Positions 1 through 64,000 of a stretch of 64,000 nt of DNA are shown here, piece after piece (the stretch's first letter is position 1; every line of letters begins with the position of its first letter). Location: the IMG/VR virus record IMGVR_UViG_3300025162_000021, positions 106,593 through 170,592 of that record. One strand, 5' to 3'. A program made the position numbers and the translations under genes. The notes under the pieces were generated by a model. That model was not told where the DNA came from and searched no databases. It worked only from the letters and a program-made list of their open reading frames with translations. This DNA is from a virus.

Positions 1-201
1 GACTCTGATACAACTGTGAGGCACATGGTTACCGAGGCTAACTTCGATATGCGCGTAGATCCCAGCGTTGCTAGGAGAATCGAGAATATTCGAATTCGTC
101 GAGAGCAGAGAGTCACGGAATCCAAAGCTGCCCCTAAGGCTGAGGAGACTTTGAACTTCAAGAAGCTTTTAGAGAACGGTTATAGCGGCTCAAAGAGATA
201 A
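1..201 (+). CDS. C-terminal end of an unrecognised gene (partial)
   Basis: The frame is open from the first base of the window, so this is the 3' end of a gene that begins upstream. About 66 residues are visible. They are basic and alpha-helical in character, with an Arg/Glu-rich stretch (RRIENIRIRREQR) in the middle and a serine/glycine-lysine tail. I do not recognise a family. It is followed after 21 bases by a strong terminator, so it is the last gene of its transcript. A GTG at 16 could be read as a start but nothing favours it over read-in from upstream. Confidence 0.6.
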   Translation, partial: DSDTTVRHMVTEANFDMRVDPSVARRIENIRIRREQRVTESKAAPKAEETLNFKKLLENGYSGSKR

Positions 202-222
202 GTCCAAATCTCTTTAAATATA

Positions 223-248
223 AAGTCCTCTCGAAAGAGAGGACTTTT
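223..248 (+). terminator. Rho-independent terminator
   Basis: Perfect 10-bp stem AAGTCCTCTC / GAGAGGACTT with a GAAA loop, followed by a T-rich run. It closes the transcript of the partial gene at the left edge. The same stem sequence recurs at 26369-26396 with a different loop. Confidence 0.9.
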
Positions 249-256
249 CTTTTTAT

Positions 257-287
257 TTGCAATTAAAAGTTGGACTAATCATATATT
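257..287 (+). promoter_or_regulatory. Promoter, TTGCAA-N19-TATATT type
   Basis: TTGCAA at 257-262 and TATATT at 282-287, spaced 19 bases, directly after a terminator and about 17 bases before the next gene's start. The same layout (TTGCCA, 19-20 bases, TATATT) is found at 1341, 14041 and 24175, which supports a shared promoter class. An ACTAATCA variant of the ACTAATTA motif lies inside the spacer at 274-281. Confidence 0.6.
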
Positions 288-303
288 ATATATGAGAGGT
301 AAC

Positions 304-1071
304 ATGACACTTATACTGACATCAGATATACACTATGGCCACAGCACTCTCGGCGATAAGTCCTTGTTTAAGGTGATCGATGAAATCAAGACTAAAAGTC
401 CAGATGTTCTTATTATAGCGGGTGACTTTGGGTCCTCCTCCGAAGCAGAGCGAGCGGACTTTCTCCGAAGAATGAGAGAGGACCATGAGTTCAGTGCTCC
501 TGTAGGTATTGTAAATGGGAATCATGATTTTTGGGACTGGGATGGAGTTCGAACTAGCGCTGAAGAAGTATCGGCAATAAATGATTCCTTTTTTCTTCAT
601 AGGAATATCACTCATCTTCAAGAGAAGGATATGGTTACCGGTAATGTAGTCATTACCGGATTCGACGGTTGGTACTCGAGTGATCCTCCCGTCAACGACC
701 CCAGGTATATTCCAGGCTATTCTCGAGGAGGAAAGGAGTGGCTTAGGACTCGGGCTGAGACGGGCTTTGCTAGATGCCTAGGTACTTGTGCGGCAGCTAA
801 GGCAGGTGGAAAAACTACTGTCATAGTTACGCACTTTGGATTCTTCGATCACATAAAGGATTGGAAGTCTGGAACTATGAGAAACTGGGGCGCCGAGCCT
901 GACTGGTTTGGGGGAAATCCCAAGTGGGAAGATTTCCTGGGGGACGTCGATTATGTTCTCTTTGGGCATTCCCACCGAGCTTTCGATGGTCTTTCTAAGA
1001 ATGGTCACACACGGTTGATCAATTGTGGTAGCGATTATAATAATCCCAAGTACGTAGAGATTAAGATGTGA
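304..1071 (+). CDS. Calcineurin-like metallophosphoesterase
   Basis: A 255-residue protein with the metallophosphoesterase motifs in order: SDIHYGH near the N-terminus, GDFG, GNHDFW, VTHFGFF and GHSHRAF near the C-terminus. These bind two metals and hydrolyse phosphoester bonds; the substrate (nucleotide, RNA or protein) cannot be told. The upstream ATG at 292 is in frame, but the ATG at 304 has AGAGG five bases before it and starts directly with the hydrophobic strand MTLILTSD, so 304 is preferred. It is distinct from the SbcD-like enzyme at 31245, which lies in the replication cluster. It is the first gene after a terminator-promoter pair and probably early. Confidence 0.85.
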   Translation: MTLILTSDIHYGHSTLGDKSLFKVIDEIKTKSPDVLIIAGDFGSSSEAERADFLRRMREDHEFSAPVGIVNGNHDFWDWDGVRTSAEEVSAINDSFFLHRNITHLQEKDMVTGNVVITGFDGWYSSDPPVNDPRYIPGYSRGGKEWLRTRAETGFARCLGTCAAAKAGGKTTVIVTHFGFFDHIKDWKSGTMRNWGAEPDWFGGNPKWEDFLGDVDYVLFGHSHRAFDGLSKNGHTRLINCGSDYNNPKYVEIKM

Positions 1072-1082
1072 AGGAAAATTAG

Positions 1083-1283
1083 ATGACAGACAAAGAGTAT
1101 GCTGAGGAAGCAAAGAACATAGAAGTTCATATCGATATGATGGTCGATGATACTATGAGGGCAGCTGCTTTTTGTTCTGTTGAGCATGATCTGCACTTCC
1201 AGGTATTCCGGCTTATTCAAGGTTACCGTGAGGCTCTTGAAGAGCTTGCTGAGTTGAAAAAGACCGTAAAAGATACGGTATAG
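1083..1283 (+). CDS. Small acidic hypothetical protein
   Basis: A 66-residue ORF starting 11 bases after the phosphoesterase stop, with AAGGA about 8 bases before the ATG. It is predicted to be mostly helical, with a C-terminal Glu/Leu/Lys heptad-like stretch (EALEELAELKKTVKD). No family is recognised. Spacing suggests co-transcription with the phosphoesterase. It ends just before the promoter region at 1290. Confidence 0.65.
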   Translation: MTDKEYAEEAKNIEVHIDMMVDDTMRAAAFCSVEHDLHFQVFRLIQGYREALEELAELKKTVKDTV

Positions 1284-1289
1284 AATTTC

Positions 1290-1371
1290 ATATATACGGA
1301 AGAAAAAGAACAAAATAATTCCAAAAAATTCGACTTTTAGTTGCCACCGAAGGACTTCGTAAACTTATATT
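1290..1371 (+). promoter_or_regulatory. Strong promoter with conserved upstream block (copy 1)
   Basis: TTGCCA at 1341-1346 and TATATT at 1366-1371, spacer 19. The string TTGCCACCGA and the -10 surroundings (CTTATATTATATA) are nearly identical to those at 24175-24206. Similarity extends upstream: TATATACG, AGAAAAA, AGAACAAAA and an A-rich run occur in the same order at 1291-1330 and at 24135-24172. This is a duplicated regulatory region of about 85 bases in front of two GC-rich operons of small genes. Confidence 0.7.
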
Positions 1372-1393
1372 ATATATGTAAGGGGGTCAGGAA

Positions 1394-1549
1394 ATGAAAG
1401 AGTTCACGATTCAGTCCTTGACTGGTTGTACGCGCGGCATGGTTCAGAAAGTGTACGGCAACCGCGATTGGGTTCCTGGGCAGGAAGTCAAGCTCAACGC
1501 ACTTCCGACCGCCATTCTTTACAAAGTCATCAAGGTGGCCCAAGCATGA
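1394..1549 (+). CDS. Small hypothetical protein, 51 aa
   Basis: This is the first ORF after the strong promoter. The ATG has GGGGG and CAGGA just upstream. It encodes 51 residues (MKEFTIQSLTGCTRGMVQKV...) with a basic beta-strand-like character and no recognised family. Its stop overlaps the next start (ATGA), suggesting translational coupling. Confidence 0.6.
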   Translation: MKEFTIQSLTGCTRGMVQKVYGNRDWVPGQEVKLNALPTAILYKVIKVAQA

Positions 1550-1608
1550 AACTTTACTCAATCCGGTTCGTAAAGCCCTATAAGTGGAGCATCTGGTATG
1601 AGGGATGA
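1546..1608 (+). CDS. Tiny coupled ORF, 20 aa
   Basis: The ATG overlaps the preceding stop as ATGA and has AAGGTGG about 7 bases upstream. The product, MKLYSIRFVKPYKWSIWYEG, is basic and aromatic-rich. It is supported only by the ribosome site and the tight packing; it could be spurious. Confidence 0.35.
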   Translation: MKLYSIRFVKPYKWSIWYEG

Positions 1609-1672
1609 CTCTTGTAAAAAGGAGTTCTTCTCCATCGATCTCACTTCCATCCATAACGAGGAGCCACTATGA
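1598..1672 (+). CDS. Tiny coupled ORF, 24 aa
   Basis: Starts inside the end of the 20-aa ORF and stops as ATGA on the start of the next gene. A GGAG lies about 9 bases before the ATG. It has 24 residues and no recognisable family. It may mainly carry ribosomes to the 90-aa gene downstream. Confidence 0.3.
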   Translation: MRDDSCKKEFFSIDLTSIHNEEPL

Positions 1673-1941
1673 ACTCACGCAAAGGCGACTGCCCTGAGAC
1701 CGACGAAGAGCTGTACCGCACTCTCGACAAAAGGAATAAGAAGCCTATGAAAATCAAGCCGTCGAAAATGTCTTTGGAAGAGTTTCTCGGGACTCTTGTT
1801 CTCGAGCGCGCCAAGTACAACGAGGACTTTAAACTCTCGGAGGTCGGATTCTGGATTGACCAGTATGAACTCTACCAGAGGGGTTTCAGGGACGGGGACA
1901 TGCACGACAGCACCCTCGTCATTCTTTCGAGAATGGAGTAA
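1669..1941 (+). CDS. Hypothetical protein, 90 aa
   Basis: Starts with ATG preceded by GAGGAG. The 90-residue product is charged, with a Lys-rich region in the middle and an aromatic C-terminal half containing GFWIDQYELYQRGFRDGD. No family is recognised. It is in a tight run of small genes behind the 1341 promoter, four bases before the next ORF, and is likely expressed early. Its GC content is visibly higher than the late genes of this genome. Confidence 0.7.
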   Translation: MNSRKGDCPETDEELYRTLDKRNKKPMKIKPSKMSLEEFLGTLVLERAKYNEDFKLSEVGFWIDQYELYQRGFRDGDMHDSTLVILSRME

Positions 1942-1944
1942 ATT

Positions 1945-2154
1945 ATGAACGTGGCCATCACCATAAAAATCCCGTCTGAGGATGTTGCGGAGATACTGCG
2001 GACTTACTTTGCTGGCCAGTACCCAGGGTTGCGGCCGCTCGGAGCTGCGAGGATTGATATCGAGATGGTAACAGCGGACCGCCCAGGGGAGGTCGACAAG
2101 GCTATCTTCAAGGGAATCTCCATTGATTTCACGAAGAATCTTCCCGAAAGGTGA
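1945..2154 (+). CDS. Hypothetical protein, 69 aa
   Basis: Three bases after the previous stop; the GGAG at the end of the upstream gene serves as ribosome site. The product alternates beta strand and helix (MNVAITIKIPSEDVAEILR...) and could be a small ferredoxin-like fold, but this is only a guess from pattern. No family is recognised. Confidence 0.65.
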   Translation: MNVAITIKIPSEDVAEILRTYFAGQYPGLRPLGAARIDIEMVTADRPGEVDKAIFKGISIDFTKNLPER

Positions 2155-2156
2155 TC

Positions 2157-2439
2157 ATGAAAACATGGCTTCACTGTTGGTCAGCCAGCCACAATCGCGA
2201 TAGGCAGCGACTCTTACCCTGCAGTCGTTGTAAGGGTTACACCTAAGACAGTCATAGTCCAGCATGTCAAGACCGGACCGAATAAGTGCCAGTGGCCTAA
2301 TCAGGACTTCGAGGCCTACCTTGATCAGCCCGATGGATTCGATAAGATATTCTATAAGAACACGCGCGGCGGTTACCAGTCCGGTTGCTACCGACTTTAT
2401 ATTGGTCGGGCCGTGTTTTATCAGGACCCGGGCTTCTAA
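2157..2439 (+). pseudogene. Frameshifted small gene (about 93 aa if repaired)
   Basis: The frame covering 2161-2439 encodes a convincing globular protein: HGFTVGQPATIAIGSDSYPA, then VVVRVTPKTVIVQHVKTG and a tyrosine-rich end RLYIGRAVFYQDPGF. It has no start codon of its own and is preceded immediately by TGA. A good ATG at 2157 lies one base out of frame: ATGAAAACATGGC would read into this frame if the A4 run were A3. The ATG frame itself ends after 29 residues. So the locus is a frameshift mutation, a sequencing error in the A run, or a gene using +1 frameshifting or polymerase slippage. The GSD-YP pattern resembles small phage proteins of similar length. Confidence 0.65.
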
Positions 2440-2450
2440 GGAGTGGAGAA

Positions 2451-2798
2451 ATGAGTACACGAGCCGTTATCGTTCTCAGGGACTACTCTCAGCACGAATT
2501 GAGGTTCTACAAACATGGTGATGGTGGCCCGTCGGATACCCTACCTACTCTCGAGAAATTTCTCGACTGGGTTGAAACCCGACGGATTCGCAGCAATCTC
2601 CAGCAGGCGGCTGGCTGGCTCGTAATCCTTGGTAATACTGAACTCGGTGGATTCAGAGAGCCGAATCCCGACGATAAGTTCATGGGCTGGAAAGCCAGTA
2701 TTTTCGAACCCATGCCCGATTATGACAGCGGCGATGATGCTAGGTTCCAGTACATCATCGACCTCGAAAAAAAGACTATTGAAGTAAAGGGAGAATAA
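2451..2798 (+). CDS. Hypothetical protein, 115 aa
   Basis: An ATG at 2451 with AAGGAGTGGAG upstream starts a protein beginning MSTRAVIVLRDYSQHELRFY. An in-frame ATG at 2385 would run through the preceding gene and is not favoured. The fold appears mixed alpha/beta with an acidic C-terminal region. Pattern and length resemble small phage proteins of unknown role; no function is claimed. It continues the early small-gene operon. Confidence 0.75.
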   Translation: MSTRAVIVLRDYSQHELRFYKHGDGGPSDTLPTLEKFLDWVETRRIRSNLQQAAGWLVILGNTELGGFREPNPDDKFMGWKASIFEPMPDYDSGDDARFQYIIDLEKKTIEVKGE

Positions 2799-2800
2799 AG

Positions 2801-3004
2801 GTGAGTAATGAGACGTCGACCTCGAATAATGGTGGTATTGGATTTACCGGGCTTTTGACGATAGTATTTATCGTCCTCAAGCTCTTGGGTAAGATAGACT
2901 GGTCCTGGTTCTGGGTGCTGAGTCCCCTTATTTTTAGCGCAGGTCTTGTAGTCCTGATTCTTATCATCGCTCTTATCATCGCTCTTCTCATCGAGCTTTC
3001 CTAA
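2801..3004 (+). CDS. Small membrane protein, two transmembrane segments
   Basis: A GTG start two bases after the previous stop with AAAGGGAG upstream. It has 67 residues: a Ser/Thr/Asn/Gly-rich N-terminus, then two hydrophobic segments (about residues 18-30 and 36-65) with a short loop KIDWSW. The second is unusually long and rich in Ile/Leu (VLILIIALIIALLIEL). It could be a holin-like or superinfection membrane protein, but location among early genes does not favour lysis. Confidence 0.65.
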   Translation: MSNETSTSNNGGIGFTGLLTIVFIVLKLLGKIDWSWFWVLSPLIFSAGLVVLILIIALIIALLIELS

Positions 3005-3052
3005 TAATAATTCAATAGACGATCTATATTCTTAAGGTACAAGGAGACATAT

Positions 3053-3940
3053 ATGTCAGATGTTCTTAATCGTAGACTGAGGGGTTCAGATCATAGTCTG
3101 GACCCCTATTTCTCTGTAAAAAGAGAGAGGCTACTTACTTCCAGTGGTGAGTATGTGGGATTCGATGCCCTCATCAATTCAAAACTCAACAAGACGCTCA
3201 GTGTCGTGGGAGAATCCTATCACTTCGTTCCTCACAAAACGGCATCTCAGACGGTGCATGATTTTCTCGACGCGACAAAACTTAACTACGTGATTAAGTT
3301 TATTAGAACCGCCGCCAACGGAGCTCAGTACTTCGAGGTCATCGAATTCCCAGATCTGAAGTTCGAGGTTCTACCGAAGGGAAAGGATACGTCCTTAGAC
3401 GCTGACAAGCATAAGCCAGACGAGTACGTGCCCACCATCACTGTTCGTAGCTCCTACGACAAGTCCTACCCGACTCAGTTTGCCTACGGCGCTTTCCGCT
3501 ACATCTGCATCAACGGGGTAATGGTTGGAATCGATATCAGTAAGCTTTCGATTCGTCATAATCAGAAACTCGTGGTCGGAGACGTCCAGAATAGCTTCGA
3601 GGAGAACCTCGAGAAGTCTATCGAAAGCTTGAAGGTTAGAATTCCTGAGCTCAACGAACTTGAGGGTCAGGAATTCGCTGAAGAGTTCCTTTTCAACAGG
3701 ACCCTTCCTGCTAAGTTCAAGAAGGATATTGTAGAGATGGCGGGACCTGCAATCTCTAGCTACTACGACACTATGACTTCACCTTCTGGTCGCACGAAGC
3801 AGGTTCTGAAGTCCATCGATACGGACATGTCTGCTTACGCAGTCATGAATATCATCACCAGCCTTGTTTCCCATAAGGCTAAGAACGCTGCAAAGCAGCA
3901 GGGAATGTATAATATGGTGGCTAAAGTCTTTGATCTTTAA
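3053..3940 (+). CDS. DUF932-like phage/plasmid protein
   Basis: A 295-residue protein with AAGGAG before the ATG. The central segment AYGAFRYICINGVMVG matches the arrangement of the DUF932 / phage-plasmid-like (TIGR03299-type) family, where a conserved R-x-x-C-x-N-G motif precedes a helical C-terminal half. Members are common in phages and plasmids and have no established biochemical function. It is the largest gene of this early operon. I am fairly sure of the family from motif and length, but not of any role. Confidence 0.6.
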   Translation: MSDVLNRRLRGSDHSLDPYFSVKRERLLTSSGEYVGFDALINSKLNKTLSVVGESYHFVPHKTASQTVHDFLDATKLNYVIKFIRTAANGAQYFEVIEFPDLKFEVLPKGKDTSLDADKHKPDEYVPTITVRSSYDKSYPTQFAYGAFRYICINGVMVGIDISKLSIRHNQKLVVGDVQNSFEENLEKSIESLKVRIPELNELEGQEFAEEFLFNRTLPAKFKKDIVEMAGPAISSYYDTMTSPSGRTKQVLKSIDTDMSAYAVMNIITSLVSHKAKNAAKQQGMYNMVAKVFDL

Positions 3941-3951
3941 AAGGGGGTAAA

Positions 3952-4269
3952 GTGGGGCCTAACAACTACATAACAGCGAGTACAACGACTTACGCGACAA
4001 ATACAGGGTATTACTATGATGCGCAGCCTCAGTATGTTTACTACGTTAATTCGGGCTTTGCAGCAAATAATCAAATATCGCCCGGGCCGATTTTCGAGCC
4101 GGTAGAGAAATCAGAACCAGAAAAACTATCGATTCGACAAACTATGATGGAGGAATTGATAAAGAGGTTGGAGTCTATATACATTAGTATAAGCAGTATT
4201 GAAATGCCTAAGCAGCGCTCAGACCTACGTGCAGACCTACGTGCCGAGCTACTACTTAGGCTAGCTTAA
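3952..4269 (+). CDS. Hypothetical protein, Tyr/Asn-rich N-terminus
   Basis: A GTG start with AAGGGGG upstream. It encodes 105 residues: a low-complexity Thr/Tyr/Asn/Gln region, a Pro/Glu linker and a helical C-terminus. Near the 3' end the sequence GACCTACGTGC is repeated in tandem, giving a repeated DLRA in the protein (SDLRADLRAELLLRLA). No family is recognised. Composition suggests a disordered N-terminus with a helical oligomerisation tail. Confidence 0.6.
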   Translation: MGPNNYITASTTTYATNTGYYYDAQPQYVYYVNSGFAANNQISPGPIFEPVEKSEPEKLSIRQTMMEELIKRLESIYISISSIEMPKQRSDLRADLRAELLLRLA

Positions 4270-4284
4270 AAGTGAGGAGAGAAT

Positions 4285-4593
4285 ATGAAGATGATTGATA
4301 AGATTCGTAAGGCTACGGATGAGGTGATCGATGAGCTCAAGTGGCCTCTTCGTGTAAAGCAGATTGAGAGGGCGGCCGAGTCCTTCCAAGACACCATCGA
4401 GAGTGATCGCCTGACATCAGAGCAGAAGCTGGTCGATCTCCAGAAGAAGCTTACCGAGGTGAAGACCGAGGACGAAGCTCGGAAGATTTGGAAGAGCATC
4501 GCAGAGGCTCGTATTGCCCTCGAGGAGACTGATCGCCTTGCCCAGATCGTTAAGAAGGAGCGTGATCTCCTCTTCGGCACTGTAAAGGAGTAA
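4285..4593 (+). CDS. Coiled-coil hypothetical protein, 102 aa
   Basis: GAGGAGAG precedes the ATG. The product is almost entirely charged helix with heptad periodicity, suggesting a coiled coil or helical bundle. No enzyme motif is present. Neighbouring spacing indicates it is in the same operon as the following 56-aa ORF, whose start is two bases past the stop. Confidence 0.7.
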   Translation: MKMIDKIRKATDEVIDELKWPLRVKQIERAAESFQDTIESDRLTSEQKLVDLQKKLTEVKTEDEARKIWKSIAEARIALEETDRLAQIVKKERDLLFGTVKE

Positions 4594-4594
4594 C

Positions 4595-4765
4595 ATGAGG
4601 GTGCCTAAGCATATTAAATTTCAACGCAAGTTGGAAATCTACGCCAAGGTGCTACCTCTTCTCGAGGCCGGCTTGAAGCACTCCGAGGCATATAAGTGTG
4701 CTTCTCTTCTAACAGGGTATTCATACAGTACAGTATATAGATACTGCGAAATACCTAATTACTGA
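4595..4765 (+). CDS. Small helix-turn-helix-like protein, 56 aa
   Basis: A short ORF with AAGGAG ending five bases before the ATG. The product begins MRVPKHIKFQRKLEIYAKVL and continues with two helices joined by a turn (GLKHSEAYKCASLLTGYSYS) followed by TVYRYC, a pattern like the recognition half of small DNA-binding HTH proteins. The stop lies at the base of the downstream terminator, so it is the last gene of the early operon. HTH assignment is an inference from pattern only. Confidence 0.5.
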   Translation: MRVPKHIKFQRKLEIYAKVLPLLEAGLKHSEAYKCASLLTGYSYSTVYRYCEIPNY

Positions 4766-4798
4766 AAAAAAACCCCGTCATTGAGACGGGGTTTTTTA
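4765..4798. terminator. Bidirectional terminator between convergent genes
   Basis: Stem AAAACCCCGTC / GACGGGGTTTT with loop ATTGA, A-run on the left and T-run on the right. It serves both the early plus-strand operon and the minus-strand 1746-aa gene that ends at 4803. Confidence 0.9.
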
Positions 4799-4802
4799 TA
4801 CG

Positions 4803-7800
4803 TTAAAAATCTGTAATTTTTACGAATGGTGCTGATGTGTCAGTATTCTTTTTAGAGGCTATGAGCCACGACGTAGCTAGGTCATCTAATAGATTGTCAT
4901 TTTTAGCCTTAGCGAATAATTCTCCATATACTAGGATTTGAAAAGTATTAAGAAAAGTTCTCATTTGATCAGGAGTTACTTTTTTAGGATTTGAGAACTG
5001 AGCAAGATAGTCTTTCAGATCTGAAGCCTCATAGCGAACTCCCGGAAGCATTTTTTTAACAACTGAGGCTTTTTTAGAAAAATCTATCAGCACTTCTGGC
5101 GACAGTGTTTTCCACTTGGCCGTATCTACTCCATTGGGTTTATGCATCCCATACTTCGCAAACCACTCAGCAACCTCTGGAGATCCCGTTGCCTTGCCTA
5201 AAGCAGCTTGGGCTCCTTTTTTCTTAAACTCTACTGTTACAGATCTGACCTCCGAAGAATTACTACCAATTCTCACGGTGTAGTCTCCGGATCCATTTAA
5301 ATCTTTCATGACACCAGTTACTGTTACTGTTCCTAGATTAATAGGAAAAGAAATGAATTCTAGTTTAGGTAGAATGTGAGACTCTGGATCATCTCCGTAC
5401 TCTACTTTTGCGGCCTTTTTAACTTTCTTTAAGCTAACCCCAATAATAGTTTTGCTCTCCAAAGCTTTAGCTAAGAAGTCATTTACTAACTGTAATTTTT
5501 CTTCTTTAGAATCGGTCGAATTTCCTATTCTCTCGAAAACACTGCGAATGTTATCTAGCTTAGTAGATTTACATATATAAATATCCGATGGATTCCAACT
5601 ATCTGCAGATTTAAATCCCAAAGAAGTGGCCATGTGTTTTACTAGGTCGTGTATATCTCCACCGGCAGTTTTTGGGAACGTTGTCCGGCCCCTAGAGTAG
5701 ATATACTCTTTTCTATTTCCTATCCATTTAGTAAAAGCTCTAGCAGATTCAGTTATGGAATGATGCCACCCCTTGTCGCAATCAGGAAATAATTTCTGAA
5801 GTTCTTTCAGAGAAGCTTCTACTCCTAATTCGTTTAATTTATATAAAGCAAACGCTGTAGCAGTCTCCTGCTGCTCTGTTCTAGCCGTGGCGTCGCCCAT
5901 CTTATTTCCTACTCCAGGGGTTGGTTTAAACTGGAGGGAGAAGGGATCTAAGGAAGGATCTTCTATGACAGGTCTATCACCTATTTTCATTACATGAATA
6001 TGTAACTTAGCTGCAACTAAGTCAGCTGCTTCATTTCTATCAATGCCTGCGGTTGACCTAACATTCAATCTGATCTTTCCATCTTTACTATTTACCTTCT
6101 TAATAGTCTGCAGATTGTTCTTTGCTAAGAATTTATCCATTTGGTCTTGGGTCGTTTTTTCCTTTAAAGATTCGTGTACCTGCTGGAAATTCAAGGCAGA
6201 GAAAGTCAACCTGTCTACCAGTTTTATTATATTTCCGTCGATATCAGATACGGCGAAACCCTCTTGTCCGGTCAGCTTGAATGATCCATCAGGTTCCCGT
6301 ATGAAGGGAGTCACTCTAGGTAAATTATTTAACTTACCTATCAGGTAGTTCTTTAATTCAACAAGTCCAGCTTGAAACATAAGTAGGTTGCCGAATTCCT
6401 CTCGTTTTGTTTGTCCAAAGTATTCCTGCACACTCGCTATTTTAGACTTCGCTGAGTAATTTTCTGGTAGCCATTTCAAAAATTCTTCCACATATTTATT
6501 GATATCTCCGAACTGGAAATTCTGGCCTACGCCGTAATTTTCAAATCTGATCAATAGGTCTCTTAAAGTAGGCTTTGCAGCTACCTCATTAGCGAAGTCT
6601 TTACACTTTTCAAAAGCTTCTGATGTCTTGTTCTGCAATCCGACGCACTCATAGGATTCTTCTTCAGTTAAGGTTACTTTGCCAACCAGGGAAGGCAGAT
6701 TAGAGTCTACCGCAAATAATCCTTGCACAGGATTTAATTTAGATATATCTACATCTCCGAAAGACTTTGTTTCGGCTGCTGTCCTTAAGTCATTACCCCT
6801 TACGATTGTATGGAAGGCAACACCGGCATCACTAGATAAGATTCTCTGACCCAGATCCGTGTCTATTTCAACAGCGTACGTTAAGGTGTTAGGTGTAAAT
6901 ATAACCCATTGCTTACCCTGCTCATCCGTTCTTTGTTCTAGGTCTTCCTTTGTGAATAAGAAATCGCCGCACCATAACTCGCCATCAGGAATTCCTAATT
7001 GAGGAATATAATGCAAAGAGATTTTCAATTCATTAGCAAGGTTAGGCTTATCTCCATATCGTGCGTCTATCTCTTCATCAGTTTGAAAAATCTGCGGCTG
7101 CTTGGGAGAAAATGTATTCTTCATACCGACGAAAGGCCCATTGACACCAGGATAATTATTACCGAATACTGTAAAATGAGAACCATCCCATTTCATAGTA
7201 GCAGTGACTTCTTCTTCAGGGGTGTTGCCTTGTAGCTCCGAAAATAAAGAGCCGAGGTAGCGCATAGCCTTCTCACCGCCAATGGCACCTTCGTTGTATA
7301 CAAGATCCTCTATGTGAGGGATATTAGCTCCACCTTTCTCGTTGAGCTCATCTACTTTTCCAAGCCCTTGGCAATAAGAGCATTCGACTACTTCTCCGTT
7401 TAATTTTTGCCGGGTACCTTTGCCCTGGCATACAGGACACTTACCTACCATCTCTGTCAGCCCAATAGGTGCTTTCTGATGCGTCAAGAAATCGTCAACG
7501 TAAGCTCTAAAATTCTCAGCTAGATCAGGGGGGAATGTCTGCTTTACTTTATCCCAAATATATTCTAAGGGCTGCACTAAGTCTGTTGCGGTCCAGGGTT
7601 CACTAGACTCAGAAGAAATAAGTCCTGCTACCTCATCTGGATTCGTTATCAAAGGGATAGAGGGATCTTTCTTCCCATTCGCATCTCGCTTAAAGACTCC
7701 TTGATTATTTATGCCATAGCCTAGTTGTTTCATGATAGCTGCAAGAGCCCCTACTCTTCCAATAGGGCCATACTTAGACTCACCAAGGCCAAATCCAGCA

Positions 7801-10043
7801 TACTTAAATGACAACCAGTTAAGCTCACCTAGCATTAAGTCTATCTGAACATGCTTGTCTGTCTCATTACCGGCCTCATCGAATTGAGGAAACAATACAC
7901 TCACCTGATTAAATCCTACAGATGGTGCACACTTAAAGCCTTCTTTTTCAAAAGCTGCCGTTATAGTTTTCAGATCTAAATCGCTTTGTACGCCTAAGTC
8001 GATATCTCCATTGTCAGGTTTCTTACCTGTAGATCCGATAGGCCGGTACTCAACTCCAGGTATGAGTCTTTGAAGAAAAGGGTCGAATTTCTCCAAAGTT
8101 GGCAGAATATATTCTCTCTTAATCCTATCACCGGAAACGGCGTGACCGCCCTCGACATAGTTTTCTAGAGAAGTGTATAATGATAATAACTCTTTTGCAG
8201 AATGCTCCTTTAAGGACAGAGCTAAATCATACATAGGTATGGATAAAGTTTCCGAGAGGTAAGTCAGTAGCTCATTGCGGATTGCTGTAGATTCCTGCAC
8301 ACCTAAGCCGTCTCTTGTTGCTTCAAACATTTCCATAGCTAATTCTTTATCATCAGCTGTTATACGCTGGAATTCTTCAAAGTTACCATCCATTGCGGCG
8401 TTGCGTGCTTTCGTAGCAGAGAATCCGTTGACGTCGTTTGAGTCTGGATCTCTATCTCCGGTTGAAACGACCTGAATGGAATTAAATACGTAATATCCGT
8501 GGTTAGATTGTACATCATTATACTTTTCACATTGTATCTTTAACTGAGCCACAGCATCTACGTCCTGGTAAATGATAAGATCAGTATACTTCTTATTGTA
8601 GAACCATACGAGAGCCTCGAAAATCGTAGTCACTTCAGGGTCTGCTAAGACAGTTACACCTTGAGGAACCATCCTCGATAAGAAATTGACCTTCTGTTCC
8701 CAGGATAGGGGATTCTTTTTCTGATCATGAGAGTGGGTAGTCAACACATAAGCATCTGTCTGATACTTCTTAGCTGTTTCGAGAACGATATTGAAAGCCT
8801 TCATGTGCCCCTTGGTAGGAGGATTGTAGCGGCCCCAAATAAAGGTAGCTTTCTTCTTAGGCTCATCTTCGACAGCTTCATCTAAGTTTTTTGATATAAC
8901 CTTTCCATTAGGCCCATCTATATCAATATCGACTGATTTTCTATCTTTTCCATTGATATTGAATTTCTGAAGCATGTGAGGGTACTTTCCAGGATGAGCT
9001 ACAGCGTCTAAACAGAACCTAGCTGCCATCTCTAGGCCGGGCTTCAAAGCATCTTTTGCGTTGGGACCTATTTTCGCCCCATATAGAAGGGATTCAACAT
9101 CCTGCTTATCTTTTGGTGTGACTTCGAATATAAAGTCCTTAGGATCAAACCCAATTCCACCCTTGGCCCAGTATGCTTTCGCCACCCCTGGTCCTAATTC
9201 TACCCAGATCTGATTATAATCAGGTGTCACGTATCCTTTGGTGGCTTCTCGTTTTATATTGTTCATTAGTTCCCCTGGTTCCTCTTCTTGTTCCTTAGGT
9301 GCTTCTTCTGTTGGCACACCCTCTTGTTCCATTTCTACGGGCTCGGTATTCTGCTCAGGTTCTTCTACTTGCTGCTGTTCTATAGGTTGTTCCTGCTCTT
9401 GTTCGATTGGTCGCTCTTCCTCAGGTTCTTCCAAAGGAATATTTTGAGGGACTTTCTTCAGTAGGGATTGCGCAAACTGGTTGAGGTAGAAAGATAGATT
9501 TTTAACAACTTGATAAGTATGCTTATCAAGTAAAGTACTTCCGTGCCTTGCATTCCACTTTCGCGGAGCTATAGTAGTAGGGAATAAGGATGCGTTTTTC
9601 TGAGACAAGTTATAATTAAATCCCTGATAATGGAATGAAGGGCTGTTGGACCATAGCTTAATGCTGCATTTCTTGAAGGCGTTTACCACACCCTCTTTAT
9701 TTAGCTCCCACCCATTATCATTCATCGTTTTCTGCATTGGGAAAAACCCTACCCATACTTCATATAATTCGGAAGGATCATCCTGAAGTTTAAAAGTGGC
9801 ATTATCCACGTCTTTATAGTCATATTCATCCCCATACTTATGTGTGGAGTTAACTAAAATTTTGAATATGGCTAGATCTTGATCTGCGTTGTATATTGAG
9901 CTTATGAATTTAGAAGATTTGGTCGCCGGTCCTTCTATGGTATATCTCTCATCGGATGCCATTTGTATCGCACCAGATACTGGAGAGCTCGCGATCTGAT
10001 TGAGGGACAGGTCCTCGTAGATTAAATGCATTTTACGTGTCAT
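4803..10043 (-). CDS. Giant multidomain nucleotidyltransferase/ligase-like protein, 1746 aa
   Basis: Domains in order: residues 1-200 unrecognised, with NSPSF and a WNARHG motif; 205-258 an acidic Glu/Gln/Pro linker; 397-560 a nucleotidylyl transferase of the NMNAT/cytidylyltransferase type (GRYNPPTKGH at 404-413 and SATKARNAAMDG at 542-553); 668-740 a Pol-beta-like nucleotidyltransferase (GSTGKKPDNGDIDLG, then QIDLML); 869-891 two CxxC pairs (CPVC, CSYC) as in DnaJ zinc centres; 950-1285 a covalent-nucleotidyltransferase ligase-like domain (KWDG at 951-954, GELWCGDF, EGFAV at 1261, KLVDR at 1274); and 1360-1746 a C-terminal region with WHHSITESARAF, WNPSDI and IGVSLKKV. Such fusions occur in marine T4-like phages; the substrate is unknown. 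The ATG has no Shine-Dalgarno but directly follows ACTAATTAACT. Confidence 0.8.
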   Translation of the reverse strand: MTRKMHLIYEDLSLNQIASSPVSGAIQMASDERYTIEGPATKSSKFISSIYNADQDLAIFKILVNSTHKYGDEYDYKDVDNATFKLQDDPSELYEVWVGFFPMQKTMNDNGWELNKEGVVNAFKKCSIKLWSNSPSFHYQGFNYNLSQKNASLFPTTIAPRKWNARHGSTLLDKHTYQVVKNLSFYLNQFAQSLLKKVPQNIPLEEPEEERPIEQEQEQPIEQQQVEEPEQNTEPVEMEQEGVPTEEAPKEQEEEPGELMNNIKREATKGYVTPDYNQIWVELGPGVAKAYWAKGGIGFDPKDFIFEVTPKDKQDVESLLYGAKIGPNAKDALKPGLEMAARFCLDAVAHPGKYPHMLQKFNINGKDRKSVDIDIDGPNGKVISKNLDEAVEDEPKKKATFIWGRYNPPTKGHMKAFNIVLETAKKYQTDAYVLTTHSHDQKKNPLSWEQKVNFLSRMVPQGVTVLADPEVTTIFEALVWFYNKKYTDLIIYQDVDAVAQLKIQCEKYNDVQSNHGYYVFNSIQVVSTGDRDPDSNDVNGFSATKARNAAMDGNFEEFQRITADDKELAMEMFEATRDGLGVQESTAIRNELLTYLSETLSIPMYDLALSLKEHSAKELLSLYTSLENYVEGGHAVSGDRIKREYILPTLEKFDPFLQRLIPGVEYRPIGSTGKKPDNGDIDLGVQSDLDLKTITAAFEKEGFKCAPSVGFNQVSVLFPQFDEAGNETDKHVQIDLMLGELNWLSFKYAGFGLGESKYGPIGRVGALAAIMKQLGYGINNQGVFKRDANGKKDPSIPLITNPDEVAGLISSESSEPWTATDLVQPLEYIWDKVKQTFPPDLAENFRAYVDDFLTHQKAPIGLTEMVGKCPVCQGKGTRQKLNGEVVECSYCQGLGKVDELNEKGGANIPHIEDLVYNEGAIGGEKAMRYLGSLFSELQGNTPEEEVTATMKWDGSHFTVFGNNYPGVNGPFVGMKNTFSPKQPQIFQTDEEIDARYGDKPNLANELKISLHYIPQLGIPDGELWCGDFLFTKEDLEQRTDEQGKQWVIFTPNTLTYAVEIDTDLGQRILSSDAGVAFHTIVRGNDLRTAAETKSFGDVDISKLNPVQGLFAVDSNLPSLVGKVTLTEEESYECVGLQNKTSEAFEKCKDFANEVAAKPTLRDLLIRFENYGVGQNFQFGDINKYVEEFLKWLPENYSAKSKIASVQEYFGQTKREEFGNLLMFQAGLVELKNYLIGKLNNLPRVTPFIREPDGSFKLTGQEGFAVSDIDGNIIKLVDRLTFSALNFQQVHESLKEKTTQDQMDKFLAKNNLQTIKKVNSKDGKIRLNVRSTAGIDRNEAADLVAAKLHIHVMKIGDRPVIEDPSLDPFSLQFKPTPGVGNKMGDATARTEQQETATAFALYKLNELGVEASLKELQKLFPDCDKGWHHSITESARAFTKWIGNRKEYIYSRGRTTFPKTAGGDIHDLVKHMATSLGFKSADSWNPSDIYICKSTKLDNIRSVFERIGNSTDSKEEKLQLVNDFLAKALESKTIIGVSLKKVKKAAKVEYGDDPESHILPKLEFISFPINLGTVTVTGVMKDLNGSGDYTVRIGSNSSEVRSVTVEFKKKGAQAALGKATGSPEVAEWFAKYGMHKPNGVDTAKWKTLSPEVLIDFSKKASVVKKMLPGVRYEASDLKDYLAQFSNPKKVTPDQMRTFLNTFQILVYGELFAKAKNDNLLDDLATSWLIASKKNTDTSAPFVKITDF

Positions 10044-10046
10044 AGT

Positions 10047-10054
10047 TAATTAGT
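10047..10054 (-). promoter_or_regulatory. ACTAATTA motif upstream of the 1746-aa gene
   Basis: On the minus strand the sequence reads ACTAATTAACT followed by ATG. It lies between a terminator and the start codon. An identical string precedes the ATG at 36255. It belongs to the ACTAATTA group described in the findings. Confidence 0.5.
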
Positions 10055-10055
10055 A

Positions 10056-10087
10056 AATTAAAAAAGCCCGACATAACATCGGGCTTT
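10056..10087 (-). terminator. Terminator (minus strand)
   Basis: Stem AAAGCCCGA / TCGGGCTTT with a seven-base loop, followed on the minus strand by a T run. It ends the transcript of the 57-aa gene just upstream on that strand. Confidence 0.85.
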
Positions 10088-10091
10088 GTTT

Positions 10092-10265
10092 TCAATCTTC
10101 TACTTTAGTCTTCTTAGATCTAAACGTTGTCTTTTTAATTTCTTTTTCGCTGCTCCACGAGTCATCTTCTTGCTTGTTCGCTAGCTCTTTTTTTAGCTTA
10201 GCTATCTTGTCTTTCCATTCTTGACTCTCTGGATCCATTTTTATTATGATAGTCTTATCACTCAT
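10092..10265 (-). CDS. Small charged hypothetical protein, 57 aa
   Basis: A short ORF with AAGGAG upstream on the minus strand. The product begins MSDKTIIIKMDPESQEWKDK and continues as a Lys/Glu-rich helix and a basic tail (KKTTFRSKKTKVED). No family is recognised. It is the last gene of the unit that holds the split AAA+ ATPase and is followed by a terminator. Confidence 0.6.
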   Translation of the reverse strand: MSDKTIIIKMDPESQEWKDKIAKLKKELANKQEDDSWSSEKEIKKTTFRSKKTKVED

Positions 10266-10290
10266 GTGTGAACTCCTTAAGTCGGATCAA

Positions 10291-10887
10291 TTAACCTGGT
10301 AGATTTCTCATTTGTAAAAGTGCCCAGCGCTTCCATTCTGGATTGCCTGAGGCATATACTGAACATAGTGTCTTATATAACCTAAAGGATACGCGAGGAG
10401 CGTACTTCAAATAACTTCTTAAGAATTTTAAAACTTCTTTCTTTTGTGTCATTGTAAGACTAGGCACCAGGTCAGCAAGCTGCGTCTCTATGAGGTCGGT
10501 GGCTTGCTCCTTTGTGTAGACGTATCGGATACAAGTTACACGGTCAGCTAAGGCCGTAGGAACATCCATATAGTTAGAGATAAAGATCATAAAAGATTCA
10601 AAGTAGAACTCTACTGGAATCTCGTCATCCTCTTCAGTATCCAGATCGCTCATACCCTCGTCTTCGAATTCGCCACCACCACTAAACATATCTTCGTCAT
10701 CTGGAGTTATGGTCGCCTTCTTTTTCGGAGCTTCTATCATTCTAGATATAGAATTGCTTGGATCATGCTCTGGAAAAATCTTTTCATAGATCCGAGAAGG
10801 AACTATCTCGGATCCTGCATACTGCTCGTTTAAGTAGATATCGACGCCCCGGACATTGGCGTTTTTAATTAGGTTTACTTTCATCAT
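10291..10887 (-). CDS. AAA+ ATPase, C-terminal fragment (sensor 1 half)
   Basis: A 198-residue protein. Residues 99-123 (FMIFISNYMDVPTALADRV) are the sensor-1 strand with Asn105 and the following arginine (Arg116), the part of an AAA+ domain that normally comes after Walker B. The Walker A and B motifs are in the separate ORF immediately upstream. An acidic low-complexity segment (about residues 62-89) precedes it. The C-terminal 70 residues form the helical lid. The start is MM with AAGGA 10 bases upstream; the frame has a TGA just before, so it is a genuine separate ORF and not a fusion. The two products probably assemble into one ATPase. Confidence 0.65.
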   Translation of the reverse strand: MMKVNLIKNANVRGVDIYLNEQYAGSEIVPSRIYEKIFPEHDPSNSISRMIEAPKKKATITPDDEDMFSGGGEFEDEGMSDLDTEEDDEIPVEFYFESFMIFISNYMDVPTALADRVTCIRYVYTKEQATDLIETQLADLVPSLTMTQKKEVLKFLRSYLKYAPRVSFRLYKTLCSVYASGNPEWKRWALLQMRNLPG

Positions 10888-10904
10888 TTTAATTCAGTTC
10901 CTTT

Positions 10905-11975
10905 TTAGTGTCGTCTCATCTTGGTGTAAGATATTCGTCTGTCTTCTTTATCCGATTGAAGAGCTCCCTTGAGCATATTAGCCGCAGTCTGAACTTTCAA
11001 TATAGCGTCATTATCATCCAGGATAACACAATAACCTTTTCTATAATCCCAAAGGATCTGCAATAAGCCAGTAAATCCAGCTATTCCTCCGGACTTATAT
11101 ACCGCCGGGCTATCTGTGCCATTGGAAGAACCCCATATACCTTCTCTTTTGAATACTTTTTTGACTGTGAAAGTCTTTCCAAGTCCAGGGTTACCATATA
11201 CGAATAATCCCTTTGGGACGTCTTCAAGCTGGGCACCTTGTATCTCACCTTTAATAGCTTTGGACATCCTAGTTAATTCATAATTATAGATATCCATATT
11301 ATGCTTTGCTTCATCAGCGAAAACGGACTGTGCAAATAAATCTTCTTCCGATGGAGTTGTTACTTGCTGCGATGGACTAGATCCACCTCTAGTGACTTGG
11401 GCGCTACCTTCACCGTTACTCGATAGCCAGGCTTTTGCGTGTGTATTGAAAGCCATGCTGCTGATTTTTTTCTTGTCATTAATATCTGCCCATGCAAGAT
11501 AAGACCGATAGAGGTGTGCCATTTTTTTGCCATAGGCTTCATTACCTAAGGAGCTCAAAAACTCACCTACGTCGTCTTTTATCGACTCGCGAAGCGGGAT
11601 AGTATGGAGAATATATTGCTCTTCTTGTACCTGAGCTACATAATTTTCTCCCGCGCCTTTCATAACTTCAGCTATCATATCCAGTTGATCCTGGGGATCA
11701 GTTGCGGATAGGTCAATTCTAAAACCAGGTTTATCTAAGTCTCCGGGCTTAACCCACACAGAAACACCTACGATGTCGCCGTCAGAATTCAACTCCACTC
11801 GTATGGCCTGGGTGCCAGTATACCCGTAGTAGGAATCCTTTATACCTGTTCTATCCTTTATCTGGATAGCCACTGGTGAAAAGGATATCTCAGCACCCAG
11901 AGCTTGAGATAACATTTGTATAAATGATTGAGCAGTCTGCGCAAATCGGTCACCCATTTCCTGAAGTTTTTTCAT
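10905..11975 (-). CDS. AAA+ ATPase, N-terminal fragment (Walker A/B half)
   Basis: A 356-residue protein with an N-terminal domain of about 200 residues, a flexible Ser/Thr/Gly linker, and the front half of an AAA+ module: GNPGLGKT at 261-268 (Walker A) and CVILDDND at 316-323 (Walker B). It stops 33 residues later, before sensor 1, which is supplied by the next ORF 17 bases downstream. It probably binds and hydrolyses ATP only when paired with that product. The ATG has AAGGA upstream. It lies between a sigma-factor-like gene and the sensor-1 ORF; the role is unknown, with remodelling or packaging-type functions possible. Confidence 0.75.
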   Translation of the reverse strand: MKKLQEMGDRFAQTAQSFIQMLSQALGAEISFSPVAIQIKDRTGIKDSYYGYTGTQAIRVELNSDGDIVGVSVWVKPGDLDKPGFRIDLSATDPQDQLDMIAEVMKGAGENYVAQVQEEQYILHTIPLRESIKDDVGEFLSSLGNEAYGKKMAHLYRSYLAWADINDKKKISSMAFNTHAKAWLSSNGEGSAQVTRGGSSPSQQVTTPSEEDLFAQSVFADEAKHNMDIYNYELTRMSKAIKGEIQGAQLEDVPKGLFVYGNPGLGKTFTVKKVFKREGIWGSSNGTDSPAVYKSGGIAGFTGLLQILWDYRKGYCVILDDNDAILKVQTAANMLKGALQSDKEDRRISYTKMRRH

Positions 11976-11992
11976 ATATCATCCTTCTATTT

Positions 11993-12000
11993 TAATTAGT
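11993..12000 (-). promoter_or_regulatory. ACTAATTA motif
   Basis: On the minus strand ACTAATTA follows the stop of the sigma-like gene and precedes the AAA+ start by about 18 bases, with AAGGA between. One of nine exact copies found in intergenic positions. Confidence 0.4.
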
Positions 12001-12734
12001 TAGGCGACGTTGGCCAGTCTATTTCTCAGCTCTAAAAGAGATAAGTTCAGTATAGATTCCTCTTCCTCCTTCAGAGAGTTCACGTAAATCTTGTAGGTGC
12101 TACTTTTCCGGATAAATTGCAGCACCCCTATTACCACTTTCATCGCTGTTTTTAACGAAGACGTAGCGAAGACATCCTGAGTTACAGTTAGAGCAGATCT
12201 GATAGCGTCGTGTTCTTTGTTGAATAAGTAGTTTGCGGGATCCTCGACAGTCTTATCGTCTCCTGGCCTAAACATATACGTAAAGTTTAAGGTTTCAGCT
12301 AGGTCACCAAGCTCTATACTATTTGACTTAGTCTCTATGATGCTGTTTAAAGAAGCTACTCTATCCTCTTTCTGAAGCTTGTCGTTATACAAAGTTTCTT
12401 TAATCTTAAAGTAAAGATATCCCGCAAAAGATCTATCAATAAGAAAGCCAGGCCTATTGTACTGAGTCATTAATTTTATAGTAGAATCCACAGCTGCAGC
12501 GTCTACTATATCTGGTGGCAAAAATATCTTTCCTTTCGTTTGTTTCAGTATAAGTGATCTTGCGTAGGGGACCATTTTTTGAAACATTTCTTTATAAAAA
12601 GGGCTTTTATCATAATTTACAATTCTTTGATCTCCCTCAACTGTTTCAATTTTACATTCTCTCGTCGTTAAGTACTTTTCCTGTAACTCTGATAAACACA
12701 CTTCAGTCACAGGTTTGATTGCATATCTTGCCAT
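12000..12734 (-). CDS. Sigma factor-like protein, T4 gp55-type candidate
   Basis: A 244-residue protein. Residues about 45-135 look like sigma region 2: a helix YARSLILKQTKG, then DIVDAAAVDSTIKLM, SFAGYLYFKIKETLYND and a polar segment leading to VASLNSI. No convincing region 4 is visible, which fits late-transcription sigma factors such as T4 gp55. These recruit the host RNA polymerase to short late promoters with help from the sliding clamp, and the neighbouring upstream gene is a clamp candidate. GGAG precedes the ATG. Family assignment is from pattern and context, so moderate. Confidence 0.5.
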   Translation of the reverse strand: MARYAIKPVTEVCLSELQEKYLTTRECKIETVEGDQRIVNYDKSPFYKEMFQKMVPYARSLILKQTKGKIFLPPDIVDAAAVDSTIKLMTQYNRPGFLIDRSFAGYLYFKIKETLYNDKLQKEDRVASLNSIIETKSNSIELGDLAETLNFTYMFRPGDDKTVEDPANYLFNKEHDAIRSALTVTQDVFATSSLKTAMKVVIGVLQFIRKSSTYKIYVNSLKEEEESILNLSLLELRNRLANVA

Positions 12735-12744
12735 TCGCGTTTCT

Positions 12745-12779
12745 CCAAAAAATAAAGGGAACCAGAAACGGTTCCCTTT
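12745..12779 (-). terminator. Terminator after the clamp candidate
   Basis: Stem AAAGGGAACC / GGTTCCCTTT with a six-base loop, followed on the minus strand by a T run. It separates the clamp candidate from the sigma-like gene. Confidence 0.85.
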
Positions 12780-12806
12780 TAATATAGTATCTCTTTTGAA
12801 TATTAT

Positions 12807-13994
12807 TTATCCAACGAGTTTTGCTAGATAGATTTCGAGATTACCAGCCTTAATATGAATTGCTTTCTTATCCATATCTGCTCTCAACTCCGCGGTTGTC
12901 TCCTTCTTTATCTTCCCTAAGAATTGCTTCAAAGAAGAATTAATAACGGTAACTTCGAAGTTATCAGAGTCCATTATCACAGATAACTCCCTATCAATTG
13001 AGCAAGAGCCTCCTCTCACACCAGAATCCTTTAAAAGAACTTTTAGTGTCTCCTTGTTACTCTTGTCGTATGCTAGAATAATAGGATCTAAATCTAAGGA
13101 AGAAGAATAGAACCCGCTGAAGAAATTACTCGTGTCTCTCAGCGCGTTTACATTTATATCACATATCTTTTTCTTAGGGTATATAGCTTTGAGGTCATCT
13201 TCTGCAGGCGGCGCCACATTAGACATTGCGTTATTAAAAACACATTTCATTACGCTAGTTTCCAGGTAGGCTTTATTTCTATTTTCAAACACTATGAAAT
13301 TTACCACTAAGCCACTTGAGAAGGCCTGCACAAAAACCCTCGCGATCTTTTTATGCAGAGGAATGTACTCCTTTTTAAGGACTCCTGTCTCCAAGCCCCC
13401 ATAAATGTATACGTGGGTTCTGTCATTAACAATAATCTTATCTCCGTATATACTAAGAGCATTATTCTTCTTTTCGTCAGAAGATATAAAAGGGAGGCAG
13501 GAACCAATAGCCTCCCCGAACTCAGCCGAATTCTTTATGCTCACTAGGGACAGATCATAATTTTTGACTTTCATACTGTCTACTAACTGATCATGCAACT
13601 CTGAGATTTCAAAGAGTTGGCTGTCCTCCATAAGAATATGGGGGAGTGAAAGTTTATCCTTACCTACCTTAATATCGAAAGTCGAGTTGTCTCCATCTTG
13701 AGTTACTGCAATAGTCATTAGAGCGAGGTCATCGACTAGATAGCTATGCAGAATGTAAAAGAACTTTTGAGACTCGAGACGAATTCCTACGGGAGTCTTA
13801 AAGTCCTCAACCTCGCAGGGAATATCAAGTTCCACATATGCAGTCGAGTCCTTAACGACTAAGGTAACTGTCTTCTCATTTTGAATCCACAGGTTTAAGT
13901 TGAGAATATCTGCTGCGTCGAATTCGAACCCACTTAGGATTTTTTCGTGATCAAACAGACCTTTAAAATCTATATTCTTTATCCTTAGGTTCAT
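12807..13994 (-). CDS. Candidate DNA sliding clamp (DnaN/gp45-like)
   Basis: A 395-residue protein with repeated beta-strand/helix units. The segment IRLESQKFFYILHSYLVDD followed by strands ending DKLSLPHI resembles the beta-clamp repeat, in which a helix LLxIL and strands lead to a phi-x-LP motif. The C-terminus IHIKAGNLEIYLAKLVG is strand-rich as in clamp C-termini. Length is close to bacterial DnaN (about 370). A clamp would tether the polymerase and, in T4-like phages, activate late promoters together with the sigma factor encoded next door. AAGGAG precedes the ATG. The match is structural in style, not a clear sequence match; a beta-rich virion protein is the alternative. Confidence 0.4.
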   Translation of the reverse strand: MNLRIKNIDFKGLFDHEKILSGFEFDAADILNLNLWIQNEKTVTLVVKDSTAYVELDIPCEVEDFKTPVGIRLESQKFFYILHSYLVDDLALMTIAVTQDGDNSTFDIKVGKDKLSLPHILMEDSQLFEISELHDQLVDSMKVKNYDLSLVSIKNSAEFGEAIGSCLPFISSDEKKNNALSIYGDKIIVNDRTHVYIYGGLETGVLKKEYIPLHKKIARVFVQAFSSGLVVNFIVFENRNKAYLETSVMKCVFNNAMSNVAPPAEDDLKAIYPKKKICDINVNALRDTSNFFSGFYSSSLDLDPIILAYDKSNKETLKVLLKDSGVRGGSCSIDRELSVIMDSDNFEVTVINSSLKQFLGKIKKETTAELRADMDKKAIHIKAGNLEIYLAKLVG

Positions 13995-14040
13995 TTGTGC
14001 TCCTTCATTAAATGAATATATGAGTTAATACCGTTTTTTA

Positions 14041-14071
14041 TTGCCACGACTCCTAGGACCTATCTTATATT
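14041..14071 (+). promoter_or_regulatory. Promoter, TTGCCA-N19-TATATT type
   Basis: TTGCCA at 14041-14046 and TATATT at 14066-14071 with a 19-base spacer, same as the copy at 1341. It drives the sigma-factor gene starting at 14098. The divergent gene at 13994 starts less than 50 bases away on the other strand. Confidence 0.65.
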
Positions 14072-14097
14072 ATTTGTGAACTATAAAAGGGGAATAC

Positions 14098-14709
14098 ATG
14101 CTAGAATATGATGTCGTGATGAAGTGCAAAGAAGGTCATAAGCCCTCTCTTCAGGCCCTATATTTTAAGTACATACCATTTATCAACAAACACTACTACA
14201 AGATGCAGAAGCAATTCTACTTCAAAATTCCCATGGAGCGAGAGGACTTCGAGGTCGAGGGGTATGCAGCTTTGGTCAAGGCTATCGAGTATGTGGACCC
14301 TGATAAGATTACCGATAAGGAGAAGTGGCTTTTTATCGGTGTGTTCGGTTACTACCTTAACATGCTACGTAAGTCCTGTGTCATGTCATATATGCATCAG
14401 CAGGCAAATGAAACTCCTCTTTATGTCAAGTCCAGGAGCAGCAGCGACGAGTACTGTGTAGCAGATAATTACGCGGAAAATGAAAGTCGAGATATGACCA
14501 GGGGCATTGAGGAGGAGACTTTCATAGATCAGTTTAGATCTAATCTGAATGACTTTGAGAGACTAATTCTTAGTAAGCGTTTGGAAATTAGGGAAGAGGG
14601 CAAGCCTCGATCACTGCAGTCTATAGCTGGTGAGCTCGGGTGCTCTTTTTCTAAAATTCAGTCCGCAAATAAAAGAATCGAGACTATCTATAGAACTATG
14701 AGGGAATAA
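14098..14709 (+). CDS. Sigma-70 family RNA polymerase sigma factor
   Basis: A 203-residue protein with region 2 at about residues 15-95 (a helix LYFKYIPFINKHYYK, then EDFEVEGYAALVKAIEYVD and WLFIGVFGYYLNMLRKS) and region 4 at about 150-200 (LNDFERLILSKRLE, then SLQSIAGELGCSFSKIQSAN as helix-turn-helix). The layout is that of small alternative sigma factors such as SigH/ECF types. It should redirect host RNA polymerase to phage promoters. It has its own early-type promoter, so it may act as the early-to-middle switch, with the gp55-like protein acting later. AAAGGGG precedes the ATG. Confidence 0.75.
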   Translation: MLEYDVVMKCKEGHKPSLQALYFKYIPFINKHYYKMQKQFYFKIPMEREDFEVEGYAALVKAIEYVDPDKITDKEKWLFIGVFGYYLNMLRKSCVMSYMHQQANETPLYVKSRSSSDEYCVADNYAENESRDMTRGIEEETFIDQFRSNLNDFERLILSKRLEIREEGKPRSLQSIAGELGCSFSKIQSANKRIETIYRTMRE

Positions 14710-15369
14710 ATGGAATGGGCGAAGAAAGTAAACCAGCTACTGGAGAAAAGATCAAAGGGATTCTTAAGATCGCAAAAACCGCCGCTGACTTCATTGGTAA
14801 GATCAAAGAATTGCCTCGTATTATTCATGCTATTATTCTTGCCGTTGCTTGCTTGGGCGCAGGCGGTGCCAGTGCCGTCTACGTTACCGAAAGAAGTGCT
14901 GATACAGAAGTTAAACGAATGCAATCAACAATTGCAAGTCTCGATAAGTCAATTGCAGACCTCCAAGCAAACAATCGACAGCTTATTGCTGACAAAGACG
15001 GACTTGTTGCAACAAATAAGTCTCTTGCAACAGAATCAGATAAACAAAGACAAACAATTACAACTCTTACAACAGAGCTTGGACAGCAGCACGGCATTAT
15101 TGACCTCCTTACAGCAGAGTCAAAACGAAACCAACAAATTATTAGCGACCTTGCAGCAGCAGGAAGACAGTTTGACGAAGGACTTGGATCAGCAGGTACT
15201 GATATACAATCAACTATTAAAAGACTCCAACTTACTCAAAGTACAATTGCAAAGCTTATCGCTCAAATTAACAGCTCTCGAATTCAGTAATAAAGTAAAA
15301 GATTATGTTCTTGTGGGTAGTGGCGTTGCTATAGTACTAGAGACCGTATATATTATACTTAGGAAGTGA
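14710..15369 (+). CDS. Coiled-coil secreted/membrane protein, spanin candidate (frame A)
   Basis: 219 residues from an ATG directly after the sigma stop. An internal ATG at 14827 would begin MLLFLPLLAWAQAVPVPS, a good signal peptide with a likely cut after AWA or AQA, and may be the real start. Residues about 60-195 form a long Gln/Leu-rich coiled coil; residues about 197-217 (YVLVGSGVAIVLETVYIIL) are a C-terminal membrane anchor. No lipobox cysteine is visible. The 191-aa frame B lies wholly inside this ORF. Signal peptide, periplasmic coiled coil and nested gene together resemble Rz/Rz1 spanins, which fuse inner and outer membranes at lysis. Only one of the two frames may be translated. Confidence 0.55.
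   Translation: MEWAKKVNQLLEKRSKGFLRSQKPPLTSLVRSKNCLVLFMLLFLPLLAWAQAVPVPSTLPKEVLIQKLNECNQQLQVSISQLQTSKQTIDSLLLTKTDLLQQISLLQQNQINKDKQLQLLQQSLDSSTALLTSLQQSQNETNKLLATLQQQEDSLTKDLDQQVLIYNQLLKDSNLLKVQLQSLSLKLTALEFSNKVKDYVLVGSGVAIVLETVYIILRK
14715..15290 (+). CDS. Coiled-coil inner-membrane protein, i-spanin (Rz-like) candidate (frame B)
   Basis: A 191-residue ORF fully inside frame A, shifted by +2. A basic N-terminus is followed by one transmembrane segment at about residues 38-57 (IIHAIILAVACLGAGGASAV), then a long periplasmic coiled coil (about 60-190). This is the layout of inner-membrane spanins: N-terminal signal anchor plus coiled coil. GAGGG lies about 13 bases upstream, shared with frame A. 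The overlap of two coiled coils is remarkable, since CAA-rich codon repeats in one frame give AAC/ACA-rich codons in the others, which tends to keep frames open; this must be weighed when judging whether both are real. Confidence 0.6.
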   Translation: MGEESKPATGEKIKGILKIAKTAADFIGKIKELPRIIHAIILAVACLGAGGASAVYVTERSADTEVKRMQSTIASLDKSIADLQANNRQLIADKDGLVATNKSLATESDKQRQTITTLTTELGQQHGIIDLLTAESKRNQQIISDLAAAGRQFDEGLGSAGTDIQSTIKRLQLTQSTIAKLIAQINSSRIQ

Positions 15370-15435
15370 ACTACCCTGAAACTAAAAAAGATTTCGAGGT
15401 TTTCTTGCGATGAAAAGTATAAATAGGAGAATACA

Positions 15436-15615
15436 ATGGATGCAGTTTCTAGTTTTAAAATGTGGATTGCTGAACAATTAGAGGAAGGCTCCCTTGTCAC
15501 TTCCTGGGATGAAAGCTTAATGGGCCTTGGCGAGGAGTATATGGTTGATGAAAGTGAAATGGATGCCGTGATACAATTCGCCGCTAGGTTGGCTCAGAGT
15601 CTTCGGCGAAAGTAA
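15436..15615 (+). CDS. Small acidic hypothetical protein, 59 aa
   Basis: A short ORF beginning MDAVSSFKMWIAEQLEEGSL, with TAGGAGA 6 bases before the ATG. The sequence TATAAATA, identical to the T4 late -10 element, lies at 15418-15425, but in this AT-rich DNA that may be chance. The product is acidic and helical with an Arg-rich end (SLRRK). Its stop is one base before the next ATG, so it is coupled to the HD hydrolase. Confidence 0.6.
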   Translation: MDAVSSFKMWIAEQLEEGSLVTSWDESLMGLGEEYMVDESEMDAVIQFAARLAQSLRRK

Positions 15616-15616
15616 G

Positions 15617-16162
15617 ATGACTATTCTAATCGAAGGTGTTCCAGAGGATGCTCTAGTAACAGCTACCAGGGCTCACTCTGGACAATTTAGAAGAGGAGGC
15701 GCTCCTTACATATCTCACCCCGCACGAGTTGCTCAGCATGTACAACGTGTGAAAGGCGACTCTCATAAAGCTGATGACTTAATAGCTGCGGCCTATCTTC
15801 ACGACACCCTCGAAGATACAGATATGACCGAAAAGCAGATTCTCGATCAATTTGGTCCTAACGTCCTTAATCTCGTATTTGAATTGACTTCCGATGAGGA
15901 AGAGCTGAAACGGCTAGGTAAAACTGCATATTTACAAAAGAAGTTTTCGGGTATCAGTAGCTGGGCTTTAGTTATCAAATTGAGTGATCGCTTAGATAAT
16001 GTGTCGGATCTTCTTGACGCTGATTACGACTGGGCTCTGAAGTATGCCAAGCAAACCCAAGACATACTAATTTACTTGATCGAGCATAGAAAACTAACGA
16101 GCACACAAAAAAGATTAGTAGGAGAGATACAGGAGATTTTAGACGAATTTTATAAGAAATAA
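15617..16162 (+). CDS. HD-domain (p)ppGpp hydrolase-like protein (SpoT/MESH1 type)
   Basis: 181 residues matching the small alarmone hydrolase layout: FRRGGAPYISHPARVA with His34, AAYLHDTLEDTD with His62-Asp63 and Glu66-Asp67, and VIKLSDRLDNVSD with Asp124. These are the manganese ligands and catalytic residues of SpoT/MESH1 hydrolases. No synthetase domain is present. The reaction would be removal of the 3' pyrophosphate from (p)ppGpp, relieving the stringent response during infection; a related nucleotide is possible as substrate. It is followed by an Hsp20 gene. Family assignment is secure, substrate is inferred. Confidence 0.85.
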   Translation: MTILIEGVPEDALVTATRAHSGQFRRGGAPYISHPARVAQHVQRVKGDSHKADDLIAAAYLHDTLEDTDMTEKQILDQFGPNVLNLVFELTSDEEELKRLGKTAYLQKKFSGISSWALVIKLSDRLDNVSDLLDADYDWALKYAKQTQDILIYLIEHRKLTSTQKRLVGEIQEILDEFYKK

Positions 16163-16169
16163 TCAACAC

Positions 16170-16177
16170 ACTAATTA
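16170..16177 (+). promoter_or_regulatory. ACTAATTA motif upstream of hsp20
   Basis: ACTAATTA, followed at 16180-16185 by TATAAT, about 90 bases before the Hsp20 start and just after the HD-hydrolase stop. The combination may be a promoter. Confidence 0.4.
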
Positions 16178-16261
16178 TCTATAATGAAGTAAATAACGCG
16201 TTCCGTATGGAAGCGTAGATGTATTTCAGGCCGTATAAAAGGCCACGTAAAGGAGAAGGTC

Positions 16262-16738
16262 ATGACGACTTCAAGAGGTTTCAGGGTGCGTGGAGATGAC
16301 ATTTTATTTCCATTGCAGGAGGTTGCAGAGACAATGAGCGGATGGTTCGATTTGCTTAGTGGTTGGGAGGCGCCGGTTTCCAAGCTTCCTCATTCCTTGG
16401 CTACAGGATCTTCGTTCCCGCCTTGCAACTGGTATTCAGATGAACAAAATAATCTATATTATGAGTTCGCTGTGGCAGGCTTCAGTAAGGATGAAATCAA
16501 TCTTTCGTTAAACGACGATCTGTTGATTCTAACAATCATTCCACTACCTGCAAAAGAAAAGGACACTAGAAAGCAACTACAGAAAGGCATCAAGCGATGT
16601 GAGTCTGTGAGCCAGTACAGAATTCCACTATCTAAGTACAATCTACAGAAGGTAGAATCAAAGCTAGAAAACGGAATTTTGTCCGTTATGATTCCTGCAA
16701 AGGAAGACACAAAGCCGATTAAAATAAATATCGGTTAA
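16262..16738 (+). CDS. Small heat shock protein, Hsp20/alpha-crystallin family
   Basis: 158 residues with the alpha-crystallin domain at about 58-158: NWYSDEQNNLYYEFAVAGFS, DEINLSLNDDLLILTI, then YRIPLSKYNLQKVESKLENG with the conserved ENGILSV strand, ending IKINIG. Such ATP-independent holdases are common in T4-like phages of marine bacteria and probably protect phage proteins during assembly. AAGGAGAAGG precedes the ATG. A 90-base leader separates it from the upstream gene, and a terminator follows, so it can be a single-gene transcript. Confidence 0.9.
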   Translation: MTTSRGFRVRGDDILFPLQEVAETMSGWFDLLSGWEAPVSKLPHSLATGSSFPPCNWYSDEQNNLYYEFAVAGFSKDEINLSLNDDLLILTIIPLPAKEKDTRKQLQKGIKRCESVSQYRIPLSKYNLQKVESKLENGILSVMIPAKEDTKPIKINIG

Positions 16739-16742
16739 AAAG

Positions 16743-16775
16743 AAAGCCACTCTGAAAAGAGTGGCTTTTATTTTG
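16743..16775. terminator. Bidirectional terminator after hsp20
   Basis: Stem AAAGCCACTCT / AGAGTGGCTTT with a four-base GAAA loop and a T run on the right; A residues on the left give a weaker T run on the minus strand. It separates convergent hsp20 and lipase genes. Confidence 0.9.
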
Positions 16776-16776
16776 C

Positions 16777-17484
16777 TTAAATTATTACTGCGATATCATC
16801 GGGATAATTGCGATAAGCGTGATCTCCGAATAATTCTACGTCATGCATGTCTCTCGGTTGCCTTCTCAAGGCCCACCAGATAGCTAAAAGAGTGTTGCCC
16901 AGTACCTGCAGTACTTTTCTTGGGCCAAAATGAAGCATTTGGATACCTTTATATCCGAATAGCCTGGGCGGTACAAAGTGAACAATATCAGCACCATAAT
17001 ATATAGCTAAGAATCTCACTCTCTTCTCAAAGCTCTTAACAAAAGCCGCGTTGCCTACCCTCGGGGAAGAGCCTGGCAAGCAAAATATACTACATCCATC
17101 AAAATTATACTGCACGTCTAGGCTACATATAGTTGCCAAGGCGCCACCATACGAATGGCCGGTGACGACGACAGTACCTGCTGGTTTTCTATCGTAGAAT
17201 TCTCGAGCCCGATTGAGAATCACATCTCTCACGCCACTCTGCTTGTATTGATCTAACCAACCGAAATGAATGCGAACTTTTGAGTCCGTATTATCATAAG
17301 GTATAACTGCGGTATCGAAAAGCATATGATTCCACCAATCTAATGTTGAATCAGATGATCTGAATACTACAAAAAGGGATTCCTCGTCCTCTTTAAAAAT
17401 AGCCTGTACGGTACCTTTATCAATGTCGGCCCTATCCGAAGACTCCGCAAATAATTCTTTGAAAAACTTCAGATCATATGTCAT
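16777..17484 (-). CDS. Class 3 lipase, alpha/beta hydrolase
   Basis: 235 residues with the lipase class 3 layout: the substrate-facing strand LFVVFRSSDSTLDWW, the nucleophile elbow VVVTGHSYGGALATI with Ser111, PRVGNAAFVKSF, the acid GADIVHFVPP with Asp166, and FGDHAY with His222 near the C-terminus. All three catalytic residues are present, so it should be an active esterase or lipase. No signal peptide is seen, so it acts in the cytoplasm unless released. An in-frame ATG 16 codons earlier (17532) lacks a ribosome site, while GGGGAT precedes the ATG at 17484. ACTAATTA lies 14 bases upstream. Possible roles are membrane-lipid remodelling or help in lysis. Confidence 0.85.
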   Translation of the reverse strand: MTYDLKFFKELFAESSDRADIDKGTVQAIFKEDEESLFVVFRSSDSTLDWWNHMLFDTAVIPYDNTDSKVRIHFGWLDQYKQSGVRDVILNRAREFYDRKPAGTVVVTGHSYGGALATICSLDVQYNFDGCSIFCLPGSSPRVGNAAFVKSFEKRVRFLAIYYGADIVHFVPPRLFGYKGIQMLHFGPRKVLQVLGNTLLAIWWALRRQPRDMHDVELFGDHAYRNYPDDIAVII

Positions 17485-17497
17485 TTTTATCCCCACA

Positions 17498-17505
17498 TAA
17501 TTAGT
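17498..17505 (-). promoter_or_regulatory. ACTAATTA motif upstream of the lipase
   Basis: Minus-strand ACTAATTATG just upstream of the GGGGAT ribosome site of the lipase gene, preceded by TATAAAATTAGTG. Another member of the intergenic group. Confidence 0.4.
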
Positions 17506-17544
17506 CACTAATTTTATATCGCATGTACACAAAGGAGCTTCCCA

Positions 17545-17808
17545 ATGATGGCAATTACACTACACGACTGGAAGACTATTCGAGAACTGAGACTATGTAC
17601 TGCTGCTGGTTTATTAAATCCCATGGAATTCAAGATACTGCTAGCTCCTATGGTTTTTTTGGATCAAGGAGACGCGGGCGATGATGAAGAGGATAGTATT
17701 GCTGACGACCTACGACAAATAAAAAAGAATAAAAAAAGCTCCTCTGAAAAAGAGGAGCTTCCACCTGCTATAGGCTTTCATGTAGACTCAGAGGAAGAGG
17801 ACGACTAA
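17545..17808 (+). CDS. Hypothetical protein with acidic C-terminus, 87 aa
   Basis: AAGGAG precedes a double ATG. The N-terminal half is hydrophobic-helical (DWKTIRELRLCTAAGLLNP, FKILLAPMVF), while the C-terminal half is a run of Asp/Glu (DAGDDEEDS, DSEEEDD) around a Lys/Ser patch. No family is recognised. Its 3' end carries, in the Lys/Ser-coding part, the terminator of the opposing nrdJ gene, and the last four bases overlap the nrdJ stop. Confidence 0.65.
   Translation: MMAITLHDWKTIRELRLCTAAGLLNPMEFKILLAPMVFLDQGDAGDDEEDSIADDLRQIKKNKKSSSEKEELPPAIGFHVDSEEEDD
17721..17760 (-). terminator. nrdJ terminator embedded in the opposing gene
   Basis: Stem AAGCTCCTCT / AGAGGAGCTT with GAAAA loop. On the plus strand no T run follows, but on the minus strand a long T-rich run does. 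It therefore terminates nrdJ, although it lies inside the coding sequence of the convergent 87-aa gene. Confidence 0.8.
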
Positions 17809-19397
17809 CATTTTGACCATCCACACATACACGTGACACATCCCTCTTTATACATAAAGCCATCTTTACTACCACAAGAGGGACATTCCATAGATGTCTT
17901 TACTTGCTCGCCGTTCTTGATGTATCCTTTAAGAACTCTCGCTAAGGATTTTGACCAGGAACCGAAACCATCGCTTTTACCTAGCTGTTCAACGATGAAC
18001 TCGATAGGTGTTCCGTGCCTCAGAGCTGTACTCAGTAGACGCGTTGGTCCTTCGTACTCGTGATTGAATGTTTGGGCAATATTCTCAATTACGACCTTAT
18101 CTACTCCGTTAGGAATAATGAGGTCGTAATTGCCTTTGCCCTTCTTACGAATGATACCTGTGTCTTTATCCTTTAGATAACTCCATTCTTCTCTTTGTTC
18201 AGATATGAATGTCTCATATATGGATCCGCTGTACTTGCCGATTAGAGTTAGAAACTTTTGTCCCTTAATAGAAGTGACATAAATATCACACTCCAAGTCC
18301 TTAGGTCTTTTTGGCGCACCAGACCTCTCAATGTACTCAGGTCTCTTATAGCATACTTCTTTCTTCACTGGCTTAGTAGATAATATTCCCTTCATACTTC
18401 CCTGTGGATTAAATGAAGTGAATCCTTTTAAGCCTTGCTTATAAGCAAACATGAAAAGATCTTTATAGGCCTCCAAAGTATATCCTTCGGGTAGGTTAGC
18501 TGTCTTAGATATAGAGTGATCTATGTATTTTTGAAAAGCAGCCTGTACTCTTACCCCATCATAAGGATTCACTTCATTTGAAGTTATGAAGTACTCGGGA
18601 ATTTTAGGTTCAAGCCCCGTCGATGTCATATGTGCTTTTGTATCATCGTAAGGGGTGTGAAGATATTCTAGCCAGGCCTTATCATACACAGTTTCTTTAC
18701 GAGTCTCGTCTCCTTTTCCCGTCCTGATAGTTCTATCATACTGGAGAGCAAAGATGGGCTCAATACCTGAAGAGCAATTATTACCAACTGTCAATGAAAT
18801 TGTTCCTGTTGGCGCACAAGTTAATATACCTATGTTCCTTAGACCACTTGCCCATATATCTTCATATAATTCCTCGGGGAGTGAGGTAATAAAAGAAGAC
18901 TGATTAAGTCTTTTATCAAATGCAGGAAAGGTACCCTTTTCTCTCGCTAACTCAGCAGATTCACTGTATGCTTCGTCACGGAGTATTCTACCTATTCCGT
19001 CTGCAAGATCTATACTTTCTTGGCTACCGTATTTTATTTTCATCATGGCACAGACGTCACCAAAACCCGTGAAGCCTAGTCCTATCCGCCTCCACTGTTT
19101 GGAAAAATCTTCTATCCTCTTAAGAGGATATTTAGTTACATCTAAAACGTCATCAAGAAATCTAACTGCTGTGCGAATAGTTTTCGATAGAAGATCCTGA
19201 TTAATCATCGGGGAATCTCCAAAAGCCCCTGTCACAAAGGAAGGTAGGTTTAAGGATCCTAGACAGCATAAACTATATGCTGGCATCGAAATTTCGCCAC
19301 AATTTTTAATAACAGTGCCATTTGCATAAAAATTATGAGTATTCTCCACTGTTATATCATATACATCTTCGTTATCAGATGTTTCTATAATTAGCAT
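17805..19397 (-). CDS. nrdJ: Ribonucleotide reductase class II, C-terminal part with C-intein
   Basis: 530 residues. The first 32 are a C-intein (VYDITVENTHNFYANGTVIKN) ending in Lys-Asn, followed by the +1 Cys33 which starts the C-extein CGEISMP, the second half of the RNR active-site motif NPCGE. The rest continues the catalytic barrel, including TSFNPQGSMKG and a C-terminal zinc-binding tail (CPSCGS, CVTCMCGW). After splicing it joins the 263-residue N-extein encoded just upstream, giving a 761-residue adenosylcobalamin-dependent ribonucleotide reductase that makes dNTPs. The intein's penultimate residue is Lys instead of the usual His. AGAGGAGA lies before the ATG. Confidence 0.9.
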   Translation of the reverse strand: MLIIETSDNEDVYDITVENTHNFYANGTVIKNCGEISMPAYSLCCLGSLNLPSFVTGAFGDSPMINQDLLSKTIRTAVRFLDDVLDVTKYPLKRIEDFSKQWRRIGLGFTGFGDVCAMMKIKYGSQESIDLADGIGRILRDEAYSESAELAREKGTFPAFDKRLNQSSFITSLPEELYEDIWASGLRNIGILTCAPTGTISLTVGNNCSSGIEPIFALQYDRTIRTGKGDETRKETVYDKAWLEYLHTPYDDTKAHMTSTGLEPKIPEYFITSNEVNPYDGVRVQAAFQKYIDHSISKTANLPEGYTLEAYKDLFMFAYKQGLKGFTSFNPQGSMKGILSTKPVKKEVCYKRPEYIERSGAPKRPKDLECDIYVTSIKGQKFLTLIGKYSGSIYETFISEQREEWSYLKDKDTGIIRKKGKGNYDLIIPNGVDKVVIENIAQTFNHEYEGPTRLLSTALRHGTPIEFIVEQLGKSDGFGSWSKSLARVLKGYIKNGEQVKTSMECPSCGSKDGFMYKEGCVTCMCGWSKC

Positions 19398-19424
19398 TTT
19401 TAAACGTCTCCTCTGTTAATTCCT

Positions 19425-20531
19425 CTAGTCATGGATTAACTCATCAGTTGGTTGAAGGTGCTGTGCTTCTACCCATCCTCTATTTTTTGTAAGTATTTTG
19501 TGATCCGGAGTACATTTGATCTGATTGCCAGTGGAGGTATCTGTTATCCTGATTATTTTCGTATTTTTTCTAGTGAGAAGAGCATTTGTTACTTTTTGGT
19601 ATTCAGTTTGACGAGTCTCTTCGTTGAGAGACTTCGCAAATACTTCTTCCCCAGAAACTACCAATTCTACTAAGTCCTTCATTCTTATTTTTTGATTTAC
19701 GCCCTTGAAAGAAATATCTACAACGGTATCTCCTGTTACGCAAGGATTGACCGAATCTATATTAAAGGCGTACCAGCCGTTGTTATACCTATTTACTGTA
19801 TCAATATTAAAGATGCCTGGTTCATTGTGCTCGAAGGCATTCTTGGCCAGGAGATCATAAAGATACTTAGCTTTAACTATTTTATAAACTTGCCCTTCCC
19901 AAACAAGAGGCCATTCACTATCTTCTTCTACAGCCCTGATAAATTCGTCTGTGAGAACTACAGAGAGGTTGAATTGGTCTAAAGCTTTTTTCTCGTCTCC
20001 GTGTTTTACTGTAATGAACTCTTCGATGTCAGGGTGATCTATGTTCATCAGAGCAATATGAGCAGATCGACGACCTCCTCCAGTCTGTATGACTTTTGCA
20101 GACTCGTTGAATATTTTAAGGAAAGAAATAGGCCCGGATGACTTGCCTCCCTTTTTAATAGCAGCATCTTTAGGTCTCAAGTACGAAATATTAAAGCCAA
20201 CGCCTCCCCCTGAAGCACTGATCATGGCATCATCGTGGAGAGCTCCGAAAATGCCCTCCATGCTATCTCCAACAGCTATAGTATAACAATTATTATAGTA
20301 CTTCATTTTAGAATCCGGACGAGCATTAGCTAGGATTCTTCCACCGGGGATAAATAAGCCTTTTTCCATAATGTCAAGAAATTCGTGTTCCCACTGAGCT
20401 CTTACTTTCGGTTTTTCAGCCATCGCTATTTCAGTCGCAACACCCCTAAATACATCCTCAGGGGTTTTTTCGCCGTTAATCATATACTTCTGGCGAAAGA
20501 TTTCTTCGGAGATAGATTGAGAGAACATCAT
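19425..20531 (-). CDS. nrdJ: Ribonucleotide reductase class II, N-terminal part with N-intein
   Basis: 368 residues. Residues 1-263 are the N-extein, with the N-terminal RNR region, SASGGGVGFNISYLRP, QTGGGRRSAH and finally FNIDSVNP. Cys264 begins a 105-residue N-intein: CVTGDTVV (block A) and IKCTPDHKILT (block B with T-x-x-H), ending ELIHD. Only 27 bases separate it from the C-terminal gene. Trans-splicing should restore NPCGE with its catalytic cysteine. AAGGAAGG precedes the MM start. Both halves are in one operon so they are made together. No homing endonuclease is present between them. Confidence 0.9.
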   Translation of the reverse strand: MMFSQSISEEIFRQKYMINGEKTPEDVFRGVATEIAMAEKPKVRAQWEHEFLDIMEKGLFIPGGRILANARPDSKMKYYNNCYTIAVGDSMEGIFGALHDDAMISASGGGVGFNISYLRPKDAAIKKGGKSSGPISFLKIFNESAKVIQTGGGRRSAHIALMNIDHPDIEEFITVKHGDEKKALDQFNLSVVLTDEFIRAVEEDSEWPLVWEGQVYKIVKAKYLYDLLAKNAFEHNEPGIFNIDTVNRYNNGWYAFNIDSVNPCVTGDTVVDISFKGVNQKIRMKDLVELVVSGEEVFAKSLNEETRQTEYQKVTNALLTRKNTKIIRITDTSTGNQIKCTPDHKILTKNRGWVEAQHLQPTDELIHD

Positions 20532-20562
20532 ATGGTTTTTACCTTCCTTTTATGCGTATGGC

Positions 20563-20570
20563 TAATTAGT
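20563..20570 (-). promoter_or_regulatory. ACTAATTA motif upstream of nrdJ
   Basis: Minus-strand ACTAATTA overlapping the stop of the 69-aa gene and about 32 bases before nrdJ. It may mark a transcript start for the split reductase. Confidence 0.4.
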
Positions 20571-20775
20571 TGATCATCTCCTTTTTAAAGAATTTACGAT
20601 AGCTCTTGAGGTAGGGCGCTAGCTTTTCGTCCATCTCCTTAAAGATAGCTGTGATTTTAGCAGCCTCCTCAGAATTCAACTTTGATAAATCGATGCCTTC
20701 GACATGAGTCTCATCATGATTCATAACAATCACCTTCCTGGGCTCGTTATGATAAGTAAACTCCATTAACTTCAT
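20566..20775 (-). CDS. Small SH3-like beta-barrel candidate, 69 aa
   Basis: AAGGAG precedes the ATG, which overlaps the upstream nucleotidyltransferase stop. The N-terminal half MKLMEFTYHNEPRKVIVMN then GIDLSKLNSEEA resembles the short phage SH3/WYL-like barrel proteins, in which strands are followed by a GIDLS-type turn and a helix. Family assignment is from pattern only. Role unknown. Confidence 0.5.
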   Translation of the reverse strand: MKLMEFTYHNEPRKVIVMNHDETHVEGIDLSKLNSEEAAKITAIFKEMDEKLAPYLKSYRKFFKKEMIN

Positions 20776-21233
20776 TTTCTCTCCTTTATTAGCTGTGTAT
20801 TATAGTCTTCGATTTGTTTCGGGGAAAAGTCTTTAGATGGTAAGGTGAGTTTCATCATCGTTACTAGACTCTCGAATAGTGCTATTTTCGCTGATCTATC
20901 AAGTATAGCCGTATCTTTGAGTATTGCTTTCACTGCTCTCGTCGCAAACACCCAGGCAGGAAACTCTTGTGGATGCACTGGTATAAAATTAACTTTGCCA
21001 AACTTCAAATCTATCCAAAACCCTGAATTATAGTTCGAGGGAGCTCGAACGAGGCCGGTAGTCAAAGAGTTTATTTTACTATCATTATGCACACTGTATA
21101 CAAGATCCCAATCACTGTCTGGGCGTTCCGTGCCAAACGCCCTACTTCCTGTTAGATAACACAGGTTTAAAAGGTCTTCAATTGGTATATCTTTATTTTT
21201 TTTAATAAGACCTTCGAAAAGCTCATCAAACAT
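20772..21233 (-). CDS. Small nucleotidyltransferase (Pol beta/MNT superfamily)
   Basis: 153 residues. TGSRAFGTERPDSDWDLVYS is the signature G-S-x10-D-x-D of the Pol-beta-like nucleotidyltransferases; WIDLKFG supplies the third acidic residue. Such enzymes transfer NMP groups to RNA, protein or antibiotics; the target is unknown here. The remaining helices are too few for a tRNA-maturing enzyme. AAGGAG lies upstream of the ATG. It is in an operon with the 69-aa protein and nrdJ. An antitoxin-type MNT role is possible but no HEPN partner is adjacent. Confidence 0.75.
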   Translation of the reverse strand: MFDELFEGLIKKNKDIPIEDLLNLCYLTGSRAFGTERPDSDWDLVYSVHNDSKINSLTTGLVRAPSNYNSGFWIDLKFGKVNFIPVHPQEFPAWVFATRAVKAILKDTAILDRSAKIALFESLVTMMKLTLPSKDFSPKQIEDYNTQLIKERK

Positions 21234-21268
21234 GATTTTCTCCTTTTTATAATATAGCTAAACCTCTC

Positions 21269-21276
21269 ACTAATTA
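21269..21276 (+). promoter_or_regulatory. ACTAATTA motif
   Basis: ACTAATTATGG in the divergent gap between the nucleotidyltransferase and the 150-aa gene, 19 bases before the latter's ATG, with GAGGG between. Confidence 0.4.
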
Positions 21277-21294
21277 TGGTGAGGGACAAAAATA

Positions 21295-21747
21295 ATGCCT
21301 ACACCTTCTTCTATGGAATACCTTAGTTTATTATACAAGGAATTGACTCGAAAACTGGAAACTATTCATAAATACATAGATGCCATCGACAATCAGGTCG
21401 GTGACATATACCAGTCAGCTTATGAAGGCGTTTATATCTGTAAGCGCAAGTATGAGATCGTAGAAGACTATAAAGAAACAACTCCGAAGATTCATCCTCA
21501 AACTGAGTTCGCTTTTGAGCCGAGGCCCAATAAGCCTAAAAAAGGCGACACTGGACAGGATGTTCAGGAAACTATAGAAGACCTCAACGAAGATTTGAAA
21601 TCTACCTTCGCTGAGATCAATTTCCGATTCTCTAAGCAGCAAGGAAACCTAGACAACCTAGGAAAGGTCCACTTAGAGTTACAGAATATTATTAATGAAA
21701 TATTCCAAAATTGGAAAACCTTAAATGGAGATGAAGACAAGTTTTAA
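21295..21747 (+). CDS. Hypothetical helical protein, 150 aa
   Basis: GAGGG lies about 10 bases before the ATG. The product is helical with a central Pro/Lys segment (EPRPNKPKKGDTGQD) joining two helical halves; the C-terminal half has Asn/Leu/Gln heptads. It is the only plus-strand gene between minus-strand genes, has its own ACTAATTA motif, and its last four bases overlap the stop of the opposing polymerase gene. No family is recognised; a virion or assembly role is possible. Confidence 0.65.
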   Translation: MPTPSSMEYLSLLYKELTRKLETIHKYIDAIDNQVGDIYQSAYEGVYICKRKYEIVEDYKETTPKIHPQTEFAFEPRPNKPKKGDTGQDVQETIEDLNEDLKSTFAEINFRFSKQQGNLDNLGKVHLELQNIINEIFQNWKTLNGDEDKF

Positions 21748-23876
21748 CGCTTAATTACCAGGGTATCTGTTTCCTTTAGATTCCTCGCCTTCACTTCTTC
21801 TGTCTTCTCACCCCTTTTAACTTTTACTGTCTCGTCGGCAAAGAATACATATTCTTTGCCGTCTTGATTTATAATGACTTCATTAATTTCAAATTCTTTA
21901 TTCCTGCAGAAGACATTCCAACCCGTCGTACTATGTACATCAGCGTTAGGATCTGTTTTATAGGCCTTCAGAAGGAACGCATCATTACCGTCCAAAGCTG
22001 CGAGCCTTAGTTGAAGCCCACTATAATCCATGGTTACTAGTTTACAGTGTTCTATATCAGGTACACTTACAATTTCTTTGACCAGATCAGATCCCAACGA
22101 ATGAGATGGCAAATTCGTCCAATTAGGTTCTCGACAAGTATTGCGCCCGGTTTCCGCACCCATGACATTATATACAGGGTGGAGTTTGGACTTACCCAGA
22201 TCCTCGTGAAACTTCAAGTGTTGTCTCCAACCCATATTCGTATCTGGTAGTCCTAAGAACGTCTTCTGCAACGTCTTGTATGCTCGGAGCTTCTTAAGAA
22301 TAGTCGCTTCAGGTCTTCCCAATTGTTCCCACTGAGTTAACTGCTCGTCGCCTGTTAAATAATAGCCAGACTTAGACATACCACAATTTTCCCACCCAAG
22401 CCACTTAAGTATTTCACCTAATTGCTTACCACTATTAAAATTAGACTCGGGGTCATCTTCATCCGCGCAATCATCAAAGAAGCTATGAAAATCTAGACTC
22501 ATTACCTTTAGTCCATGGCCGCCTAAGAATTCTTGTACCTTCAGCTTCTCGCTCAATTCTCTTTGAAGATCCTTCATCTCCTTATCTACATCGAGAGAAT
22601 TCTTATCCCAAATATCCATGTCTACTTCGATACCCTGTATTTCAACAGGCACAAACATTTTCATCGCTGGCATTCTTTTCTTTTCAAAGTACTCGCGCAC
22701 AGTCCACCAACCCTCTACAGGCGGAGGCCAAGCGAGGTCAATCCAGTTTATTCTTTTCTCCATCGCTTCATACACCTGGAAATTAATGATAGCGTCCATA
22801 GTCGCGTATTGTGATAAGATTTTTTCAGGTATGTCCAAGTACGTCTTTGGATTGTATCTTTTTTTATAGTCGTCTAAGTCTCTATCATAACCTCCAAATT
22901 GCGTATAATAGAAAGCTAAAGACTTCAAACTATTAGATCGAGACTCATTCAAAGTCTGTGCCATGGGTAGAGTATCAATATCAATTTTCGCTGTAGATAT
23001 GCCTGCATTCAAAAGAAACTTGACATCGAATTTTAAATTTTGTCCTATCTGGATCTTATTTCTAAAAAACTCGGTAAGTAGATTCTTATCTATTAGATAC
23101 CAGGGAATATAGAAGCCTTCCCTGCCATCAAAAGACATCGTAATGCAACCTATGCGGTCATTAACAAAATCAAACCCTGATGTTTCCAAGTCCCAGCATA
23201 CCTTACATGATACGGGAGTCCAAGCTTTAAGAAAATTATCAGCCTCATCTGCTTCCATAAGCTTGGTTATTTTTAAGCGCGTGGGACAAGGAGGTTCACT
23301 CAAGCCATCGTAATTTTTTAAAATCTTTTTGATTTGTATTTCTGCGAAATGCATTCTAAAAGAATCTCTGGGCAAAATTCCCATTGGAGTTATTTTAAAT
23401 ATGTCTTCTAGAGCGTCAATAGGAAATACGTTACACTCATATTCTCTCGAGTAAAAGTATGTTTGCGTGAACACTATGTCATAAAAACTATTTATGTGAA
23501 TATTAGAATCGCCGGTTATACCATAAATGGCACGACCGGACGTTATCATGATAGTCTTGTCTGTCATGTATGAAAGAATATTCGCTGCGTTTCTCTTATA
23601 GTACTCCGCGACTCCCTCTTTTTTTATCTCTTCTGAAGTCTTGCTGTACTTCGAAAGACTCACAATTCTATAATTGTAGCCTTGAGGTATCTGCCTGTCT
23701 AACCATTTTGTAAAGGCATCCAAGTGCCTTTGATTAGGGAATGTCTCTAAGACAATAATGAGATGAGTCTCATCGTTACTATGAGCTCTCTCGTACAGAA
23801 GAGCTCCTTTTGTTTCCAAGCCGCTCCCCTTTTTAGAAGAGCCTAAAGATACATCGCCGAATGTGAATGCTGCCAT
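21744..23876 (-). CDS. DNA polymerase family A, N-terminal fragment (exonuclease and motif A)
   Basis: 710 residues. Residues 1-210 unrecognised; 3'-5' exonuclease with WDLETSG (Asp229, Glu231), GQNLKFDVKF (Asp284) and SQYATMDAI (Asp361), so proofreading looks intact; then the polymerase domain with TGRNTCREPNWTNLP and motif A MDYSGLQLRLAALDG (Asp617). After DVHSTTGWNVFC (Cys657) the family sequence breaks off. A foreign-looking tail follows (INQDGKEYVFF, EVKARNLKETDTLVIK) that resembles the strand pattern at the end of an N-intein. Motifs B and C are in the ORF at 62063. The 5'-3' exonuclease is also separate (30287). No Shine-Dalgarno is visible before the ATG. Confidence 0.85.
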   Translation of the reverse strand: MAAFTFGDVSLGSSKKGSGLETKGALLYERAHSNDETHLIIVLETFPNQRHLDAFTKWLDRQIPQGYNYRIVSLSKYSKTSEEIKKEGVAEYYKRNAANILSYMTDKTIMITSGRAIYGITGDSNIHINSFYDIVFTQTYFYSREYECNVFPIDALEDIFKITPMGILPRDSFRMHFAEIQIKKILKNYDGLSEPPCPTRLKITKLMEADEADNFLKAWTPVSCKVCWDLETSGFDFVNDRIGCITMSFDGREGFYIPWYLIDKNLLTEFFRNKIQIGQNLKFDVKFLLNAGISTAKIDIDTLPMAQTLNESRSNSLKSLAFYYTQFGGYDRDLDDYKKRYNPKTYLDIPEKILSQYATMDAIINFQVYEAMEKRINWIDLAWPPPVEGWWTVREYFEKKRMPAMKMFVPVEIQGIEVDMDIWDKNSLDVDKEMKDLQRELSEKLKVQEFLGGHGLKVMSLDFHSFFDDCADEDDPESNFNSGKQLGEILKWLGWENCGMSKSGYYLTGDEQLTQWEQLGRPEATILKKLRAYKTLQKTFLGLPDTNMGWRQHLKFHEDLGKSKLHPVYNVMGAETGRNTCREPNWTNLPSHSLGSDLVKEIVSVPDIEHCKLVTMDYSGLQLRLAALDGNDAFLLKAYKTDPNADVHSTTGWNVFCRNKEFEINEVIINQDGKEYVFFADETVKVKRGEKTEEVKARNLKETDTLVIKR

Positions 23877-24174
23877 ACGAAATTATATGTTTTTTATTAT
23901 GTAAATATTCGCTTGAAGAAAGATATGAGTTTCTAGATATTTGAATTTCGCATAACTAGAGGTTCGAATTTCGCACATCTATTAATATAAAAATAAGTAA
24001 TATAAAATATATAAATATTAAGCCTTGCAGGCTAATTGTAAAAAGCCAGTATTAAGACCTATCATTCTCTTCTTTTTGTATTATTATTCCGCGAAAAGGA
24101 ACAGACCCGGACTTTTCGTAGGTATGATTTTTCCTATATACGCAGAAAAAAGAACAAAAGAATCCGCAAAATAC
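23877..24174. promoter_or_regulatory. AT-rich divergent control region
   Basis: About 300 gene-free bases between the leftward polymerase gene and the rightward GC-rich operon. It contains a very AT-rich stretch (23976-24025), two direct repeats of GAATTTCGCA (23943-23952 and 23966-23975, 23 bases apart), and from 24135 on the upstream block shared with the 1290-1340 region. No ORF or RNA gene was recognised. It could hold operators or an origin. Confidence 0.45.
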
Positions 24175-24206
24175 TTGCCACCGAGCACACAGCAAATGCT
24201 TATATT
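24175..24206 (+). promoter_or_regulatory. Strong promoter (copy 2)
   Basis: TTGCCA at 24175-24180 and TATATT at 24201-24206, spacer 20. TTGCCACCGA and CTTATATTATATA are shared with the 1341-1376 promoter. It drives the operon from 24248 to 26347. Confidence 0.7.
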
Positions 24207-24247
24207 ATATACGTAAGCAAGAAACGAAGAACGCAAGGAGCCAAGAA

Positions 24248-24472
24248 ATGGCACGAATCGCAATCGCGACCGGCAACAAAACCACGAATCACAGGACCGC
24301 ACGGTCCGTCGTCACCCAGTACGACGTGAATTCGAAGGAGTGGCAGGACCGCATTACCAATCTTAATCGGGATCTCGATCGCAAGAACGACGGCTCGATT
24401 TCCAGGCTTCCCAACGGCAATACTCCGATGGTCGTCCCCGGCTACCGGACTCGAAGCATCTCCAGTTTCTGA
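24248..24472 (+). CDS. Small basic hypothetical protein, 74 aa
   Basis: The first gene after the strong promoter; AAGGAG precedes the ATG. The product is basic and polar (ATGNKTTNHRTARS, EWQDRITNLNRDLDRK) with a C-terminal VVPGYRTRSISSF. GC content is much higher than that of the flanking polymerase gene. No family is recognised. Position suggests a highly expressed early protein. Confidence 0.7.
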   Translation: MARIAIATGNKTTNHRTARSVVTQYDVNSKEWQDRITNLNRDLDRKNDGSISRLPNGNTPMVVPGYRTRSISSF

Positions 24473-24500
24473 ACCTGCACTCTAAAAGGAGAGTTTATAG

Positions 24501-25139
24501 ATGTCAATCAACGTGTGTTCCTATAAGATTACCGAGGCTGGTAGTCTTACGAATCCCGAGCCGGCTTCGTTTGCCGAGGTGTCCAAGCCCGACATGAGTC
24601 TCCGCAAGGGAATCACGGTTTACTTCGATACGAAGAAGTATACGGTTCTCGGTCAGGCGCCCATCTACGCGCTTATCAGCGAGGCAGGGGAGGACGTGGC
24701 AATTCGAGTGCGCAAGAAGCACCTCTACGTCCCGAACGACGTTCTCAACGGCACCGCGATCGTGAAGATGGCGGCTCCTGCGAAAGTCAAGGTCGCCAAG
24801 GTCAAGGTCGAGAAGGCTCCTAAGGAGCCCAAGGCTCCGAAGGCGAAGAAGACACTCATTCCTGCTGTCGTGCAGGGTGCGTTCGAGACGCGCATGGCAG
24901 AGTTCCGTACCGACAGTGGTCGGAGCATCAAGGGCCTTCGCATCGAGAACACGGACGGTGCATCCTTCCGCGTCATTGTCGTGGATCCTACTAAGTCTGG
25001 CTGGGTTCTCATGGCCTCAGATAAGTGGGACATTGGAGCCTACAAGTTCTACAACATCGATACCATGGCGTCGAGAGATTTCGATCGCGCGGCCGATAAG
25101 CCGGGCCCTGGCGATTCCTCGATTGTGTGGCCGAAGTGA
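24501..25139 (+). CDS. Two-domain hypothetical protein with Lys/Ala/Pro linker, 212 aa
   Basis: AAAAGGAGAG precedes the ATG. Residues 1-90 form a beta-rich domain, residues about 92-118 are a lysine-alanine-proline linker (KVKVAKVKVEKAPKEPKAPK), and residues 120-212 form a second domain with RVIVVDPTKSGWVLMASD. The linker resembles histone-like tails and could bind DNA or RNA, but no fold is identified. It is followed by a hairpin at 25144. Confidence 0.65.
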   Translation: MSINVCSYKITEAGSLTNPEPASFAEVSKPDMSLRKGITVYFDTKKYTVLGQAPIYALISEAGEDVAIRVRKKHLYVPNDVLNGTAIVKMAAPAKVKVAKVKVEKAPKEPKAPKAKKTLIPAVVQGAFETRMAEFRTDSGRSIKGLRIENTDGASFRVIVVDPTKSGWVLMASDKWDIGAYKFYNIDTMASRDFDRAADKPGPGDSSIVWPK

Positions 25140-25143
25140 AATA

Positions 25144-25170
25144 GAGGGGGACCTTAGGTCCCCCTCTTAG
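25144..25170 (+). terminator. Strong GC-rich hairpin, weak terminator or attenuator
   Basis: Stem GAGGGGGACC / GGTCCCCCTC with a three-base TTA loop, followed by only a short TTAG. The missing T run suggests partial termination or mRNA end protection, with transcription continuing into the next ORFs. Confidence 0.6.
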
Positions 25171-25184
25171 GTGGAGAACATTAA

Positions 25185-25542
25185 ATGCGTAAGACGATTG
25201 ACATTACGATGATGGACGGACAGGTGATCAAGGCTCCGCTGTGCCTGGTGTGGTGTGATATCAACGATACCCATACCGAACTCTATTTCGTATGGAAAAC
25301 ACCATATGGATGGATGCTTGTGTCTTAATGAAGACAGATATCCATCCCTATGGGACCACGCCGAGCCCATCGAGTTCCCGGACGTGTGGACGTTCGGCAA
25401 GGCGTGGGACGACGAACCAAATAATTTCGTATGGGGATATTTTAAGCTGGACGATAATGGCAATTGGTTTCGCAAGAATAAGCGGGGTTCGTGGATCAAC
25501 TTCACGCCCGGCCTCCCGCCCGCGACCATAGAGGGGGAATGA
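25185..25542 (+). pseudogene. Frameshifted small gene (about 118 aa if joined)
   Basis: Frame 0 from ATG 25185 (with AGGTGGAG upstream) encodes 47 residues, MRKTIDITMMDGQVIKAPLC through KTPYGWMLVS, and stops at TAA 25326. The +1 frame from 25327 continues with NEDRYPSLWDHAEPIEFPDV, KAWDDEPNNFVWGYFKLD and GSWINFTPG to a stop at 25540. Both pieces look like real protein and neither makes sense alone. The join needs one base skipped at TCT-TAA-TGA. Either an indel or sequencing error, or a +1 frameshift at a stop codon in the style of prfB. The next gene start overlaps the second stop. Confidence 0.6.
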
Positions 25543-25925
25543 TGGACAGGTACACCGAGACGGCGCGGAAGATAATTGGGATTATTGACTACAACCGTGA
25601 CGAAGGAAGCTACACCGATCCATCAAAAGTAGCCGCCATCCTCCGCGAGGAGTTCCCCGAGCCCGCGCAGGACGCAATGGGTGTTGCTCGGCAGATAGCG
25701 CCTATATTTTGCTATCCTGTCGATTATCCCGGTATCGACGAAGCCGCCGCCCTCATCGAAGCCTACGCTCGCAAGCGCGTGGGGGGGGCGGCGGATAGGG
25801 CAGGGACATGGCTGAATACGCAATTCGGTGGTGGTGGGTTTGAAGATAATCCGGCAATCCAGCGGCTACGCAGCAGACAGCATATTTTCCTGCGCGCCGC
25901 GATCATCGGCAAGGAGGAAGTATGA
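25539..25925 (+). CDS. Hypothetical protein, 128 aa
   Basis: Starts MMDRYTETARKIIGIIDYNR at an ATGATG overlapping the previous stop, with GAGGGGG upstream; an earlier in-frame ATG at 25491 would read through the upstream gene and is not preferred. The first two thirds are helical with alternating polar residues; a run of seven G's at about 25782 gives GG in the protein. A Gly-rich patch (QFGGGGFED) precedes a helical C-terminus. No family is recognised. High GC composition contrasts with the late genes. Confidence 0.65.
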   Translation: MMDRYTETARKIIGIIDYNRDEGSYTDPSKVAAILREEFPEPAQDAMGVARQIAPIFCYPVDYPGIDEAAALIEAYARKRVGGAADRAGTWLNTQFGGGGFEDNPAIQRLRSRQHIFLRAAIIGKEEV

Positions 25926-26347
25926 CCAGGGATCAGATCGACAAGGTGCGCAATGCGATTGCATACGGCAAATGTCTGTCGGAACGCGAAAATGGTGAGC
26001 GATGTACTGTTACAGAGCTTTTTACGGAGGCCCTCGCCCTCCTCGACGCTGAGGCCGCGCAGGACAACGTAGACCGACATGTCTACAAGCTGACTGTGCA
26101 GCAACGTGATCTTGCATGGACGCAACTCAGGACAGCCGAGGTTGTGGAACGAGAGCTTGAGGCAAGAATCAAGGATTGCGAGACCCGCGAGAAGGCGCTC
26201 AGGGAGGCGCTTGACAACGCGGCGGCACAAATCGAATCACTAGCGCTATCATTTCAAAGCCACGGCATCATGGAGCATTACGACCGGGCTTTGAAATGCG
26301 CCTACGCTGCCCGTTCCGCCTTGCTCGGCCCAGGAGGCGAGGGATGA
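25922..26347 (+). CDS. Helical hypothetical protein, 141 aa
   Basis: ATGA overlap with the previous stop and AAGGAGGAAG upstream. The N-terminal third has MTRDQIDKVRNAIAYGKCLS; the central part is a long Ala/Glu/Leu helix (ERELEARIKDCETREKALRE) likely forming a coiled coil. This type of small helical protein is common in GC-rich phages and may point to a past exchange. It is the last gene before the terminator at 26369. Confidence 0.7.
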   Translation: MTRDQIDKVRNAIAYGKCLSERENGERCTVTELFTEALALLDAEAAQDNVDRHVYKLTVQQRDLAWTQLRTAEVVERELEARIKDCETREKALREALDNAAAQIESLALSFQSHGIMEHYDRALKCAYAARSALLGPGGEG

Positions 26348-26368
26348 TCAGATAGATACATAACTTTC

Positions 26369-26400
26369 AAAAAGTCCTCTCTAAGAGAGGACTTTTTTTT
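26369..26400 (+). terminator. Terminator ending the GC-rich operon
   Basis: Stem AAAGTCCTCTC / GAGAGGACTTT with loop TAA and a run of T. The stem is the same as in the terminator at 223-246. Confidence 0.92.
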
Positions 26401-26485
26401 ATGCCCGTATAGCTCTCCAAAGCGCCTTAGGTCCTCTCGTTATAACTCAATTTTCCTAGTAAGAAGAGAGAATTTATGCCGTTAC

Positions 26486-26493
26486 ACTAATTG
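26486..26493 (+). promoter_or_regulatory. ACTAATTG motif variant
   Basis: ACTAATTG directly before the AAGGAG ribosome site of the 198-aa gene at 26509, about 90 bases after the terminator. The 26401-26485 stretch holds no gene that I can see. Confidence 0.35.
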
Positions 26494-26508
26494 ATAAGGA
26501 GCCTCAGA

Positions 26509-27105
26509 ATGTATATCGATGAGTATCAACCTATGTCAGAAATGCACACATGGATGAAGGGACGTGGAGTTGATGTAAATGTATACATATGCATTCAATC
26601 GGTGCTGAGTTTGGGAGACGAACGAAAAAAAGATCTTGACGTCTTTTTAAAAACATTCGGAGGACCATTCACTCTCCAGCATAATGGATCTTTTCATGAA
26701 TACGATTGGAATATTTACACGAAGCCTAGCATAGGATACTATTACAATAAATACTTAGCCAGCGGCCCAGGGTATGATAATCCCGGAAAGCTTTACACTA
26801 TAGATTTAAAAGATGGATCCTATGCATCAGAGCACACGCATGTTTTTATCAAAACAGCTTTATATGAAGTTTTAAAAAGACATGAGGATCTTCATTGGTA
26901 TATCGTCAATGATTTCATGGACTCAGACTCCGGACCCTCTAATTCTAAATTCAGAGGCCATGAAGTTCTATCGACGGAAGAAGTAAAACCGTTTCTTGAA
27001 GATGAGCTGGTCAAAGCGGTTGCGTCGTGGAAGATGAGCAAAGAGAATTATAATGAAGGTGGGGCCGGACAAATGCCAAGAATGATTAAGTTAGGCCTAT
27101 TATGA
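26509..27105 (+). CDS. Hypothetical protein, 198 aa
   Basis: AAGGAG is 8 bases before the ATG; an in-frame TTG at 26491 is not needed. The protein is mixed alpha/beta with many aromatic residues (FHEYDWNIYTKPSIGYYYNK). No catalytic motif is obvious. It leads the replication operon running to 32231, and its end overlaps the next start by four bases. Role unknown. Confidence 0.7.
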   Translation: MYIDEYQPMSEMHTWMKGRGVDVNVYICIQSVLSLGDERKKDLDVFLKTFGGPFTLQHNGSFHEYDWNIYTKPSIGYYYNKYLASGPGYDNPGKLYTIDLKDGSYASEHTHVFIKTALYEVLKRHEDLHWYIVNDFMDSDSGPSNSKFRGHEVLSTEEVKPFLEDELVKAVASWKMSKENYNEGGAGQMPRMIKLGLL

Positions 27106-27584
27106 TTGATGTAGATTTTCTATATGCAGTATTCCAGCCCTGCCCTCCTCGTAACATAGTATGGTATTGGTTAGACCCTCAAAAACAAAGTTACAAACGA
27201 GTATCTAAAATTGATTCTTTCATAGAATTTGTTGAGAATAAAAATAGAAAAGTGCTACCTCAGATGAAGGAGGCCCTATGCACGTACTCTTTTTGGATGT
27301 GGAATCAAGTCGACAATAGGGTGATTTTATTACATCCTTCCGATGCACAAGACCGCACCTATAGAGATCCGCTCGCCAGTTACTTTAAGAAGGGGCTAAA
27401 AGGGCAGGACCCCTTTGCACCAGAAGAGCAAGATCCTTTGAGTCACTTATATAAACTCGGCTTTCAGATGCCCAATGAAGATGATATTAAAAATCTCAGA
27501 GTCAGAATGACCCCTACAAAACAAAAATCTTTTTTGGCGCGCATAGGAAACATCTTACCAGGAAATACCTCGCGAAAAAAATAG
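27102..27584 (+). CDS. Hypothetical protein, 160 aa
   Basis: Coupled to the previous gene by overlap. An aromatic N-terminal half (YAVFQPCPPRNIVWYWLDP) and a polar second half with a basic tail (MTPTKQKSFLARIG). No family is recognised. It lies 12 bases before the primase gene and may be a replication accessory, by location only. Confidence 0.65.
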   Translation: MIDVDFLYAVFQPCPPRNIVWYWLDPQKQSYKRVSKIDSFIEFVENKNRKVLPQMKEALCTYSFWMWNQVDNRVILLHPSDAQDRTYRDPLASYFKKGLKGQDPFAPEEQDPLSHLYKLGFQMPNEDDIKNLRVRMTPTKQKSFLARIGNILPGNTSRKK

Positions 27585-27596
27585 CTATATTCTAGT

Positions 27597-28577
27597 ATGA
27601 GGAATCATCCATATAGTACAGATCAAATAAAGTTAGCCCTGCGAAAACTCGGCGTCAAGTTTCCCTCGAGCATCGACTCTAAAGATAGAGCCATGGCTCA
27701 TTGTCCTTTCCACTCTGACAGTACAGCTTCGATGTCTATCGATTTTACACGTGGAATCTTTCACTGCTTCTCTTGTGACGCATCCGGCTCCATCAACACC
27801 TTATCTGAAAAAATGACAGGAAGAAAACTCGATGTTCTTCTAGGCGTCGATACTTCTTTCTCCATGTTTTCAGGTCATATAAAACAAGAGTACACCCCAA
27901 AACCAATTAATGAAGAAGATGTCACGATTGATGTGCGAGGCATCGTCGCTCCTTGGACCCATGTGCCAGAAGCTATTGGGTATGTAAAATCTAGATTCAT
28001 ACCTCCAAGAATAGCAACGGCGATGCAAATGGGGTTCATCAAAGAAGCGTATGTGAATGGCACGTACTATGAGGATCGCTTAGTGATTCCTATCTATGGA
28101 AAATCTGGCAAGCTTATCAATCTTGAAGGTAGGGACGTGACAGGAACTCATAAACTAAAGTGCTTATATCCTCACGGTATAACGAAGACAATCTATGAAT
28201 GGTATAAGCTTGACAAAGAGAAGCCTTTATATGTCGTTGAGGGACTGACGAAGATGGCTTGTCTTCGCGGCGATGATTATTTTGCGAATTCGACCACTAT
28301 CTTCGGGGCATCCGTAACCGCATATCAGATGGATTTACTTAGCGAATTTAAGAAGGTCGTGTTAATACCGGACAATGATGAGCCTGGAAAAAAGGTTATC
28401 GATACCTTTAAAAATAGATTAAGAACTAAATTCGATGTTATGAGAATACAGGATACAGCAGCAAAAGATATTGATGAGATTCCTCGTAAGCTTGGTCTCG
28501 GCGTCGAGGAATACAGAAAGAAGGGCGGATTTCTCATACAAGGTTTCACTTCTTTTCTTTTCGGGGAATTTGCCTGA
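27597..28577 (+). CDS. DnaG-type DNA primase (CHC2 zinc finger plus TOPRIM)
   Basis: 326 residues. The zinc ribbon is Cys36, His39, Cys57, Cys60 (AHCPFHSDSTASM, FHCFSCDASGS). The TOPRIM fold has VVEGLTKM with Glu215 and LIPDNDEPGKK with Asp259 and Asp261, the metal-binding acids. The protein is shorter than bacterial DnaG (about 600) and lacks a helicase domain, so it works with a separate helicase not in this window. It makes RNA primers for lagging-strand synthesis. No clear Shine-Dalgarno before the ATG; translation may be coupled to the gene 12 bases upstream. Confidence 0.9.
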   Translation: MRNHPYSTDQIKLALRKLGVKFPSSIDSKDRAMAHCPFHSDSTASMSIDFTRGIFHCFSCDASGSINTLSEKMTGRKLDVLLGVDTSFSMFSGHIKQEYTPKPINEEDVTIDVRGIVAPWTHVPEAIGYVKSRFIPPRIATAMQMGFIKEAYVNGTYYEDRLVIPIYGKSGKLINLEGRDVTGTHKLKCLYPHGITKTIYEWYKLDKEKPLYVVEGLTKMACLRGDDYFANSTTIFGASVTAYQMDLLSEFKKVVLIPDNDEPGKKVIDTFKNRLRTKFDVMRIQDTAAKDIDEIPRKLGLGVEEYRKKGGFLIQGFTSFLFGEFA

Positions 28578-28584
28578 CTAATTT
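28577..28584 (+). promoter_or_regulatory. ACTAATTT motif variant
   Basis: ACTAATTT just after the primase stop and 18 bases before the next gene's ATG, with AAGGAG between. A variant of the ACTAATTA group. Confidence 0.3.
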
Positions 28585-28602
28585 AAATGAAGGAGATCAA
28601 AC

Positions 28603-28884
28603 ATGATCGAAGAGACTAAGATAGTCGAGCTCGTAGAGGTATTTGAGGACGCGTACGACAAACAAGAATCTGCATCCGTCTTAACCAAGGAAGCAAGAGA
28701 GGAATTAAAAAGCTACGCAGAAAATAGTGAAATGGATCCTAAAGCCATTTCAGAGATTTATTCTACTTATGCAAAATGGAGGCGAGGTAAGTTTCACTGG
28801 GGTCCAGAAGGAGACGCAGACGACTTCACAGATATTCTTGTGGCCGTAATGGACAGAGTAACTGGTGTAGATAAGGGAGTGTAA
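28603..28884 (+). CDS. Acidic hypothetical protein, 93 aa
   Basis: AAGGAG precedes the ATG. It is acidic and helical (ELVEVFEDAYDKQESASVLT) and ends DILVAVMDRVTGVDKGV. No family is recognised. Part of the replication operon; short spacing to both neighbours. Confidence 0.65.
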   Translation: MIEETKIVELVEVFEDAYDKQESASVLTKEAREELKSYAENSEMDPKAISEIYSTYAKWRRGKFHWGPEGDADDFTDILVAVMDRVTGVDKGV

Positions 28885-28889
28885 CATAA

Positions 28890-29453
28890 ATGTTATGTGA
28901 AAAAATAGACTCGCAATCGTATATGGAGGATTTTAAAAAGAGGTTTGTAAACTTCGTAGAAAAATCTCCTGTTAAGCTAAGCATCATAATCACACCGACT
29001 GAAGTGCAAGTCATTGATGAGTATACACAACAAGGGCACGCGTTCACCTGGGACTTCTCAATTCCGGTTAAGTCCTTTATTCACGGCATTAAGCAAATCC
29101 TAGTAGAAAGATGCTACCCGGTGATTCATAAGGTAGAACATATCGAGGTTCCTGTTTCTGAGAAGGAGCAGATTGAACTTGCAAGCAAGGGCTTGCCTCT
29201 CGATAATATTCCTACGCGAGTATACAAAAAGAGAGTAACGGAGTATCTCATAGACAAGGTAGTTATATACAAGGATATGTTTATTCTTGTGGACCGTGCA
29301 ACAGGGCAATCCTATAGGTATAAATTAAATAAGAGCTCTGTGTTCTTCTTGAAGGATTTACGGAGTAAGAAGTTCAATAGGGAGACTGCAGGTGATTTCT
29401 TTTTTGCTAATGCAACTCTTATGAACGAGATTCACCAGAAAGAGAGTTTTTAG
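28890..29453 (+). CDS. Hypothetical protein, 187 aa
   Basis: GGGAGTG lies before the ATG. Alpha/beta character with a basic, beta-rich C-terminal half (KVVIYKDMFILVDRATGQS, FFFANATLMNEIH). No motif is recognised. Its stop TAG overlaps the GTG start of the HNH-like gene. Confidence 0.65.
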   Translation: MLCEKIDSQSYMEDFKKRFVNFVEKSPVKLSIIITPTEVQVIDEYTQQGHAFTWDFSIPVKSFIHGIKQILVERCYPVIHKVEHIEVPVSEKEQIELASKGLPLDNIPTRVYKKRVTEYLIDKVVIYKDMFILVDRATGQSYRYKLNKSSVFFLKDLRSKKFNRETAGDFFFANATLMNEIHQKESF

Positions 29454-29860
29454 TGGTGGCAAAAAGGTCCTCACAAGATCCAAAATGGGTAGAACTAAAA
29501 AAGAAAGTACGTAAGAGAGATAAGTCGTGTAGGTTGATGAAAATACTATCTGCAAAAGAAATGATTCTTTTGGCGAAGCATGCTCCCCGAGCTCAGCTGA
29601 TGACTTGCGACACTGCTCACTGCTTTGGTGTTGGACCATACCCCCATATGTGTTACAACATAGAGAATACAGTTCTCTTAAATAGATTCAGTCATGAGTG
29701 CTTAGATTCTTTTAAGAGTCCTGTCACTGGGGAGAAGATAGAGGAAAGAGAAGTTGAGCTTTGGTGGGGTCGAATTCTTGGTGGCGGTATTTATTTAAAA
29801 TTAAAAGAGGAGTCGACCTCACATAAAGTTAAGGAGACCATAAATGAGAGTGAAGCATAA
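29453..29860 (+). CDS. HNH-like zinc endonuclease candidate
   Basis: 135 residues from a GTG start overlapping the previous stop; AGAGAG is upstream. The layout LKKKVRKRDKSCR, then MTCDTAHCFGVG, NIENTVLLNRFSHECLD and PVTGEKI follows the HNH/NinG-like pattern: a first basic helix with Cys, the His of the beta hairpin, then Asn and His-x-x-C. Not all zinc cysteines are in canonical pairs (only one is seen early), so metal binding may be incomplete. Free-standing HNH proteins in phages act in homing or in recombination and packaging; location in the replication operon favours recombination. Confidence 0.55.
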   Translation: MVAKRSSQDPKWVELKKKVRKRDKSCRLMKILSAKEMILLAKHAPRAQLMTCDTAHCFGVGPYPHMCYNIENTVLLNRFSHECLDSFKSPVTGEKIEEREVELWWGRILGGGIYLKLKEESTSHKVKETINESEA

Positions 29861-30119
29861 GTTTGATGACAGCTTAGAATTAGAAGCGAGGCGGTATGCC
29901 GGCGGGGAGTTCGAGCCTGGCTTTCCCAAAGAATGGGTGCGCCTAGGTAATTTTGATTTTGGTCTAGATGGATCATATCTAATAGCGCCTGTATTCAATG
30001 GCAATATAAGAGTAGAGAAAGGAGATTGGATTCTTCACAATAGGGATGGTAATTTTCTTTTTATGACGGATAGCGAATTCAAATTGCAGCACAATGAGGT
30101 AATGTATGGAACAGATTAA
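29844..30119 (+). CDS. Hypothetical protein, 91 aa
   Basis: AAGGAGACC precedes the ATG, which lies inside the end of the upstream gene. The product is strand-rich with turns of Gly and Asn (GNFDFGLDGSYLIAPVFNGN, VEKGDWILHNRDGNFLFM), suggesting a small beta-barrel. No family is recognised. Confidence 0.65.
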   Translation: MRVKHKFDDSLELEARRYAGGEFEPGFPKEWVRLGNFDFGLDGSYLIAPVFNGNIRVEKGDWILHNRDGNFLFMTDSEFKLQHNEVMYGTD

Positions 30120-30255
30120 AGAAACAGTGGTCCTTGACAATAAGGAAGTCACTAAGGACGAGCTTCAGGAAGCCAAAAAGCAAGATACTCCCACTCAGAA
30201 AATCTTGGAAGTGAACCCAGGTACCTTCAAGACTCTGAAGAGACTTCAGGAATAA
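30106..30255 (+). CDS. Small hypothetical protein, 49 aa
   Basis: A short ORF overlapping the previous gene's end by 14 bases. GAGGT is upstream of the ATG. The product MEQIKETVVLDNKEVTKDEL continues as a charged helix to TFKTLKRLQE. It fits the tight packing of the operon and leads into the hairpin at 30261. No family is recognised. Confidence 0.6.
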   Translation: MEQIKETVVLDNKEVTKDELQEAKKQDTPTQKILEVNPGTFKTLKRLQE

Positions 30256-30260
30256 CCGCT

Positions 30261-30299
30261 CATATAATATCATATATTATAGTTAAATGATATTATATG
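30261..30299 (+). repeat. Perfect 13-bp inverted repeat over the exonuclease start codon
   Basis: CATATAATATCAT (30261-30273) and ATGATATTATATG (30287-30299) are exact reverse complements with a 13-base loop. The second arm contains the start codon of the 5'-3' exonuclease. In mRNA this would hide the start site; in DNA it could be an operator. Confidence 0.8.
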
Positions 30300-31252
30300 A
30301 TGTGTTAATTTTCGACAGTTTAAATTTTCTGTACCGAGTGAGAAGTGATAAGAATGTAGACTGCAGCAATCTTGTGAAGATAAGCAATAAGGTTGTTATG
30401 GTTGATCTCATTAGAGCCTACCTCGATACAGTCTTTTACTTAGAACAAAAATACCTGGCCTCTGATGGTCGGGTATTTTTGTTGTTTGATAATGCCACTA
30501 GTAGGGACGAACTCAAGAAGATGTTCGCTCCTCTTGCGCCCACTAAGTCAAGAAAAGAAGTAGATAATGCCTACAAGGAAAATAGAATGACGGAGTCGAG
30601 AGAGTTTTATAATACTCTCGATTTAATCAAATACTATTACATGGTGTCTTCTTCAAAGTATCGTACGGCTCGCATACAGGGACTGGAAGCAGATGACTTA
30701 GTTAAGCCTTGTATTGATTCTATTCCCAATAGTAAAATTTTAATGATTACTAATGACTCTGATTGGGCGAGATACTTAGATAGCAACACCCATTATCTTC
30801 CTCACACATTCGAGCCTCCTGTAACTGATGTGATGTTTCAAGCTAAGCGAGGGTTCTATCCAACTGAGGAGAAGATTATTTTAGATAAGATTCTTTTCGG
30901 TGACTCCGCTGATAATGTAAAAGAGGTCTTGCCTGAGCTACCGAAGGCTCTGAGAGAACAGATTCGCAGCGATTTCGATTGCATTCAAAATTTTATTCTA
31001 AATTATGAATTATATACACCGTTAAAAGAATACGTGACCTTAGTGAGAGATAGACTACCAGAATTGCGAATCGCATATCAGATGGTGGCTACAATTCCTG
31101 TAAGTGACAAGCACTTTTTTTACAGTTGTTCAATAGGCCGGGATTCTAAGGTTCAGCGAACAGCTATAGAATCTGTCTTGAAGATAAACAATGTTAATGT
31201 CACATTTGAGTTCGGCGATATAAAGGTTCCGAGGGTTAATCCAGTTGGGTAA
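30287..31252 (+). CDS. 5'-3' exonuclease, FEN/PIN type
   Basis: 321 residues with the FEN layout: N-terminal YDVLIFDSLNFLYR with the first metal Asp, FLLFDNATSRDELKK, the helical arch region, RIQGLEADDLVKP, MITNDSDWARYL and DKILFGDSADNV. All acidic metal positions appear present. In T4-like phages such a protein (RNase H) removes RNA primers, and here it supplies the 5'-3' activity missing from the split PolA. The start codon has no Shine-Dalgarno and lies in one arm of a perfect inverted repeat. The end overlaps the SbcD-like gene by eight bases. Confidence 0.85.
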   Translation: MILYDVLIFDSLNFLYRVRSDKNVDCSNLVKISNKVVMVDLIRAYLDTVFYLEQKYLASDGRVFLLFDNATSRDELKKMFAPLAPTKSRKEVDNAYKENRMTESREFYNTLDLIKYYYMVSSSKYRTARIQGLEADDLVKPCIDSIPNSKILMITNDSDWARYLDSNTHYLPHTFEPPVTDVMFQAKRGFYPTEEKIILDKILFGDSADNVKEVLPELPKALREQIRSDFDCIQNFILNYELYTPLKEYVTLVRDRLPELRIAYQMVATIPVSDKHFFYSCSIGRDSKVQRTAIESVLKINNVNVTFEFGDIKVPRVNPVG

Positions 31253-32231
31253 GATAGTATGTTTTGGCGATCTTCATCTTAGCGATAATAGACCGTGGTC
31301 TTTGGATGTTGCCAAAGAAATAGTGAAGTATTTATGCTCCCTGGAACATAATAATGAAGATAACACCGGTGTCTTTTTAGGTGACATGACAGAGTCCGTT
31401 ATCAACTCGGGTGAGGTAGTACAGCAATTATTAGAGCTCTTAACTTGTTTAAGGCTCAAAGAAACGTATGTTATCATGGGTAACCATGATCTTAAAATGA
31501 AGAAAGGTAAGATGACCTCGCCTCTGTCTTTCCTGAATGAGAAGGGTTTAGTACCTAAGAATATTCACCTTGTTAGAACCATGAGCACTGTGGTACTAGA
31601 AGGAATGACAGTTCTTATGTTACCACATATTCATAATGACGGCATTCATTCAGTAAAAGATTATGAAGACATTACCGCGTCAGTGCCTGTCGATATTGTC
31701 ATGGGCCATTTTGCGGACGAGTCTGACAAGGCTATGAGGGAAATCCTAGTAAATATTAGCAATATAAATCCTAAGTATAGGTGTTTGGGGCACATACACT
31801 CCGCTATAACGCCTTCGTACACCGGGTCTTTAGTACCTAACTCTGTGTCCGAGAAAGGTAGAAATCGACATATTAGAATTTATGAGAAAGACAGGGAGCC
31901 TATCAATGAAGCTATACCTGTCATATGTGACTACTATGATGTAGAATATCCTAAAGCACTGCCGAAAGTAGATGCTATTATACCTATATGGACTGTTTAT
32001 AAATGTAAGGACCCCTTCATAGCAAGACAAACTTACGGAGATATTTTCATCAGAAAATGTGTATATGATATAGGAATTGATCTCACGAATTTCCATGAGT
32101 ACTGTTCTTTAGGAAAATCCACGAATAAGAAAACAGTTAAGGATCTCATAGAATCCTTCCTGGACGAAAATCCCGAGGAAACTCCGGACGAAATAAAAGC
32201 AAAAATCCTGGAGTACTGTCCCACATACTAA
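31245..32231 (+). CDS. SbcD/Mre11-like recombination nuclease subunit (T4 gp47-type)
   Basis: 328 residues from a TTG start within the previous gene's end. It has the calcineurin-like metal motifs in order: CFGDLHLSDN, FLGDMTES, IMGNHDLKM, VMGHFADES and CLGHIHSA. The C-terminal third is the capping and partner-binding region. It should pair with the SbcC/Rad50-like ATPase that begins at 62902, forming the complex that processes DNA ends in recombination-dependent replication. In T4 the two genes are adjacent; here they are about 30 kb apart in window coordinates. Confidence 0.85.
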   Translation: MGKIVCFGDLHLSDNRPWSLDVAKEIVKYLCSLEHNNEDNTGVFLGDMTESVINSGEVVQQLLELLTCLRLKETYVIMGNHDLKMKKGKMTSPLSFLNEKGLVPKNIHLVRTMSTVVLEGMTVLMLPHIHNDGIHSVKDYEDITASVPVDIVMGHFADESDKAMREILVNISNINPKYRCLGHIHSAITPSYTGSLVPNSVSEKGRNRHIRIYEKDREPINEAIPVICDYYDVEYPKALPKVDAIIPIWTVYKCKDPFIARQTYGDIFIRKCVYDIGIDLTNFHEYCSLGKSTNKKTVKDLIESFLDENPEETPDEIKAKILEYCPTY

Positions 32232-32234
32232 CTA
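32227..32234 (+). promoter_or_regulatory. ACTAACTA motif variant
   Basis: ACTAACTATG at the junction between the replication operon and the virion genes, ending seven bases before the ATG of the first virion gene, which has no Shine-Dalgarno. It may mark the start of late transcription. Confidence 0.4.
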
Positions 32235-32240
32235 TGAATA

Positions 32241-33317
32241 ATGGAAATCGTTGCCGATAGATTCTTTGATCAATCTAAATTCGCCAGTACTATTGCCATA
32301 GTAAGAATGAACCTCGAACAATTCCTCGCAAATAATATCTTGCGAGAGGATGGTTCGAGGATTTTTTATGCATCGAAGTCCTGGGCTTTTCGACAGAGAA
32401 TCAATCTGCTGAATATGAACTCTAGTCCTGACTACTCCTCCCTGAATTTTCCTTTTTGTGCTTATTACCGGAATGGTAATTGGACAGTAGGTCCTGAAGT
32501 AGCGCCAGGCGTACCGGCAGCAGATGCTGCTATACTGGGCACAACCGATCTAGGACCTAATGTACGATTCTTCAATGCTCAGTTCCCTTTCAGCGTCGTC
32601 TTCTTTTTTAACAGAGAAGACGACGCTCAATTAGCCTACGAGGCCTTAATGTGGATTAAGCATCCTAGGCCTATTCAAACAACAGCCCCTGGCTTGGTGT
32701 ATAAGGACACAGCTATTGATATACCTATACGATATAAGATAGAAGATATTCAATTTGCTCCCGAGTATAAAGAAAAAAATTGGCTGGAAATGAATCGCGT
32801 ATTCCCTATTGAGGTCTCCTTGAAGGTAGACTCAGTAATAATACGAGCTCAGCCTCAGACTCCGAATGCTTTATATCCTACAGACGACGATACTATTTAC
32901 ATTACGAAGAAGGTCATTTTAGATTTCTTGTCCTTCAAAAACGATATGCTAGTGGATTCGGATGGGGTACAAGAGATTCTTTTGGGCTCTTTCATTCCAG
33001 ACCCCGATTTAAATGGAACCTTCACAGCAGGAGTCTCAACAGACACAAGCGTAACTCTACATTGGACCTATAATCCTCTGTGTACGGCCCTGTATGAGCC
33101 GAATGTGACTATTCTTTGCAATAATGGTACTTCTGTGCAAGTTCCAAAGACAGCGCTGACTGCAACCATAAGTGGATTGAATTTAGGCTCCACATATACA
33201 TTTAAAATTCAATTTTTTGCTTTATCAGGAGCCATAAATCAATACTCAGTAACTGCGCTCACAACTGGTAGTCAATCCAATCTCAATCTCAAGGGAATGA
33301 TAGGATACACCTGGTAA
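32241..33317 (+). CDS. Virion structural protein with fibronectin type III-like C-terminus
   Basis: 358 residues, first gene of the tail module and immediately before the sheath. Residues about 1-240 are alpha/beta without enzymatic motifs. Residues about 262-345 (STDTSVTLHWTYNP, then YTFKIQFFALSG) have the alternating strands, Trp and Tyr of an FN3 or Ig-like domain, as often seen on the virion surface. In T4-like order, genes before the sheath are tail terminator and neck proteins, which is a reasonable guess. No Shine-Dalgarno is seen. Confidence 0.6.
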   Translation: MEIVADRFFDQSKFASTIAIVRMNLEQFLANNILREDGSRIFYASKSWAFRQRINLLNMNSSPDYSSLNFPFCAYYRNGNWTVGPEVAPGVPAADAAILGTTDLGPNVRFFNAQFPFSVVFFFNREDDAQLAYEALMWIKHPRPIQTTAPGLVYKDTAIDIPIRYKIEDIQFAPEYKEKNWLEMNRVFPIEVSLKVDSVIIRAQPQTPNALYPTDDDTIYITKKVILDFLSFKNDMLVDSDGVQEILLGSFIPDPDLNGTFTAGVSTDTSVTLHWTYNPLCTALYEPNVTILCNNGTSVQVPKTALTATISGLNLGSTYTFKIQFFALSGAINQYSVTALTTGSQSNLNLKGMIGYTW

Positions 33318-33327
33318 TAGCCAGAAG

Positions 33328-33335
33328 ACTAATTA
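33328..33335 (+). promoter_or_regulatory. ACTAATTA motif upstream of the tail sheath
   Basis: ACTAATTAGATATGG, followed by TATAAT at about 33353, in the gap before the sheath GTG. The gene after it is one of the most highly expressed late genes in this phage type, which fits a late promoter. Confidence 0.45.
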
Positions 33336-33372
33336 GATATGGTGTTATTTACTATAATAGAGAGGCTGCAAG

Positions 33373-35508
33373 GTGGAAAGTAATAGACTTATATTCACTA
33401 CAGTTGATACAAGTGTATCAACGACCCAGAGTTCTAATAAAACGGGGTTGACAGTAGTTAAAGCTCCCAAGGGAACCTCGACTCCTATATTCTTTTCGAA
33501 GAATTCGTCTGACGCAATACAGTCAGTGATTGGATCCCCTTCTTCTACGTACCCGGGCATAAGAGAAGCCATAGAATTCAATCAAAATTATGGCTTATGG
33601 ATTTCTGCTCCTGAAGGGGCAAAGACAAGTTACTCAAATTACTACGGCGGCGTTTATTTTATCGCTCCTGGAATTATTAAGCCCTTCTACCAGGTGACGG
33701 ATCCTACAACTCCGAATTTCTTGACTGAGGCTTTTTGTGCAGGAACCTCCCTTTTAGAGTCTACATACAATGGCTCCGGCGTTATCACATCAACTGCTCA
33801 AGCTACTGTGACAGGAGCTTCTCCTAACACAGTAATTACTACCAGCAATGTGCCCACAGCCTACTTCACAAAGTATACTCCTCTTTACGTCAATCTTTAT
33901 TATCCAGGGAACGGAACAACAGTTCCCTCCGCGGGAAGAGTTTCTTTGAAATGCGTAGCCAATGGGCCGGACTGGATTCTTAAGACTCCAACAAACAATA
34001 TCGTAGTCGGATCCATTACAACAAGCACAGCAACTATTCAGATAACCGGCACTACTACAAACCAGTCAGACCCTGAGGTTATGGTGGTTGGGTGGAATTT
34101 TAATGCTGCCTTAAATACTTATATCAAGTCAGGCACGGGAGGAGCTTTCACAGACAAGCTCTCCGGAGTCCCCGGAGCCACACTCAGCTGGGTACTACAA
34201 ACTCAAACTGATACTCTGATGACCTTGTATCAGACTTCCCCCAGATCAAATGTTACCACTTTAACAGTAACCGATGTAAATGTTTTAGTGTCGCCTAATA
34301 ACTTATTGTTTAACTCCGTAACATTCTCCATGTCAGAGACGGCTTACAGTAATGTCATAAGGACACAAACTTTCACAGTAAGCCCAGACGTAAATGCGGT
34401 AGATGGTTACAACTCTTCATTGTATGTAGAAAACGTTCTATCAGGAAACTACTTCATTAACGGACTGTCTTACGGTAACTTCACAAGGACCTCAGGTTCC
34501 AGCCCAGGATATGATCCCTGGGAGCTTATTAACGGCTTGACAGGAGCTACTCCATTCATTATAAGCCCCTATGGTTCACGGGTAATGGACGCCATAGTCT
34601 CAACAAATGATAGCGCAAGCCTAATAACGTCTCTTCTATCCGGCTGGACAGCTAGCTCTACTAGCTTATTCTCTGACGTATCGATATTCTTTAATCCAGA
34701 GTTGACAATGGGTGATTTCCAGATTGCTACGCAAATGGGAAATATGAGAACATCTACGTTCAAGAGAGCAACCTATATAGCAGGCTTGCGAGTAGCTGCT
34801 TCAGACGCCATTACTGCTATGAGTCAGTACGTAACGGCAAGATCATCTCTACCTAAGATAACTGGCTTGGCATTCTACATCAATGAGTTCCTGGTTCAGA
34901 CAGGAAGCACGAAGTTCTGGACAGTACCTATTGGTTCCGTAGCTACAATGCTTTGTCAGATTATGGACATCAAGAGAGGCGGCGCTGCTCCCATGTGGGT
35001 CAACACCTCCGACGGATTAGGCGGCCAGATTAATACTTCAGTGTTGAAGGCAAAATACGACTTTACAGCCGATCAGCTAGACACTTTAGATTTAACTCTA
35101 GGACTTAATCCTATCATTAAGGATAACACATACGGTTTGATGATCACTAGTCAGCGAACCGCACAAGATCCTCTAATGTTGACGGATTGGTCTAAGCTAG
35201 GTCATCAGATGTCCTTCGATCTCTTCATGAAGGACGTCAAGACAAATGTTATGACGCCTCAGATCGGCAAGCCTATCAACGCGGATTACATGCGCTTGAG
35301 GAAACGACAAACTCAAGATATTCTTTCTCTAAGATTATCAGGGCCTACAGCAATATGGGATTCTGGCAAGGTACTTGTTGAGGAAGTCAATACTGATATA
35401 ACAAGGGCAGCTAATACGTTCGTTATTAAGGTTCGGGTAAAAGTAAATCCATTTGCCGAGTACGTTGAATTAATTTTTCAAAATGTAAGTCAGTCGGATA
35501 CGGTGTAA
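33373..35508 (+). CDS. Contractile tail sheath protein
   Basis: 711 residues from a GTG preceded by AGAGG. The N-terminal GIREAIEFNQNYGLWISAPE and the C-terminal region WSKLGHQMSFDLFMKDVKTN, MTPQIGKPINADYMRLRKRQ followed by strand-rich VRVKVNPFAEYVELIF match the sheath layout of T4 gp18, whose conserved domain lies at both ends with a variable surface insertion in the middle. It forms the contractile outer tube. Next genes are tube and baseplate proteins as in T4. Confidence is high by sequence and position. Confidence 0.85.
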   Translation: MESNRLIFTTVDTSVSTTQSSNKTGLTVVKAPKGTSTPIFFSKNSSDAIQSVIGSPSSTYPGIREAIEFNQNYGLWISAPEGAKTSYSNYYGGVYFIAPGIIKPFYQVTDPTTPNFLTEAFCAGTSLLESTYNGSGVITSTAQATVTGASPNTVITTSNVPTAYFTKYTPLYVNLYYPGNGTTVPSAGRVSLKCVANGPDWILKTPTNNIVVGSITTSTATIQITGTTTNQSDPEVMVVGWNFNAALNTYIKSGTGGAFTDKLSGVPGATLSWVLQTQTDTLMTLYQTSPRSNVTTLTVTDVNVLVSPNNLLFNSVTFSMSETAYSNVIRTQTFTVSPDVNAVDGYNSSLYVENVLSGNYFINGLSYGNFTRTSGSSPGYDPWELINGLTGATPFIISPYGSRVMDAIVSTNDSASLITSLLSGWTASSTSLFSDVSIFFNPELTMGDFQIATQMGNMRTSTFKRATYIAGLRVAASDAITAMSQYVTARSSLPKITGLAFYINEFLVQTGSTKFWTVPIGSVATMLCQIMDIKRGGAAPMWVNTSDGLGGQINTSVLKAKYDFTADQLDTLDLTLGLNPIIKDNTYGLMITSQRTAQDPLMLTDWSKLGHQMSFDLFMKDVKTNVMTPQIGKPINADYMRLRKRQTQDILSLRLSGPTAIWDSGKVLVEEVNTDITRAANTFVIKVRVKVNPFAEYVELIFQNVSQSDTV

Positions 35509-35521
35509 GGAGTTTTAGAAA

Positions 35522-36187
35522 ATGGGTACAGGAATGATAACAACGCTCCTAAGTTCCGGAGCTGATACTTTTACTAATCTGTTTGATGTTGAGGTAACCT
35601 TCCCTACCTTCTTAGCGGACGATCCTATTATTATAGGGAATACGACGAATGCCATCACAATGTCTGTCAGGGCCCAGGGATTTACTCCTCCAACGGGATT
35701 TACGGTACCGGAATATGAAGTCAAGTATAAAGCAGTAACTATAAAAAAGCCCGGCGCGACCATACAAGGCGACAGAACATTTTCTTTAAAATTCAGGGCC
35801 AACGCGACTCTGGGGCTATACGATTCTTTCATGAAATGGAAACATTTATTAGTTGATCCTTCGGGCGAAAGCAATCTAGCTTTAAATATTTTTTATACCA
35901 ATCAATCCGGCGATGCTCGGGGGGGGAAGTACGTAGGTCACGTAGAAGTCAAAGCTCTTTTTCCAGATGACACTGCTTTTACAAGTGATCCTAATACCAG
36001 TGATTCCTGGATCTTTAGTAAAGTTCTTGTTTTAGATGTTACCTTAGATCCCTTCTCCAGGGATGGAGGAAATACGCCTCAAACTTTTGATGTTAAATTT
36101 ATGTATGTGTATATGTCTGAGCCTGGGCATAATCCCGATGTTAATGTAGATGATACCGTAGTTCCGGTCGTAGCTCTGAACTCCTAA
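35522..36187 (+). CDS. Tail tube protein (gp19-like)
   Basis: 221 residues, AAGGAG before the ATG. NAITMSVRAQGFTPPTGFTV, VKYKAVTIKKPGATIQGDRT and LKFRANATLGLYDSFMKW have the strand and Phe-x-x-W pattern of T4 gp19-type tubes. It directly follows the sheath, as in T4. It builds the inner tube that penetrates the host. A second tube-like gene follows at 36255, so one of the two may be the tube initiator or cap. A terminator ends the sheath-tube transcript. Confidence 0.75.
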   Translation: MGTGMITTLLSSGADTFTNLFDVEVTFPTFLADDPIIIGNTTNAITMSVRAQGFTPPTGFTVPEYEVKYKAVTIKKPGATIQGDRTFSLKFRANATLGLYDSFMKWKHLLVDPSGESNLALNIFYTNQSGDARGGKYVGHVEVKALFPDDTAFTSDPNTSDSWIFSKVLVLDVTLDPFSRDGGNTPQTFDVKFMYVYMSEPGHNPDVNVDDTVVPVVALNS

Positions 36188-36206
36188 TTAGAAACTTTTA
36201 AAAGTA

Positions 36207-36242
36207 AATAACCCGAAGATGAATTTCTTCGGGTTATTTTTT
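36207..36242 (+). terminator. Terminator after the tail tube gene
   Basis: Stem AATAACCCGAAGA / TCTTCGGGTTATT with a six-base loop and a T run. It separates the sheath-tube unit from the baseplate unit. Confidence 0.92.
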
Positions 36243-36243
36243 G

Positions 36244-36251
36244 ACTAATTA
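36244..36251 (+). promoter_or_regulatory. ACTAATTA motif upstream of the baseplate unit
   Basis: ACTAATTAACTATGG lies two bases after the terminator T run and places the ATG three bases after the motif. The next gene has no Shine-Dalgarno. The same string is found on the minus strand before the 1746-aa gene. Confidence 0.5.
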
Positions 36252-36254
36252 ACT

Positions 36255-36785
36255 ATGGCGATAGCAGCTCTCAAAAACGAAACTTATAGTGTGGTAGGTA
36301 AGCTATCCACACTTATGTCCTGGAAGCCATCCTGGTCTAATTTATTTACGGTAGATATAGATCCAAATAATACTGGCATAGCGGGGCTCCTAGTAAAGTC
36401 TATAGATTTTGGTGGATACTCCTTGGAATGGGAGTACAATCAGGCGATGAGAAAACATGCTTTGAAGCTAGCAAAGTATGACACTGAAGCTACTATGACG
36501 ATACGAGAAACAGACGTATATGACGTCAAAAAATACTTCTATGATTGGTTTAGTCTTTTTTGGAACAATGGAATTTATCAGGCAGGAGATTCGGGGCCTT
36601 TAAAAAAGAAAAGAGACATAGAGATATATACTCCTAAAGGTGGAGTCTACGTCGCTTTCGCGAAATTGAATGGCTGTGTAATGACAAAGCAGCCAACACC
36701 GAAATTTTCCTGGGACAGCTCGGCTCCTATTGAATATACAATCTCTTTAAAAGTAGATTCTCAAACTTGGGAAACTTTAGCATGA
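36255..36785 (+). CDS. Tail tube-like protein, second copy
   Basis: 176 residues. WSNLFTVDIDPNNTGIAGLL, GGYSLEWEYNQAMRKHALKL, IREtdVYDVKKYFYDWF and the C-terminal PIEYTISLKVDSQTWETL fit the gp19/gp48-54 group (tube or tube-initiator). It lies at the head of the baseplate unit, where T4 has tube-initiator genes, so a baseplate-tube connector role is more likely than main tube. The ATG has no Shine-Dalgarno. Confidence 0.6.
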   Translation: MAIAALKNETYSVVGKLSTLMSWKPSWSNLFTVDIDPNNTGIAGLLVKSIDFGGYSLEWEYNQAMRKHALKLAKYDTEATMTIRETDVYDVKKYFYDWFSLFWNNGIYQAGDSGPLKKKRDIEIYTPKGGVYVAFAKLNGCVMTKQPTPKFSWDSSAPIEYTISLKVDSQTWETLA

Positions 36786-37195
36786 TATATACTTATTTAA
36801 ATACTCTTGTAGATTATGGAGATATCCATTACAAAGGGTATCTGACAACAGGTGGCACAACTCCCGATGGCCAACCATTCTTTCTTCAGCAAGAAGATGC
36901 AATTAATAACGCACTCAAGTTATACCTACTGAGCAAAAAAGGGGATTACGGTAGGTATGTGTCTAAAGGCGGCCCTCTCTTCGAGATCTTAAATTCTCCA
37001 GCAGACTTAAACACACAGGCTAAAATCAAAGAAGTTATTATAAAATCTTTGGCAATATACTCCAATATTCAAGTACAAGATGTCATTGTGACTACGGATG
37101 TCACTGGTGAAAAATGGAAAATTAAGGTTCAGTATATAGACCTTTATCATAAGATGACATCATCCACTTCGATTACCCTAGTACAGAGGACTTAA
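36782..37195 (+). CDS. Baseplate wedge protein, gp25-like
   Basis: 137 residues, start overlapping the previous stop (ATGA). The helix QQEDAINNALKLYLLSKKGD, the following GGPLFEIL and the strands VQDVIVTTDVTGEKWKIKVQ match the gp25/lysozyme-like wedge family, where a helix precedes a turn with GxYxxxxxxG and then an antiparallel pair. It joins the sheath to the baseplate. Position between the tube-like gene and gp6-like is as in T4-like and Mu-like phages. Confidence 0.75.
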   Translation: MIYTYLNTLVDYGDIHYKGYLTTGGTTPDGQPFFLQQEDAINNALKLYLLSKKGDYGRYVSKGGPLFEILNSPADLNTQAKIKEVIIKSLAIYSNIQVQDVIVTTDVTGEKWKIKVQYIDLYHKMTSSTSITLVQRT

Positions 37196-37198
37196 ATA

Positions 37199-39313
37199 AT
37201 GAAGCAATTTGATCAAGCCAGCATTCAAACCAGACTTGAAACCTTTCTTAAAGCACAGCCCGGATTTGCCCAGGTACTGAAGGACTCTGCAGTAGAAAGT
37301 GTTCTTTACTCCGTATCGGAGTCCGAGGCAGAACTAGCCCGTTACTTTGAGTACCTTTTTCAAGAATCGAAGTGGGAAACCGCTCAGAATGTATCCTCAC
37401 TTATTTCTGCAGGTAAATTCCTAGGATACTCTCCTAAACGTCAGATAAGTGCTATGGGAAATATTTATATATCCCATGATTCCTTATTGAGCCAAGCGGG
37501 AACCTCTCTCATATTTGATTCTTCTGATCTTGCAAATGCAGGCTTATCTTCTTACCCCAATACAAGCTTTCTTATTCCCGCTCTAACAGCCGTAGTGTCA
37601 TCCACAGGAATCCAATTCGTAACAATGTCTGACACCACGTATTATGGGCCAAATGACTTGTCTGGAAACGCAGCCTCAAAGTACGTAGAAGTACCAGTCA
37701 TACAAGGTATCATACGAACTTTCAGGACCACATCTGGAGCAACTAGCACTGCATTTGAATCTATTAAGATTCCTAATCCCGGGATCGAGGCCGCATACAC
37801 TTCCCTATCATCTCCGTTTTTTCAGGTGACCATATATCCCTCAGGAAACTCCAATCTAAATTATGCCTTGACCGAAGCTGCTGGAGATGTGGTCAGATAC
37901 TCTGATATTAGACTGGCATCCGAAACAGAGTATGCCTACGACATTACTACCTTAGACGATTACTCCGGAGTCATTATTCGATTCGGCGACGGGAATTCTG
38001 GTAGACTTCTGCCTCCAGGAGCTCTAGTAGCTGTTCGCTACTTGGAAACTTTAGGAACTAGTGGAAATCTTAATCAGAGATACTCCACAACGAGATTCGT
38101 AGTGCCCCTCTCCTCCACTCAAACTTTCTATGTTACCAATCTAGATCCTATTTTAGGTGGATTAGGTAATGAGGGCATTGAAGAAATAAGAGTCAACGCT
38201 CCTAACGAGTATCTCATAGGTGGAAGCGTCATTACTACTGCTGACTACAAAGCCACCTTGAAACAAATTCCTAATATCCTAAAATCAAATGCTTACGCAG
38301 GAGATTATACGGGGTCTGATAGTATAACTAGAAGAGTTATCTACTTGACAGCTTTGGATTCCACACAGAATATTCCAGACGCAGCTACGTTAAATCAGAA
38401 TATTTTAAATATTATTCTCGATAATAAATCTCCTTTGGATTTACTACAAGTTATAGACCCCAGTATCATAGAGTTAAAGCTACAAGCCAAAATAACATCT
38501 TCTGCTGATCAAGCATCCTTTTCTAATTTAGCAACAACTTTGGAAACAAGCACACTTAATTCCTTCGGAGTTCCTGCCTTTGATTTCACAAAGAGCTTCT
38601 ATTCCTCTGATTTTATTACCTTGTTGAAGAACAATAAGACAGTACAGCAAGTATCACCCCTCCTCGAATCCGTTATAAATATCAAACCCAGTACCTTCCT
38701 TTCATCAGGAACTCACCCAGGATACTACTTCACTAACTTCACTTTTAATCCTATTCTGAGTCCTTTGTTAGATTTAAGTGGAACACGAAGCGACGGATAC
38801 TGTTTAAAAATTAATATAATCTTTAATTGCGTAGCCTGCGAAGGTAGTAGTAGAACTTTAATGGTTAGACAGGATCCGCTGCATCCTGGAGTTCCCATAG
38901 ATATGCAAGCTTATTCTGCAGGAACTCATGGAGGACTCGTCCTTAAACAGTACGCGCACATCTCAAGTATAACAGACCAGAGTTTCATAACAAATTCAAT
39001 TGACACTTCAATAGTCCCTGAAATATTGTCATCTGCAGGCGCAACATACATTCCATTCCTTCTAGACTTTACTTACTCCAATTTATCTAATTCTAGTAAC
39101 TTAGGGCATGGAACTTTATACATTCCTCTCTACAAGAGCGACGGCACTTTGTATGCCGGCTTCACTTCTTTAGATTCTGTAACCTTGGATGAAACCATAA
39201 CAGTGGAAATCATAGCTCAGCCAAGCTCAGCAAATATTACGCCTCAGAATGAAAATGAATTTATAAAAGTAGGAACAAATGACGTTAGCGTTGAGGTGTA
39301 TACAACACTATGA
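37199..39313 (+). CDS. Baseplate wedge protein, gp6/J-like
   Basis: 704 residues, directly after gp25-like. It has an N-terminal helical part (VLYSVSESEAELARYFEYLF), a strand-rich central region including DYSGVIIRFGDGNSGRLLPP and the typical GDGxxGxxPP-like turn of baseplate J proteins, then GGSVITTADYKATLKQIPNI and a C-terminal strand domain. It forms the inner ring of the baseplate. No Shine-Dalgarno beyond GAGG is seen; four-base coupling to neighbours is tight. Family by motif and gene order. Confidence 0.8.
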   Translation: MKQFDQASIQTRLETFLKAQPGFAQVLKDSAVESVLYSVSESEAELARYFEYLFQESKWETAQNVSSLISAGKFLGYSPKRQISAMGNIYISHDSLLSQAGTSLIFDSSDLANAGLSSYPNTSFLIPALTAVVSSTGIQFVTMSDTTYYGPNDLSGNAASKYVEVPVIQGIIRTFRTTSGATSTAFESIKIPNPGIEAAYTSLSSPFFQVTIYPSGNSNLNYALTEAAGDVVRYSDIRLASETEYAYDITTLDDYSGVIIRFGDGNSGRLLPPGALVAVRYLETLGTSGNLNQRYSTTRFVVPLSSTQTFYVTNLDPILGGLGNEGIEEIRVNAPNEYLIGGSVITTADYKATLKQIPNILKSNAYAGDYTGSDSITRRVIYLTALDSTQNIPDAATLNQNILNIILDNKSPLDLLQVIDPSIIELKLQAKITSSADQASFSNLATTLETSTLNSFGVPAFDFTKSFYSSDFITLLKNNKTVQQVSPLLESVINIKPSTFLSSGTHPGYYFTNFTFNPILSPLLDLSGTRSDGYCLKINIIFNCVACEGSSRTLMVRQDPLHPGVPIDMQAYSAGTHGGLVLKQYAHISSITDQSFITNSIDTSIVPEILSSAGATYIPFLLDFTYSNLSNSSNLGHGTLYIPLYKSDGTLYAGFTSLDSVTLDETITVEIIAQPSSANITPQNENEFIKVGTNDVSVEVYTTL

Positions 39314-42300
39314 GTAATTACGTTTGGTTAGAACCTAATAGTCTTTACGTCCCTGTAATCTCCGGTAGCGTTAATATTGCTAACACGTCTAGCATTGCCT
39401 GGACCCTAACTCTTACTATGGCCAACGCAACTGTTTATAATTTAGGCATTGCTGCTGCCTCTACTGGAGCCGGTATTGTATCTCAAATAAATAGCGCTCT
39501 AAGTGGAGCTTTATTAAATAAGTATATTGCGGCCTCTCTTACTGCAACAACTAATCATTTAACTTTTACAGGGACTACCTTAGGTTTAGTAGATAGTATT
39601 TATGGCTATGACCCGGTGACTACAATATCCACTGGTATAACTTTAACGGGAACAAACTTAAGTGCTTTGATGGATAATACTCCTGGTCCGTGGTTGTTAT
39701 ATGGTATTGCTACAGCTACGGATATAGAATTGTACTCCGTAGATGTCGTGGATGATAACACAAGGAACTTTACGACAGGCTTCGAATTCTACCCCACTAT
39801 AAAAGGACCCGTCGAGAATCTGCACTCAATAATGCAAACTACGTTTTATAAACAATTGATGGATTCTTTTAGAGAAGAATATCAGACATTCATAGATTAT
39901 GTTCAACAATTGGGATCTTTATTTAAATTAGAGAACTTCCTGGGCGACTTAAATGAATTCAATTCTCGAACAGGAAATATATCAAATTATATGGCTTTCG
40001 AAGTTCCGCTAGCTTTAAAAAATTACTTCCTTGATATAACTAGAGGTAATAATTGGGTAAGAGGTATCTTAGAATCTTTAGGCAAGCAAAGACAATGGGC
40101 CGGAAGTTCTTTAGCATACAGAATGCTACCGCATCTTCTTTTTAAGAGAGGATCTTATTTCTTAAAGTCAGTATATCCTACGGTAGCAGGATCATTGTAT
40201 AGTGGTCAATCCTTCAAATATATTAATGGCGGAACGATTCCTAGAATTCTGCCTGGCACAGTGGACTCCATATACCCTACAAGCTCTACTATCTTTGGAT
40301 GGCAAGATTTTAACATACTGCCTCCTAGTTATTATAAGTTCGATACGTTACATAAATTTGATGAGTGGGTAAATCCACCTACGAATACTGTTCATAGTAA
40401 ATTCGATACTGGTTTACCTATTCTCGACGCCGGCAAAGGACTTTTGGTTGAGTTAACTTTGGACGAAATTTTAACGCACTATAATACTATAGCCACACAT
40501 AGTTGTCTGATGGATTTACCTTGGTTAACTACGCTCGGTAACTTGACAGAAACTGTTGCCAGAGCCTCTGATAGAATATCCATAGGATCTCAGTTGAATC
40601 TCGTAGCATTAAACACAGGTTACTACAATCAAGCTGGCGATAATGCAACTTATACTCACCCCAATATTCAGGCTAACTTTAGACAATTTAGAAGCAACTA
40701 CTCTCCTTCAAGCGCTTCGTATGTAAAAGTAGGTACGGGAACTCTCAGTTCCCCTACCCAGTATTCCTCTACATTGAAAGATAATTCAAGCCAGGGGAAT
40801 AACGGAACTTTAGTGGGGATGTCATCTGCTTCTATAGTGCCCAGAGGAGCCAATGCCTGCCTATATAGCCCAGGAGGGAAAAAAGTTACGTTGCCTGCTG
40901 CTCTCAATAGAACCACGGCTTCTGCCTGGTCCGTGAGTATTTGGTTAAAAACAAACGCTTTAGGAAGCTTGCAATTCTTTCTCGGAGGAGCAGGAGACGG
41001 GTCTCATGGGGCTCTCTTAATAGATGCCTCCGGAGTTTTAAAATTCAGAGCAACAGGGGGAACTTACGCAACTCTCGGACCTCCAGTCACGGCACTGACC
41101 TGGAATCATGTTGTTGTGAATTGCGATGCAGCCGGGAATATGACGGGGTATTTAAATGGGACGCTTGGATCTACAGTCGCCGTAGGGACTACTGATACGA
41201 TATTTACTACACTATTTCAAGGATACCTCAGCGGCACACTATATGAATTCATAGGATACTTAGACGAATTTAGATTATACAACAGAGTTCTGACATCCGC
41301 TGAGATAACTTCTCTGTATGCTATGTCTGACTTTACTTCGTCCGGAAATGGTCTCTTGGCGTGGTACTCAATGGATTTTGTCCCCACTGATATTGCAGCT
41401 CCAAAATTGAAGGCGGGTGTCGGCTCCTATGATACCTTTATAAACGGCCAGTTCTTAGGGATAACACCAGTAGTACATTCATTACAGTCAACTTTAGCCA
41501 TAACATCCCCTGTAACTTTGAATCCCAATTATTTCATAGGAGATAAAACCACAACTCCTCCTCAGACTACTATAGATCTCAATGGAAAAAATTTGTCCCC
41601 AGGCACACTGTCAGCAACTATAACCTTCAGCACGGGAACTACAACTCCAGGAAATATTATACCTCGAAGACTGGTGGTAGGAGAGAAACTCAACGTAGCT
41701 TTAAGCTTATATGATCCTGTGATATCTTTATACGCTCAAACAGTTCCTCTTGTATCGGTGGCTTGGTCCTCTCCAACTGTATACAATGTTGGCGACGAAG
41801 TAGTATATTCTCCCACAGGAGTTTACTATACCTGCCTCATATACCATACATCCGGAACCTTTGCAACAGATTTGACAACTCACAAGTACTGGACAGAGTC
41901 TACCTGGTGGCCAACTCCATTTAGAAATTTCACGGATTATATCCAGACAACTGCTGATTATACCTTACCTACAGAAAATTATATGCCATATATCTCTGGA
42001 GCAGGTCTAGATTTTCTTACGCTCTCAGGTAAATATGACTCTAATGGAAATAATCCGGTTGTGTACTTAGATAGAGCAAACGGTCTTTTGTATCTATCAA
42101 TGCGTATCAGTTCTGACGGCGCTTTTCAAAATTTCGTCGCTATAGGTGGACCTAATTACGGAGACACATATCAATATAACGCCTCATTTTCATACTATTT
42201 AAATAGCAATAATAAAGGACAACATGTGGCTTTGACTGAGATCGGCCTATTTGATGTAAATGACAACATGATGGCTTACGGAACCTTTCCACCTATCATA

Positions 42301-42351
42301 TATGATTCTTATGTAAATCATTTATCCACGAATTTATTCTTGCAGATGTAA
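39310..42351 (+). CDS. Large baseplate/tail protein with LamG-type insertion
   Basis: 1013 residues. Residues about 150-440 are helical and alpha/beta, like gp7-type wedge proteins (SFREEYQTFIDYVQQLGSLF, WVRGILESLGKQRQW). Residues about 485-690 form a concanavalin/LamG-type sandwich (LKDNSSQGNNGTLVG, AWSVSIWLKTN, WNHVVVNCDAAGNMTGYLNG, IGYLDEFRLYNRVLTSAEIT). Such domains bind sugars. The C-terminal third is strand-rich and ends in a membrane-free surface domain. It probably couples the wedge to the fibres and may touch the cell surface. Confidence 0.7.
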   Translation: MSNYVWLEPNSLYVPVISGSVNIANTSSIAWTLTLTMANATVYNLGIAAASTGAGIVSQINSALSGALLNKYIAASLTATTNHLTFTGTTLGLVDSIYGYDPVTTISTGITLTGTNLSALMDNTPGPWLLYGIATATDIELYSVDVVDDNTRNFTTGFEFYPTIKGPVENLHSIMQTTFYKQLMDSFREEYQTFIDYVQQLGSLFKLENFLGDLNEFNSRTGNISNYMAFEVPLALKNYFLDITRGNNWVRGILESLGKQRQWAGSSLAYRMLPHLLFKRGSYFLKSVYPTVAGSLYSGQSFKYINGGTIPRILPGTVDSIYPTSSTIFGWQDFNILPPSYYKFDTLHKFDEWVNPPTNTVHSKFDTGLPILDAGKGLLVELTLDEILTHYNTIATHSCLMDLPWLTTLGNLTETVARASDRISIGSQLNLVALNTGYYNQAGDNATYTHPNIQANFRQFRSNYSPSSASYVKVGTGTLSSPTQYSSTLKDNSSQGNNGTLVGMSSASIVPRGANACLYSPGGKKVTLPAALNRTTASAWSVSIWLKTNALGSLQFFLGGAGDGSHGALLIDASGVLKFRATGGTYATLGPPVTALTWNHVVVNCDAAGNMTGYLNGTLGSTVAVGTTDTIFTTLFQGYLSGTLYEFIGYLDEFRLYNRVLTSAEITSLYAMSDFTSSGNGLLAWYSMDFVPTDIAAPKLKAGVGSYDTFINGQFLGITPVVHSLQSTLAITSPVTLNPNYFIGDKTTTPPQTTIDLNGKNLSPGTLSATITFSTGTTTPGNIIPRRLVVGEKLNVALSLYDPVISLYAQTVPLVSVAWSSPTVYNVGDEVVYSPTGVYYTCLIYHTSGTFATDLTTHKYWTESTWWPTPFRNFTDYIQTTADYTLPTENYMPYISGAGLDFLTLSGKYDSNGNNPVVYLDRANGLLYLSMRISSDGAFQNFVAIGGPNYGDTYQYNASFSYYLNSNNKGQHVALTEIGLFDVNDNMMAYGTFPPIIYDSYVNHLSTNLFLQM

Positions 42352-42361
42352 AGGAACAAAG

Positions 42362-44002
42362 ATGCCCACATATACAACTAATCTAGGCTCTCAGCAAGTA
42401 ACCATATCATACCAGGAAGACATCACCGCTATAAATGCAAACCAATTATTCTTGGGTATGTCCCCGAAGGCAGATTCCTCTGGGCTTCCAAAATCTTTTG
42501 TACCAGCCTCAAGTATATCTGTGACAGTAGATACATCTAATATTAATGTCAGTATAAATGCTGGAACGACAATGATGTTCTTTAATACTGTCTCCTCCCA
42601 GCCCTTCTTGACAAAAGTATATCTCAATTCAACGGCCACTTTAACTTTATCTAAAACCAATTATCTAGGTCAAGGCCCAATGAATATTTCGTCGGCAATA
42701 AATATTCTTGCCGACTGGGGATACTCCTCGGTTGATTCTACTGCCCATTATGCGGGATTCAGTGCTGTAGATGATGCTACAGCCGTGACAAGCATTTTAG
42801 CCGGCCAAGTTCTTCTCGGTAGATTTTTGAATCAAGGCGCTATGGTAGCAGACTATGTGGCGAATGGAATATCAAGCACATTAAATGTTTACCGAGCAGA
42901 CTATTCAACAGTTGTCGGATTAAATACAGTAACTAATTCTAATGTTTCCCTACAGAATCTAAGGCCAGAGTTCAGAGGCGACGGAGCCGGGATTAATTTA
43001 ACAGCCGGTAATCTCTGGATATCAGATACTGTATGCTATTGGGCAGCAACAGGCAATCAGAGTTACGCTACTTTAATACCCCCTCCTCCAAAACTGGGAG
43101 GAGCTGGAACTTACCAAGTAGACTTACTCAGACTTTACCTGGATGAAACTTCCAGTACTTACTTTACCGCTGGGTGGTCTTCAAACGTAATTACCACAGG
43201 GAATACTTGGAACTTTGATTCTATGAATTTCTCTAGGGACGCTCTCATGTCATTTCTGAGCGGACAAGAGTTGAGTACATCCATAAGATATGGAATGATA
43301 GGAATAACACAATTCTCTGCTGTCGGTACAGCAATAACTGCAACCTCTGCCGCAGGATCAACATATACAGTAGGTGACTCTATTATATTGTCAGGATTCG
43401 TAGGCACAGAGCAGATCAAGCTTAATGGGCTATCTACGACTATTACTGCTGTCGGTACAGGAACATTTTCATTCGTAGCTGGATCTTCTCTGGCAACTAA
43501 TACATACACAACAGGAATGGGTGGATGCCTAAGATTGATGTCGGGTGGTACTATAGGAATAACTAATTACACCGTTTCTTCCACGGGAATCACAGTAACT
43601 GCTAATACTCCTTCTAATGAAGTATCAGTAGGAGATGTAATTACTATATCAGGAGCAGTGGGAACAGAGCAGGCCAAACTAAATGGCGTATGGTCCGTAA
43701 CCGCTACCGGAACTAATACTTTCACCTTCTTAGTTAATACTCAGGTGACCTCAGGAACCTACAACTCTGCTTTAGGTACTTGTGTTAAATCAGTTCCTCT
43801 TGTTTCTGGGCCAGGGTATACTGTTCTCGTCGAAGTGAGATCGTGTAACAGTAACCCGGGCTCGGGTGATTACTTCATACCTGGAGTATGGCCTCAGAAT
43901 ACTTATGCCCCTGAAACTTTTACGCCCCGCATAGGGGAAGTAGAGCGATTAGCTAAATTCAAACTGCCAGCATACGCCGGCATCACTACACAAGGAGCAT
44001 AA
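42362..44002 (+). CDS. Tail fibre/baseplate-associated protein with duplicated domain
   Basis: 546 residues, rich in Thr/Ser/Gly/Ala. Residues about 315-380 (ITQFSAVGTAITATSAAGST, GDSIILSGFVGTEQIKLNG) and 395-470 (ITNYTVSSTGITVTANTPSN, GDVITISGAVGTEQAKLNG) are two copies of one beta domain. The N-terminal 270 residues are strand-rich. It is likely a fibre or fibre connector. AGGAAC is the only ribosome-like site. Confidence 0.65.
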   Translation: MPTYTTNLGSQQVTISYQEDITAINANQLFLGMSPKADSSGLPKSFVPASSISVTVDTSNINVSINAGTTMMFFNTVSSQPFLTKVYLNSTATLTLSKTNYLGQGPMNISSAINILADWGYSSVDSTAHYAGFSAVDDATAVTSILAGQVLLGRFLNQGAMVADYVANGISSTLNVYRADYSTVVGLNTVTNSNVSLQNLRPEFRGDGAGINLTAGNLWISDTVCYWAATGNQSYATLIPPPPKLGGAGTYQVDLLRLYLDETSSTYFTAGWSSNVITTGNTWNFDSMNFSRDALMSFLSGQELSTSIRYGMIGITQFSAVGTAITATSAAGSTYTVGDSIILSGFVGTEQIKLNGLSTTITAVGTGTFSFVAGSSLATNTYTTGMGGCLRLMSGGTIGITNYTVSSTGITVTANTPSNEVSVGDVITISGAVGTEQAKLNGVWSVTATGTNTFTFLVNTQVTSGTYNSALGTCVKSVPLVSGPGYTVLVEVRSCNSNPGSGDYFIPGVWPQNTYAPETFTPRIGEVERLAKFKLPAYAGITTQGA

Positions 44003-44008
44003 TTAATC

Positions 44009-44941
44009 ATGTCAAACCCCACTCCGATATGGAAATATACTTGGAACACGTCAGGATATGAGCCCGTAGCTGTAACTCTCAATACCCTAAACAATCAGAT
44101 ATCTGATGTTATAAAACTACCTCACTCCTTTTTTAAACAAGAAGGTTTCCAGGCATCGTACTTAACATCAGAGGGATTTTATGCTCCTTTGTCAGTGGGA
44201 GTGGAGGATTCTTTATCTAGAGTAGATATTCTTTTATTCGGATTAGAGTCGGAATTATCTAGACTAGCGGGAGCCCAGATTTATTCTCGAATAAAACTTA
44301 ATTCTCCTTTAGCTATAAACGCTAGCTTACAGATTTCCGTAGTGTATGTAGCAGACGCATTTGATCCCGCTGAATTTAATCAATCTCTAAACCAAGAAGC
44401 GAACGTTACTCATAAATCATTAACGGTATCTGACAGAATTATGACTTCGGAAATGGTAGCCGATAGTGCAGAGGTAGACGAATTTATCGGAAGCTTCGGG
44501 AAAATAAACGCCACAGAGATTAATTTCATAAGTGGTAAGGCCTCTTTCGCAGGAGCACAGTTCTCGGAAGAAGGATGTTCAATACCAGGTTCTAAGTGGT
44601 CTTTTGGTACCATTAATTTACGAGCCAATCAGTACGGAAGATTGACAGTCGAAGACCCTAATAATCATATATTTAAACCTTACGTTACTCTAGAGGAGAT
44701 GAAAGACACTTCGTATATTCCTGTCGTTACAGCCAATAATCCTACTTCTTTGGCAGACAGTGGATTCATGTCGGTGGACTTGGATAATAAAAGAATATAT
44801 GTAAACTCTATGCAAGTTAATCAAATTGTGTTGAGCGACGGAACATCTGGAATAGAGTTTACTAAAGCTTTACTAGTATCTCTTTTGGATAGAATAGCTT
44901 CTTTAGAACAGAAAGTCTTAGCTCTAGAGTCTAAGCAATAA
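44009..44941 (+). CDS. Virion protein, fibre or baseplate adaptor, 310 aa
   Basis: 310 residues. N-terminal strands then NVTHKSLTVSDRIMTSEMVA, and the middle FGKINATEINFISGKASFAG resembles short trimeric fibre repeats. It ends in a coiled coil (LLDRIASLEQKVLALESKQ), a common trimerisation or capping end. Seven bases separate it from the previous gene. It may connect the baseplate to the long fibres that follow. Confidence 0.6.
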   Translation: MSNPTPIWKYTWNTSGYEPVAVTLNTLNNQISDVIKLPHSFFKQEGFQASYLTSEGFYAPLSVGVEDSLSRVDILLFGLESELSRLAGAQIYSRIKLNSPLAINASLQISVVYVADAFDPAEFNQSLNQEANVTHKSLTVSDRIMTSEMVADSAEVDEFIGSFGKINATEINFISGKASFAGAQFSEEGCSIPGSKWSFGTINLRANQYGRLTVEDPNNHIFKPYVTLEEMKDTSYIPVVTANNPTSLADSGFMSVDLDNKRIYVNSMQVNQIVLSDGTSGIEFTKALLVSLLDRIASLEQKVLALESKQ

Positions 44942-44954
44942 AAAAGGATAGCGT

Positions 44955-46976
44955 ATGAGCTTATTATACTCCGACTTAAAAGTCCCAACATCCGCCTACA
45001 ATCTAGATACTCCTACCACCTTAACCATAAGTGGTACTACAGTATCCAGAGCCACTATGGCAGGCACTGTAGCTTCTACTCCCCCTTTAACAGGGCAACA
45101 AATACACGATAACTTTTTAGTTGTTGCCTATGGAGTCAAGGCCGTAGAAACTCGAGCCACTGCCTTGGAAGCTTTGGGGCAAGTAACAGGGGCGGCTGCA
45201 ACTGGATATTTAAAGTATAATGGCTTAGTGGATCTCGATGGAGCTATGTTCGGGGGATCTCCTTGGTCAGTCACAGGTTCAGTCGCTATAACTGGGGGCG
45301 CTCTTACTGTAGCTTCTGCTTTAAGTACCCAAGTTCAAGTGAACGGAGGTACTGTACTTGCCACCTTATACTTGCCTGCAGCTACGTACTCAAGTACGGC
45401 AAACTATATTTCTAGTATATGGCTCAAAGGATCCTCAGTAAGCGTGACGGACGCCAATACCTTTACGATGACAGGAACTGTAAACTTATCTGGCGTAACA
45501 AAGACGGCCGGCTGGACTTTTACTGTATCTGTGAACGGCGGCGTTGCTACTACAGTGACTGTTACACTTTCGTCAGGCAGTGGAGCTACTAATATTGCCT
45601 CGGATATTCAATCGGCTATCACCGCCGCAGGAGCTGGAGTTAGTTCCTATCTATCGTGCGCTGCTTCAACAAACTTTATTAAGTTTACCGGTGCTGGAGG
45701 GGCGTATACAGTATCTATAGCGGGTACTGGAACTATACAAACAGTTATCAATGGAATAGCCGGGCCTTGGAACCTCTGGGACTTATCCTCTAGAATAACA
45801 TTCTCAAATCCCTCAGCGAATTATGTGGCGATAAGCGGTTATGCTACGGTATCCTCTAACTTCATATTCACCAAGCCTGGCTCTAATGATTTGATGACAG
45901 CAATAGGTACTGTGGCTGGAATGGGATTCGTAGGAAATGTCACGCCGACAATTTATCATACTGTGAGGCTTGTTTCCTCCTCCACGAATCTAAACTTCAA
46001 AGCTAACTTATACGCGCCTTCGATAACTACGAATACGCTAACAATATCTTCTTTGGCTATTACAGGCGGTCTCGCAGTAACCGGAAACGTTGTAGTAACA
46101 GGCGCAATATCTGCTACAACGGATATATCCGCTTCAGGCAACGTAACTGTAGGAGCATCTGTTTCTACTACTACACAGGTAACAGGATTATTTAAAGTCA
46201 AGTACCCCGGTTTCAACAATATTATTTCTGCAGACGCTTCTGGAAACTTAATTGTCGTAGATATATACGCAGCAGCAACGTATGGTTCCTTTATTGTTCA
46301 GCCTGGTTACTGGGGAGCCTTACCTTCATTATCTGTAGACGCTGCCGGAACTTTGAATGTTGGAAGCATAGGTGGGGTACCTGCAATGACAGTAAATGGT
46401 GCTGGATTACTGAAGACTAAAAATATTCAAGTCTTATCAGCTACTCCCTTAGCGGGAACTTCTTGCTTATTTCTCGCCACATCATACGCTGGTGCGGGAT
46501 GGGCCGGGAGCTCTGATATCTTAGGATACTCTGGAGGTATTAAAGCAAATACCTTAGCTTCTGTATCTAACGCAACCTTCGGGGGCGTAACTACTCTTGG
46601 CGGTGGTTTAGTAGCGGCTACTCTTGGCACAGCTACTACTGGCACGACTCTCATTGTTGACGGCTCAGGAAATATTAGACCAACAAGTTCTGATATTCGA
46701 TTAAAGAAGAATATACAGCCTATCAATTATGGGCTGAAAGACTTATTAAATATCCGCGGAGTAACCTTTAATTGGAAAGATCCTACTGAAGGGCAGGAAA
46801 CTTTAAGGAACTTGGGTTTTATTGCTCAGGAAGTTAGAGAGATATTCCCTGAAGTAGTATTCGGAGATGAAAGTAAAGAGATGCTTTCTATTAACGCTAC
46901 TTACCTCATTCCCGTCATTGTCGAGGCAATAAAAACACTAAATAATAAGATTGAAGAGCTAAAAAGCCTTCAGTAA
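44955..46976 (+). CDS. Tail fibre with C-terminal S74 chaperone domain
   Basis: 673 residues. AAAGGA lies upstream of the ATG. The main part is Thr/Ser/Gly-rich repeats of a trimeric fibre. Residues about 578-673 (SSDIRLKKNIQPI, LLNIRGVTFNWKD, GFIAQEVREIFPEVV) are the S74 intramolecular chaperone, whose S-D-x-R-x-K motif is the self-cleavage signature. It assists trimer folding and is then released. The end is a short coiled coil (LNNKIEELKSLQ). It is the first of two S74 fibres. Confidence 0.85.
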   Translation: MSLLYSDLKVPTSAYNLDTPTTLTISGTTVSRATMAGTVASTPPLTGQQIHDNFLVVAYGVKAVETRATALEALGQVTGAAATGYLKYNGLVDLDGAMFGGSPWSVTGSVAITGGALTVASALSTQVQVNGGTVLATLYLPAATYSSTANYISSIWLKGSSVSVTDANTFTMTGTVNLSGVTKTAGWTFTVSVNGGVATTVTVTLSSGSGATNIASDIQSAITAAGAGVSSYLSCAASTNFIKFTGAGGAYTVSIAGTGTIQTVINGIAGPWNLWDLSSRITFSNPSANYVAISGYATVSSNFIFTKPGSNDLMTAIGTVAGMGFVGNVTPTIYHTVRLVSSSTNLNFKANLYAPSITTNTLTISSLAITGGLAVTGNVVVTGAISATTDISASGNVTVGASVSTTTQVTGLFKVKYPGFNNIISADASGNLIVVDIYAAATYGSFIVQPGYWGALPSLSVDAAGTLNVGSIGGVPAMTVNGAGLLKTKNIQVLSATPLAGTSCLFLATSYAGAGWAGSSDILGYSGGIKANTLASVSNATFGGVTTLGGGLVAATLGTATTGTTLIVDGSGNIRPTSSDIRLKKNIQPINYGLKDLLNIRGVTFNWKDPTEGQETLRNLGFIAQEVREIFPEVVFGDESKEMLSINATYLIPVIVEAIKTLNNKIEELKSLQ

Positions 46977-46995
46977 GTAACACATCGGAGATATA

Positions 46996-49900
46996 ATGGC
47001 CTACGTTCCCGAAAACCAAGATGTCTGGTTAGATACTAACAGAGCTCATATGCGCTACAGATTAGGAAGTACCAATTATGGTATTACTCCTAACGTCTGG
47101 TATACTGTATGCTCAAAAGCGGGCTCCTCTGTTGCAGCCGGAGACATTTTAAGCGTCATAGACCAGGGATGGGCAACTTCCCTGGGAAGCTCCACTTATG
47201 CTGGGCAAGTCTTGCAGACTGATAACACAGTAATTGGCGCCACTATAGGAGTGGCTCTTCACGCAGCTACTGCTGGACAGCCTGTTGAAGTTCAAACAAG
47301 CGGAATGTATACCTGGCCTTCAGGAAAAGATACAGACTTAGGAACCTCCGATATAGGAAAAGTAGTTTATGTTCTCAATAATACTTCAACTACGAGCACG
47401 ATCTTAGGATTAACAACTGATAGAAATATTGCTGGAGCCGTGGGTGCCCCTATCATTCTCGGAAAGATTATAGCATGCACACCTTCAATGGCCGGACCAC
47501 TTACTATCATCCTAGATCCCACGGGAGACAGCAGAGCTGCTTCTAGTCTTTCTCAGGCTATCTACATCGCCGGAGAAGCTATAACAATAACTGCTGCACA
47601 GGGATTTCCTGTAGTTTCAGAAGATGCCACGGATGGTAAAATATACGTAGCCGATAGAAGAAAGTCTCCTATGTCTTTCTTTGTGTCTGCGACAGGAACT
47701 GTAGGCACAATTTCTGGAGGTGGTCCTTGGACAGCAACTGTTTCAGGTTTAACTAACGTAACTAATATATCAATCGGCGCTACCCTTTCGGCTACAGCTG
47801 GAGTTGGTACTCTTTATGGTGGATCTCCAACTTCAGTAGCTGTAACAGGATTTACTTCGACGTCAATAACTTACCAGGTAACAGGCGGAACCACTCCTAC
47901 TGCAGGAAGTATCACCAATCTAACTGCCACCGACTATAAAAATCGACACAGAGTAGTAGGTTTCTGTATCGCGAACTCTACAGTTCCTCAAACCACATAT
48001 CCTATTACCATAACTGCAGGTCAGCAAGTCGTAGTTGAAAGACTAGGCCCTATTACCCTAGGAACAGGAATTACTCTCACCTCCGGAAAGCAGCTATACG
48101 TAGATACGCTAGGAGCCGTTGTTCAGGATGACTCAACTTTCTCTGCTACAGACTGGAGATTAATAGTAGGTATTGCTACTTCTCCCTTAGGAACAGCAAC
48201 TACAAACCCAGGCACAGCTTTAGTTCAAATAGCTCCACCAGCGACACCCTTGCCTGACGCCGTTCCTGTGGGCACTGTACAGGCTATTGGAAATTATGGT
48301 TGGGCATACGATTATGGTTTCTACCCTTGTATCACGAATGGTTCCGGAGGTTTAGTAGTAACGGGTTCAGGAGCTAATCAAGCGGGACAGCTATCTGCAT
48401 ATAATCCCGCAACAGTAGTAACTGCGCCAACCTCAAATCCCGCGGCTAACGGTACTTTTGATTTTACTACCTTATACCAAGCTATAAATACAACGTATGG
48501 AGGATATACAGTTTGGTACGTAGCTGGAGCAGGCACTGCATCTGGGACCGTAAAGATCAACGGTGTAACCTACACGATGGCAGGCACAGAAAATTCTACC
48601 TCCCTAGTAGCAGCAAGAATCCAGTCTCAAATGGCATCTACGCAGGCAGGCTATGTTTGTTATAATCCCTCAACATTCTATGTAGCTATATCTAATGATA
48701 GCTCTCATGCTCCTCCTCTTATCGACGCTTCCGGTTTAGTTAATTACACTGTGAATGCGACAACTGCTTCTACCAATGGAGGAGCTAACGCCGGCGTCAG
48801 CAATATTTGCTCTACTTTTAGTCTTCCAAGTCTTTACACAGTAAATCCCCACATTCAAATCAAGTACAAGAATTGGCAGTATCTACCTCTATCCAATGGA
48901 GCTCAATTAATAAAGACCACTCCTGTGGATTGGACACCATGGTCTAGTAACCCCGGACTGAATTGGACTAACACGTCATTACAGAATATTTTGACGAATA
49001 CTACTTGGGCTAATACTCCTCCGAATGGTATTGAGGACCTTGTATTTTCTCTCTATGTCAGGAGCAACGCTACTCCAAGTAAAGTATGGAAAATAGAGCC
49101 TCTGCCTTCTTCTCATTATTCCGGCGGAGAAACTTTATACGGTTACCAGTGCTACATAGACACGTCAACCCAGTATCTCTATATTAACTTCATGCCCGGT
49201 GGATTGGCAATCTTTGACACCCCCGGCTCAGGACCAACTGTTATTCCTACGAATTCAACTTGGTCTTGGAAATTCGTCGTACAGAAGACAGACAGGTTCA
49301 ATCGCTTTATAGATTACTCTTCTGATGATAAGAATCTACAGGCTTGGAAAGTTCTATATGGCGACTCCTCTTCTTACTCAATCAATTATGATCCTCTTAC
49401 GGCAGTAACTGCAGGAAGATTCAATAGGCAGGTGTCAACAGCCCCTCTCATTGGAAATACTACTAGGTTAAATTACGAAGGTGACTTGTATGTTACTGAT
49501 CTCGTAGTAACTAATAACGTAACTAACACAGGTGTCGCTAATGTTTCCGGCAAAGCAGATGGATCAGGATACAATAGAATTCGTGGTTCCTTGAATCTAA
49601 GAAACACTGCGGATGGCGCAGACGTAATTTATACTGACAATACTGGTAATCTTACTATGGTGGGAACTCTCACTGTAGGCGCGTCTGGCAATTCGTACAT
49701 TAGAACAGCTCAAGCCGCAGGATCTTTGTTTGATACAGTTGCTACCACAATAAATATTGGTGGCGTTGTCGCAAGTACCACTCTTAATTTATTAGGATCT
49801 ACTGCAACTGGGGTCGTGAATGTAAATTCTACTTTAGATGCATCAAGCACAATTGCAGCTGGATTCGTAGTCAAGGGCGGAGTAGGTGTTGCAGGTAAGA

Positions 49901-52872
49901 TGTACGTTGGAACAGGGACGGGAGTCTTATACGTAGGAGCTACTGCAGGAACAATAGATACTACTGGAGGAGCAAGCACCGCGTACCTGTTTAATACTAA
50001 CGCCACGACAATCAATGCTTTCGGCGCAACCACGACTCTTCAAGCAGGTACATCTGCCCAAGGCTTCGGGTATACTGGAACAACGACAAACATAGCGAAT
50101 TCCACAACTGCCCAAATAATCAATATTGGAACAGGTGCCACAACTTCTACATCTGTGAAAGAAATAAACATTGGCACTAACACCGGCGCCAATGCCTTTA
50201 CGAATGTTACCATTGGAAGTTCCACCGGTACAACCACAATAACTTTTAACGGGCCTACTTCTTTCACTAACACAAATAGTATTTATATAATCAGCCCTGT
50301 AACAGGGGGCAATGGAGTCACAGGAGTTGCTAACTCTTTCGGTACCCTTCACATAACTCCTTACGCCTACCTTAAGGTTATAAATAGCACAGGAACAAAT
50401 ACAAACGTCGCTAAGTTCAATCTATCTACCTTGCCAACTGATGGCTGGTCCATAGGAACTACGGATAGTACGGGAACCAACGCAAGAACTTTATCCCTGA
50501 CAACAGGACACATAGCTCTCACAGGCAACGCTTCTACGTTCATAACCTCAGCGACGGGAACAGTAGGTTCTATTACTACTCTCGACACTGCTATCTGGTC
50601 CGCTATAGTATCTGGCTTATCAAGCACAGCAGGAGTTGTCGTAGGATCTACTATTTCGGCAACAACAGGAGCAGGAACCTTATACGGCGGCTCTCCTACC
50701 TCTGTAACGGTTATAAGTTTTACATCAAACACTATTACCTACAGAGTTGTCGGTGGCACTATTCCTACAGCAGGTTCTGTAACTAATATTACTGTTTCTG
50801 GATCTACGCTAGTTCTTCCCACAGGATCATTGACTCTACCGGCTCTTGCTGCAATCGGAGATATCCCTTATGCTTCGTCAACAACTGTTCTAAGTAAAAT
50901 AACTGCTGTCGCAGTTGGTAACGCCTTTATTTCCCGCGGAGTCGGCACTGTCCCTGCATGGAGTAAAATCGGTCTAGATACATCAGGAACAGAAAGCGTC
51001 AAGCATGTCGATGGAGTCTTGCAGATTGTAAATGGCGGCTTAGGATTATCCTCAACTGTAGCCAACACCGTTTATAAAACTAATGCAGGCAATACTGCTT
51101 TTGTAGCATCTAATATAACAGACGACGGCAATATACACTTCAATAGCGTTTCTCTAGATACTATAAAGTCTGTGACGATTCCTTATGTTTCTGGTGTAAC
51201 TAATCAAATCAATATTACCAACACGGACACCATTAATAACACCACTGCTATTAATATCAGTAAAACGAATTCGCCAGGTGGTGCGTACAATGTTTATGGT
51301 TTGCAGGTTGCTCTCAATACAACAGGCGGTACAAACGCTTACGGAACTTACTATAACGTCATTGGTACAGTAACTAACAAGTATGCTATATACATTGCGG
51401 CAGGTTTAATCAATTCGGCTGACGCAACGGAAGCTAGTCAAGGCGCAGGATCGCTGATCCTAGCTGGCGGTATGTACATCGTTAAGAAAGCATATTGTGA
51501 CGGCGGCGTATATCTACTAAACAATGCCGCGTACTACACAGCATTGGTTGGAGCCTCTGGAGCTTCCGGTCAATCTACAATAACTCTTAACGCCAATAGT
51601 GGAAGCAGAACAATTTCTCTATCAGGAAGCTTAACGGTAGGCACCGGCGGAATCACATTAACTCCTAATGCGGCAGGGACCACATTAAGTATTACTAATA
51701 CTGCGTTGACTTTCAATTCTACTTTAGGTAACACAGGAGTTCTCATTGCTTCTTCCGCAAATACTATAGACACAGAAGCTCAACTATCGATAACTCGAGG
51801 CGGAACAGGCACAAGCACTTTCACGGGAACCGGTAAAAATGTATTCGACAATGGCCCTATATTGATTACTCCCACTCTCGGGGTTGCATCCGCAACCTCT
51901 ATCAACGGATTAACTATATCATCATCTACAGGAACCTTGACGATAACAAATCTTAAAACACTCTCTGTAAGTAATACGCTTACTCTAGCTGGAACTGATG
52001 GTAAAGCAGCAACATTCAATGATAACTTTACCACAGGAACTTTAACTAGCGGCTATGTCATATACGCTTCAGCAGCGAATACAATTGCATCGGAAGCGAT
52101 TTTATCTACTTCTCGGGGTGGAACTGGAAACGGATTTACTAAATTCTCTGGTCCTGCGTCAGCAGAAAAAACAAAAACTTTGAGAGACGCCTCTGATACT
52201 ATTCTTGAATTGGGAGGCTCTTATACCCCAACAGGAACTTGGAATTGGGGCAGTGCCACTATTTCAAACCTAACAGCTAGTGCTGTCGGCGCGGCCAATA
52301 TCACAGGAACAACCTTGTCCTCAACGGTTACGTCGTCTAGCTTGACGTCCTTTGGAGCTTCAATTGCTCTAGGCACTCCAGCTTCGGGCACTCTAACTAA
52401 CTGCTCATTCCCAACATTAAATCAAAGCACTACAGGTCAGGCAGGCAGCGTGGCTAATAACTTGAATTTTACCAATACCTTTTCCTCCGGAGGAACAACT
52501 GCTTACAATGGTGCTGCAGTTCGAACAATATATGTTCCAGGACAAAACTTAGAGACAGGGGCTACGGTGACATTCTCTACAGTTACCGCCGCTTCCTTCA
52601 ACTCAACTTCCTTGAGGGCATTGAAGAAAAATATCAATGATTTTACTCAGTCCTCCTTAGATATTATTGACACAGTGAAGGTAGTGTCCTTCAATATGAA
52701 AGACGACGATGTCTATCACGTAGGCTTTATCGCTGACGATACACATGAGTACTTAGCAACTAGGGATCACAACAAGATGGATTTGGGAAACTCAGTAGGT
52801 TTGTTGATAAAAGGTATGCAAGAGCTTAGGGAAGAAAATAGAAAATTAAAGTCACTATTAGGAGTGGTGTAA
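46996..52872 (+). CDS. Giant long tail fibre, 1958 aa, S74-like C-terminus
   Basis: 1958 residues, GGAG before the ATG. The N-terminal part (YVPENQDVWLDTNRAHMRYR) probably attaches to the baseplate. Two related modules of about 80 residues are spaced roughly 960 residues apart: LYGGSPTSVAVTGFTSTSIT and LYGGSPTSVTVISFTSNTIT. A repeating beta region rich in N-x-T (about 840-1060) and many G/S/T strands follow. The C-terminus (NSTSLRALKKNINDF, MKDDDVYHVGFIADDTHE, REENRKLKSLLG) is an S74-like chaperone in which the S-D-x-R-x-K is altered. It is the largest virion gene here and would bind the receptor with the next gene product. Confidence 0.85.
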   Translation: MAYVPENQDVWLDTNRAHMRYRLGSTNYGITPNVWYTVCSKAGSSVAAGDILSVIDQGWATSLGSSTYAGQVLQTDNTVIGATIGVALHAATAGQPVEVQTSGMYTWPSGKDTDLGTSDIGKVVYVLNNTSTTSTILGLTTDRNIAGAVGAPIILGKIIACTPSMAGPLTIILDPTGDSRAASSLSQAIYIAGEAITITAAQGFPVVSEDATDGKIYVADRRKSPMSFFVSATGTVGTISGGGPWTATVSGLTNVTNISIGATLSATAGVGTLYGGSPTSVAVTGFTSTSITYQVTGGTTPTAGSITNLTATDYKNRHRVVGFCIANSTVPQTTYPITITAGQQVVVERLGPITLGTGITLTSGKQLYVDTLGAVVQDDSTFSATDWRLIVGIATSPLGTATTNPGTALVQIAPPATPLPDAVPVGTVQAIGNYGWAYDYGFYPCITNGSGGLVVTGSGANQAGQLSAYNPATVVTAPTSNPAANGTFDFTTLYQAINTTYGGYTVWYVAGAGTASGTVKINGVTYTMAGTENSTSLVAARIQSQMASTQAGYVCYNPSTFYVAISNDSSHAPPLIDASGLVNYTVNATTASTNGGANAGVSNICSTFSLPSLYTVNPHIQIKYKNWQYLPLSNGAQLIKTTPVDWTPWSSNPGLNWTNTSLQNILTNTTWANTPPNGIEDLVFSLYVRSNATPSKVWKIEPLPSSHYSGGETLYGYQCYIDTSTQYLYINFMPGGLAIFDTPGSGPTVIPTNSTWSWKFVVQKTDRFNRFIDYSSDDKNLQAWKVLYGDSSSYSINYDPLTAVTAGRFNRQVSTAPLIGNTTRLNYEGDLYVTDLVVTNNVTNTGVANVSGKADGSGYNRIRGSLNLRNTADGADVIYTDNTGNLTMVGTLTVGASGNSYIRTAQAAGSLFDTVATTINIGGVVASTTLNLLGSTATGVVNVNSTLDASSTIAAGFVVKGGVGVAGKMYVGTGTGVLYVGATAGTIDTTGGASTAYLFNTNATTINAFGATTTLQAGTSAQGFGYTGTTTNIANSTTAQIINIGTGATTSTSVKEINIGTNTGANAFTNVTIGSSTGTTTITFNGPTSFTNTNSIYIISPVTGGNGVTGVANSFGTLHITPYAYLKVINSTGTNTNVAKFNLSTLPTDGWSIGTTDSTGTNARTLSLTTGHIALTGNASTFITSATGTVGSITTLDTAIWSAIVSGLSSTAGVVVGSTISATTGAGTLYGGSPTSVTVISFTSNTITYRVVGGTIPTAGSVTNITVSGSTLVLPTGSLTLPALAAIGDIPYASSTTVLSKITAVAVGNAFISRGVGTVPAWSKIGLDTSGTESVKHVDGVLQIVNGGLGLSSTVANTVYKTNAGNTAFVASNITDDGNIHFNSVSLDTIKSVTIPYVSGVTNQINITNTDTINNTTAINISKTNSPGGAYNVYGLQVALNTTGGTNAYGTYYNVIGTVTNKYAIYIAAGLINSADATEASQGAGSLILAGGMYIVKKAYCDGGVYLLNNAAYYTALVGASGASGQSTITLNANSGSRTISLSGSLTVGTGGITLTPNAAGTTLSITNTALTFNSTLGNTGVLIASSANTIDTEAQLSITRGGTGTSTFTGTGKNVFDNGPILITPTLGVASATSINGLTISSSTGTLTITNLKTLSVSNTLTLAGTDGKAATFNDNFTTGTLTSGYVIYASAANTIASEAILSTSRGGTGNGFTKFSGPASAEKTKTLRDASDTILELGGSYTPTGTWNWGSATISNLTASAVGAANITGTTLSSTVTSSSLTSFGASIALGTPASGTLTNCSFPTLNQSTTGQAGSVANNLNFTNTFSSGGTTAYNGAAVRTIYVPGQNLETGATVTFSTVTAASFNSTSLRALKKNINDFTQSSLDIIDTVKVVSFNMKDDDVYHVGFIADDTHEYLATRDHNKMDLGNSVGLLIKGMQELREENRKLKSLLGVV

Positions 52873-53997
52873 ATGTCAGAAGGATTTAAGACATATATAT
52901 CAGGTTCTTACTGGGTATTAAGTACAGTATTTGAGCCTAAGAATGCAGACGCCACTACACCAAACTCCACTATTGGTAATCATTTTATGGATGGAGGATC
53001 CCCTATATACAACCTCTATTTAGCAAGGAATACAGCATCAGTAGGCGATAGTGTGGGTCTGGTTCAAGCAGCTAATGTAGGGTTCACTTATCAAGGCACT
53101 GATATTTCCGCTTATTTTCAAAAAGTGGGGTATGGCCCCGGAACCACCATTGTTCATCAAGCTACCTCTGCTGGTTCCACCGTCTATTCCTGTCCCGGGC
53201 CCGGGCCCGGAACAAATAAAAAAGTTCGCCATGCCTTTTTCATTGCGGGTGGAGGAGGTGGAGGTGGGGCAGGTGGTGATAATGCTGGAACCTATGGAGG
53301 TGGAGGTGGAGGTGGAGGTGGGGCTGCGGGATATTATAATTCTGGTGTAGTTGACTTACCCAGCGGTAGTATTAGTATTACTGTAGGTGCTGCCGGTACT
53401 GGGGGGACCACGCCCTCAGCAACGGGGGTAGCTGGGGGGTATTCAGCTATAGAAGGATACTATAATGTAAATGGGGGAACTGGAGGCGTGGGAGGCTATA
53501 GTGGACTTCCGGGTAGTGGGGGATATGGTGGAGTTGGAGGGTTTGGTGGTGGTCTAGGAAATTACATTGCATATGATACCTCACAATCTAGGGCTGTTCA
53601 AGGACAACCATCCTCTACAACTAATACAGCAACAATAACTGTAAGGAACTCAGCTACCATTACCAATACCTCTGGGGTTGGAGGACTTGGAGGCCAGAAT
53701 GGAAGAGGAACCATTGTTATAATACAAGAGTCTGAGGCTTATAGAACTCCGGGGGGAGGAGGGGGGGGAGGAGGGGGAGGATGCCTTGTTGGCTCAAACT
53801 CTGGTGGTGCTGGTGGGGCTGGGGGTAATGATAGATTTAATGGGCCGTGGGGGTCATCCACAGGAGGAGCAGGAGGTACACCTACTAACTTTGGAGGAGG
53901 TGGAGGAGGTGGAGGGGGTGCAGGAGATGATCCTTCTCGTCGATATGGTGGTAATGGCGGGAATGGATATTGTGGATGTGTATACATATATTACTAA
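52873..53997 (+). CDS. Glycine-rich tail-fibre tip adhesin
   Basis: 374 residues with the ATG directly after the giant fibre stop. Residues 1-110 form an attachment domain; from 125 on there are many runs of five to ten Gly (FFIAGGGGGGGAGG, AYRTPGGGGGGGGGG, FGGGGGGGGGAGDD) separated by short motifs with Tyr, Asn and Ser. This resembles the polyglycine sandwich of T2/T6 gp38-type adhesins that give host specificity, with the variable segments as receptor loops. The coding DNA has long G runs (for example 53750-53780) that could slip. It is likely the receptor-binding tip of the long fibre. Confidence 0.65.
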   Translation: MSEGFKTYISGSYWVLSTVFEPKNADATTPNSTIGNHFMDGGSPIYNLYLARNTASVGDSVGLVQAANVGFTYQGTDISAYFQKVGYGPGTTIVHQATSAGSTVYSCPGPGPGTNKKVRHAFFIAGGGGGGGAGGDNAGTYGGGGGGGGGAAGYYNSGVVDLPSGSISITVGAAGTGGTTPSATGVAGGYSAIEGYYNVNGGTGGVGGYSGLPGSGGYGGVGGFGGGLGNYIAYDTSQSRAVQGQPSSTTNTATITVRNSATITNTSGVGGLGGQNGRGTIVIIQESEAYRTPGGGGGGGGGGCLVGSNSGGAGGAGGNDRFNGPWGSSTGGAGGTPTNFGGGGGGGGGAGDDPSRRYGGNGGNGYCGCVYIYY

Positions 53998-54000
53998 CTA
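53993..54000 (+). promoter_or_regulatory. ACTAACTA motif variant
   Basis: ACTAACTA overlapping the adhesin stop and followed by AGGAGAG before the TTG start at 54019. A variant of the ACTAATTA group. Confidence 0.3.
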
Positions 54001-54018
54001 AAAATAGGAGAGAATAAA

Positions 54019-54432
54019 TTGGCATTATTGGCGTATAGTTTTGATACAGGCTATGCAGAAAAACTTGATAATATCTATCTAAAGATAGTTAATATCTCTT
54101 TTAACTCATATAATACCCAAGTTCTTATTGATATGCAAGCTTGGCTAACTAAAGAATCTAGAGAACAGGCTAAAAAAGTTGATGAAATAGAACTAAGATT
54201 AAAGTTAGGAAAAAAAGAAAATCAGACAGACGAAGAATGGATAGAATTTGAGAACAATGCAAAGATAATGTATAGGCCTCAACCACTAGCTACTTGGCAG
54301 ACGGGGTGTAGAGCGGTAGATATAGATGTACACTCTATTGATTTACTTGATCCTAACAGTATGTTAAGTTCTGCTTATCAATATTTAAAAGATAATTTCA
54401 AACCTGAGATACATAATTTTAAGGATGTTTAA
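54019..54432 (+). CDS. Hypothetical protein, possible fibre chaperone or tip cofactor
   Basis: 137 residues from a TTG start with AGGAGAG upstream. N-terminal MALLAYSFDTGYAEK and central helix VDEIELRLKLGKKENQTDEE. It lies between the adhesin and the glycosyltransferase and ends by overlapping the latter. AT content and codon use are higher in AT than the fibre genes. Gene order suggests a fibre assembly or adhesin partner, but no family is recognised. Confidence 0.5.
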   Translation: MALLAYSFDTGYAEKLDNIYLKIVNISFNSYNTQVLIDMQAWLTKESREQAKKVDEIELRLKLGKKENQTDEEWIEFENNAKIMYRPQPLATWQTGCRAVDIDVHSIDLLDPNSMLSSAYQYLKDNFKPEIHNFKDV

Positions 54433-55154
54433 TGTCTATTTCCATTATAATTCCCTGTTATAATCAAAGTGAGTTTTTATTAGAAGCAATAAATAGTTGT
54501 ATTAATCAATCTAAGAAAGCTGATGAAATCATTGTTTTATTAATGGACAAAAGAAGTTGGGAATTAAAGGAATATCTGGAATCACTTAACATAATATGTA
54601 TAGTAAGCCCTCAATTATCTCTTACTAAGGCAAGAAATATGCTTATTGCAAATACAAAATCTACATATATCATACCATTAGATGCTGATGATTATCTTCC
54701 TTTGAATTTCATTGAGGAGACATCTAAAATAGATAGTGACATTGTCTATGTGGATAGCAGGGTGCTAGGTAATGGTATGGATATAATCACTAGGACTCCT
54801 GATATTGTTCAAAAAAGGCATTTTACTTCAAAGCATCCATTAATACGAACTACAGCACTTTTTAAGAAAACTGTATGGTTTGATATCGGTGGTTATAATG
54901 AAGATTTTACTTATGGACACGAATGCTGGGAATTTTGGTATAGAGCATTTTTTCTAGGAAAATCTTTTAAAAAATGCCATACTACTTATTATATATATAA
55001 ACAATATCCTACTAACGGAAGAGCTTATATCGCTCGTGATAATTTTCAGATAATAAGAAAACAATTAAAAGAATTGTATCCCGGAGATTTTGAAGTGATC
55101 AGCCGTAGAAATATCCCACCAAAAGAAAGAAAGAATTTCGCGAATCTAAAGTAA
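54432..55154 (+). CDS. Family 2 glycosyltransferase
   Basis: 240 residues with the GT-A layout: SISIIIPCYNQSEFLLEAI at the N-terminus, LTKARNMLIANTKSTYIIPL, DADD at 84-87 (metal/nucleotide-sugar binding) and GGYNEDFTYGHECWEFW where the ED-type acid lies. It should transfer a sugar from a nucleotide sugar. Target is unknown: glycosylation of the adjacent fibre tip, or of host cell-surface sugars. The AT-rich composition of 54019-55154 suggests recent gain. No signal peptide or membrane segment. Confidence 0.85.
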   Translation: MSISIIIPCYNQSEFLLEAINSCINQSKKADEIIVLLMDKRSWELKEYLESLNIICIVSPQLSLTKARNMLIANTKSTYIIPLDADDYLPLNFIEETSKIDSDIVYVDSRVLGNGMDIITRTPDIVQKRHFTSKHPLIRTTALFKKTVWFDIGGYNEDFTYGHECWEFWYRAFFLGKSFKKCHTTYYIYKQYPTNGRAYIARDNFQIIRKQLKELYPGDFEVISRRNIPPKERKNFANLK

Positions 55155-55168
55155 GCAGTATACATAGG

Positions 55169-55176
55169 ACTAATTT
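55169..55176 (+). promoter_or_regulatory. ACTAATTT motif variant
   Basis: ACTAATTT between the glycosyltransferase stop and the TTG start at 55198, with AGAGGA between. Confidence 0.3.
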
Positions 55177-55197
55177 CTAATAGAGAGGAATACTCCA

Positions 55198-55896
55198 TTG
55201 GATTTTATAGGCCTCACCTTTTTTATACCTTCCACCTTGTTAGTTATATGGGGAACCTTTATAGCTACCAAGTATTACCTGTCGGAGAAGACGCGATTTG
55301 AAGACTATTATCTTCTCCTGGCGATAGCGAGTTTTTTTGGCAAATTTTTACTGCAATCTTTCATCCTAGTAACTAATAATTTAAGTCCCAGCCTCGTTTT
55401 CATGGTCCAGGCTTTACAAACTTGGACCTATTGGTTTTTGTTGATCTTCCTATTCAAAAGAAATTTTTTCGAAGCCAAATTAAAAAGAGTCTTATGGATT
55501 CTTTTGACCTTGATTATAGTGATAGGTAGCACCATCCTCATAGCCAGCAGTTCTTTCCAAATAGATCCCGTCGTATACGTAGCGAAGTATCCAACTCTAA
55601 TGAAGATGGACTATCTCTTAGATGATAGCTTTGTTAATACAACTCAGTACTTAAGAGTATTCATGCTAGGCCTTTGCGTGTGGTTCTCTTGGAGACTACT
55701 GAAAAAGCCATCCTGGATGTTTTTCGGCGCCTCCTTTCTTTTTCTAGTTGAACTTTTTACATTCTATAATAATCTACCCTGGAAATTTCTTCCTTCATGC
55801 TTTATATTCAGAATAATCCAAGTATTTGAATTAATTTCTATCATATGCATATCTTTAGATATGAAGTTATATTTTGGTAAAAGAGATTCTAAATGA
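55198..55896 (+). CDS. Polytopic membrane protein, about seven transmembrane segments
   Basis: 232 residues from a TTG start with AGAGG upstream. Hydrophobic segments fall at about 2-25, 37-58, 66-86, 99-119, 152-168, 175-190 and 200-220. No enzymatic motif. The absence of long soluble loops suggests a channel, scaffold or superinfection-exclusion type protein. It is joined by an overlap to the next gene, which also has a membrane anchor, so the two may work together. Function unknown. Confidence 0.65.
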   Translation: MDFIGLTFFIPSTLLVIWGTFIATKYYLSEKTRFEDYYLLLAIASFFGKFLLQSFILVTNNLSPSLVFMVQALQTWTYWFLLIFLFKRNFFEAKLKRVLWILLTLIIVIGSTILIASSSFQIDPVVYVAKYPTLMKMDYLLDDSFVNTTQYLRVFMLGLCVWFSWRLLKKPSWMFFGASFLFLVELFTFYNNLPWKFLPSCFIFRIIQVFELISIICISLDMKLYFGKRDSK

Positions 55897-56921
55897 CTGA
55901 AGCTCCTGCTAGTGCAGTAACGCCTGCTGTCGTGTCTTTATTACACGACATAATCAGCAAACCTTTTTGGGAATCCGCTGTGCTGATAGTCCTAGCAGGT
56001 CTTGTGACATTTTTTGTTGTAGGCGGTCTTGCGTTCGCCCTATCGCGAATTCGAGGGGAGGTAGATATAGATTTCTTATCTTTGTTCCGTATAGGTAAGA
56101 AAAGAGAAGAACTAACTTCTAGAAATGATATCAATATCGTAGTAAATAATACCCCACCCTCAACTTCCGCTGAATTCGTTAAAGAGGAGAATAAGCTTTT
56201 GAATGAAATGATAGGGGCAGAAGACATGGTTGAAAAAGATGAGATTATCGCGGAGAAAACTCCTGGTGATCCCGATAACGTCTTGCTTATGGTTATTAGC
56301 AAGAGCGTTAGATTCGGATCGGATATCTCCAAATACAAAGAAGTGTACTTAATAAAATCTCAGATGGCTGCTGCGGAGTTGAGGTCGAATATTATTGAAA
56401 ATATTCTTATAAAAGATTACATGGAGGTAATATATAAGAAAAATTCAAAAATCAACATTCAAGATGACCAGTCCTATCGAATCTTTGAAGAGATAGTCCA
56501 TAACCAGGCCCATAGAAATATCTTAGCAGTCTTGCGTAGATTGTTCAAAGACAATCATTTAACTCAATACGACGAAGAAGGCTTCAATGAGTACTCAAGT
56601 GTACAATGCGAAAGAATAATAACGCAAATGAAGTTATCTATAAATGGGTCTATTCCTAGTTTTCTTGATCCGGGTCGAGAAGCAGTAAATATAATCCTTG
56701 ATCGCTCGAATCAAGCGCTCTTAGAAACCTTCAAAGATATTTTTTCTGAAGCCCGTGTTTTAGCTTTCAGAACAGAGTCAGTTATACGTAAAAAAGAAAA
56801 AGACTTCGACGATGAGATAAAGAAGCTCACGGGAATTTCAGAAGCTCATAAAAGGGCTGATATCGCTTCTGAAGATCCCTATGCTATAAACTATAAAACA
56901 AGGGAATTAAAATATGAGTGA
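55893..56921 (+). CDS. Membrane-anchored protein with large cytoplasmic helical domain
   Basis: 342 residues. One transmembrane segment at about 27-50 (SAVLIVLAGLVTFFVVGGLA) is followed by a soluble part with a conserved-looking helical core (SYRIFEEIVHNQAHRNILAV) and a Lys/Glu-rich C-terminal coiled coil. No known family. It overlaps its upstream and downstream membrane genes by four and eight bases, so the three form a tight unit in the late region. Confidence 0.65.
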   Translation: MTEAPASAVTPAVVSLLHDIISKPFWESAVLIVLAGLVTFFVVGGLAFALSRIRGEVDIDFLSLFRIGKKREELTSRNDINIVVNNTPPSTSAEFVKEENKLLNEMIGAEDMVEKDEIIAEKTPGDPDNVLLMVISKSVRFGSDISKYKEVYLIKSQMAAAELRSNIIENILIKDYMEVIYKKNSKINIQDDQSYRIFEEIVHNQAHRNILAVLRRLFKDNHLTQYDEEGFNEYSSVQCERIITQMKLSINGSIPSFLDPGREAVNIILDRSNQALLETFKDIFSEARVLAFRTESVIRKKEKDFDDEIKKLTGISEAHKRADIASEDPYAINYKTRELKYE

Positions 56922-57210
56922 TACTACTGTAGTAAATACAAGCGTTACTGTAAATACAAAGCCTTTGGGATTCTTTAGAGACCCCTCAGGAGACTTGAGT
57001 TCAGGAAGGCTTGTAAAGATAGGCTCTTTTTTCGCAGCCATTGTTATTGGCTTAGCAGGATTAGGTGTATTAAGTTACGCCGCAATCTATCCTGCGGCAA
57101 CAGTTAACGCAGCCTTGACACCACTTTCCAGCTACTGCTTAGGAATTGCTGGAATGTTTTTAGGCGTCGCCGGCGGATCTGAGATCGTACAGAAAGTTAC
57201 TAAAAGTTAA
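56914..57210 (+). CDS. Small membrane protein, holin-like candidate
   Basis: 98 residues with two hydrophobic segments at about 37-58 (FFAAIVIGLAGLGVLSYAAI) and 66-88 (PLSSYCLGIAGMFLGVAGG), a polar N-terminus and a basic end (QKVTKS). Size and topology are like class II holins, and late position fits. No endolysin is adjacent, so the call is tentative; a virion membrane-contact protein is the alternative. Confidence 0.4.
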   Translation: MSDTTVVNTSVTVNTKPLGFFRDPSGDLSSGRLVKIGSFFAAIVIGLAGLGVLSYAAIYPAATVNAALTPLSSYCLGIAGMFLGVAGGSEIVQKVTKS

Positions 57211-57229
57211 GTCCCACTGGAGGACACAC

Positions 57230-57237
57230 ACTAATTA
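57230..57237 (+). promoter_or_regulatory. ACTAATTA motif upstream of the 618-aa virion gene
   Basis: ACTAATTATAGAG in the 69-base gap, 43 bases before the start codon. The following gene is a probable abundant virion protein and has its own strong AAAGGAG ribosome site. Confidence 0.45.
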
Positions 57238-57279
57238 TAGAGTTAGGAGCCTCATAGAGGTAAATACAAAGGAGATCAT

Positions 57280-59136
57280 ATGGCAACTATTAAGAAATCC
57301 CTGAAGAAGGGCGGCGAGGCTCGTTGGACGTTCCGAGGAGCTCAGTCGGGAGATTTTTTCACAATTCCAAACGGATTCCGAGTCGCTACCGACGGCGTTG
57401 TTTTAGAGAACAATACAACCGTTCCAGTAGAAGGAACCATTTCTATCGGTAAGGGCAGCGTTCCTATTTTTGGAGCTTATGCCTTCACACTCAGCACTCT
57501 TACGACTGCTACCACAGGTACTATTACTGCTGGTGGTGCGTTGAGCTTCACCACAGCTCTGACTGCTGCTCAGGTTACCGCAGTTAACGCTCTCGGTAAC
57601 ACAGCGGCTGGATTAGCTCTCTTCGCATCTTCTCTTGTAGGTAATATCAATGCAACAGCGGCAGGAGCGGCTGCAGCAGCAGCAGCAACTACCAATCCTG
57701 GATACCTATCCCCTTGGACAGTATCTTCTTCTGGTGCAGTTATTACCTTCGTGGCCCCTGTTCCAGGCACTGTCAACACAGCACCTACCTTCACGGGCTC
57801 AGCTGGTGTAACAATCAGTGCAGCTGTTAACACGGCAGTTGGAGCAAACGACGTTTCTGTTCTATCTGGTTACTCTGTAGCCTCCTTGGCCCCAGGAGCA
57901 ATAACTCAGGTTACTTTGCCTGCGCCTATCTACAACGACGTGGCTACCGGTGGAAGACTTAATACTGTTTTCACAGGTACAACTTCAGGCTCTGCGGGAT
58001 CATATGTTCTCTGTGGAAAGACAGTAAGTATTCCAACATCTACCACGGCCCTTCAAACCGGAGTCGTACTAGGCGGACGTTCTATTTATGTCTCTACGAT
58101 ATCTGGTTACGTAGGTACAGCAGGTATCACTGTTAACGGCGTCGCTGTTACGGCTCTTGCTTCTTCTCTCGCCGGTATCGTTAACGGCATCGCAAATACT
58201 AACGTTCCAGGATGGACTATATTCTCTGACGGCGCAACAATCTTTACAATGATTGCTAACTTGCCCGGTCCGACATCAATGCCTGTTATAGTGACTGCAG
58301 GTCAGTTCACTAACACACCATCTACCCAGACTGTGGGCTTCAATCTTCCTGGTTATATCGCTGACACTTCTACTCCGATCGCAACTACAATTACTTTAAA
58401 CGGTAACGCTGGTGCATTAGCTTCTGCTGTAATCGGTGGAAATTATGTCGCAGCTCCTTATCTCGCTGCATTGACTTATACTCCTACTATAATGGCCCCC
58501 GTCTTTGCTGGATGTGCGTGGTACCAGGGAGTTATGACTGGTGCGCCAACTGCAACTACTCAGATAGTTATTGATGGTGTTTCTTCGATCGCTTGTGGTG
58601 CAACTTCTCTAGCTTCCCTGATGACTGCCATGGCTGGTCTATCAGGCGTTAACTGGATTATCACAAACGTAGCAGGCGGCTCCTTCCTGATGGTTAACAC
58701 CGTCCCAGGATATCACGCTCCTCCTGTGATTTCTTTCACCAACAACAACAACGCTGCTGTGGGTACTATTACTTCTGGTCCAGGATTTACTCTTTCTGGC
58801 TACACCCAGACTTACACGGCAACGACCGCAGTGTTTACTTCTCAGGCTACTACTTATGCGCCTGGAATGTCTTTCTACCCCGTGGTAGCTCCTACTACTC
58901 AGACTTGGATTAAGAATGCGGCTTACAGCGGCTCTACTGGTGGCGTTATTGTATCTAACGATATTGTAAACACCGTGGGCTACTCGGCTCCAACTCTCAC
59001 AGTAGGAAGTACAATCGGTACTCAGACCTATGTGAATACCCTCACTTCAACTGATACTCCTTACTTCTTTACCTTCTCTCGTTCTGAGATGCATGGTAAG
59101 ACCAATGTGTCAGTTCTTCTAAAGAAGTGGTCGTAA
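57280..59136 (+). CDS. Virion protein with repeated Ig-like/beta domains, 618 aa
   Basis: AAAGGAGATC precedes the ATG. An N-terminal 60-residue basic region (TIKKSLKKGGEARWTFRGAQ) is followed by repeated domains, each of about 100 residues with GxxxTxxxxAxxxxxVTAVNA-like strands, such as LTAAQVTAVNALGNTAAGLA and further Ser/Thr/Ala-rich blocks. This composition is typical of decoration or fibre proteins made in quantity. The codon pattern is GC-richer than its neighbours, in keeping with high expression. It has its own upstream motif and a terminator after it, so it forms a single-gene unit. Confidence 0.65.
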   Translation: MATIKKSLKKGGEARWTFRGAQSGDFFTIPNGFRVATDGVVLENNTTVPVEGTISIGKGSVPIFGAYAFTLSTLTTATTGTITAGGALSFTTALTAAQVTAVNALGNTAAGLALFASSLVGNINATAAGAAAAAAATTNPGYLSPWTVSSSGAVITFVAPVPGTVNTAPTFTGSAGVTISAAVNTAVGANDVSVLSGYSVASLAPGAITQVTLPAPIYNDVATGGRLNTVFTGTTSGSAGSYVLCGKTVSIPTSTTALQTGVVLGGRSIYVSTISGYVGTAGITVNGVAVTALASSLAGIVNGIANTNVPGWTIFSDGATIFTMIANLPGPTSMPVIVTAGQFTNTPSTQTVGFNLPGYIADTSTPIATTITLNGNAGALASAVIGGNYVAAPYLAALTYTPTIMAPVFAGCAWYQGVMTGAPTATTQIVIDGVSSIACGATSLASLMTAMAGLSGVNWIITNVAGGSFLMVNTVPGYHAPPVISFTNNNNAAVGTITSGPGFTLSGYTQTYTATTAVFTSQATTYAPGMSFYPVVAPTTQTWIKNAAYSGSTGGVIVSNDIVNTVGYSAPTLTVGSTIGTQTYVNTLTSTDTPYFFTFSRSEMHGKTNVSVLLKKWS

Positions 59137-59158
59137 TTTAAACGAATTTTCGAAAAAT

Positions 59159-59185
59159 AAAGGAGGCTGAAAAGCCTCCTTTTTA
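59159..59185 (+). terminator. Terminator after the 618-aa gene
   Basis: Stem AAAGGAGGCT / AGCCTCCTTT with GAAA loop and a T run. Confidence 0.9.
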
Positions 59186-59201
59186 ATTTAATTAGAGATG
59201 T

Positions 59202-59209
59202 ACTAATTT
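59202..59209 (+). promoter_or_regulatory. ACTAATTT motif variant
   Basis: ACTAATTTGG seven bases before the ATG at 59216, immediately after a terminator; the gene lacks a Shine-Dalgarno. Confidence 0.35.
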
Positions 59210-59215
59210 GGAACG

Positions 59216-59659
59216 ATGTACCAAAACCCCAGAACTCTATTTCAGCAGCGTATAAATGGTCTTCTAAAAGATCCGGAATGTTCTCCTATGTTTGAGGATA
59301 TCTTTAAATTGCTGCAGTTATATGCCTTAGAAAAATTAACGCCCAATAAGCCTGATGAGTCAAACTGGAAAACTCTGTTGCTTATGTACGAAGAACTAGG
59401 CCCATCTGGGATGGCTAAGCTCGTGTCCTTGGCTAAAGGCAAAGCCATAACTTTCCCTACAGAAGAAGAGTTTCAAGACTCTGTAATAACTACTTTAAGT
59501 TATTACTATAAGGAAGTAGAGAATAAGAATTGGGACGAAATTAAAAAGATACTGAATCAGCCGGATCTGAATACTATTAAGTTCGGCATTCGCGTACGGA
59601 ATTTCTCGACGTTTATAAATGAACAGTTGTTGAAAAAATTCAAGAAGGTAGAAATATGA
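59216..59659 (+). CDS. Hypothetical protein, 147 aa, baseplate-hub-type candidate
   Basis: 147 residues, largely helical (MFEDIFKLLQLYALEKLTPN, PSGMAKLVSLAKGKAITFPT). No Shine-Dalgarno is seen. Coupled to the next gene by ATGA overlap. Pairs of small helical proteins in this location in T4-like phages are hub or assembly factors such as gp26/gp51, but I cannot show homology. Confidence 0.55.
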   Translation: MYQNPRTLFQQRINGLLKDPECSPMFEDIFKLLQLYALEKLTPNKPDESNWKTLLLMYEELGPSGMAKLVSLAKGKAITFPTEEEFQDSVITTLSYYYKEVENKNWDEIKKILNQPDLNTIKFGIRVRNFSTFINEQLLKKFKKVEI

Positions 59660-60132
59660 AAAACAAAGATTTAGAGGACGCAAAAAACATGTTAACTGCT
59701 ACGTTGGTGGAATCCACTAAAACACCAACCTTATACGACCCTTCTACAGAAGTAGAGAGATCATTATCTAGCTTTCTTCAACATAGGCTGACCAAATTGC
59801 AGGAGGACGCTTCAAGAGAAGAAACTATATGGGAGGCTATAACAGAGAGAGTCTCTGAGTTCAATCCTGATCAGCTAATGAGGCTTCTAAATATTCTACA
59901 AGAGAATAGTAACTCAGGCGTTGAAAAAATCCTGAGTCCTTTCATTCCGAGAGCAGGGGAAAGAATTCCCCTCTTGCCTGACAACTCAAAGAAGAGTAAG
60001 GATATCGTCGAAGAGACAATATTCAATGAGTCTGGTAAAGATTTGATGGAGGCCTTTTCCGAATTGAACTCCCTAGTGAGGGAAATGGCTAAGACAAGAG
60101 AAACTGAGGATATAAAGAAAGTACTGTCGTAA
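59656..60132 (+). CDS. Hypothetical helical protein, 158 aa
   Basis: ATGA overlap with the upstream gene and AAGGTAG before the ATG. Helical, acidic, with long Glu/Lys segments (EETIWEAITERVSEFNPDQL) and LLPDNSKKSKDI. It could be a chaperone or assembly factor. After its stop at 60132 the transcript continues into an 86-base untranslated stretch that holds a perfect anti-16S sequence and a terminator. Confidence 0.6.
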   Translation: MKNKDLEDAKNMLTATLVESTKTPTLYDPSTEVERSLSSFLQHRLTKLQEDASREETIWEAITERVSEFNPDQLMRLLNILQENSNSGVEKILSPFIPRAGERIPLLPDNSKKSKDIVEETIFNESGKDLMEAFSELNSLVREMAKTRETEDIKKVLS

Positions 60133-60152
60133 AATATACTTTTCTGTATCTT

Positions 60153-60169
60153 TAGAAAGGAGGTGATCC
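60153..60169 (+). ncRNA. Perfect 17-nt complement of a 16S rRNA 3' end in an untranslated stretch
   Basis: TAGAAAGGAGGTGATCC at 60153-60169 is the exact reverse complement of a 16S rRNA 3' terminus ending GGAUCACCUCCUUUCUA. Normal ribosome sites in this genome pair at four to seven bases. Nothing substantial is translated after it: in reach are only a GTG and an ATG that begin the same frame and stop within nine codons (VTKMYKNKR). A terminator follows at 60219. It may be a tail of the preceding mRNA or a separate small RNA that binds 30S subunits. The RNA assignment is an inference. Confidence 0.5.
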
Positions 60170-60218
60170 TAATCTAAAGGTGACGAAAATGTACAAAAAT
60201 AAAAGGTAGGAATATGCT

Positions 60219-60250
60219 AAGAGGCTCTCTGAAAAGAGAGCCTCTTTTTT
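60219..60250 (+). terminator. Terminator between convergent genes
   Basis: Stem AAGAGGCTCTCT / AGAGAGCCTCTT with GAAA loop and a T run on the plus strand. It overlaps the first bases of the helicase stop on the opposing strand. Confidence 0.9.
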
Positions 60251-62066
60251 ATACACTACTCATCTCAAATATCATCTTCGCTGTATTACGATCTAAGTAC
60301 TGTTGAGTACCGAACTTTTTAGTTGTGAAGTCCTTATCTTCCAAATTCATATCTCGAACACAATCTAAGGAGTTATCAATAATTAGGAGATAGGTGTACA
60401 CCGTCTTCTGTTGCCCAATACGATGAATACGAAATATAGATTGGTTATACTCTGTATAATTCCAGGTTCTATCAAAGTAAATAGCTATATTAGCCTCAAC
60501 AATAGTCACGCTGCTATTAAGAACCTGTATGCCCGCAATAAGAATATTGCGATCTTTCGAGGCTTGAAAATCTGCTATGATATCTGCCTTGAATTCATCC
60601 AGGGTCCTCCCCTTCGGTACTTTGACTTCCCCGTTGATGAGATAGGGCTGCCTCTTTTCTAAGATTACCGCCAGTTCTTGACCGACTGTAGGATGAGAGC
60701 ACCATATAATAATTTTTTCGTTAGGATGCTTTTCTAAGAGATCATCCAAAGCTCCCATCTTACAGTGATTAGAGAACTTAAATTTTTCGACCTTGCGAAT
60801 AAGATTGTCTGGTAACTTTGTTTCATGGTTTAAAAGTAAGCTTGGATTATCGATGGCTAAGGAGAGATAGGGGAAAGAATTAAACACAGCTCGAGAGTCT
60901 ATGCCTCCGTAAAATTCTTGTATGGCTCGTAGTTTTTCTACAACGATTCCTTGGTAGATTTCCTTCTGCTCATCAGATAGCTCCACATAAATCTTCTGTA
61001 TGAAGTGCTCAGGCAACTCCAAAACGTCGTCAGCAAATCTTCGAGTAGACACTGATTTTACAATATCAGCCATCTCTATAAGTTTATTGGGTTTGAAGTA
61101 ATTGATAGCATATAAAGAAAATCTATTGCCAGTATCTGCATACTCTTGTAGCCACTCGAAGTAAGAGAAATTCTTTACTAAGGCGGGATCTAAGAACTTC
61201 AGCTGTGAGTAGTACTTCTCTTCTCTGTCTGCAGGAGTTCCTGTTGCAATGTATCTATACTGAAAGAAGGGAGCGGCAAGGTGTATGGCCTTAGATTGCC
61301 TGGCTTGAGGATTCGCGATATTATGTGATTCGTCCAGGATAATGATGCCAACATCTCCCTGAAGCCAATCTCGAAAGGGAATAGGACACTTACGATAATT
61401 CTTTGAATTGGATATCTCTTCCTGATACTCATCAGATACTAAGAGGAAAGATCGGTAGCTGCAGATGACAACATGAGATTTCACGTCGTCAAAAGGTCGC
61501 CGGTTTTTAATTCCCCCAACTCTAACATCTGATGAGTCATAGTTAGAAAATCTCCCCAGTTCTCTCTTGATATTGTAAGTGCCAGACCCTGAGGTAATGA
61601 TAAGTACTTTTCTGACGTCTTTGTATTTACGGAGTAATTCAAGGGTGTTACATAGTATCCAGCTCTTCCCGGTACCTTGTTCATTAAAAAGAGCATATCG
61701 GTTGTAACTGGAGCATTTAGATAGGTCTTCGAGTTGGAAATATTCATGCGGCGCCTTCCCCATAATGGGTTGTACTTTTAAATCATCTTTAGTAAAAGGA
61801 ATTCTTTGAAATTCGATCGATCTCTTGGGAGTCTTCAATATCTCTATCTGAGACCATACTTCGTTTGTAATATAAAGTTCTTCTACGTCTCCCAAAGCGT
61901 CTATGACAGAGTCATAAACAGACGTCGGAATACACCACTGTTTACTCTTTGGTTCAAACTGACATCGATATCTCTTATATATAGTAAGATCTGTATCGAA
62001 GGCGTTGACCGAGAATAATTGACTGGCATATATTTTATCGTCGCGAACTAGAATCTGAATGCTCAT
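60249..62066 (-). CDS. SNF2-type superfamily 2 helicase
   Basis: 605 residues. N-terminal 100 residues precede the helicase core: NEQGTGKS (128-135, Walker A), a strand motif LIITSGSGTYNIK, CSYRSF, DESH at 245-248, GTPAD, and in the second lobe WCSHPTVGQ, ADFQASKDRNILIAG and FRIHRIGQQKT (motif VI). This arrangement is that of SNF2/HepA-type translocases. In T4-like phages UvsW and related helicases remodel replication forks and recombination intermediates. It overlaps by four bases with the PolA C-terminal fragment upstream, so they share a transcript. Confidence 0.85.
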   Translation of the reverse strand: MSIQILVRDDKIYASQLFSVNAFDTDLTIYKRYRCQFEPKSKQWCIPTSVYDSVIDALGDVEELYITNEVWSQIEILKTPKRSIEFQRIPFTKDDLKVQPIMGKAPHEYFQLEDLSKCSSYNRYALFNEQGTGKSWILCNTLELLRKYKDVRKVLIITSGSGTYNIKRELGRFSNYDSSDVRVGGIKNRRPFDDVKSHVVICSYRSFLLVSDEYQEEISNSKNYRKCPIPFRDWLQGDVGIIILDESHNIANPQARQSKAIHLAAPFFQYRYIATGTPADREEKYYSQLKFLDPALVKNFSYFEWLQEYADTGNRFSLYAINYFKPNKLIEMADIVKSVSTRRFADDVLELPEHFIQKIYVELSDEQKEIYQGIVVEKLRAIQEFYGGIDSRAVFNSFPYLSLAIDNPSLLLNHETKLPDNLIRKVEKFKFSNHCKMGALDDLLEKHPNEKIIIWCSHPTVGQELAVILEKRQPYLINGEVKVPKGRTLDEFKADIIADFQASKDRNILIAGIQVLNSSVTIVEANIAIYFDRTWNYTEYNQSIFRIHRIGQQKTVYTYLLIIDNSLDCVRDMNLEDKDFTTKKFGTQQYLDRNTAKMIFEMSSV

Positions 62067-62860
62067 TGGAGATTATGCTCCTTGAAATATTTTCTCCAGT
62101 CTACGCCGCCTTTATAGTACTCCCCCTCACGAGGATCTGCGATAACAATATCTACTGTCAAAGGAACACCCTTCTGCCAGGGTTCCATTCTTTCAAATAT
62201 TTCTTTGATCTTGGCTATCACCTCTTTCATTTCATTATCCCAGATAATGAAATCTACAGAGTCGTGAACCATACCTTGTATATAGGATTTAATATTATTG
62301 GCTTCTTTCCAGATTTGGAAATCGACCATGCAACCCATTACTTTACAAGCCTCATCATTTTGAATAGTCGTGTTGGCTAAGATATTATAAAGGCCCGCTA
62401 CTTCTTTTCTATCCTCATCCTTACCTTTTAGCATAAGAACTGGCGTTCTGCGAATTGCTCCGTGGTAAGAACGAACATATCCCTGCTCCTCGCCTATCTG
62501 CTTATTACGCTCAATGCGATCAGCAAGTCCTTTATATGTCTTAAAGAATTGGTCTCGAATATAATCAGCGACCGTAATGTAGCCCCACATTTTAGGTTCT
62601 ACATCTTTATACTTCTTAGCAATATTAAATTTCTTGTCGTAGAGCTGAAATTCCTCTATGAAGTCGTCGACCTGCTCTTGCGTCCATTTTACAGATAAAG
62701 TAGTCTCGGCGAATGTTATGGAAGCCATACCGAATAAAAATCCGAAGTTAACTGCTTTCGCCATTTGTCTGTATACATCGTAAATGTTATCTTTCTGGCG
62801 CAGTCTCTTAAATTCAATTTCTGTTATGGGCCTCATGACTTTTCTATGTGTGATTTTCAT
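62063..62860 (-). CDS. DNA polymerase family A, C-terminal fragment (motifs B and C)
   Basis: 265 residues from an ATG at 62860; an upstream in-frame TTG at 62908 would extend it but is not supported. It begins MKITHRKVMRPITEIEFKRL and continues with motif B RQMAKAVNFGFLFG and motif C GMVHDSVDFIIW, the fingers and palm parts missing from the polymerase at 21744. FLFG replaces the common xxYG in the O helix. The rest is the thumb-side C-terminus ending WRKYFKEHNLQ. Only together do the fragments contain all three catalytic motifs. How they join (intein or noncovalent) is not shown: no clear C-intein precedes the ATG. Ribosome site is weak. Confidence 0.8.
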   Translation of the reverse strand: MKITHRKVMRPITEIEFKRLRQKDNIYDVYRQMAKAVNFGFLFGMASITFAETTLSVKWTQEQVDDFIEEFQLYDKKFNIAKKYKDVEPKMWGYITVADYIRDQFFKTYKGLADRIERNKQIGEEQGYVRSYHGAIRRTPVLMLKGKDEDRKEVAGLYNILANTTIQNDEACKVMGCMVDFQIWKEANNIKSYIQGMVHDSVDFIIWDNEMKEVIAKIKEIFERMEPWQKGVPLTVDIVIADPREGEYYKGGVDWRKYFKEHNLQ

Positions 62861-62901
62861 ATAGAGAATATATGAATCAGCCTTTGTATATATTGGTCCA
62901 T

Positions 62902-64000
62902 ATGACAATACTAAAACTTGAGCTTGAAAACTTCATGAACATAGCTAAAGCCGACCTAGATTTTAAAAACGGCATAAATGTTATTTCGGGAAAAAATGGA
63001 GCAGGAAAAAGTGCTGTGCTTGAAGCTATCGCTTTCTGCATGGTTGAACGCAGAAGAGGGGACTCTTGGAAAGACTACATCAGGTCCGGAACAACAGGAT
63101 TTAAAATCCACCTACTCATACAAAAGAGTGCGGCAAAAGCGGATGTCGTTGAATTCAGATATGAAGGTAATATAAAGCAAGGCGCGACCAGTAAGCAAAT
63201 TATCTACCAGGGTAAGACCTATGTGAATTCGGAGTGCTCTGATTTTATAAAGGACACCTTTGACTCCGAAATGTTGGAGAATATTATTTTTACCCTACAG
63301 GATAGTAAACCAGTCACTCACCAGACTCCTCTGGAGCGTAGGACCATATTTAAGAAAATATTCAATTCTAATTTCACAACCGCTGTTGAGAAAATTAAAG
63401 CGGATATTGAACAAAAAGAGGCTGAAAGCACAACCTTAGCATACGAGATAAATGCCATTAAATCCAAAACTTATCCTAAGGTGAGATTAGAGAGTATGGA
63501 TCCTCAGGAATTGAGTGTCTATCTTACAGAGCAATCTAAGATAGAAGATAAGATGAAAGAATCTACGTTCGATAATGAATTTAATACCCTCTACCTGAGC
63601 AACCGAGAAGTCTTCGAAAAGTATGTGTTGCCTTCGTACCTAAATACTAGGGATGATGTAACGAAGCTTGAGAAAGAAATCGGAGATTCTCTAGTGAAAA
63701 CAGAATTCTGCGAACGCGACATACGAGCTGGTGAAGCACGGCTTAATACTTTAGATATAAATATCAGTGGGCTCAAGCTCAAAATAGAAGCTCTTGAAAA
63801 ATCTCTGGACTCTGAGAGTGATTCTATAGGAGACCTTGAAAAAACTTTACAAGGTTTGAGAGCCCGTATCCGGGAAGCTCAGGTGCTTAGGTCCATCTCC
63901 AATACACATTTGGAAACACATAAGAAAGGTAAGTGCGATGCTTGTGGGCAAGATTGTGATATAACAAGGATCCAGGAGTTAGAGACCGGGGTTAAAGTTA
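62902..64000 (+). CDS. SbcC/Rad50-like recombination ATPase (partial, runs off the window)
   Basis: At least 366 residues, open to the end of the window. MTILKLELENFMNIAKADLD is followed by the Walker A GKNGAGKS, then a Q-loop (IFTLQDSKP), then a coiled coil with Lys/Glu heptads, and near the edge a zinc hook CDACGQDCD. The ABC head and coiled-coil arms match SbcC/Rad50/T4 gp46. It should work with the SbcD-like nuclease encoded at 31245. Its start lies 41 bases from the divergent PolA C-terminal fragment, so the two may share control DNA. Confidence 0.85.
   Translation, partial: MTILKLELENFMNIAKADLDFKNGINVISGKNGAGKSAVLEAIAFCMVERRRGDSWKDYIRSGTTGFKIHLLIQKSAAKADVVEFRYEGNIKQGATSKQIIYQGKTYVNSECSDFIKDTFDSEMLENIIFTLQDSKPVTHQTPLERRTIFKKIFNSNFTTAVEKIKADIEQKEAESTTLAYEINAIKSKTYPKVRLESMDPQELSVYLTEQSKIEDKMKESTFDNEFNTLYLSNREVFEKYVLPSYLNTRDDVTKLEKEIGDSLVKTEFCERDIRAGEARLNTLDINISGLKLKIEALEKSLDSESDSIGDLEKTLQGLRARIREAQVLRSISNTHLETHKKGKCDACGQDCDITRIQELETGVKV

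What the first reader, a model, noticed from the sequence alone, without database searches (positions are those of the whole stretch)
21744..62860. Family A DNA polymerase split between motifs A and B, halves 38 kb apart
The 710-aa ORF at 21744-23876 has exonuclease motifs and motif A, then leaves the family at DVHSTTGWNVFC and continues with a foreign tail (EYVFF, RNLKETDTLVIK). Motifs B and C are in a separate 265-aa ORF at 62063-62860. Both are on the minus strand with intact catalytic residues. The tail has the strand pattern of an N-intein end but lacks block A, and the second fragment has no clear C-intein. Either an atypical or decayed trans-splicing system, or a polymerase that works as two chains. 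A replicative polymerase fractured across 38 kb would be unusual.
Basis: partly seen in the sequence, partly recalled or inferred. Interest (0 to 1): 0.85.

Follow-up and report, generated by a model that had tools for sequence, protein, structure and literature searches.

The report
Split phage polymerase with intein clasp
This phage's DNA-copying enzyme is encoded as two separate pieces whose broken ends carry leftovers of a protein-splicing element that can no longer splice but probably still snaps the pieces together, an arrangement shared by related uncultured phages.

Summary
The split is real. The genome closes into a 170,465-bp circle and holds one family A polymerase, in two pieces: N-piece (exonuclease, motif A; window 21744-23876) and C-piece (motifs B, C; 62063-62860), 38 kb apart. 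No family B or III polymerase was found.

It is not a lone accident. Scans found 14 further N-piece loci (one identical pair, one near-copy pair) with the same kind of C-terminal tail; 11 of the 15 records with an N-piece, ours included, also hold the C-piece, adjacent to 208 kb away. Two records have three such pieces.

The tail is homologous to the back half of N-inteins (block B/N4): profile-profile probability 96%, and a tail HMM's best non-polymerase hit among 35,580 ORFs is this phage's own NrdA N-intein end (1e-6). Block A, the block B histidine (0 of 16 tails) and a C-intein are missing, so canonical splicing should be impossible; the C-piece keeps only a nine-residue lead.

Best reading: an old split intein lost both catalytic ends and survives as a non-covalent clasp between polymerase chains. 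Homology and loss of splicing residues are shown; docking is inferred. One relative combines the clasp with an apparently complete split intein elsewhere in the same polymerase.

The parts
21744..23876 (-). N-piece of family A DNA polymerase, 710 aa: 3'-5' exonuclease, thumb, first part of palm with motif A, then clasp tail
22005..22028 (-). motif A, DYSGLQLR (residues 617-624); E replaced by Q as in the 13 subfamily rows aligned
21747..21905 (-). clasp tail, residues 658-710, homologous to the back half (block B/N4) of N-inteins; no block A, no TxxH
   Evidence: predicted strands
62063..62860 (-). C-piece of the polymerase, 265 aa: motif B, motif C
62834..62860 (-). lead MKITHRKVM before the native polymerase sequence (RPITEIEF...); no C-intein seen; presumed partner strand of the tail
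   Evidence: read by eye; docking is inference
62729..62773 (-). motif B, YRQMAKAVNFGFLFG (residues 30-44)
62258..62269 (-). motif C, VHDS (residues 198-201)
60249..62066 (-). SNF2-type helicase gene overlapping the end of the C-piece (Pfam); by eye a similar ORF follows the C-piece in G001 and G016 and, after small ORFs, in G003
19425..20531 (-). comparison: NrdA N-part ending in an N-intein with block A and TPDH
17805..19397 (-). comparison: NrdA C-part beginning with a C-intein (...VYDITVENTHNFYANGTVIKN|C)

Best explanation
The replicative family A polymerase of this phage lineage was once broken by a split intein between motifs A and B. The splice-junction ends of that intein were then lost: block A on the N-piece, blocks F and G on the C-piece. 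What remains is the part around the old split point: the last ~50 residues of the N-intein as a beta tail on the N-piece, and a ~10-residue lead on the C-piece. The two pieces are made as separate chains and stay separate. Tail and lead pair as the two intein halves did, and this clasp, with the palm interface itself, holds motifs A, B and C in one active site. Shown: the split, its conservation, the intein homology of the tail, and the absence of the residues needed for splicing. Inferred: that tail and lead bind each other, that the lead comes from a C-intein, and that the complex is the working polymerase.
For: (1) Conservation: 15 N-piece loci with tails, ours included, in 15 records; C-piece found in 11 of the 15. 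(2) Tail against N-inteins: hhalign probability 96.2, score 46.5; maximum of 200 column shuffles 15.3. Only the back half matches (back 96.9, front 0.1); inteins from outside this genome alone 96.0; weakest subset, 7 of the post-motif-A tails, 86.7. (3) HMM of tails on 35,580 ORFs: after PolA pieces the hits are N-intein ends, best the NrdA N-intein of this phage (1.3e-6); a model of 10 post-motif-A tails alone gives it 1.2e-7, the G018 middle piece 3.4e-8, two NrdA N-intein ORFs of the record behind L214 2e-5 and 1e-4, Aes PolB N-inteins 9e-4 and 1.6e-3; unrelated ORFs start at E 0.16. A 14-row model finds the two middle-piece tails, not in it, at 6.4e-12 and 2.0e-9, and 3 intein ends; all 19 matches are PolA pieces or inteins. 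(4) Splicing residues: block B His in 7 of 7 inteins, 0 of 16 tails. (5) Modularity: in G018 and G020 a middle piece with motif A carries both a lead and a tail. (6) G016 has the tail and lead and, at motif B of the same protein, a split intein with block A and C-intein; its N-intein matches those of L227 and L028 (28-30%, E about 3e-11). (7) Purifying selection on the tail between L215 and L216: 2.5 non-synonymous, 9.5 synonymous (binomial for 3 of 12, p 5e-5). (8) Indirect fold support: with the reservation given in the Against line.
Against: No complex was predicted or measured. The lead is too short to show homology to C-intein starts. Single tails match no intein family in Pfam. The fold match to inteins was obtained with an insert of another phage (L227) folded on an alignment of the tails; tail models that leave L227 out do not find that insert (in one search their best stretch in that ORF is its real intein), so its kinship with the tails rests on position and by-eye pattern, and the model is modest (pLDDT 67.6, pTM 0.43; best Foldseek E 0.07; Z at most 6.1). 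The window's own tail is predicted as four strands but was not searched alone. Pfam's intein model does not report the G016 intein and reports that of L028 below its cut-off. Some C-pieces have a divergent motif B (G001/G011 KKVGLAFIFA, G015 KTVGLATLFA, G019 KHVGLGLLFY), so not every split polymerase is obviously a normal enzyme. The intein set was small (10), chosen by me, partly from the same phages.
Confidence: 0.72

Rival explanations
1. The halves assemble through the palm and fingers alone; tail and lead are tolerated remnants or do something else, such as binding the SNF2 helicase.
For: Proteins can be reconstituted from fragments without docking domains (general knowledge). The lead is short. 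The C-piece gene sits beside the helicase gene.
Against: The tail keeps its pattern at 14-45% identity to ours in the 13 other rows aligned and is under purifying selection in the one close pair tested. Leads recur on C-pieces, and the middle pieces of G018 and G020 carry a lead and a tail, one at each break.
Confidence: 0.15
2. Trans-splicing still happens by unorthodox chemistry, or with a missing intein piece supplied by another protein.
For: The tail is intein-derived, and the same genome has an apparently complete split intein in NrdA.
Against: No nucleophile is conserved at the junction: the residue after the extein's VF or TF is C, A, V or T in the post-motif-A rows. No block A; no block B His in 16 of 16; no Asn before a nucleophile in our C-piece. 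In G016 those elements are present at another site of the same polymerase. Block A must be joined covalently to the N-extein, so it cannot come from elsewhere in the usual mechanism (general knowledge).
Confidence: 0.06
3. The polymerase is dead or partitioned: the N-piece serves as an exonuclease, the C-piece as something else, and replication uses a host polymerase.
For: Motif A E to Q, and divergent motif B in some relatives.
Against: Catalytic aspartates and the motif B lysine are kept here. E to Q also occurs in intact subfamily members. No family B or III polymerase in 9 of 9 records searched, ours included. Both pieces are present in 11 of 15 records.
Confidence: 0.06
4. RNA-level trans-splicing or an intron joins the halves before translation.
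For: Group I introns sit in phage polymerase genes of many phages (PMC10580990, passages seen).
Against: No Rfam match at gathering threshold in the window and none up to E 1 around the N-piece; the one weak match beside the C-piece is a histone stem-loop, E 0.016, below its cut-off. The tail is conserved as protein.
Confidence: 0.01

Closest known systems
Split intein in PolB of Aeromonas T4-like phages (Aes508, Aes516; GenBank annotation seen; Aes123 PolB1 intein, PMC11923092, passages seen)
   Same: Replicative phage polymerase in three ORFs (gp43A, gp43B1, gp43B2). The end of its N-intein is a homologue of our tail (E 2-4 by tblastn; 9e-4 to 4e-3 by tail HMMs).
   Different: There the intein has a block A start SVVGDT, TADH and a C-intein ending VHN|S, and the Aes123 one splices (PMC11923092, about 30% efficiency in the passage seen); the pieces are neighbours. 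Ours lacks those elements and lies 38 kb apart.
Fractured genes with split inteins and free-standing homing endonucleases (Dassa et al. 2009; recalled, paper not held; also MIJ3 PolB, PMC6892783, passages seen)
   Same: Gene broken at an intein; L028 looks like a clear example in this polymerase subfamily (by eye).
   Different: No complete intein and no endonuclease gene recognised among the three neighbours tested in the window.
Split family A polymerases MEP401/MEP402 (PMC10580990) and Mic1 (PMC7156551), passages seen
   Same: PolA in two ORFs, N-part with exonuclease, C-part with the rest of the polymerase domain.
   Different: Nearby ORFs, with an intron suggested or stated by those authors; no intein-derived tail mentioned in the passages seen; I did not examine their sequences.
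Split PolIII alpha of group 2.2 jumbo phages (PMC7824862, passages seen)
   Same: A phage polymerase split into distantly located genes, thought to reconstitute.
   Different: Another polymerase family, split between subdomains; no intein link mentioned in the passages seen.

Membership tests
Family A DNA polymerase | 3'-5' exonuclease and polymerase domains | tested here: met
   PF01612 2.8e-14 and PF00476 6.8e-19 in P0001; PF00476 4.1e-18 in P0002
Family A DNA polymerase | motif A Asp, motif B Lys, motif C His-Asp | tested here: met
   D617, K35, H199-D200; motif A Glu is Gln
Split intein | N-intein block A with nucleophile at residue 1 | tested here: not met
   tail begins directly with the block B region; only the back half of the intein profile matches
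Split intein | block B/N4 region (homology) | tested here: met
   not detected by Pfam for single tails
Split intein | block B TxxH histidine | tested here: not met
   0 of 16 tails, 7 of 7 inteins
Split intein | C-intein blocks F/G with terminal Asn/Gln and +1 nucleophile on the C-piece | tested here: not met
   P0002 starts MKITHRKVMRPITEIEF (read by eye); Pfam gives PF14890 for the NrdA C-part but not for P0002; contrast L028 and L326
Split intein | ligates its exteins | not testable with these tools
   needs expression and mass spectrometry
Fractured gene (Dassa et al. 2009; definition recalled) | gene halves in separate ORFs broken at an intein site | tested here: met
Fractured gene (Dassa et al. 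2009; definition recalled) | free-standing endonuclease gene at the break | tested here: inconclusive
   Pfam on two ORFs downstream of P0001 and on the helicase after P0002 shows none; other neighbours not tested; three endonuclease-like ORFs lie elsewhere in the record (read by eye)

The most novel reading that the evidence does not exclude
A class of 'clasp inteins': split inteins that shed both catalytic ends and were domesticated as a modular docking domain. In this polymerase family the clasp occurs at two different sites, giving two-chain and three-chain replicative polymerases. In G016 it is combined with an apparently complete trans-splicing intein, and in G023 a similar module may sit uncut in one chain.
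Probability: 0.6. Interest if true: 0.92.

Novelty: new variant of a known kind. Interest (0 to 1): 0.86.

Why it matters
Inteins are seen as selfish elements that either splice or decay. Here one appears to have been kept for the other thing it does well, pairing two protein halves, after losing the chemistry. That would show how a parasite's insertion can turn a single-chain replicative enzyme into an obligate multi-subunit one, and it offers a compact natural docking tag. It also warns annotators that phages which seem to lack a complete polymerase may have one in two or three distant pieces.

Tried and rejected
Native loop: rejected, because intact relatives L029, L030, L209, L220, L223, L224 and L229 have no insert there. 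Assembly error: rejected. Second polymerase: none found. Intron: no Rfam match at the tail. Pfam scans of single tails gave only chance families, so homology rests on profiles. Tail against the block A half of inteins: no match. A close relative among named phages: the identities listed are under 28% and no place covers 80% of the query (40 of 111 rows listed, 12 of 568, 12 of 87). A single origin of all split rows: not settled; 14 of 15 lie on one side of a branch (67/95), L219 apart, AU p 0.033 for all 15 together. L227's uncut insert as a member of the tail family: not confirmed, since models without it do not find it. Fold search with the N-piece model returned only polymerases in the 50 rows shown of 151. 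Rows dropped: pre-motif-A rows were left out of A7 and A8; three inteins that I had cut before N4 (UvsX, TerL1, TerL2) were left out, L175 (pieces overlapping by 13 bases) was set aside as a probable frameshift; L216 and L231 were left out of the 16 tails as near or identical copies. The 'no TxxH' line misreported L214 and L215 (pattern out of register); one search replaces it. One search printed the first rather than the best stretch of some ORFs; one search replaces that.
Full report
WHAT IS THERE. The window is bases 106593-170592 of a 170,592-base virus record. Its ends share 127 identical bases, and a second, 94-kb contig runs across the join, so the genome is a 170,465-bp circle. The two polymerase pieces are the only PF00476 matches; families B and III give none. 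Pfam and PHROG profiles continue from one piece into the other.

THE EXTRA ENDS. In the seven intact relatives printed, the chain runs from the HSxTA region into the helix before motif B with no insert, for example ...MHSFTAQPIFCPEMTLEEFLSKK... in L029. In the window the N-piece runs to NVFC and then has 53 extra residues; the C-piece starts with about nine extra residues before RPITEIEF. Both ends are therefore additions at the break.

THE FAMILY. Scans with subfamily alignments and ORF extraction give, besides the window (also seen as L004): N-pieces broken after motif A in L213, L214, L215, L216, L217, L219, L222, L225, L226 and L232; N-pieces broken before motif A in L111, L230, L231 and L233. 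L230 and L231 are identical over the tree region and L215/L216 are near copies. All carry a tail. Of the 15 records with an N-piece, 11 also hold a C-piece; the four without are 25.7-57.9 kb. Arrangements: 38 kb apart here, 33 kb in G001 and G011, 208 kb on opposite strands in G012, half a kb in G013 and G015, 1.8 kb in G019 with a Prs-like ORF between (read by eye), C-piece just upstream of the N-piece in G014. Three further records hold only a C-piece (G003, G021, G022; the last has an in-frame TGA). The named phages listed hold no close relative.

THREE PIECES. In G018 and G020 the N-piece stops before motif A and the C-piece starts after it. A search with motif A rows (A6) found the missing part as a separate ORF of 127 and 167 codons (E 6.4e-12 and 2.3e-4). 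Each has a lead of the C-piece type (M.LKI.K) and a tail of the N-piece type; a tail model that did not contain them finds those tails at 2.0e-9 and 6.4e-12. So tail-and-lead looks like one module used at two breaks. In G017 and G002, short records with the same kind of N-piece, no motif A piece was found. In G016 the N-piece has the tail, a 151-codon middle ORF has the lead and then an N-intein with block A, and the C-piece starts with a C-intein ending YLTHN|CNFG. That N-intein was read by eye and matches those of L227 and L028 (E about 3e-11 in a two-sequence comparison); Pfam's intein model does not report it. In G023 an insert with a tail-like pattern sits uncut between motifs A and B, followed by an intein at motif B; tail models without it do not find the insert, so I count it only as possible.

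WHAT THE TAIL IS. Profile-profile comparison of 16 tails with 10 N-inteins gives probability 96.2, score 46.5; 200 column shuffles reach at most 15.3 and the reversed tails 12.2. The match covers the last ~45 columns of the N-intein, its block B/N4 region, and nothing in the front half. Subsets: inteins from outside this genome 96.0, non-polymerase inteins 92.1, seven post-motif-A tails 86.7, tails of the L222/L225/L232/pre-motif-A group 95.1; four polymerase alignments give nothing. HMMs of 16, 15 (without L227) and 10 (post-motif-A only) tails were run over 35,580 ORFs of the loci then held and the own genome. After PolA pieces, each lists the NrdA N-intein of this phage (1.3e-6, 1.1e-6, 1.2e-7), the NrdA N-intein of the record behind L214 (two overlapping ORFs, about 2e-5 and 1e-4), the Aes PolB N-inteins and the N-intein-like end in G023 (about 1e-3 to 1e-2); unrelated ORFs start at E 0.16. 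The ten post-motif-A tails also find the pre-motif-A tails, but weakly (1.2e-3 to 0.11). Against: single tails score nothing in Pfam.

FOLD. The window's own tail, folded with residues 380-710, is predicted as four strands with pLDDT 84-91 over model residues 291-330, while the incomplete palm beside it is poorly predicted; that model matches polymerases. The L227 insert, folded on an alignment of tails (pLDDT 67.6, pTM 0.43), finds inteins and other Hint domains in Foldseek ranks 1-32 (best E 0.07, probability up to 1.00); VIA-align puts it on intein residues 45-109 (Z 6.1, rmsd 1.9, 55 residues). Z under 8 is weak by the tool's own note, and the insert's kinship with the tails is unproven, so this is indirect support.

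WHY IT SHOULD NOT SPLICE. Block A is absent. The block B histidine is present in 7 of 7 inteins and 0 of 16 tails; Thr or Ser stands at the T position in 7 of 7 inteins and 3 of 16 tails. The C-piece has no block F or G and no Asn before a nucleophile. Inteins with the usual elements do exist in the same genome: NrdA split, and others read in QueE, UvsX and TerL (Pfam matches for QueE, NrdA and one TerL).

HOW IT PROBABLY WORKS. The usual natural split point of inteins is where the endonuclease domain sits, giving N- and C-inteins of about 100 and 40 residues (PMC11923092, passage seen). The residues kept here flank that point, and the residues lost are those next to the splice junctions. My recollection of the 'capture and collapse' model (Shah et al. 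2013; seen only as a reference) is that the back half of the N-intein first captures the C-intein. Keeping this and dropping the rest would leave a docking clasp. That step is inference; the lead's origin from a C-intein is suggested only by its position and a short M.(K)I pattern.

HISTORY. On a tree of the region before motif A, 14 of 15 split rows lie on one side of a weakly supported branch; L219 is placed among intact and intein-bearing rows, and holding all 15 together is marginally rejected (p 0.033). One origin with a transfer, or two origins, are both possible. The pre-motif-A breaks form one supported clade within the group (100/100). Between L215 and L216 the tail shows 2.5 non-synonymous to 9.5 synonymous changes, the body 13.5 to 77.5, so in this one pair the tail is constrained like the rest.

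LITERATURE. Eight searches gave split phage polymerases and split inteins but, in the listings and passages I saw, no non-splicing intein remnant acting as a docking domain. The library holds only openly licensed papers, so this is not proof of absence.

Noticed in passing
L226/L326/L331 (G016): Three-chain PolA combining the tail and lead with an apparently complete split intein at motif B: a natural positive control.
   Followed up: partly
L028, 4359-8725: PolA broken at motif B by a split intein (block A CFIKGT..., C-intein ending IIGQ|C) with a 1.2-kb ORF between the halves that looks endonuclease-like by eye.
   Followed up: partly
L227, 11945-13525 (G023): Uncut tail-like insert between motifs A and B plus a whole intein at motif B, and an N-intein-like end on the preceding ORF before motif A.
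   Followed up: partly
L232 (G019) before motif A: About 110 extra residues in one chain with a tail-like pattern by eye, at the site where G018 and G020 are broken.
   Followed up: no
window 22005-22028 and relatives: Motif A glutamate replaced by glutamine in all 13 subfamily rows aligned, intact ones included.
   Followed up: partly
L204, L225, L232 C-pieces: Motif B diverges (NFG to GLA or GLG), so these enzymes may differ in nucleotide selection or activity.
   Followed up: no
window 14710-15369 and 14715-15290: Two long ORFs (219 and 191 aa) overlap almost completely in different frames on the plus strand; by eye both look membrane-anchored and coiled, perhaps nested spanins.
   Followed up: no
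window 17805-20531: NrdA split by a split intein, halves only 27 bp apart and no endonuclease gene between them.
   Followed up: partly
G000 record 2825-4696, 24921-27050, 100830-105071: Contiguous inteins in QueE-, UvsX/RecA- and TerL-like genes (TerL apparently two); names and inteins read by eye, Pfam intein matches for QueE and one TerL.
   Followed up: partly
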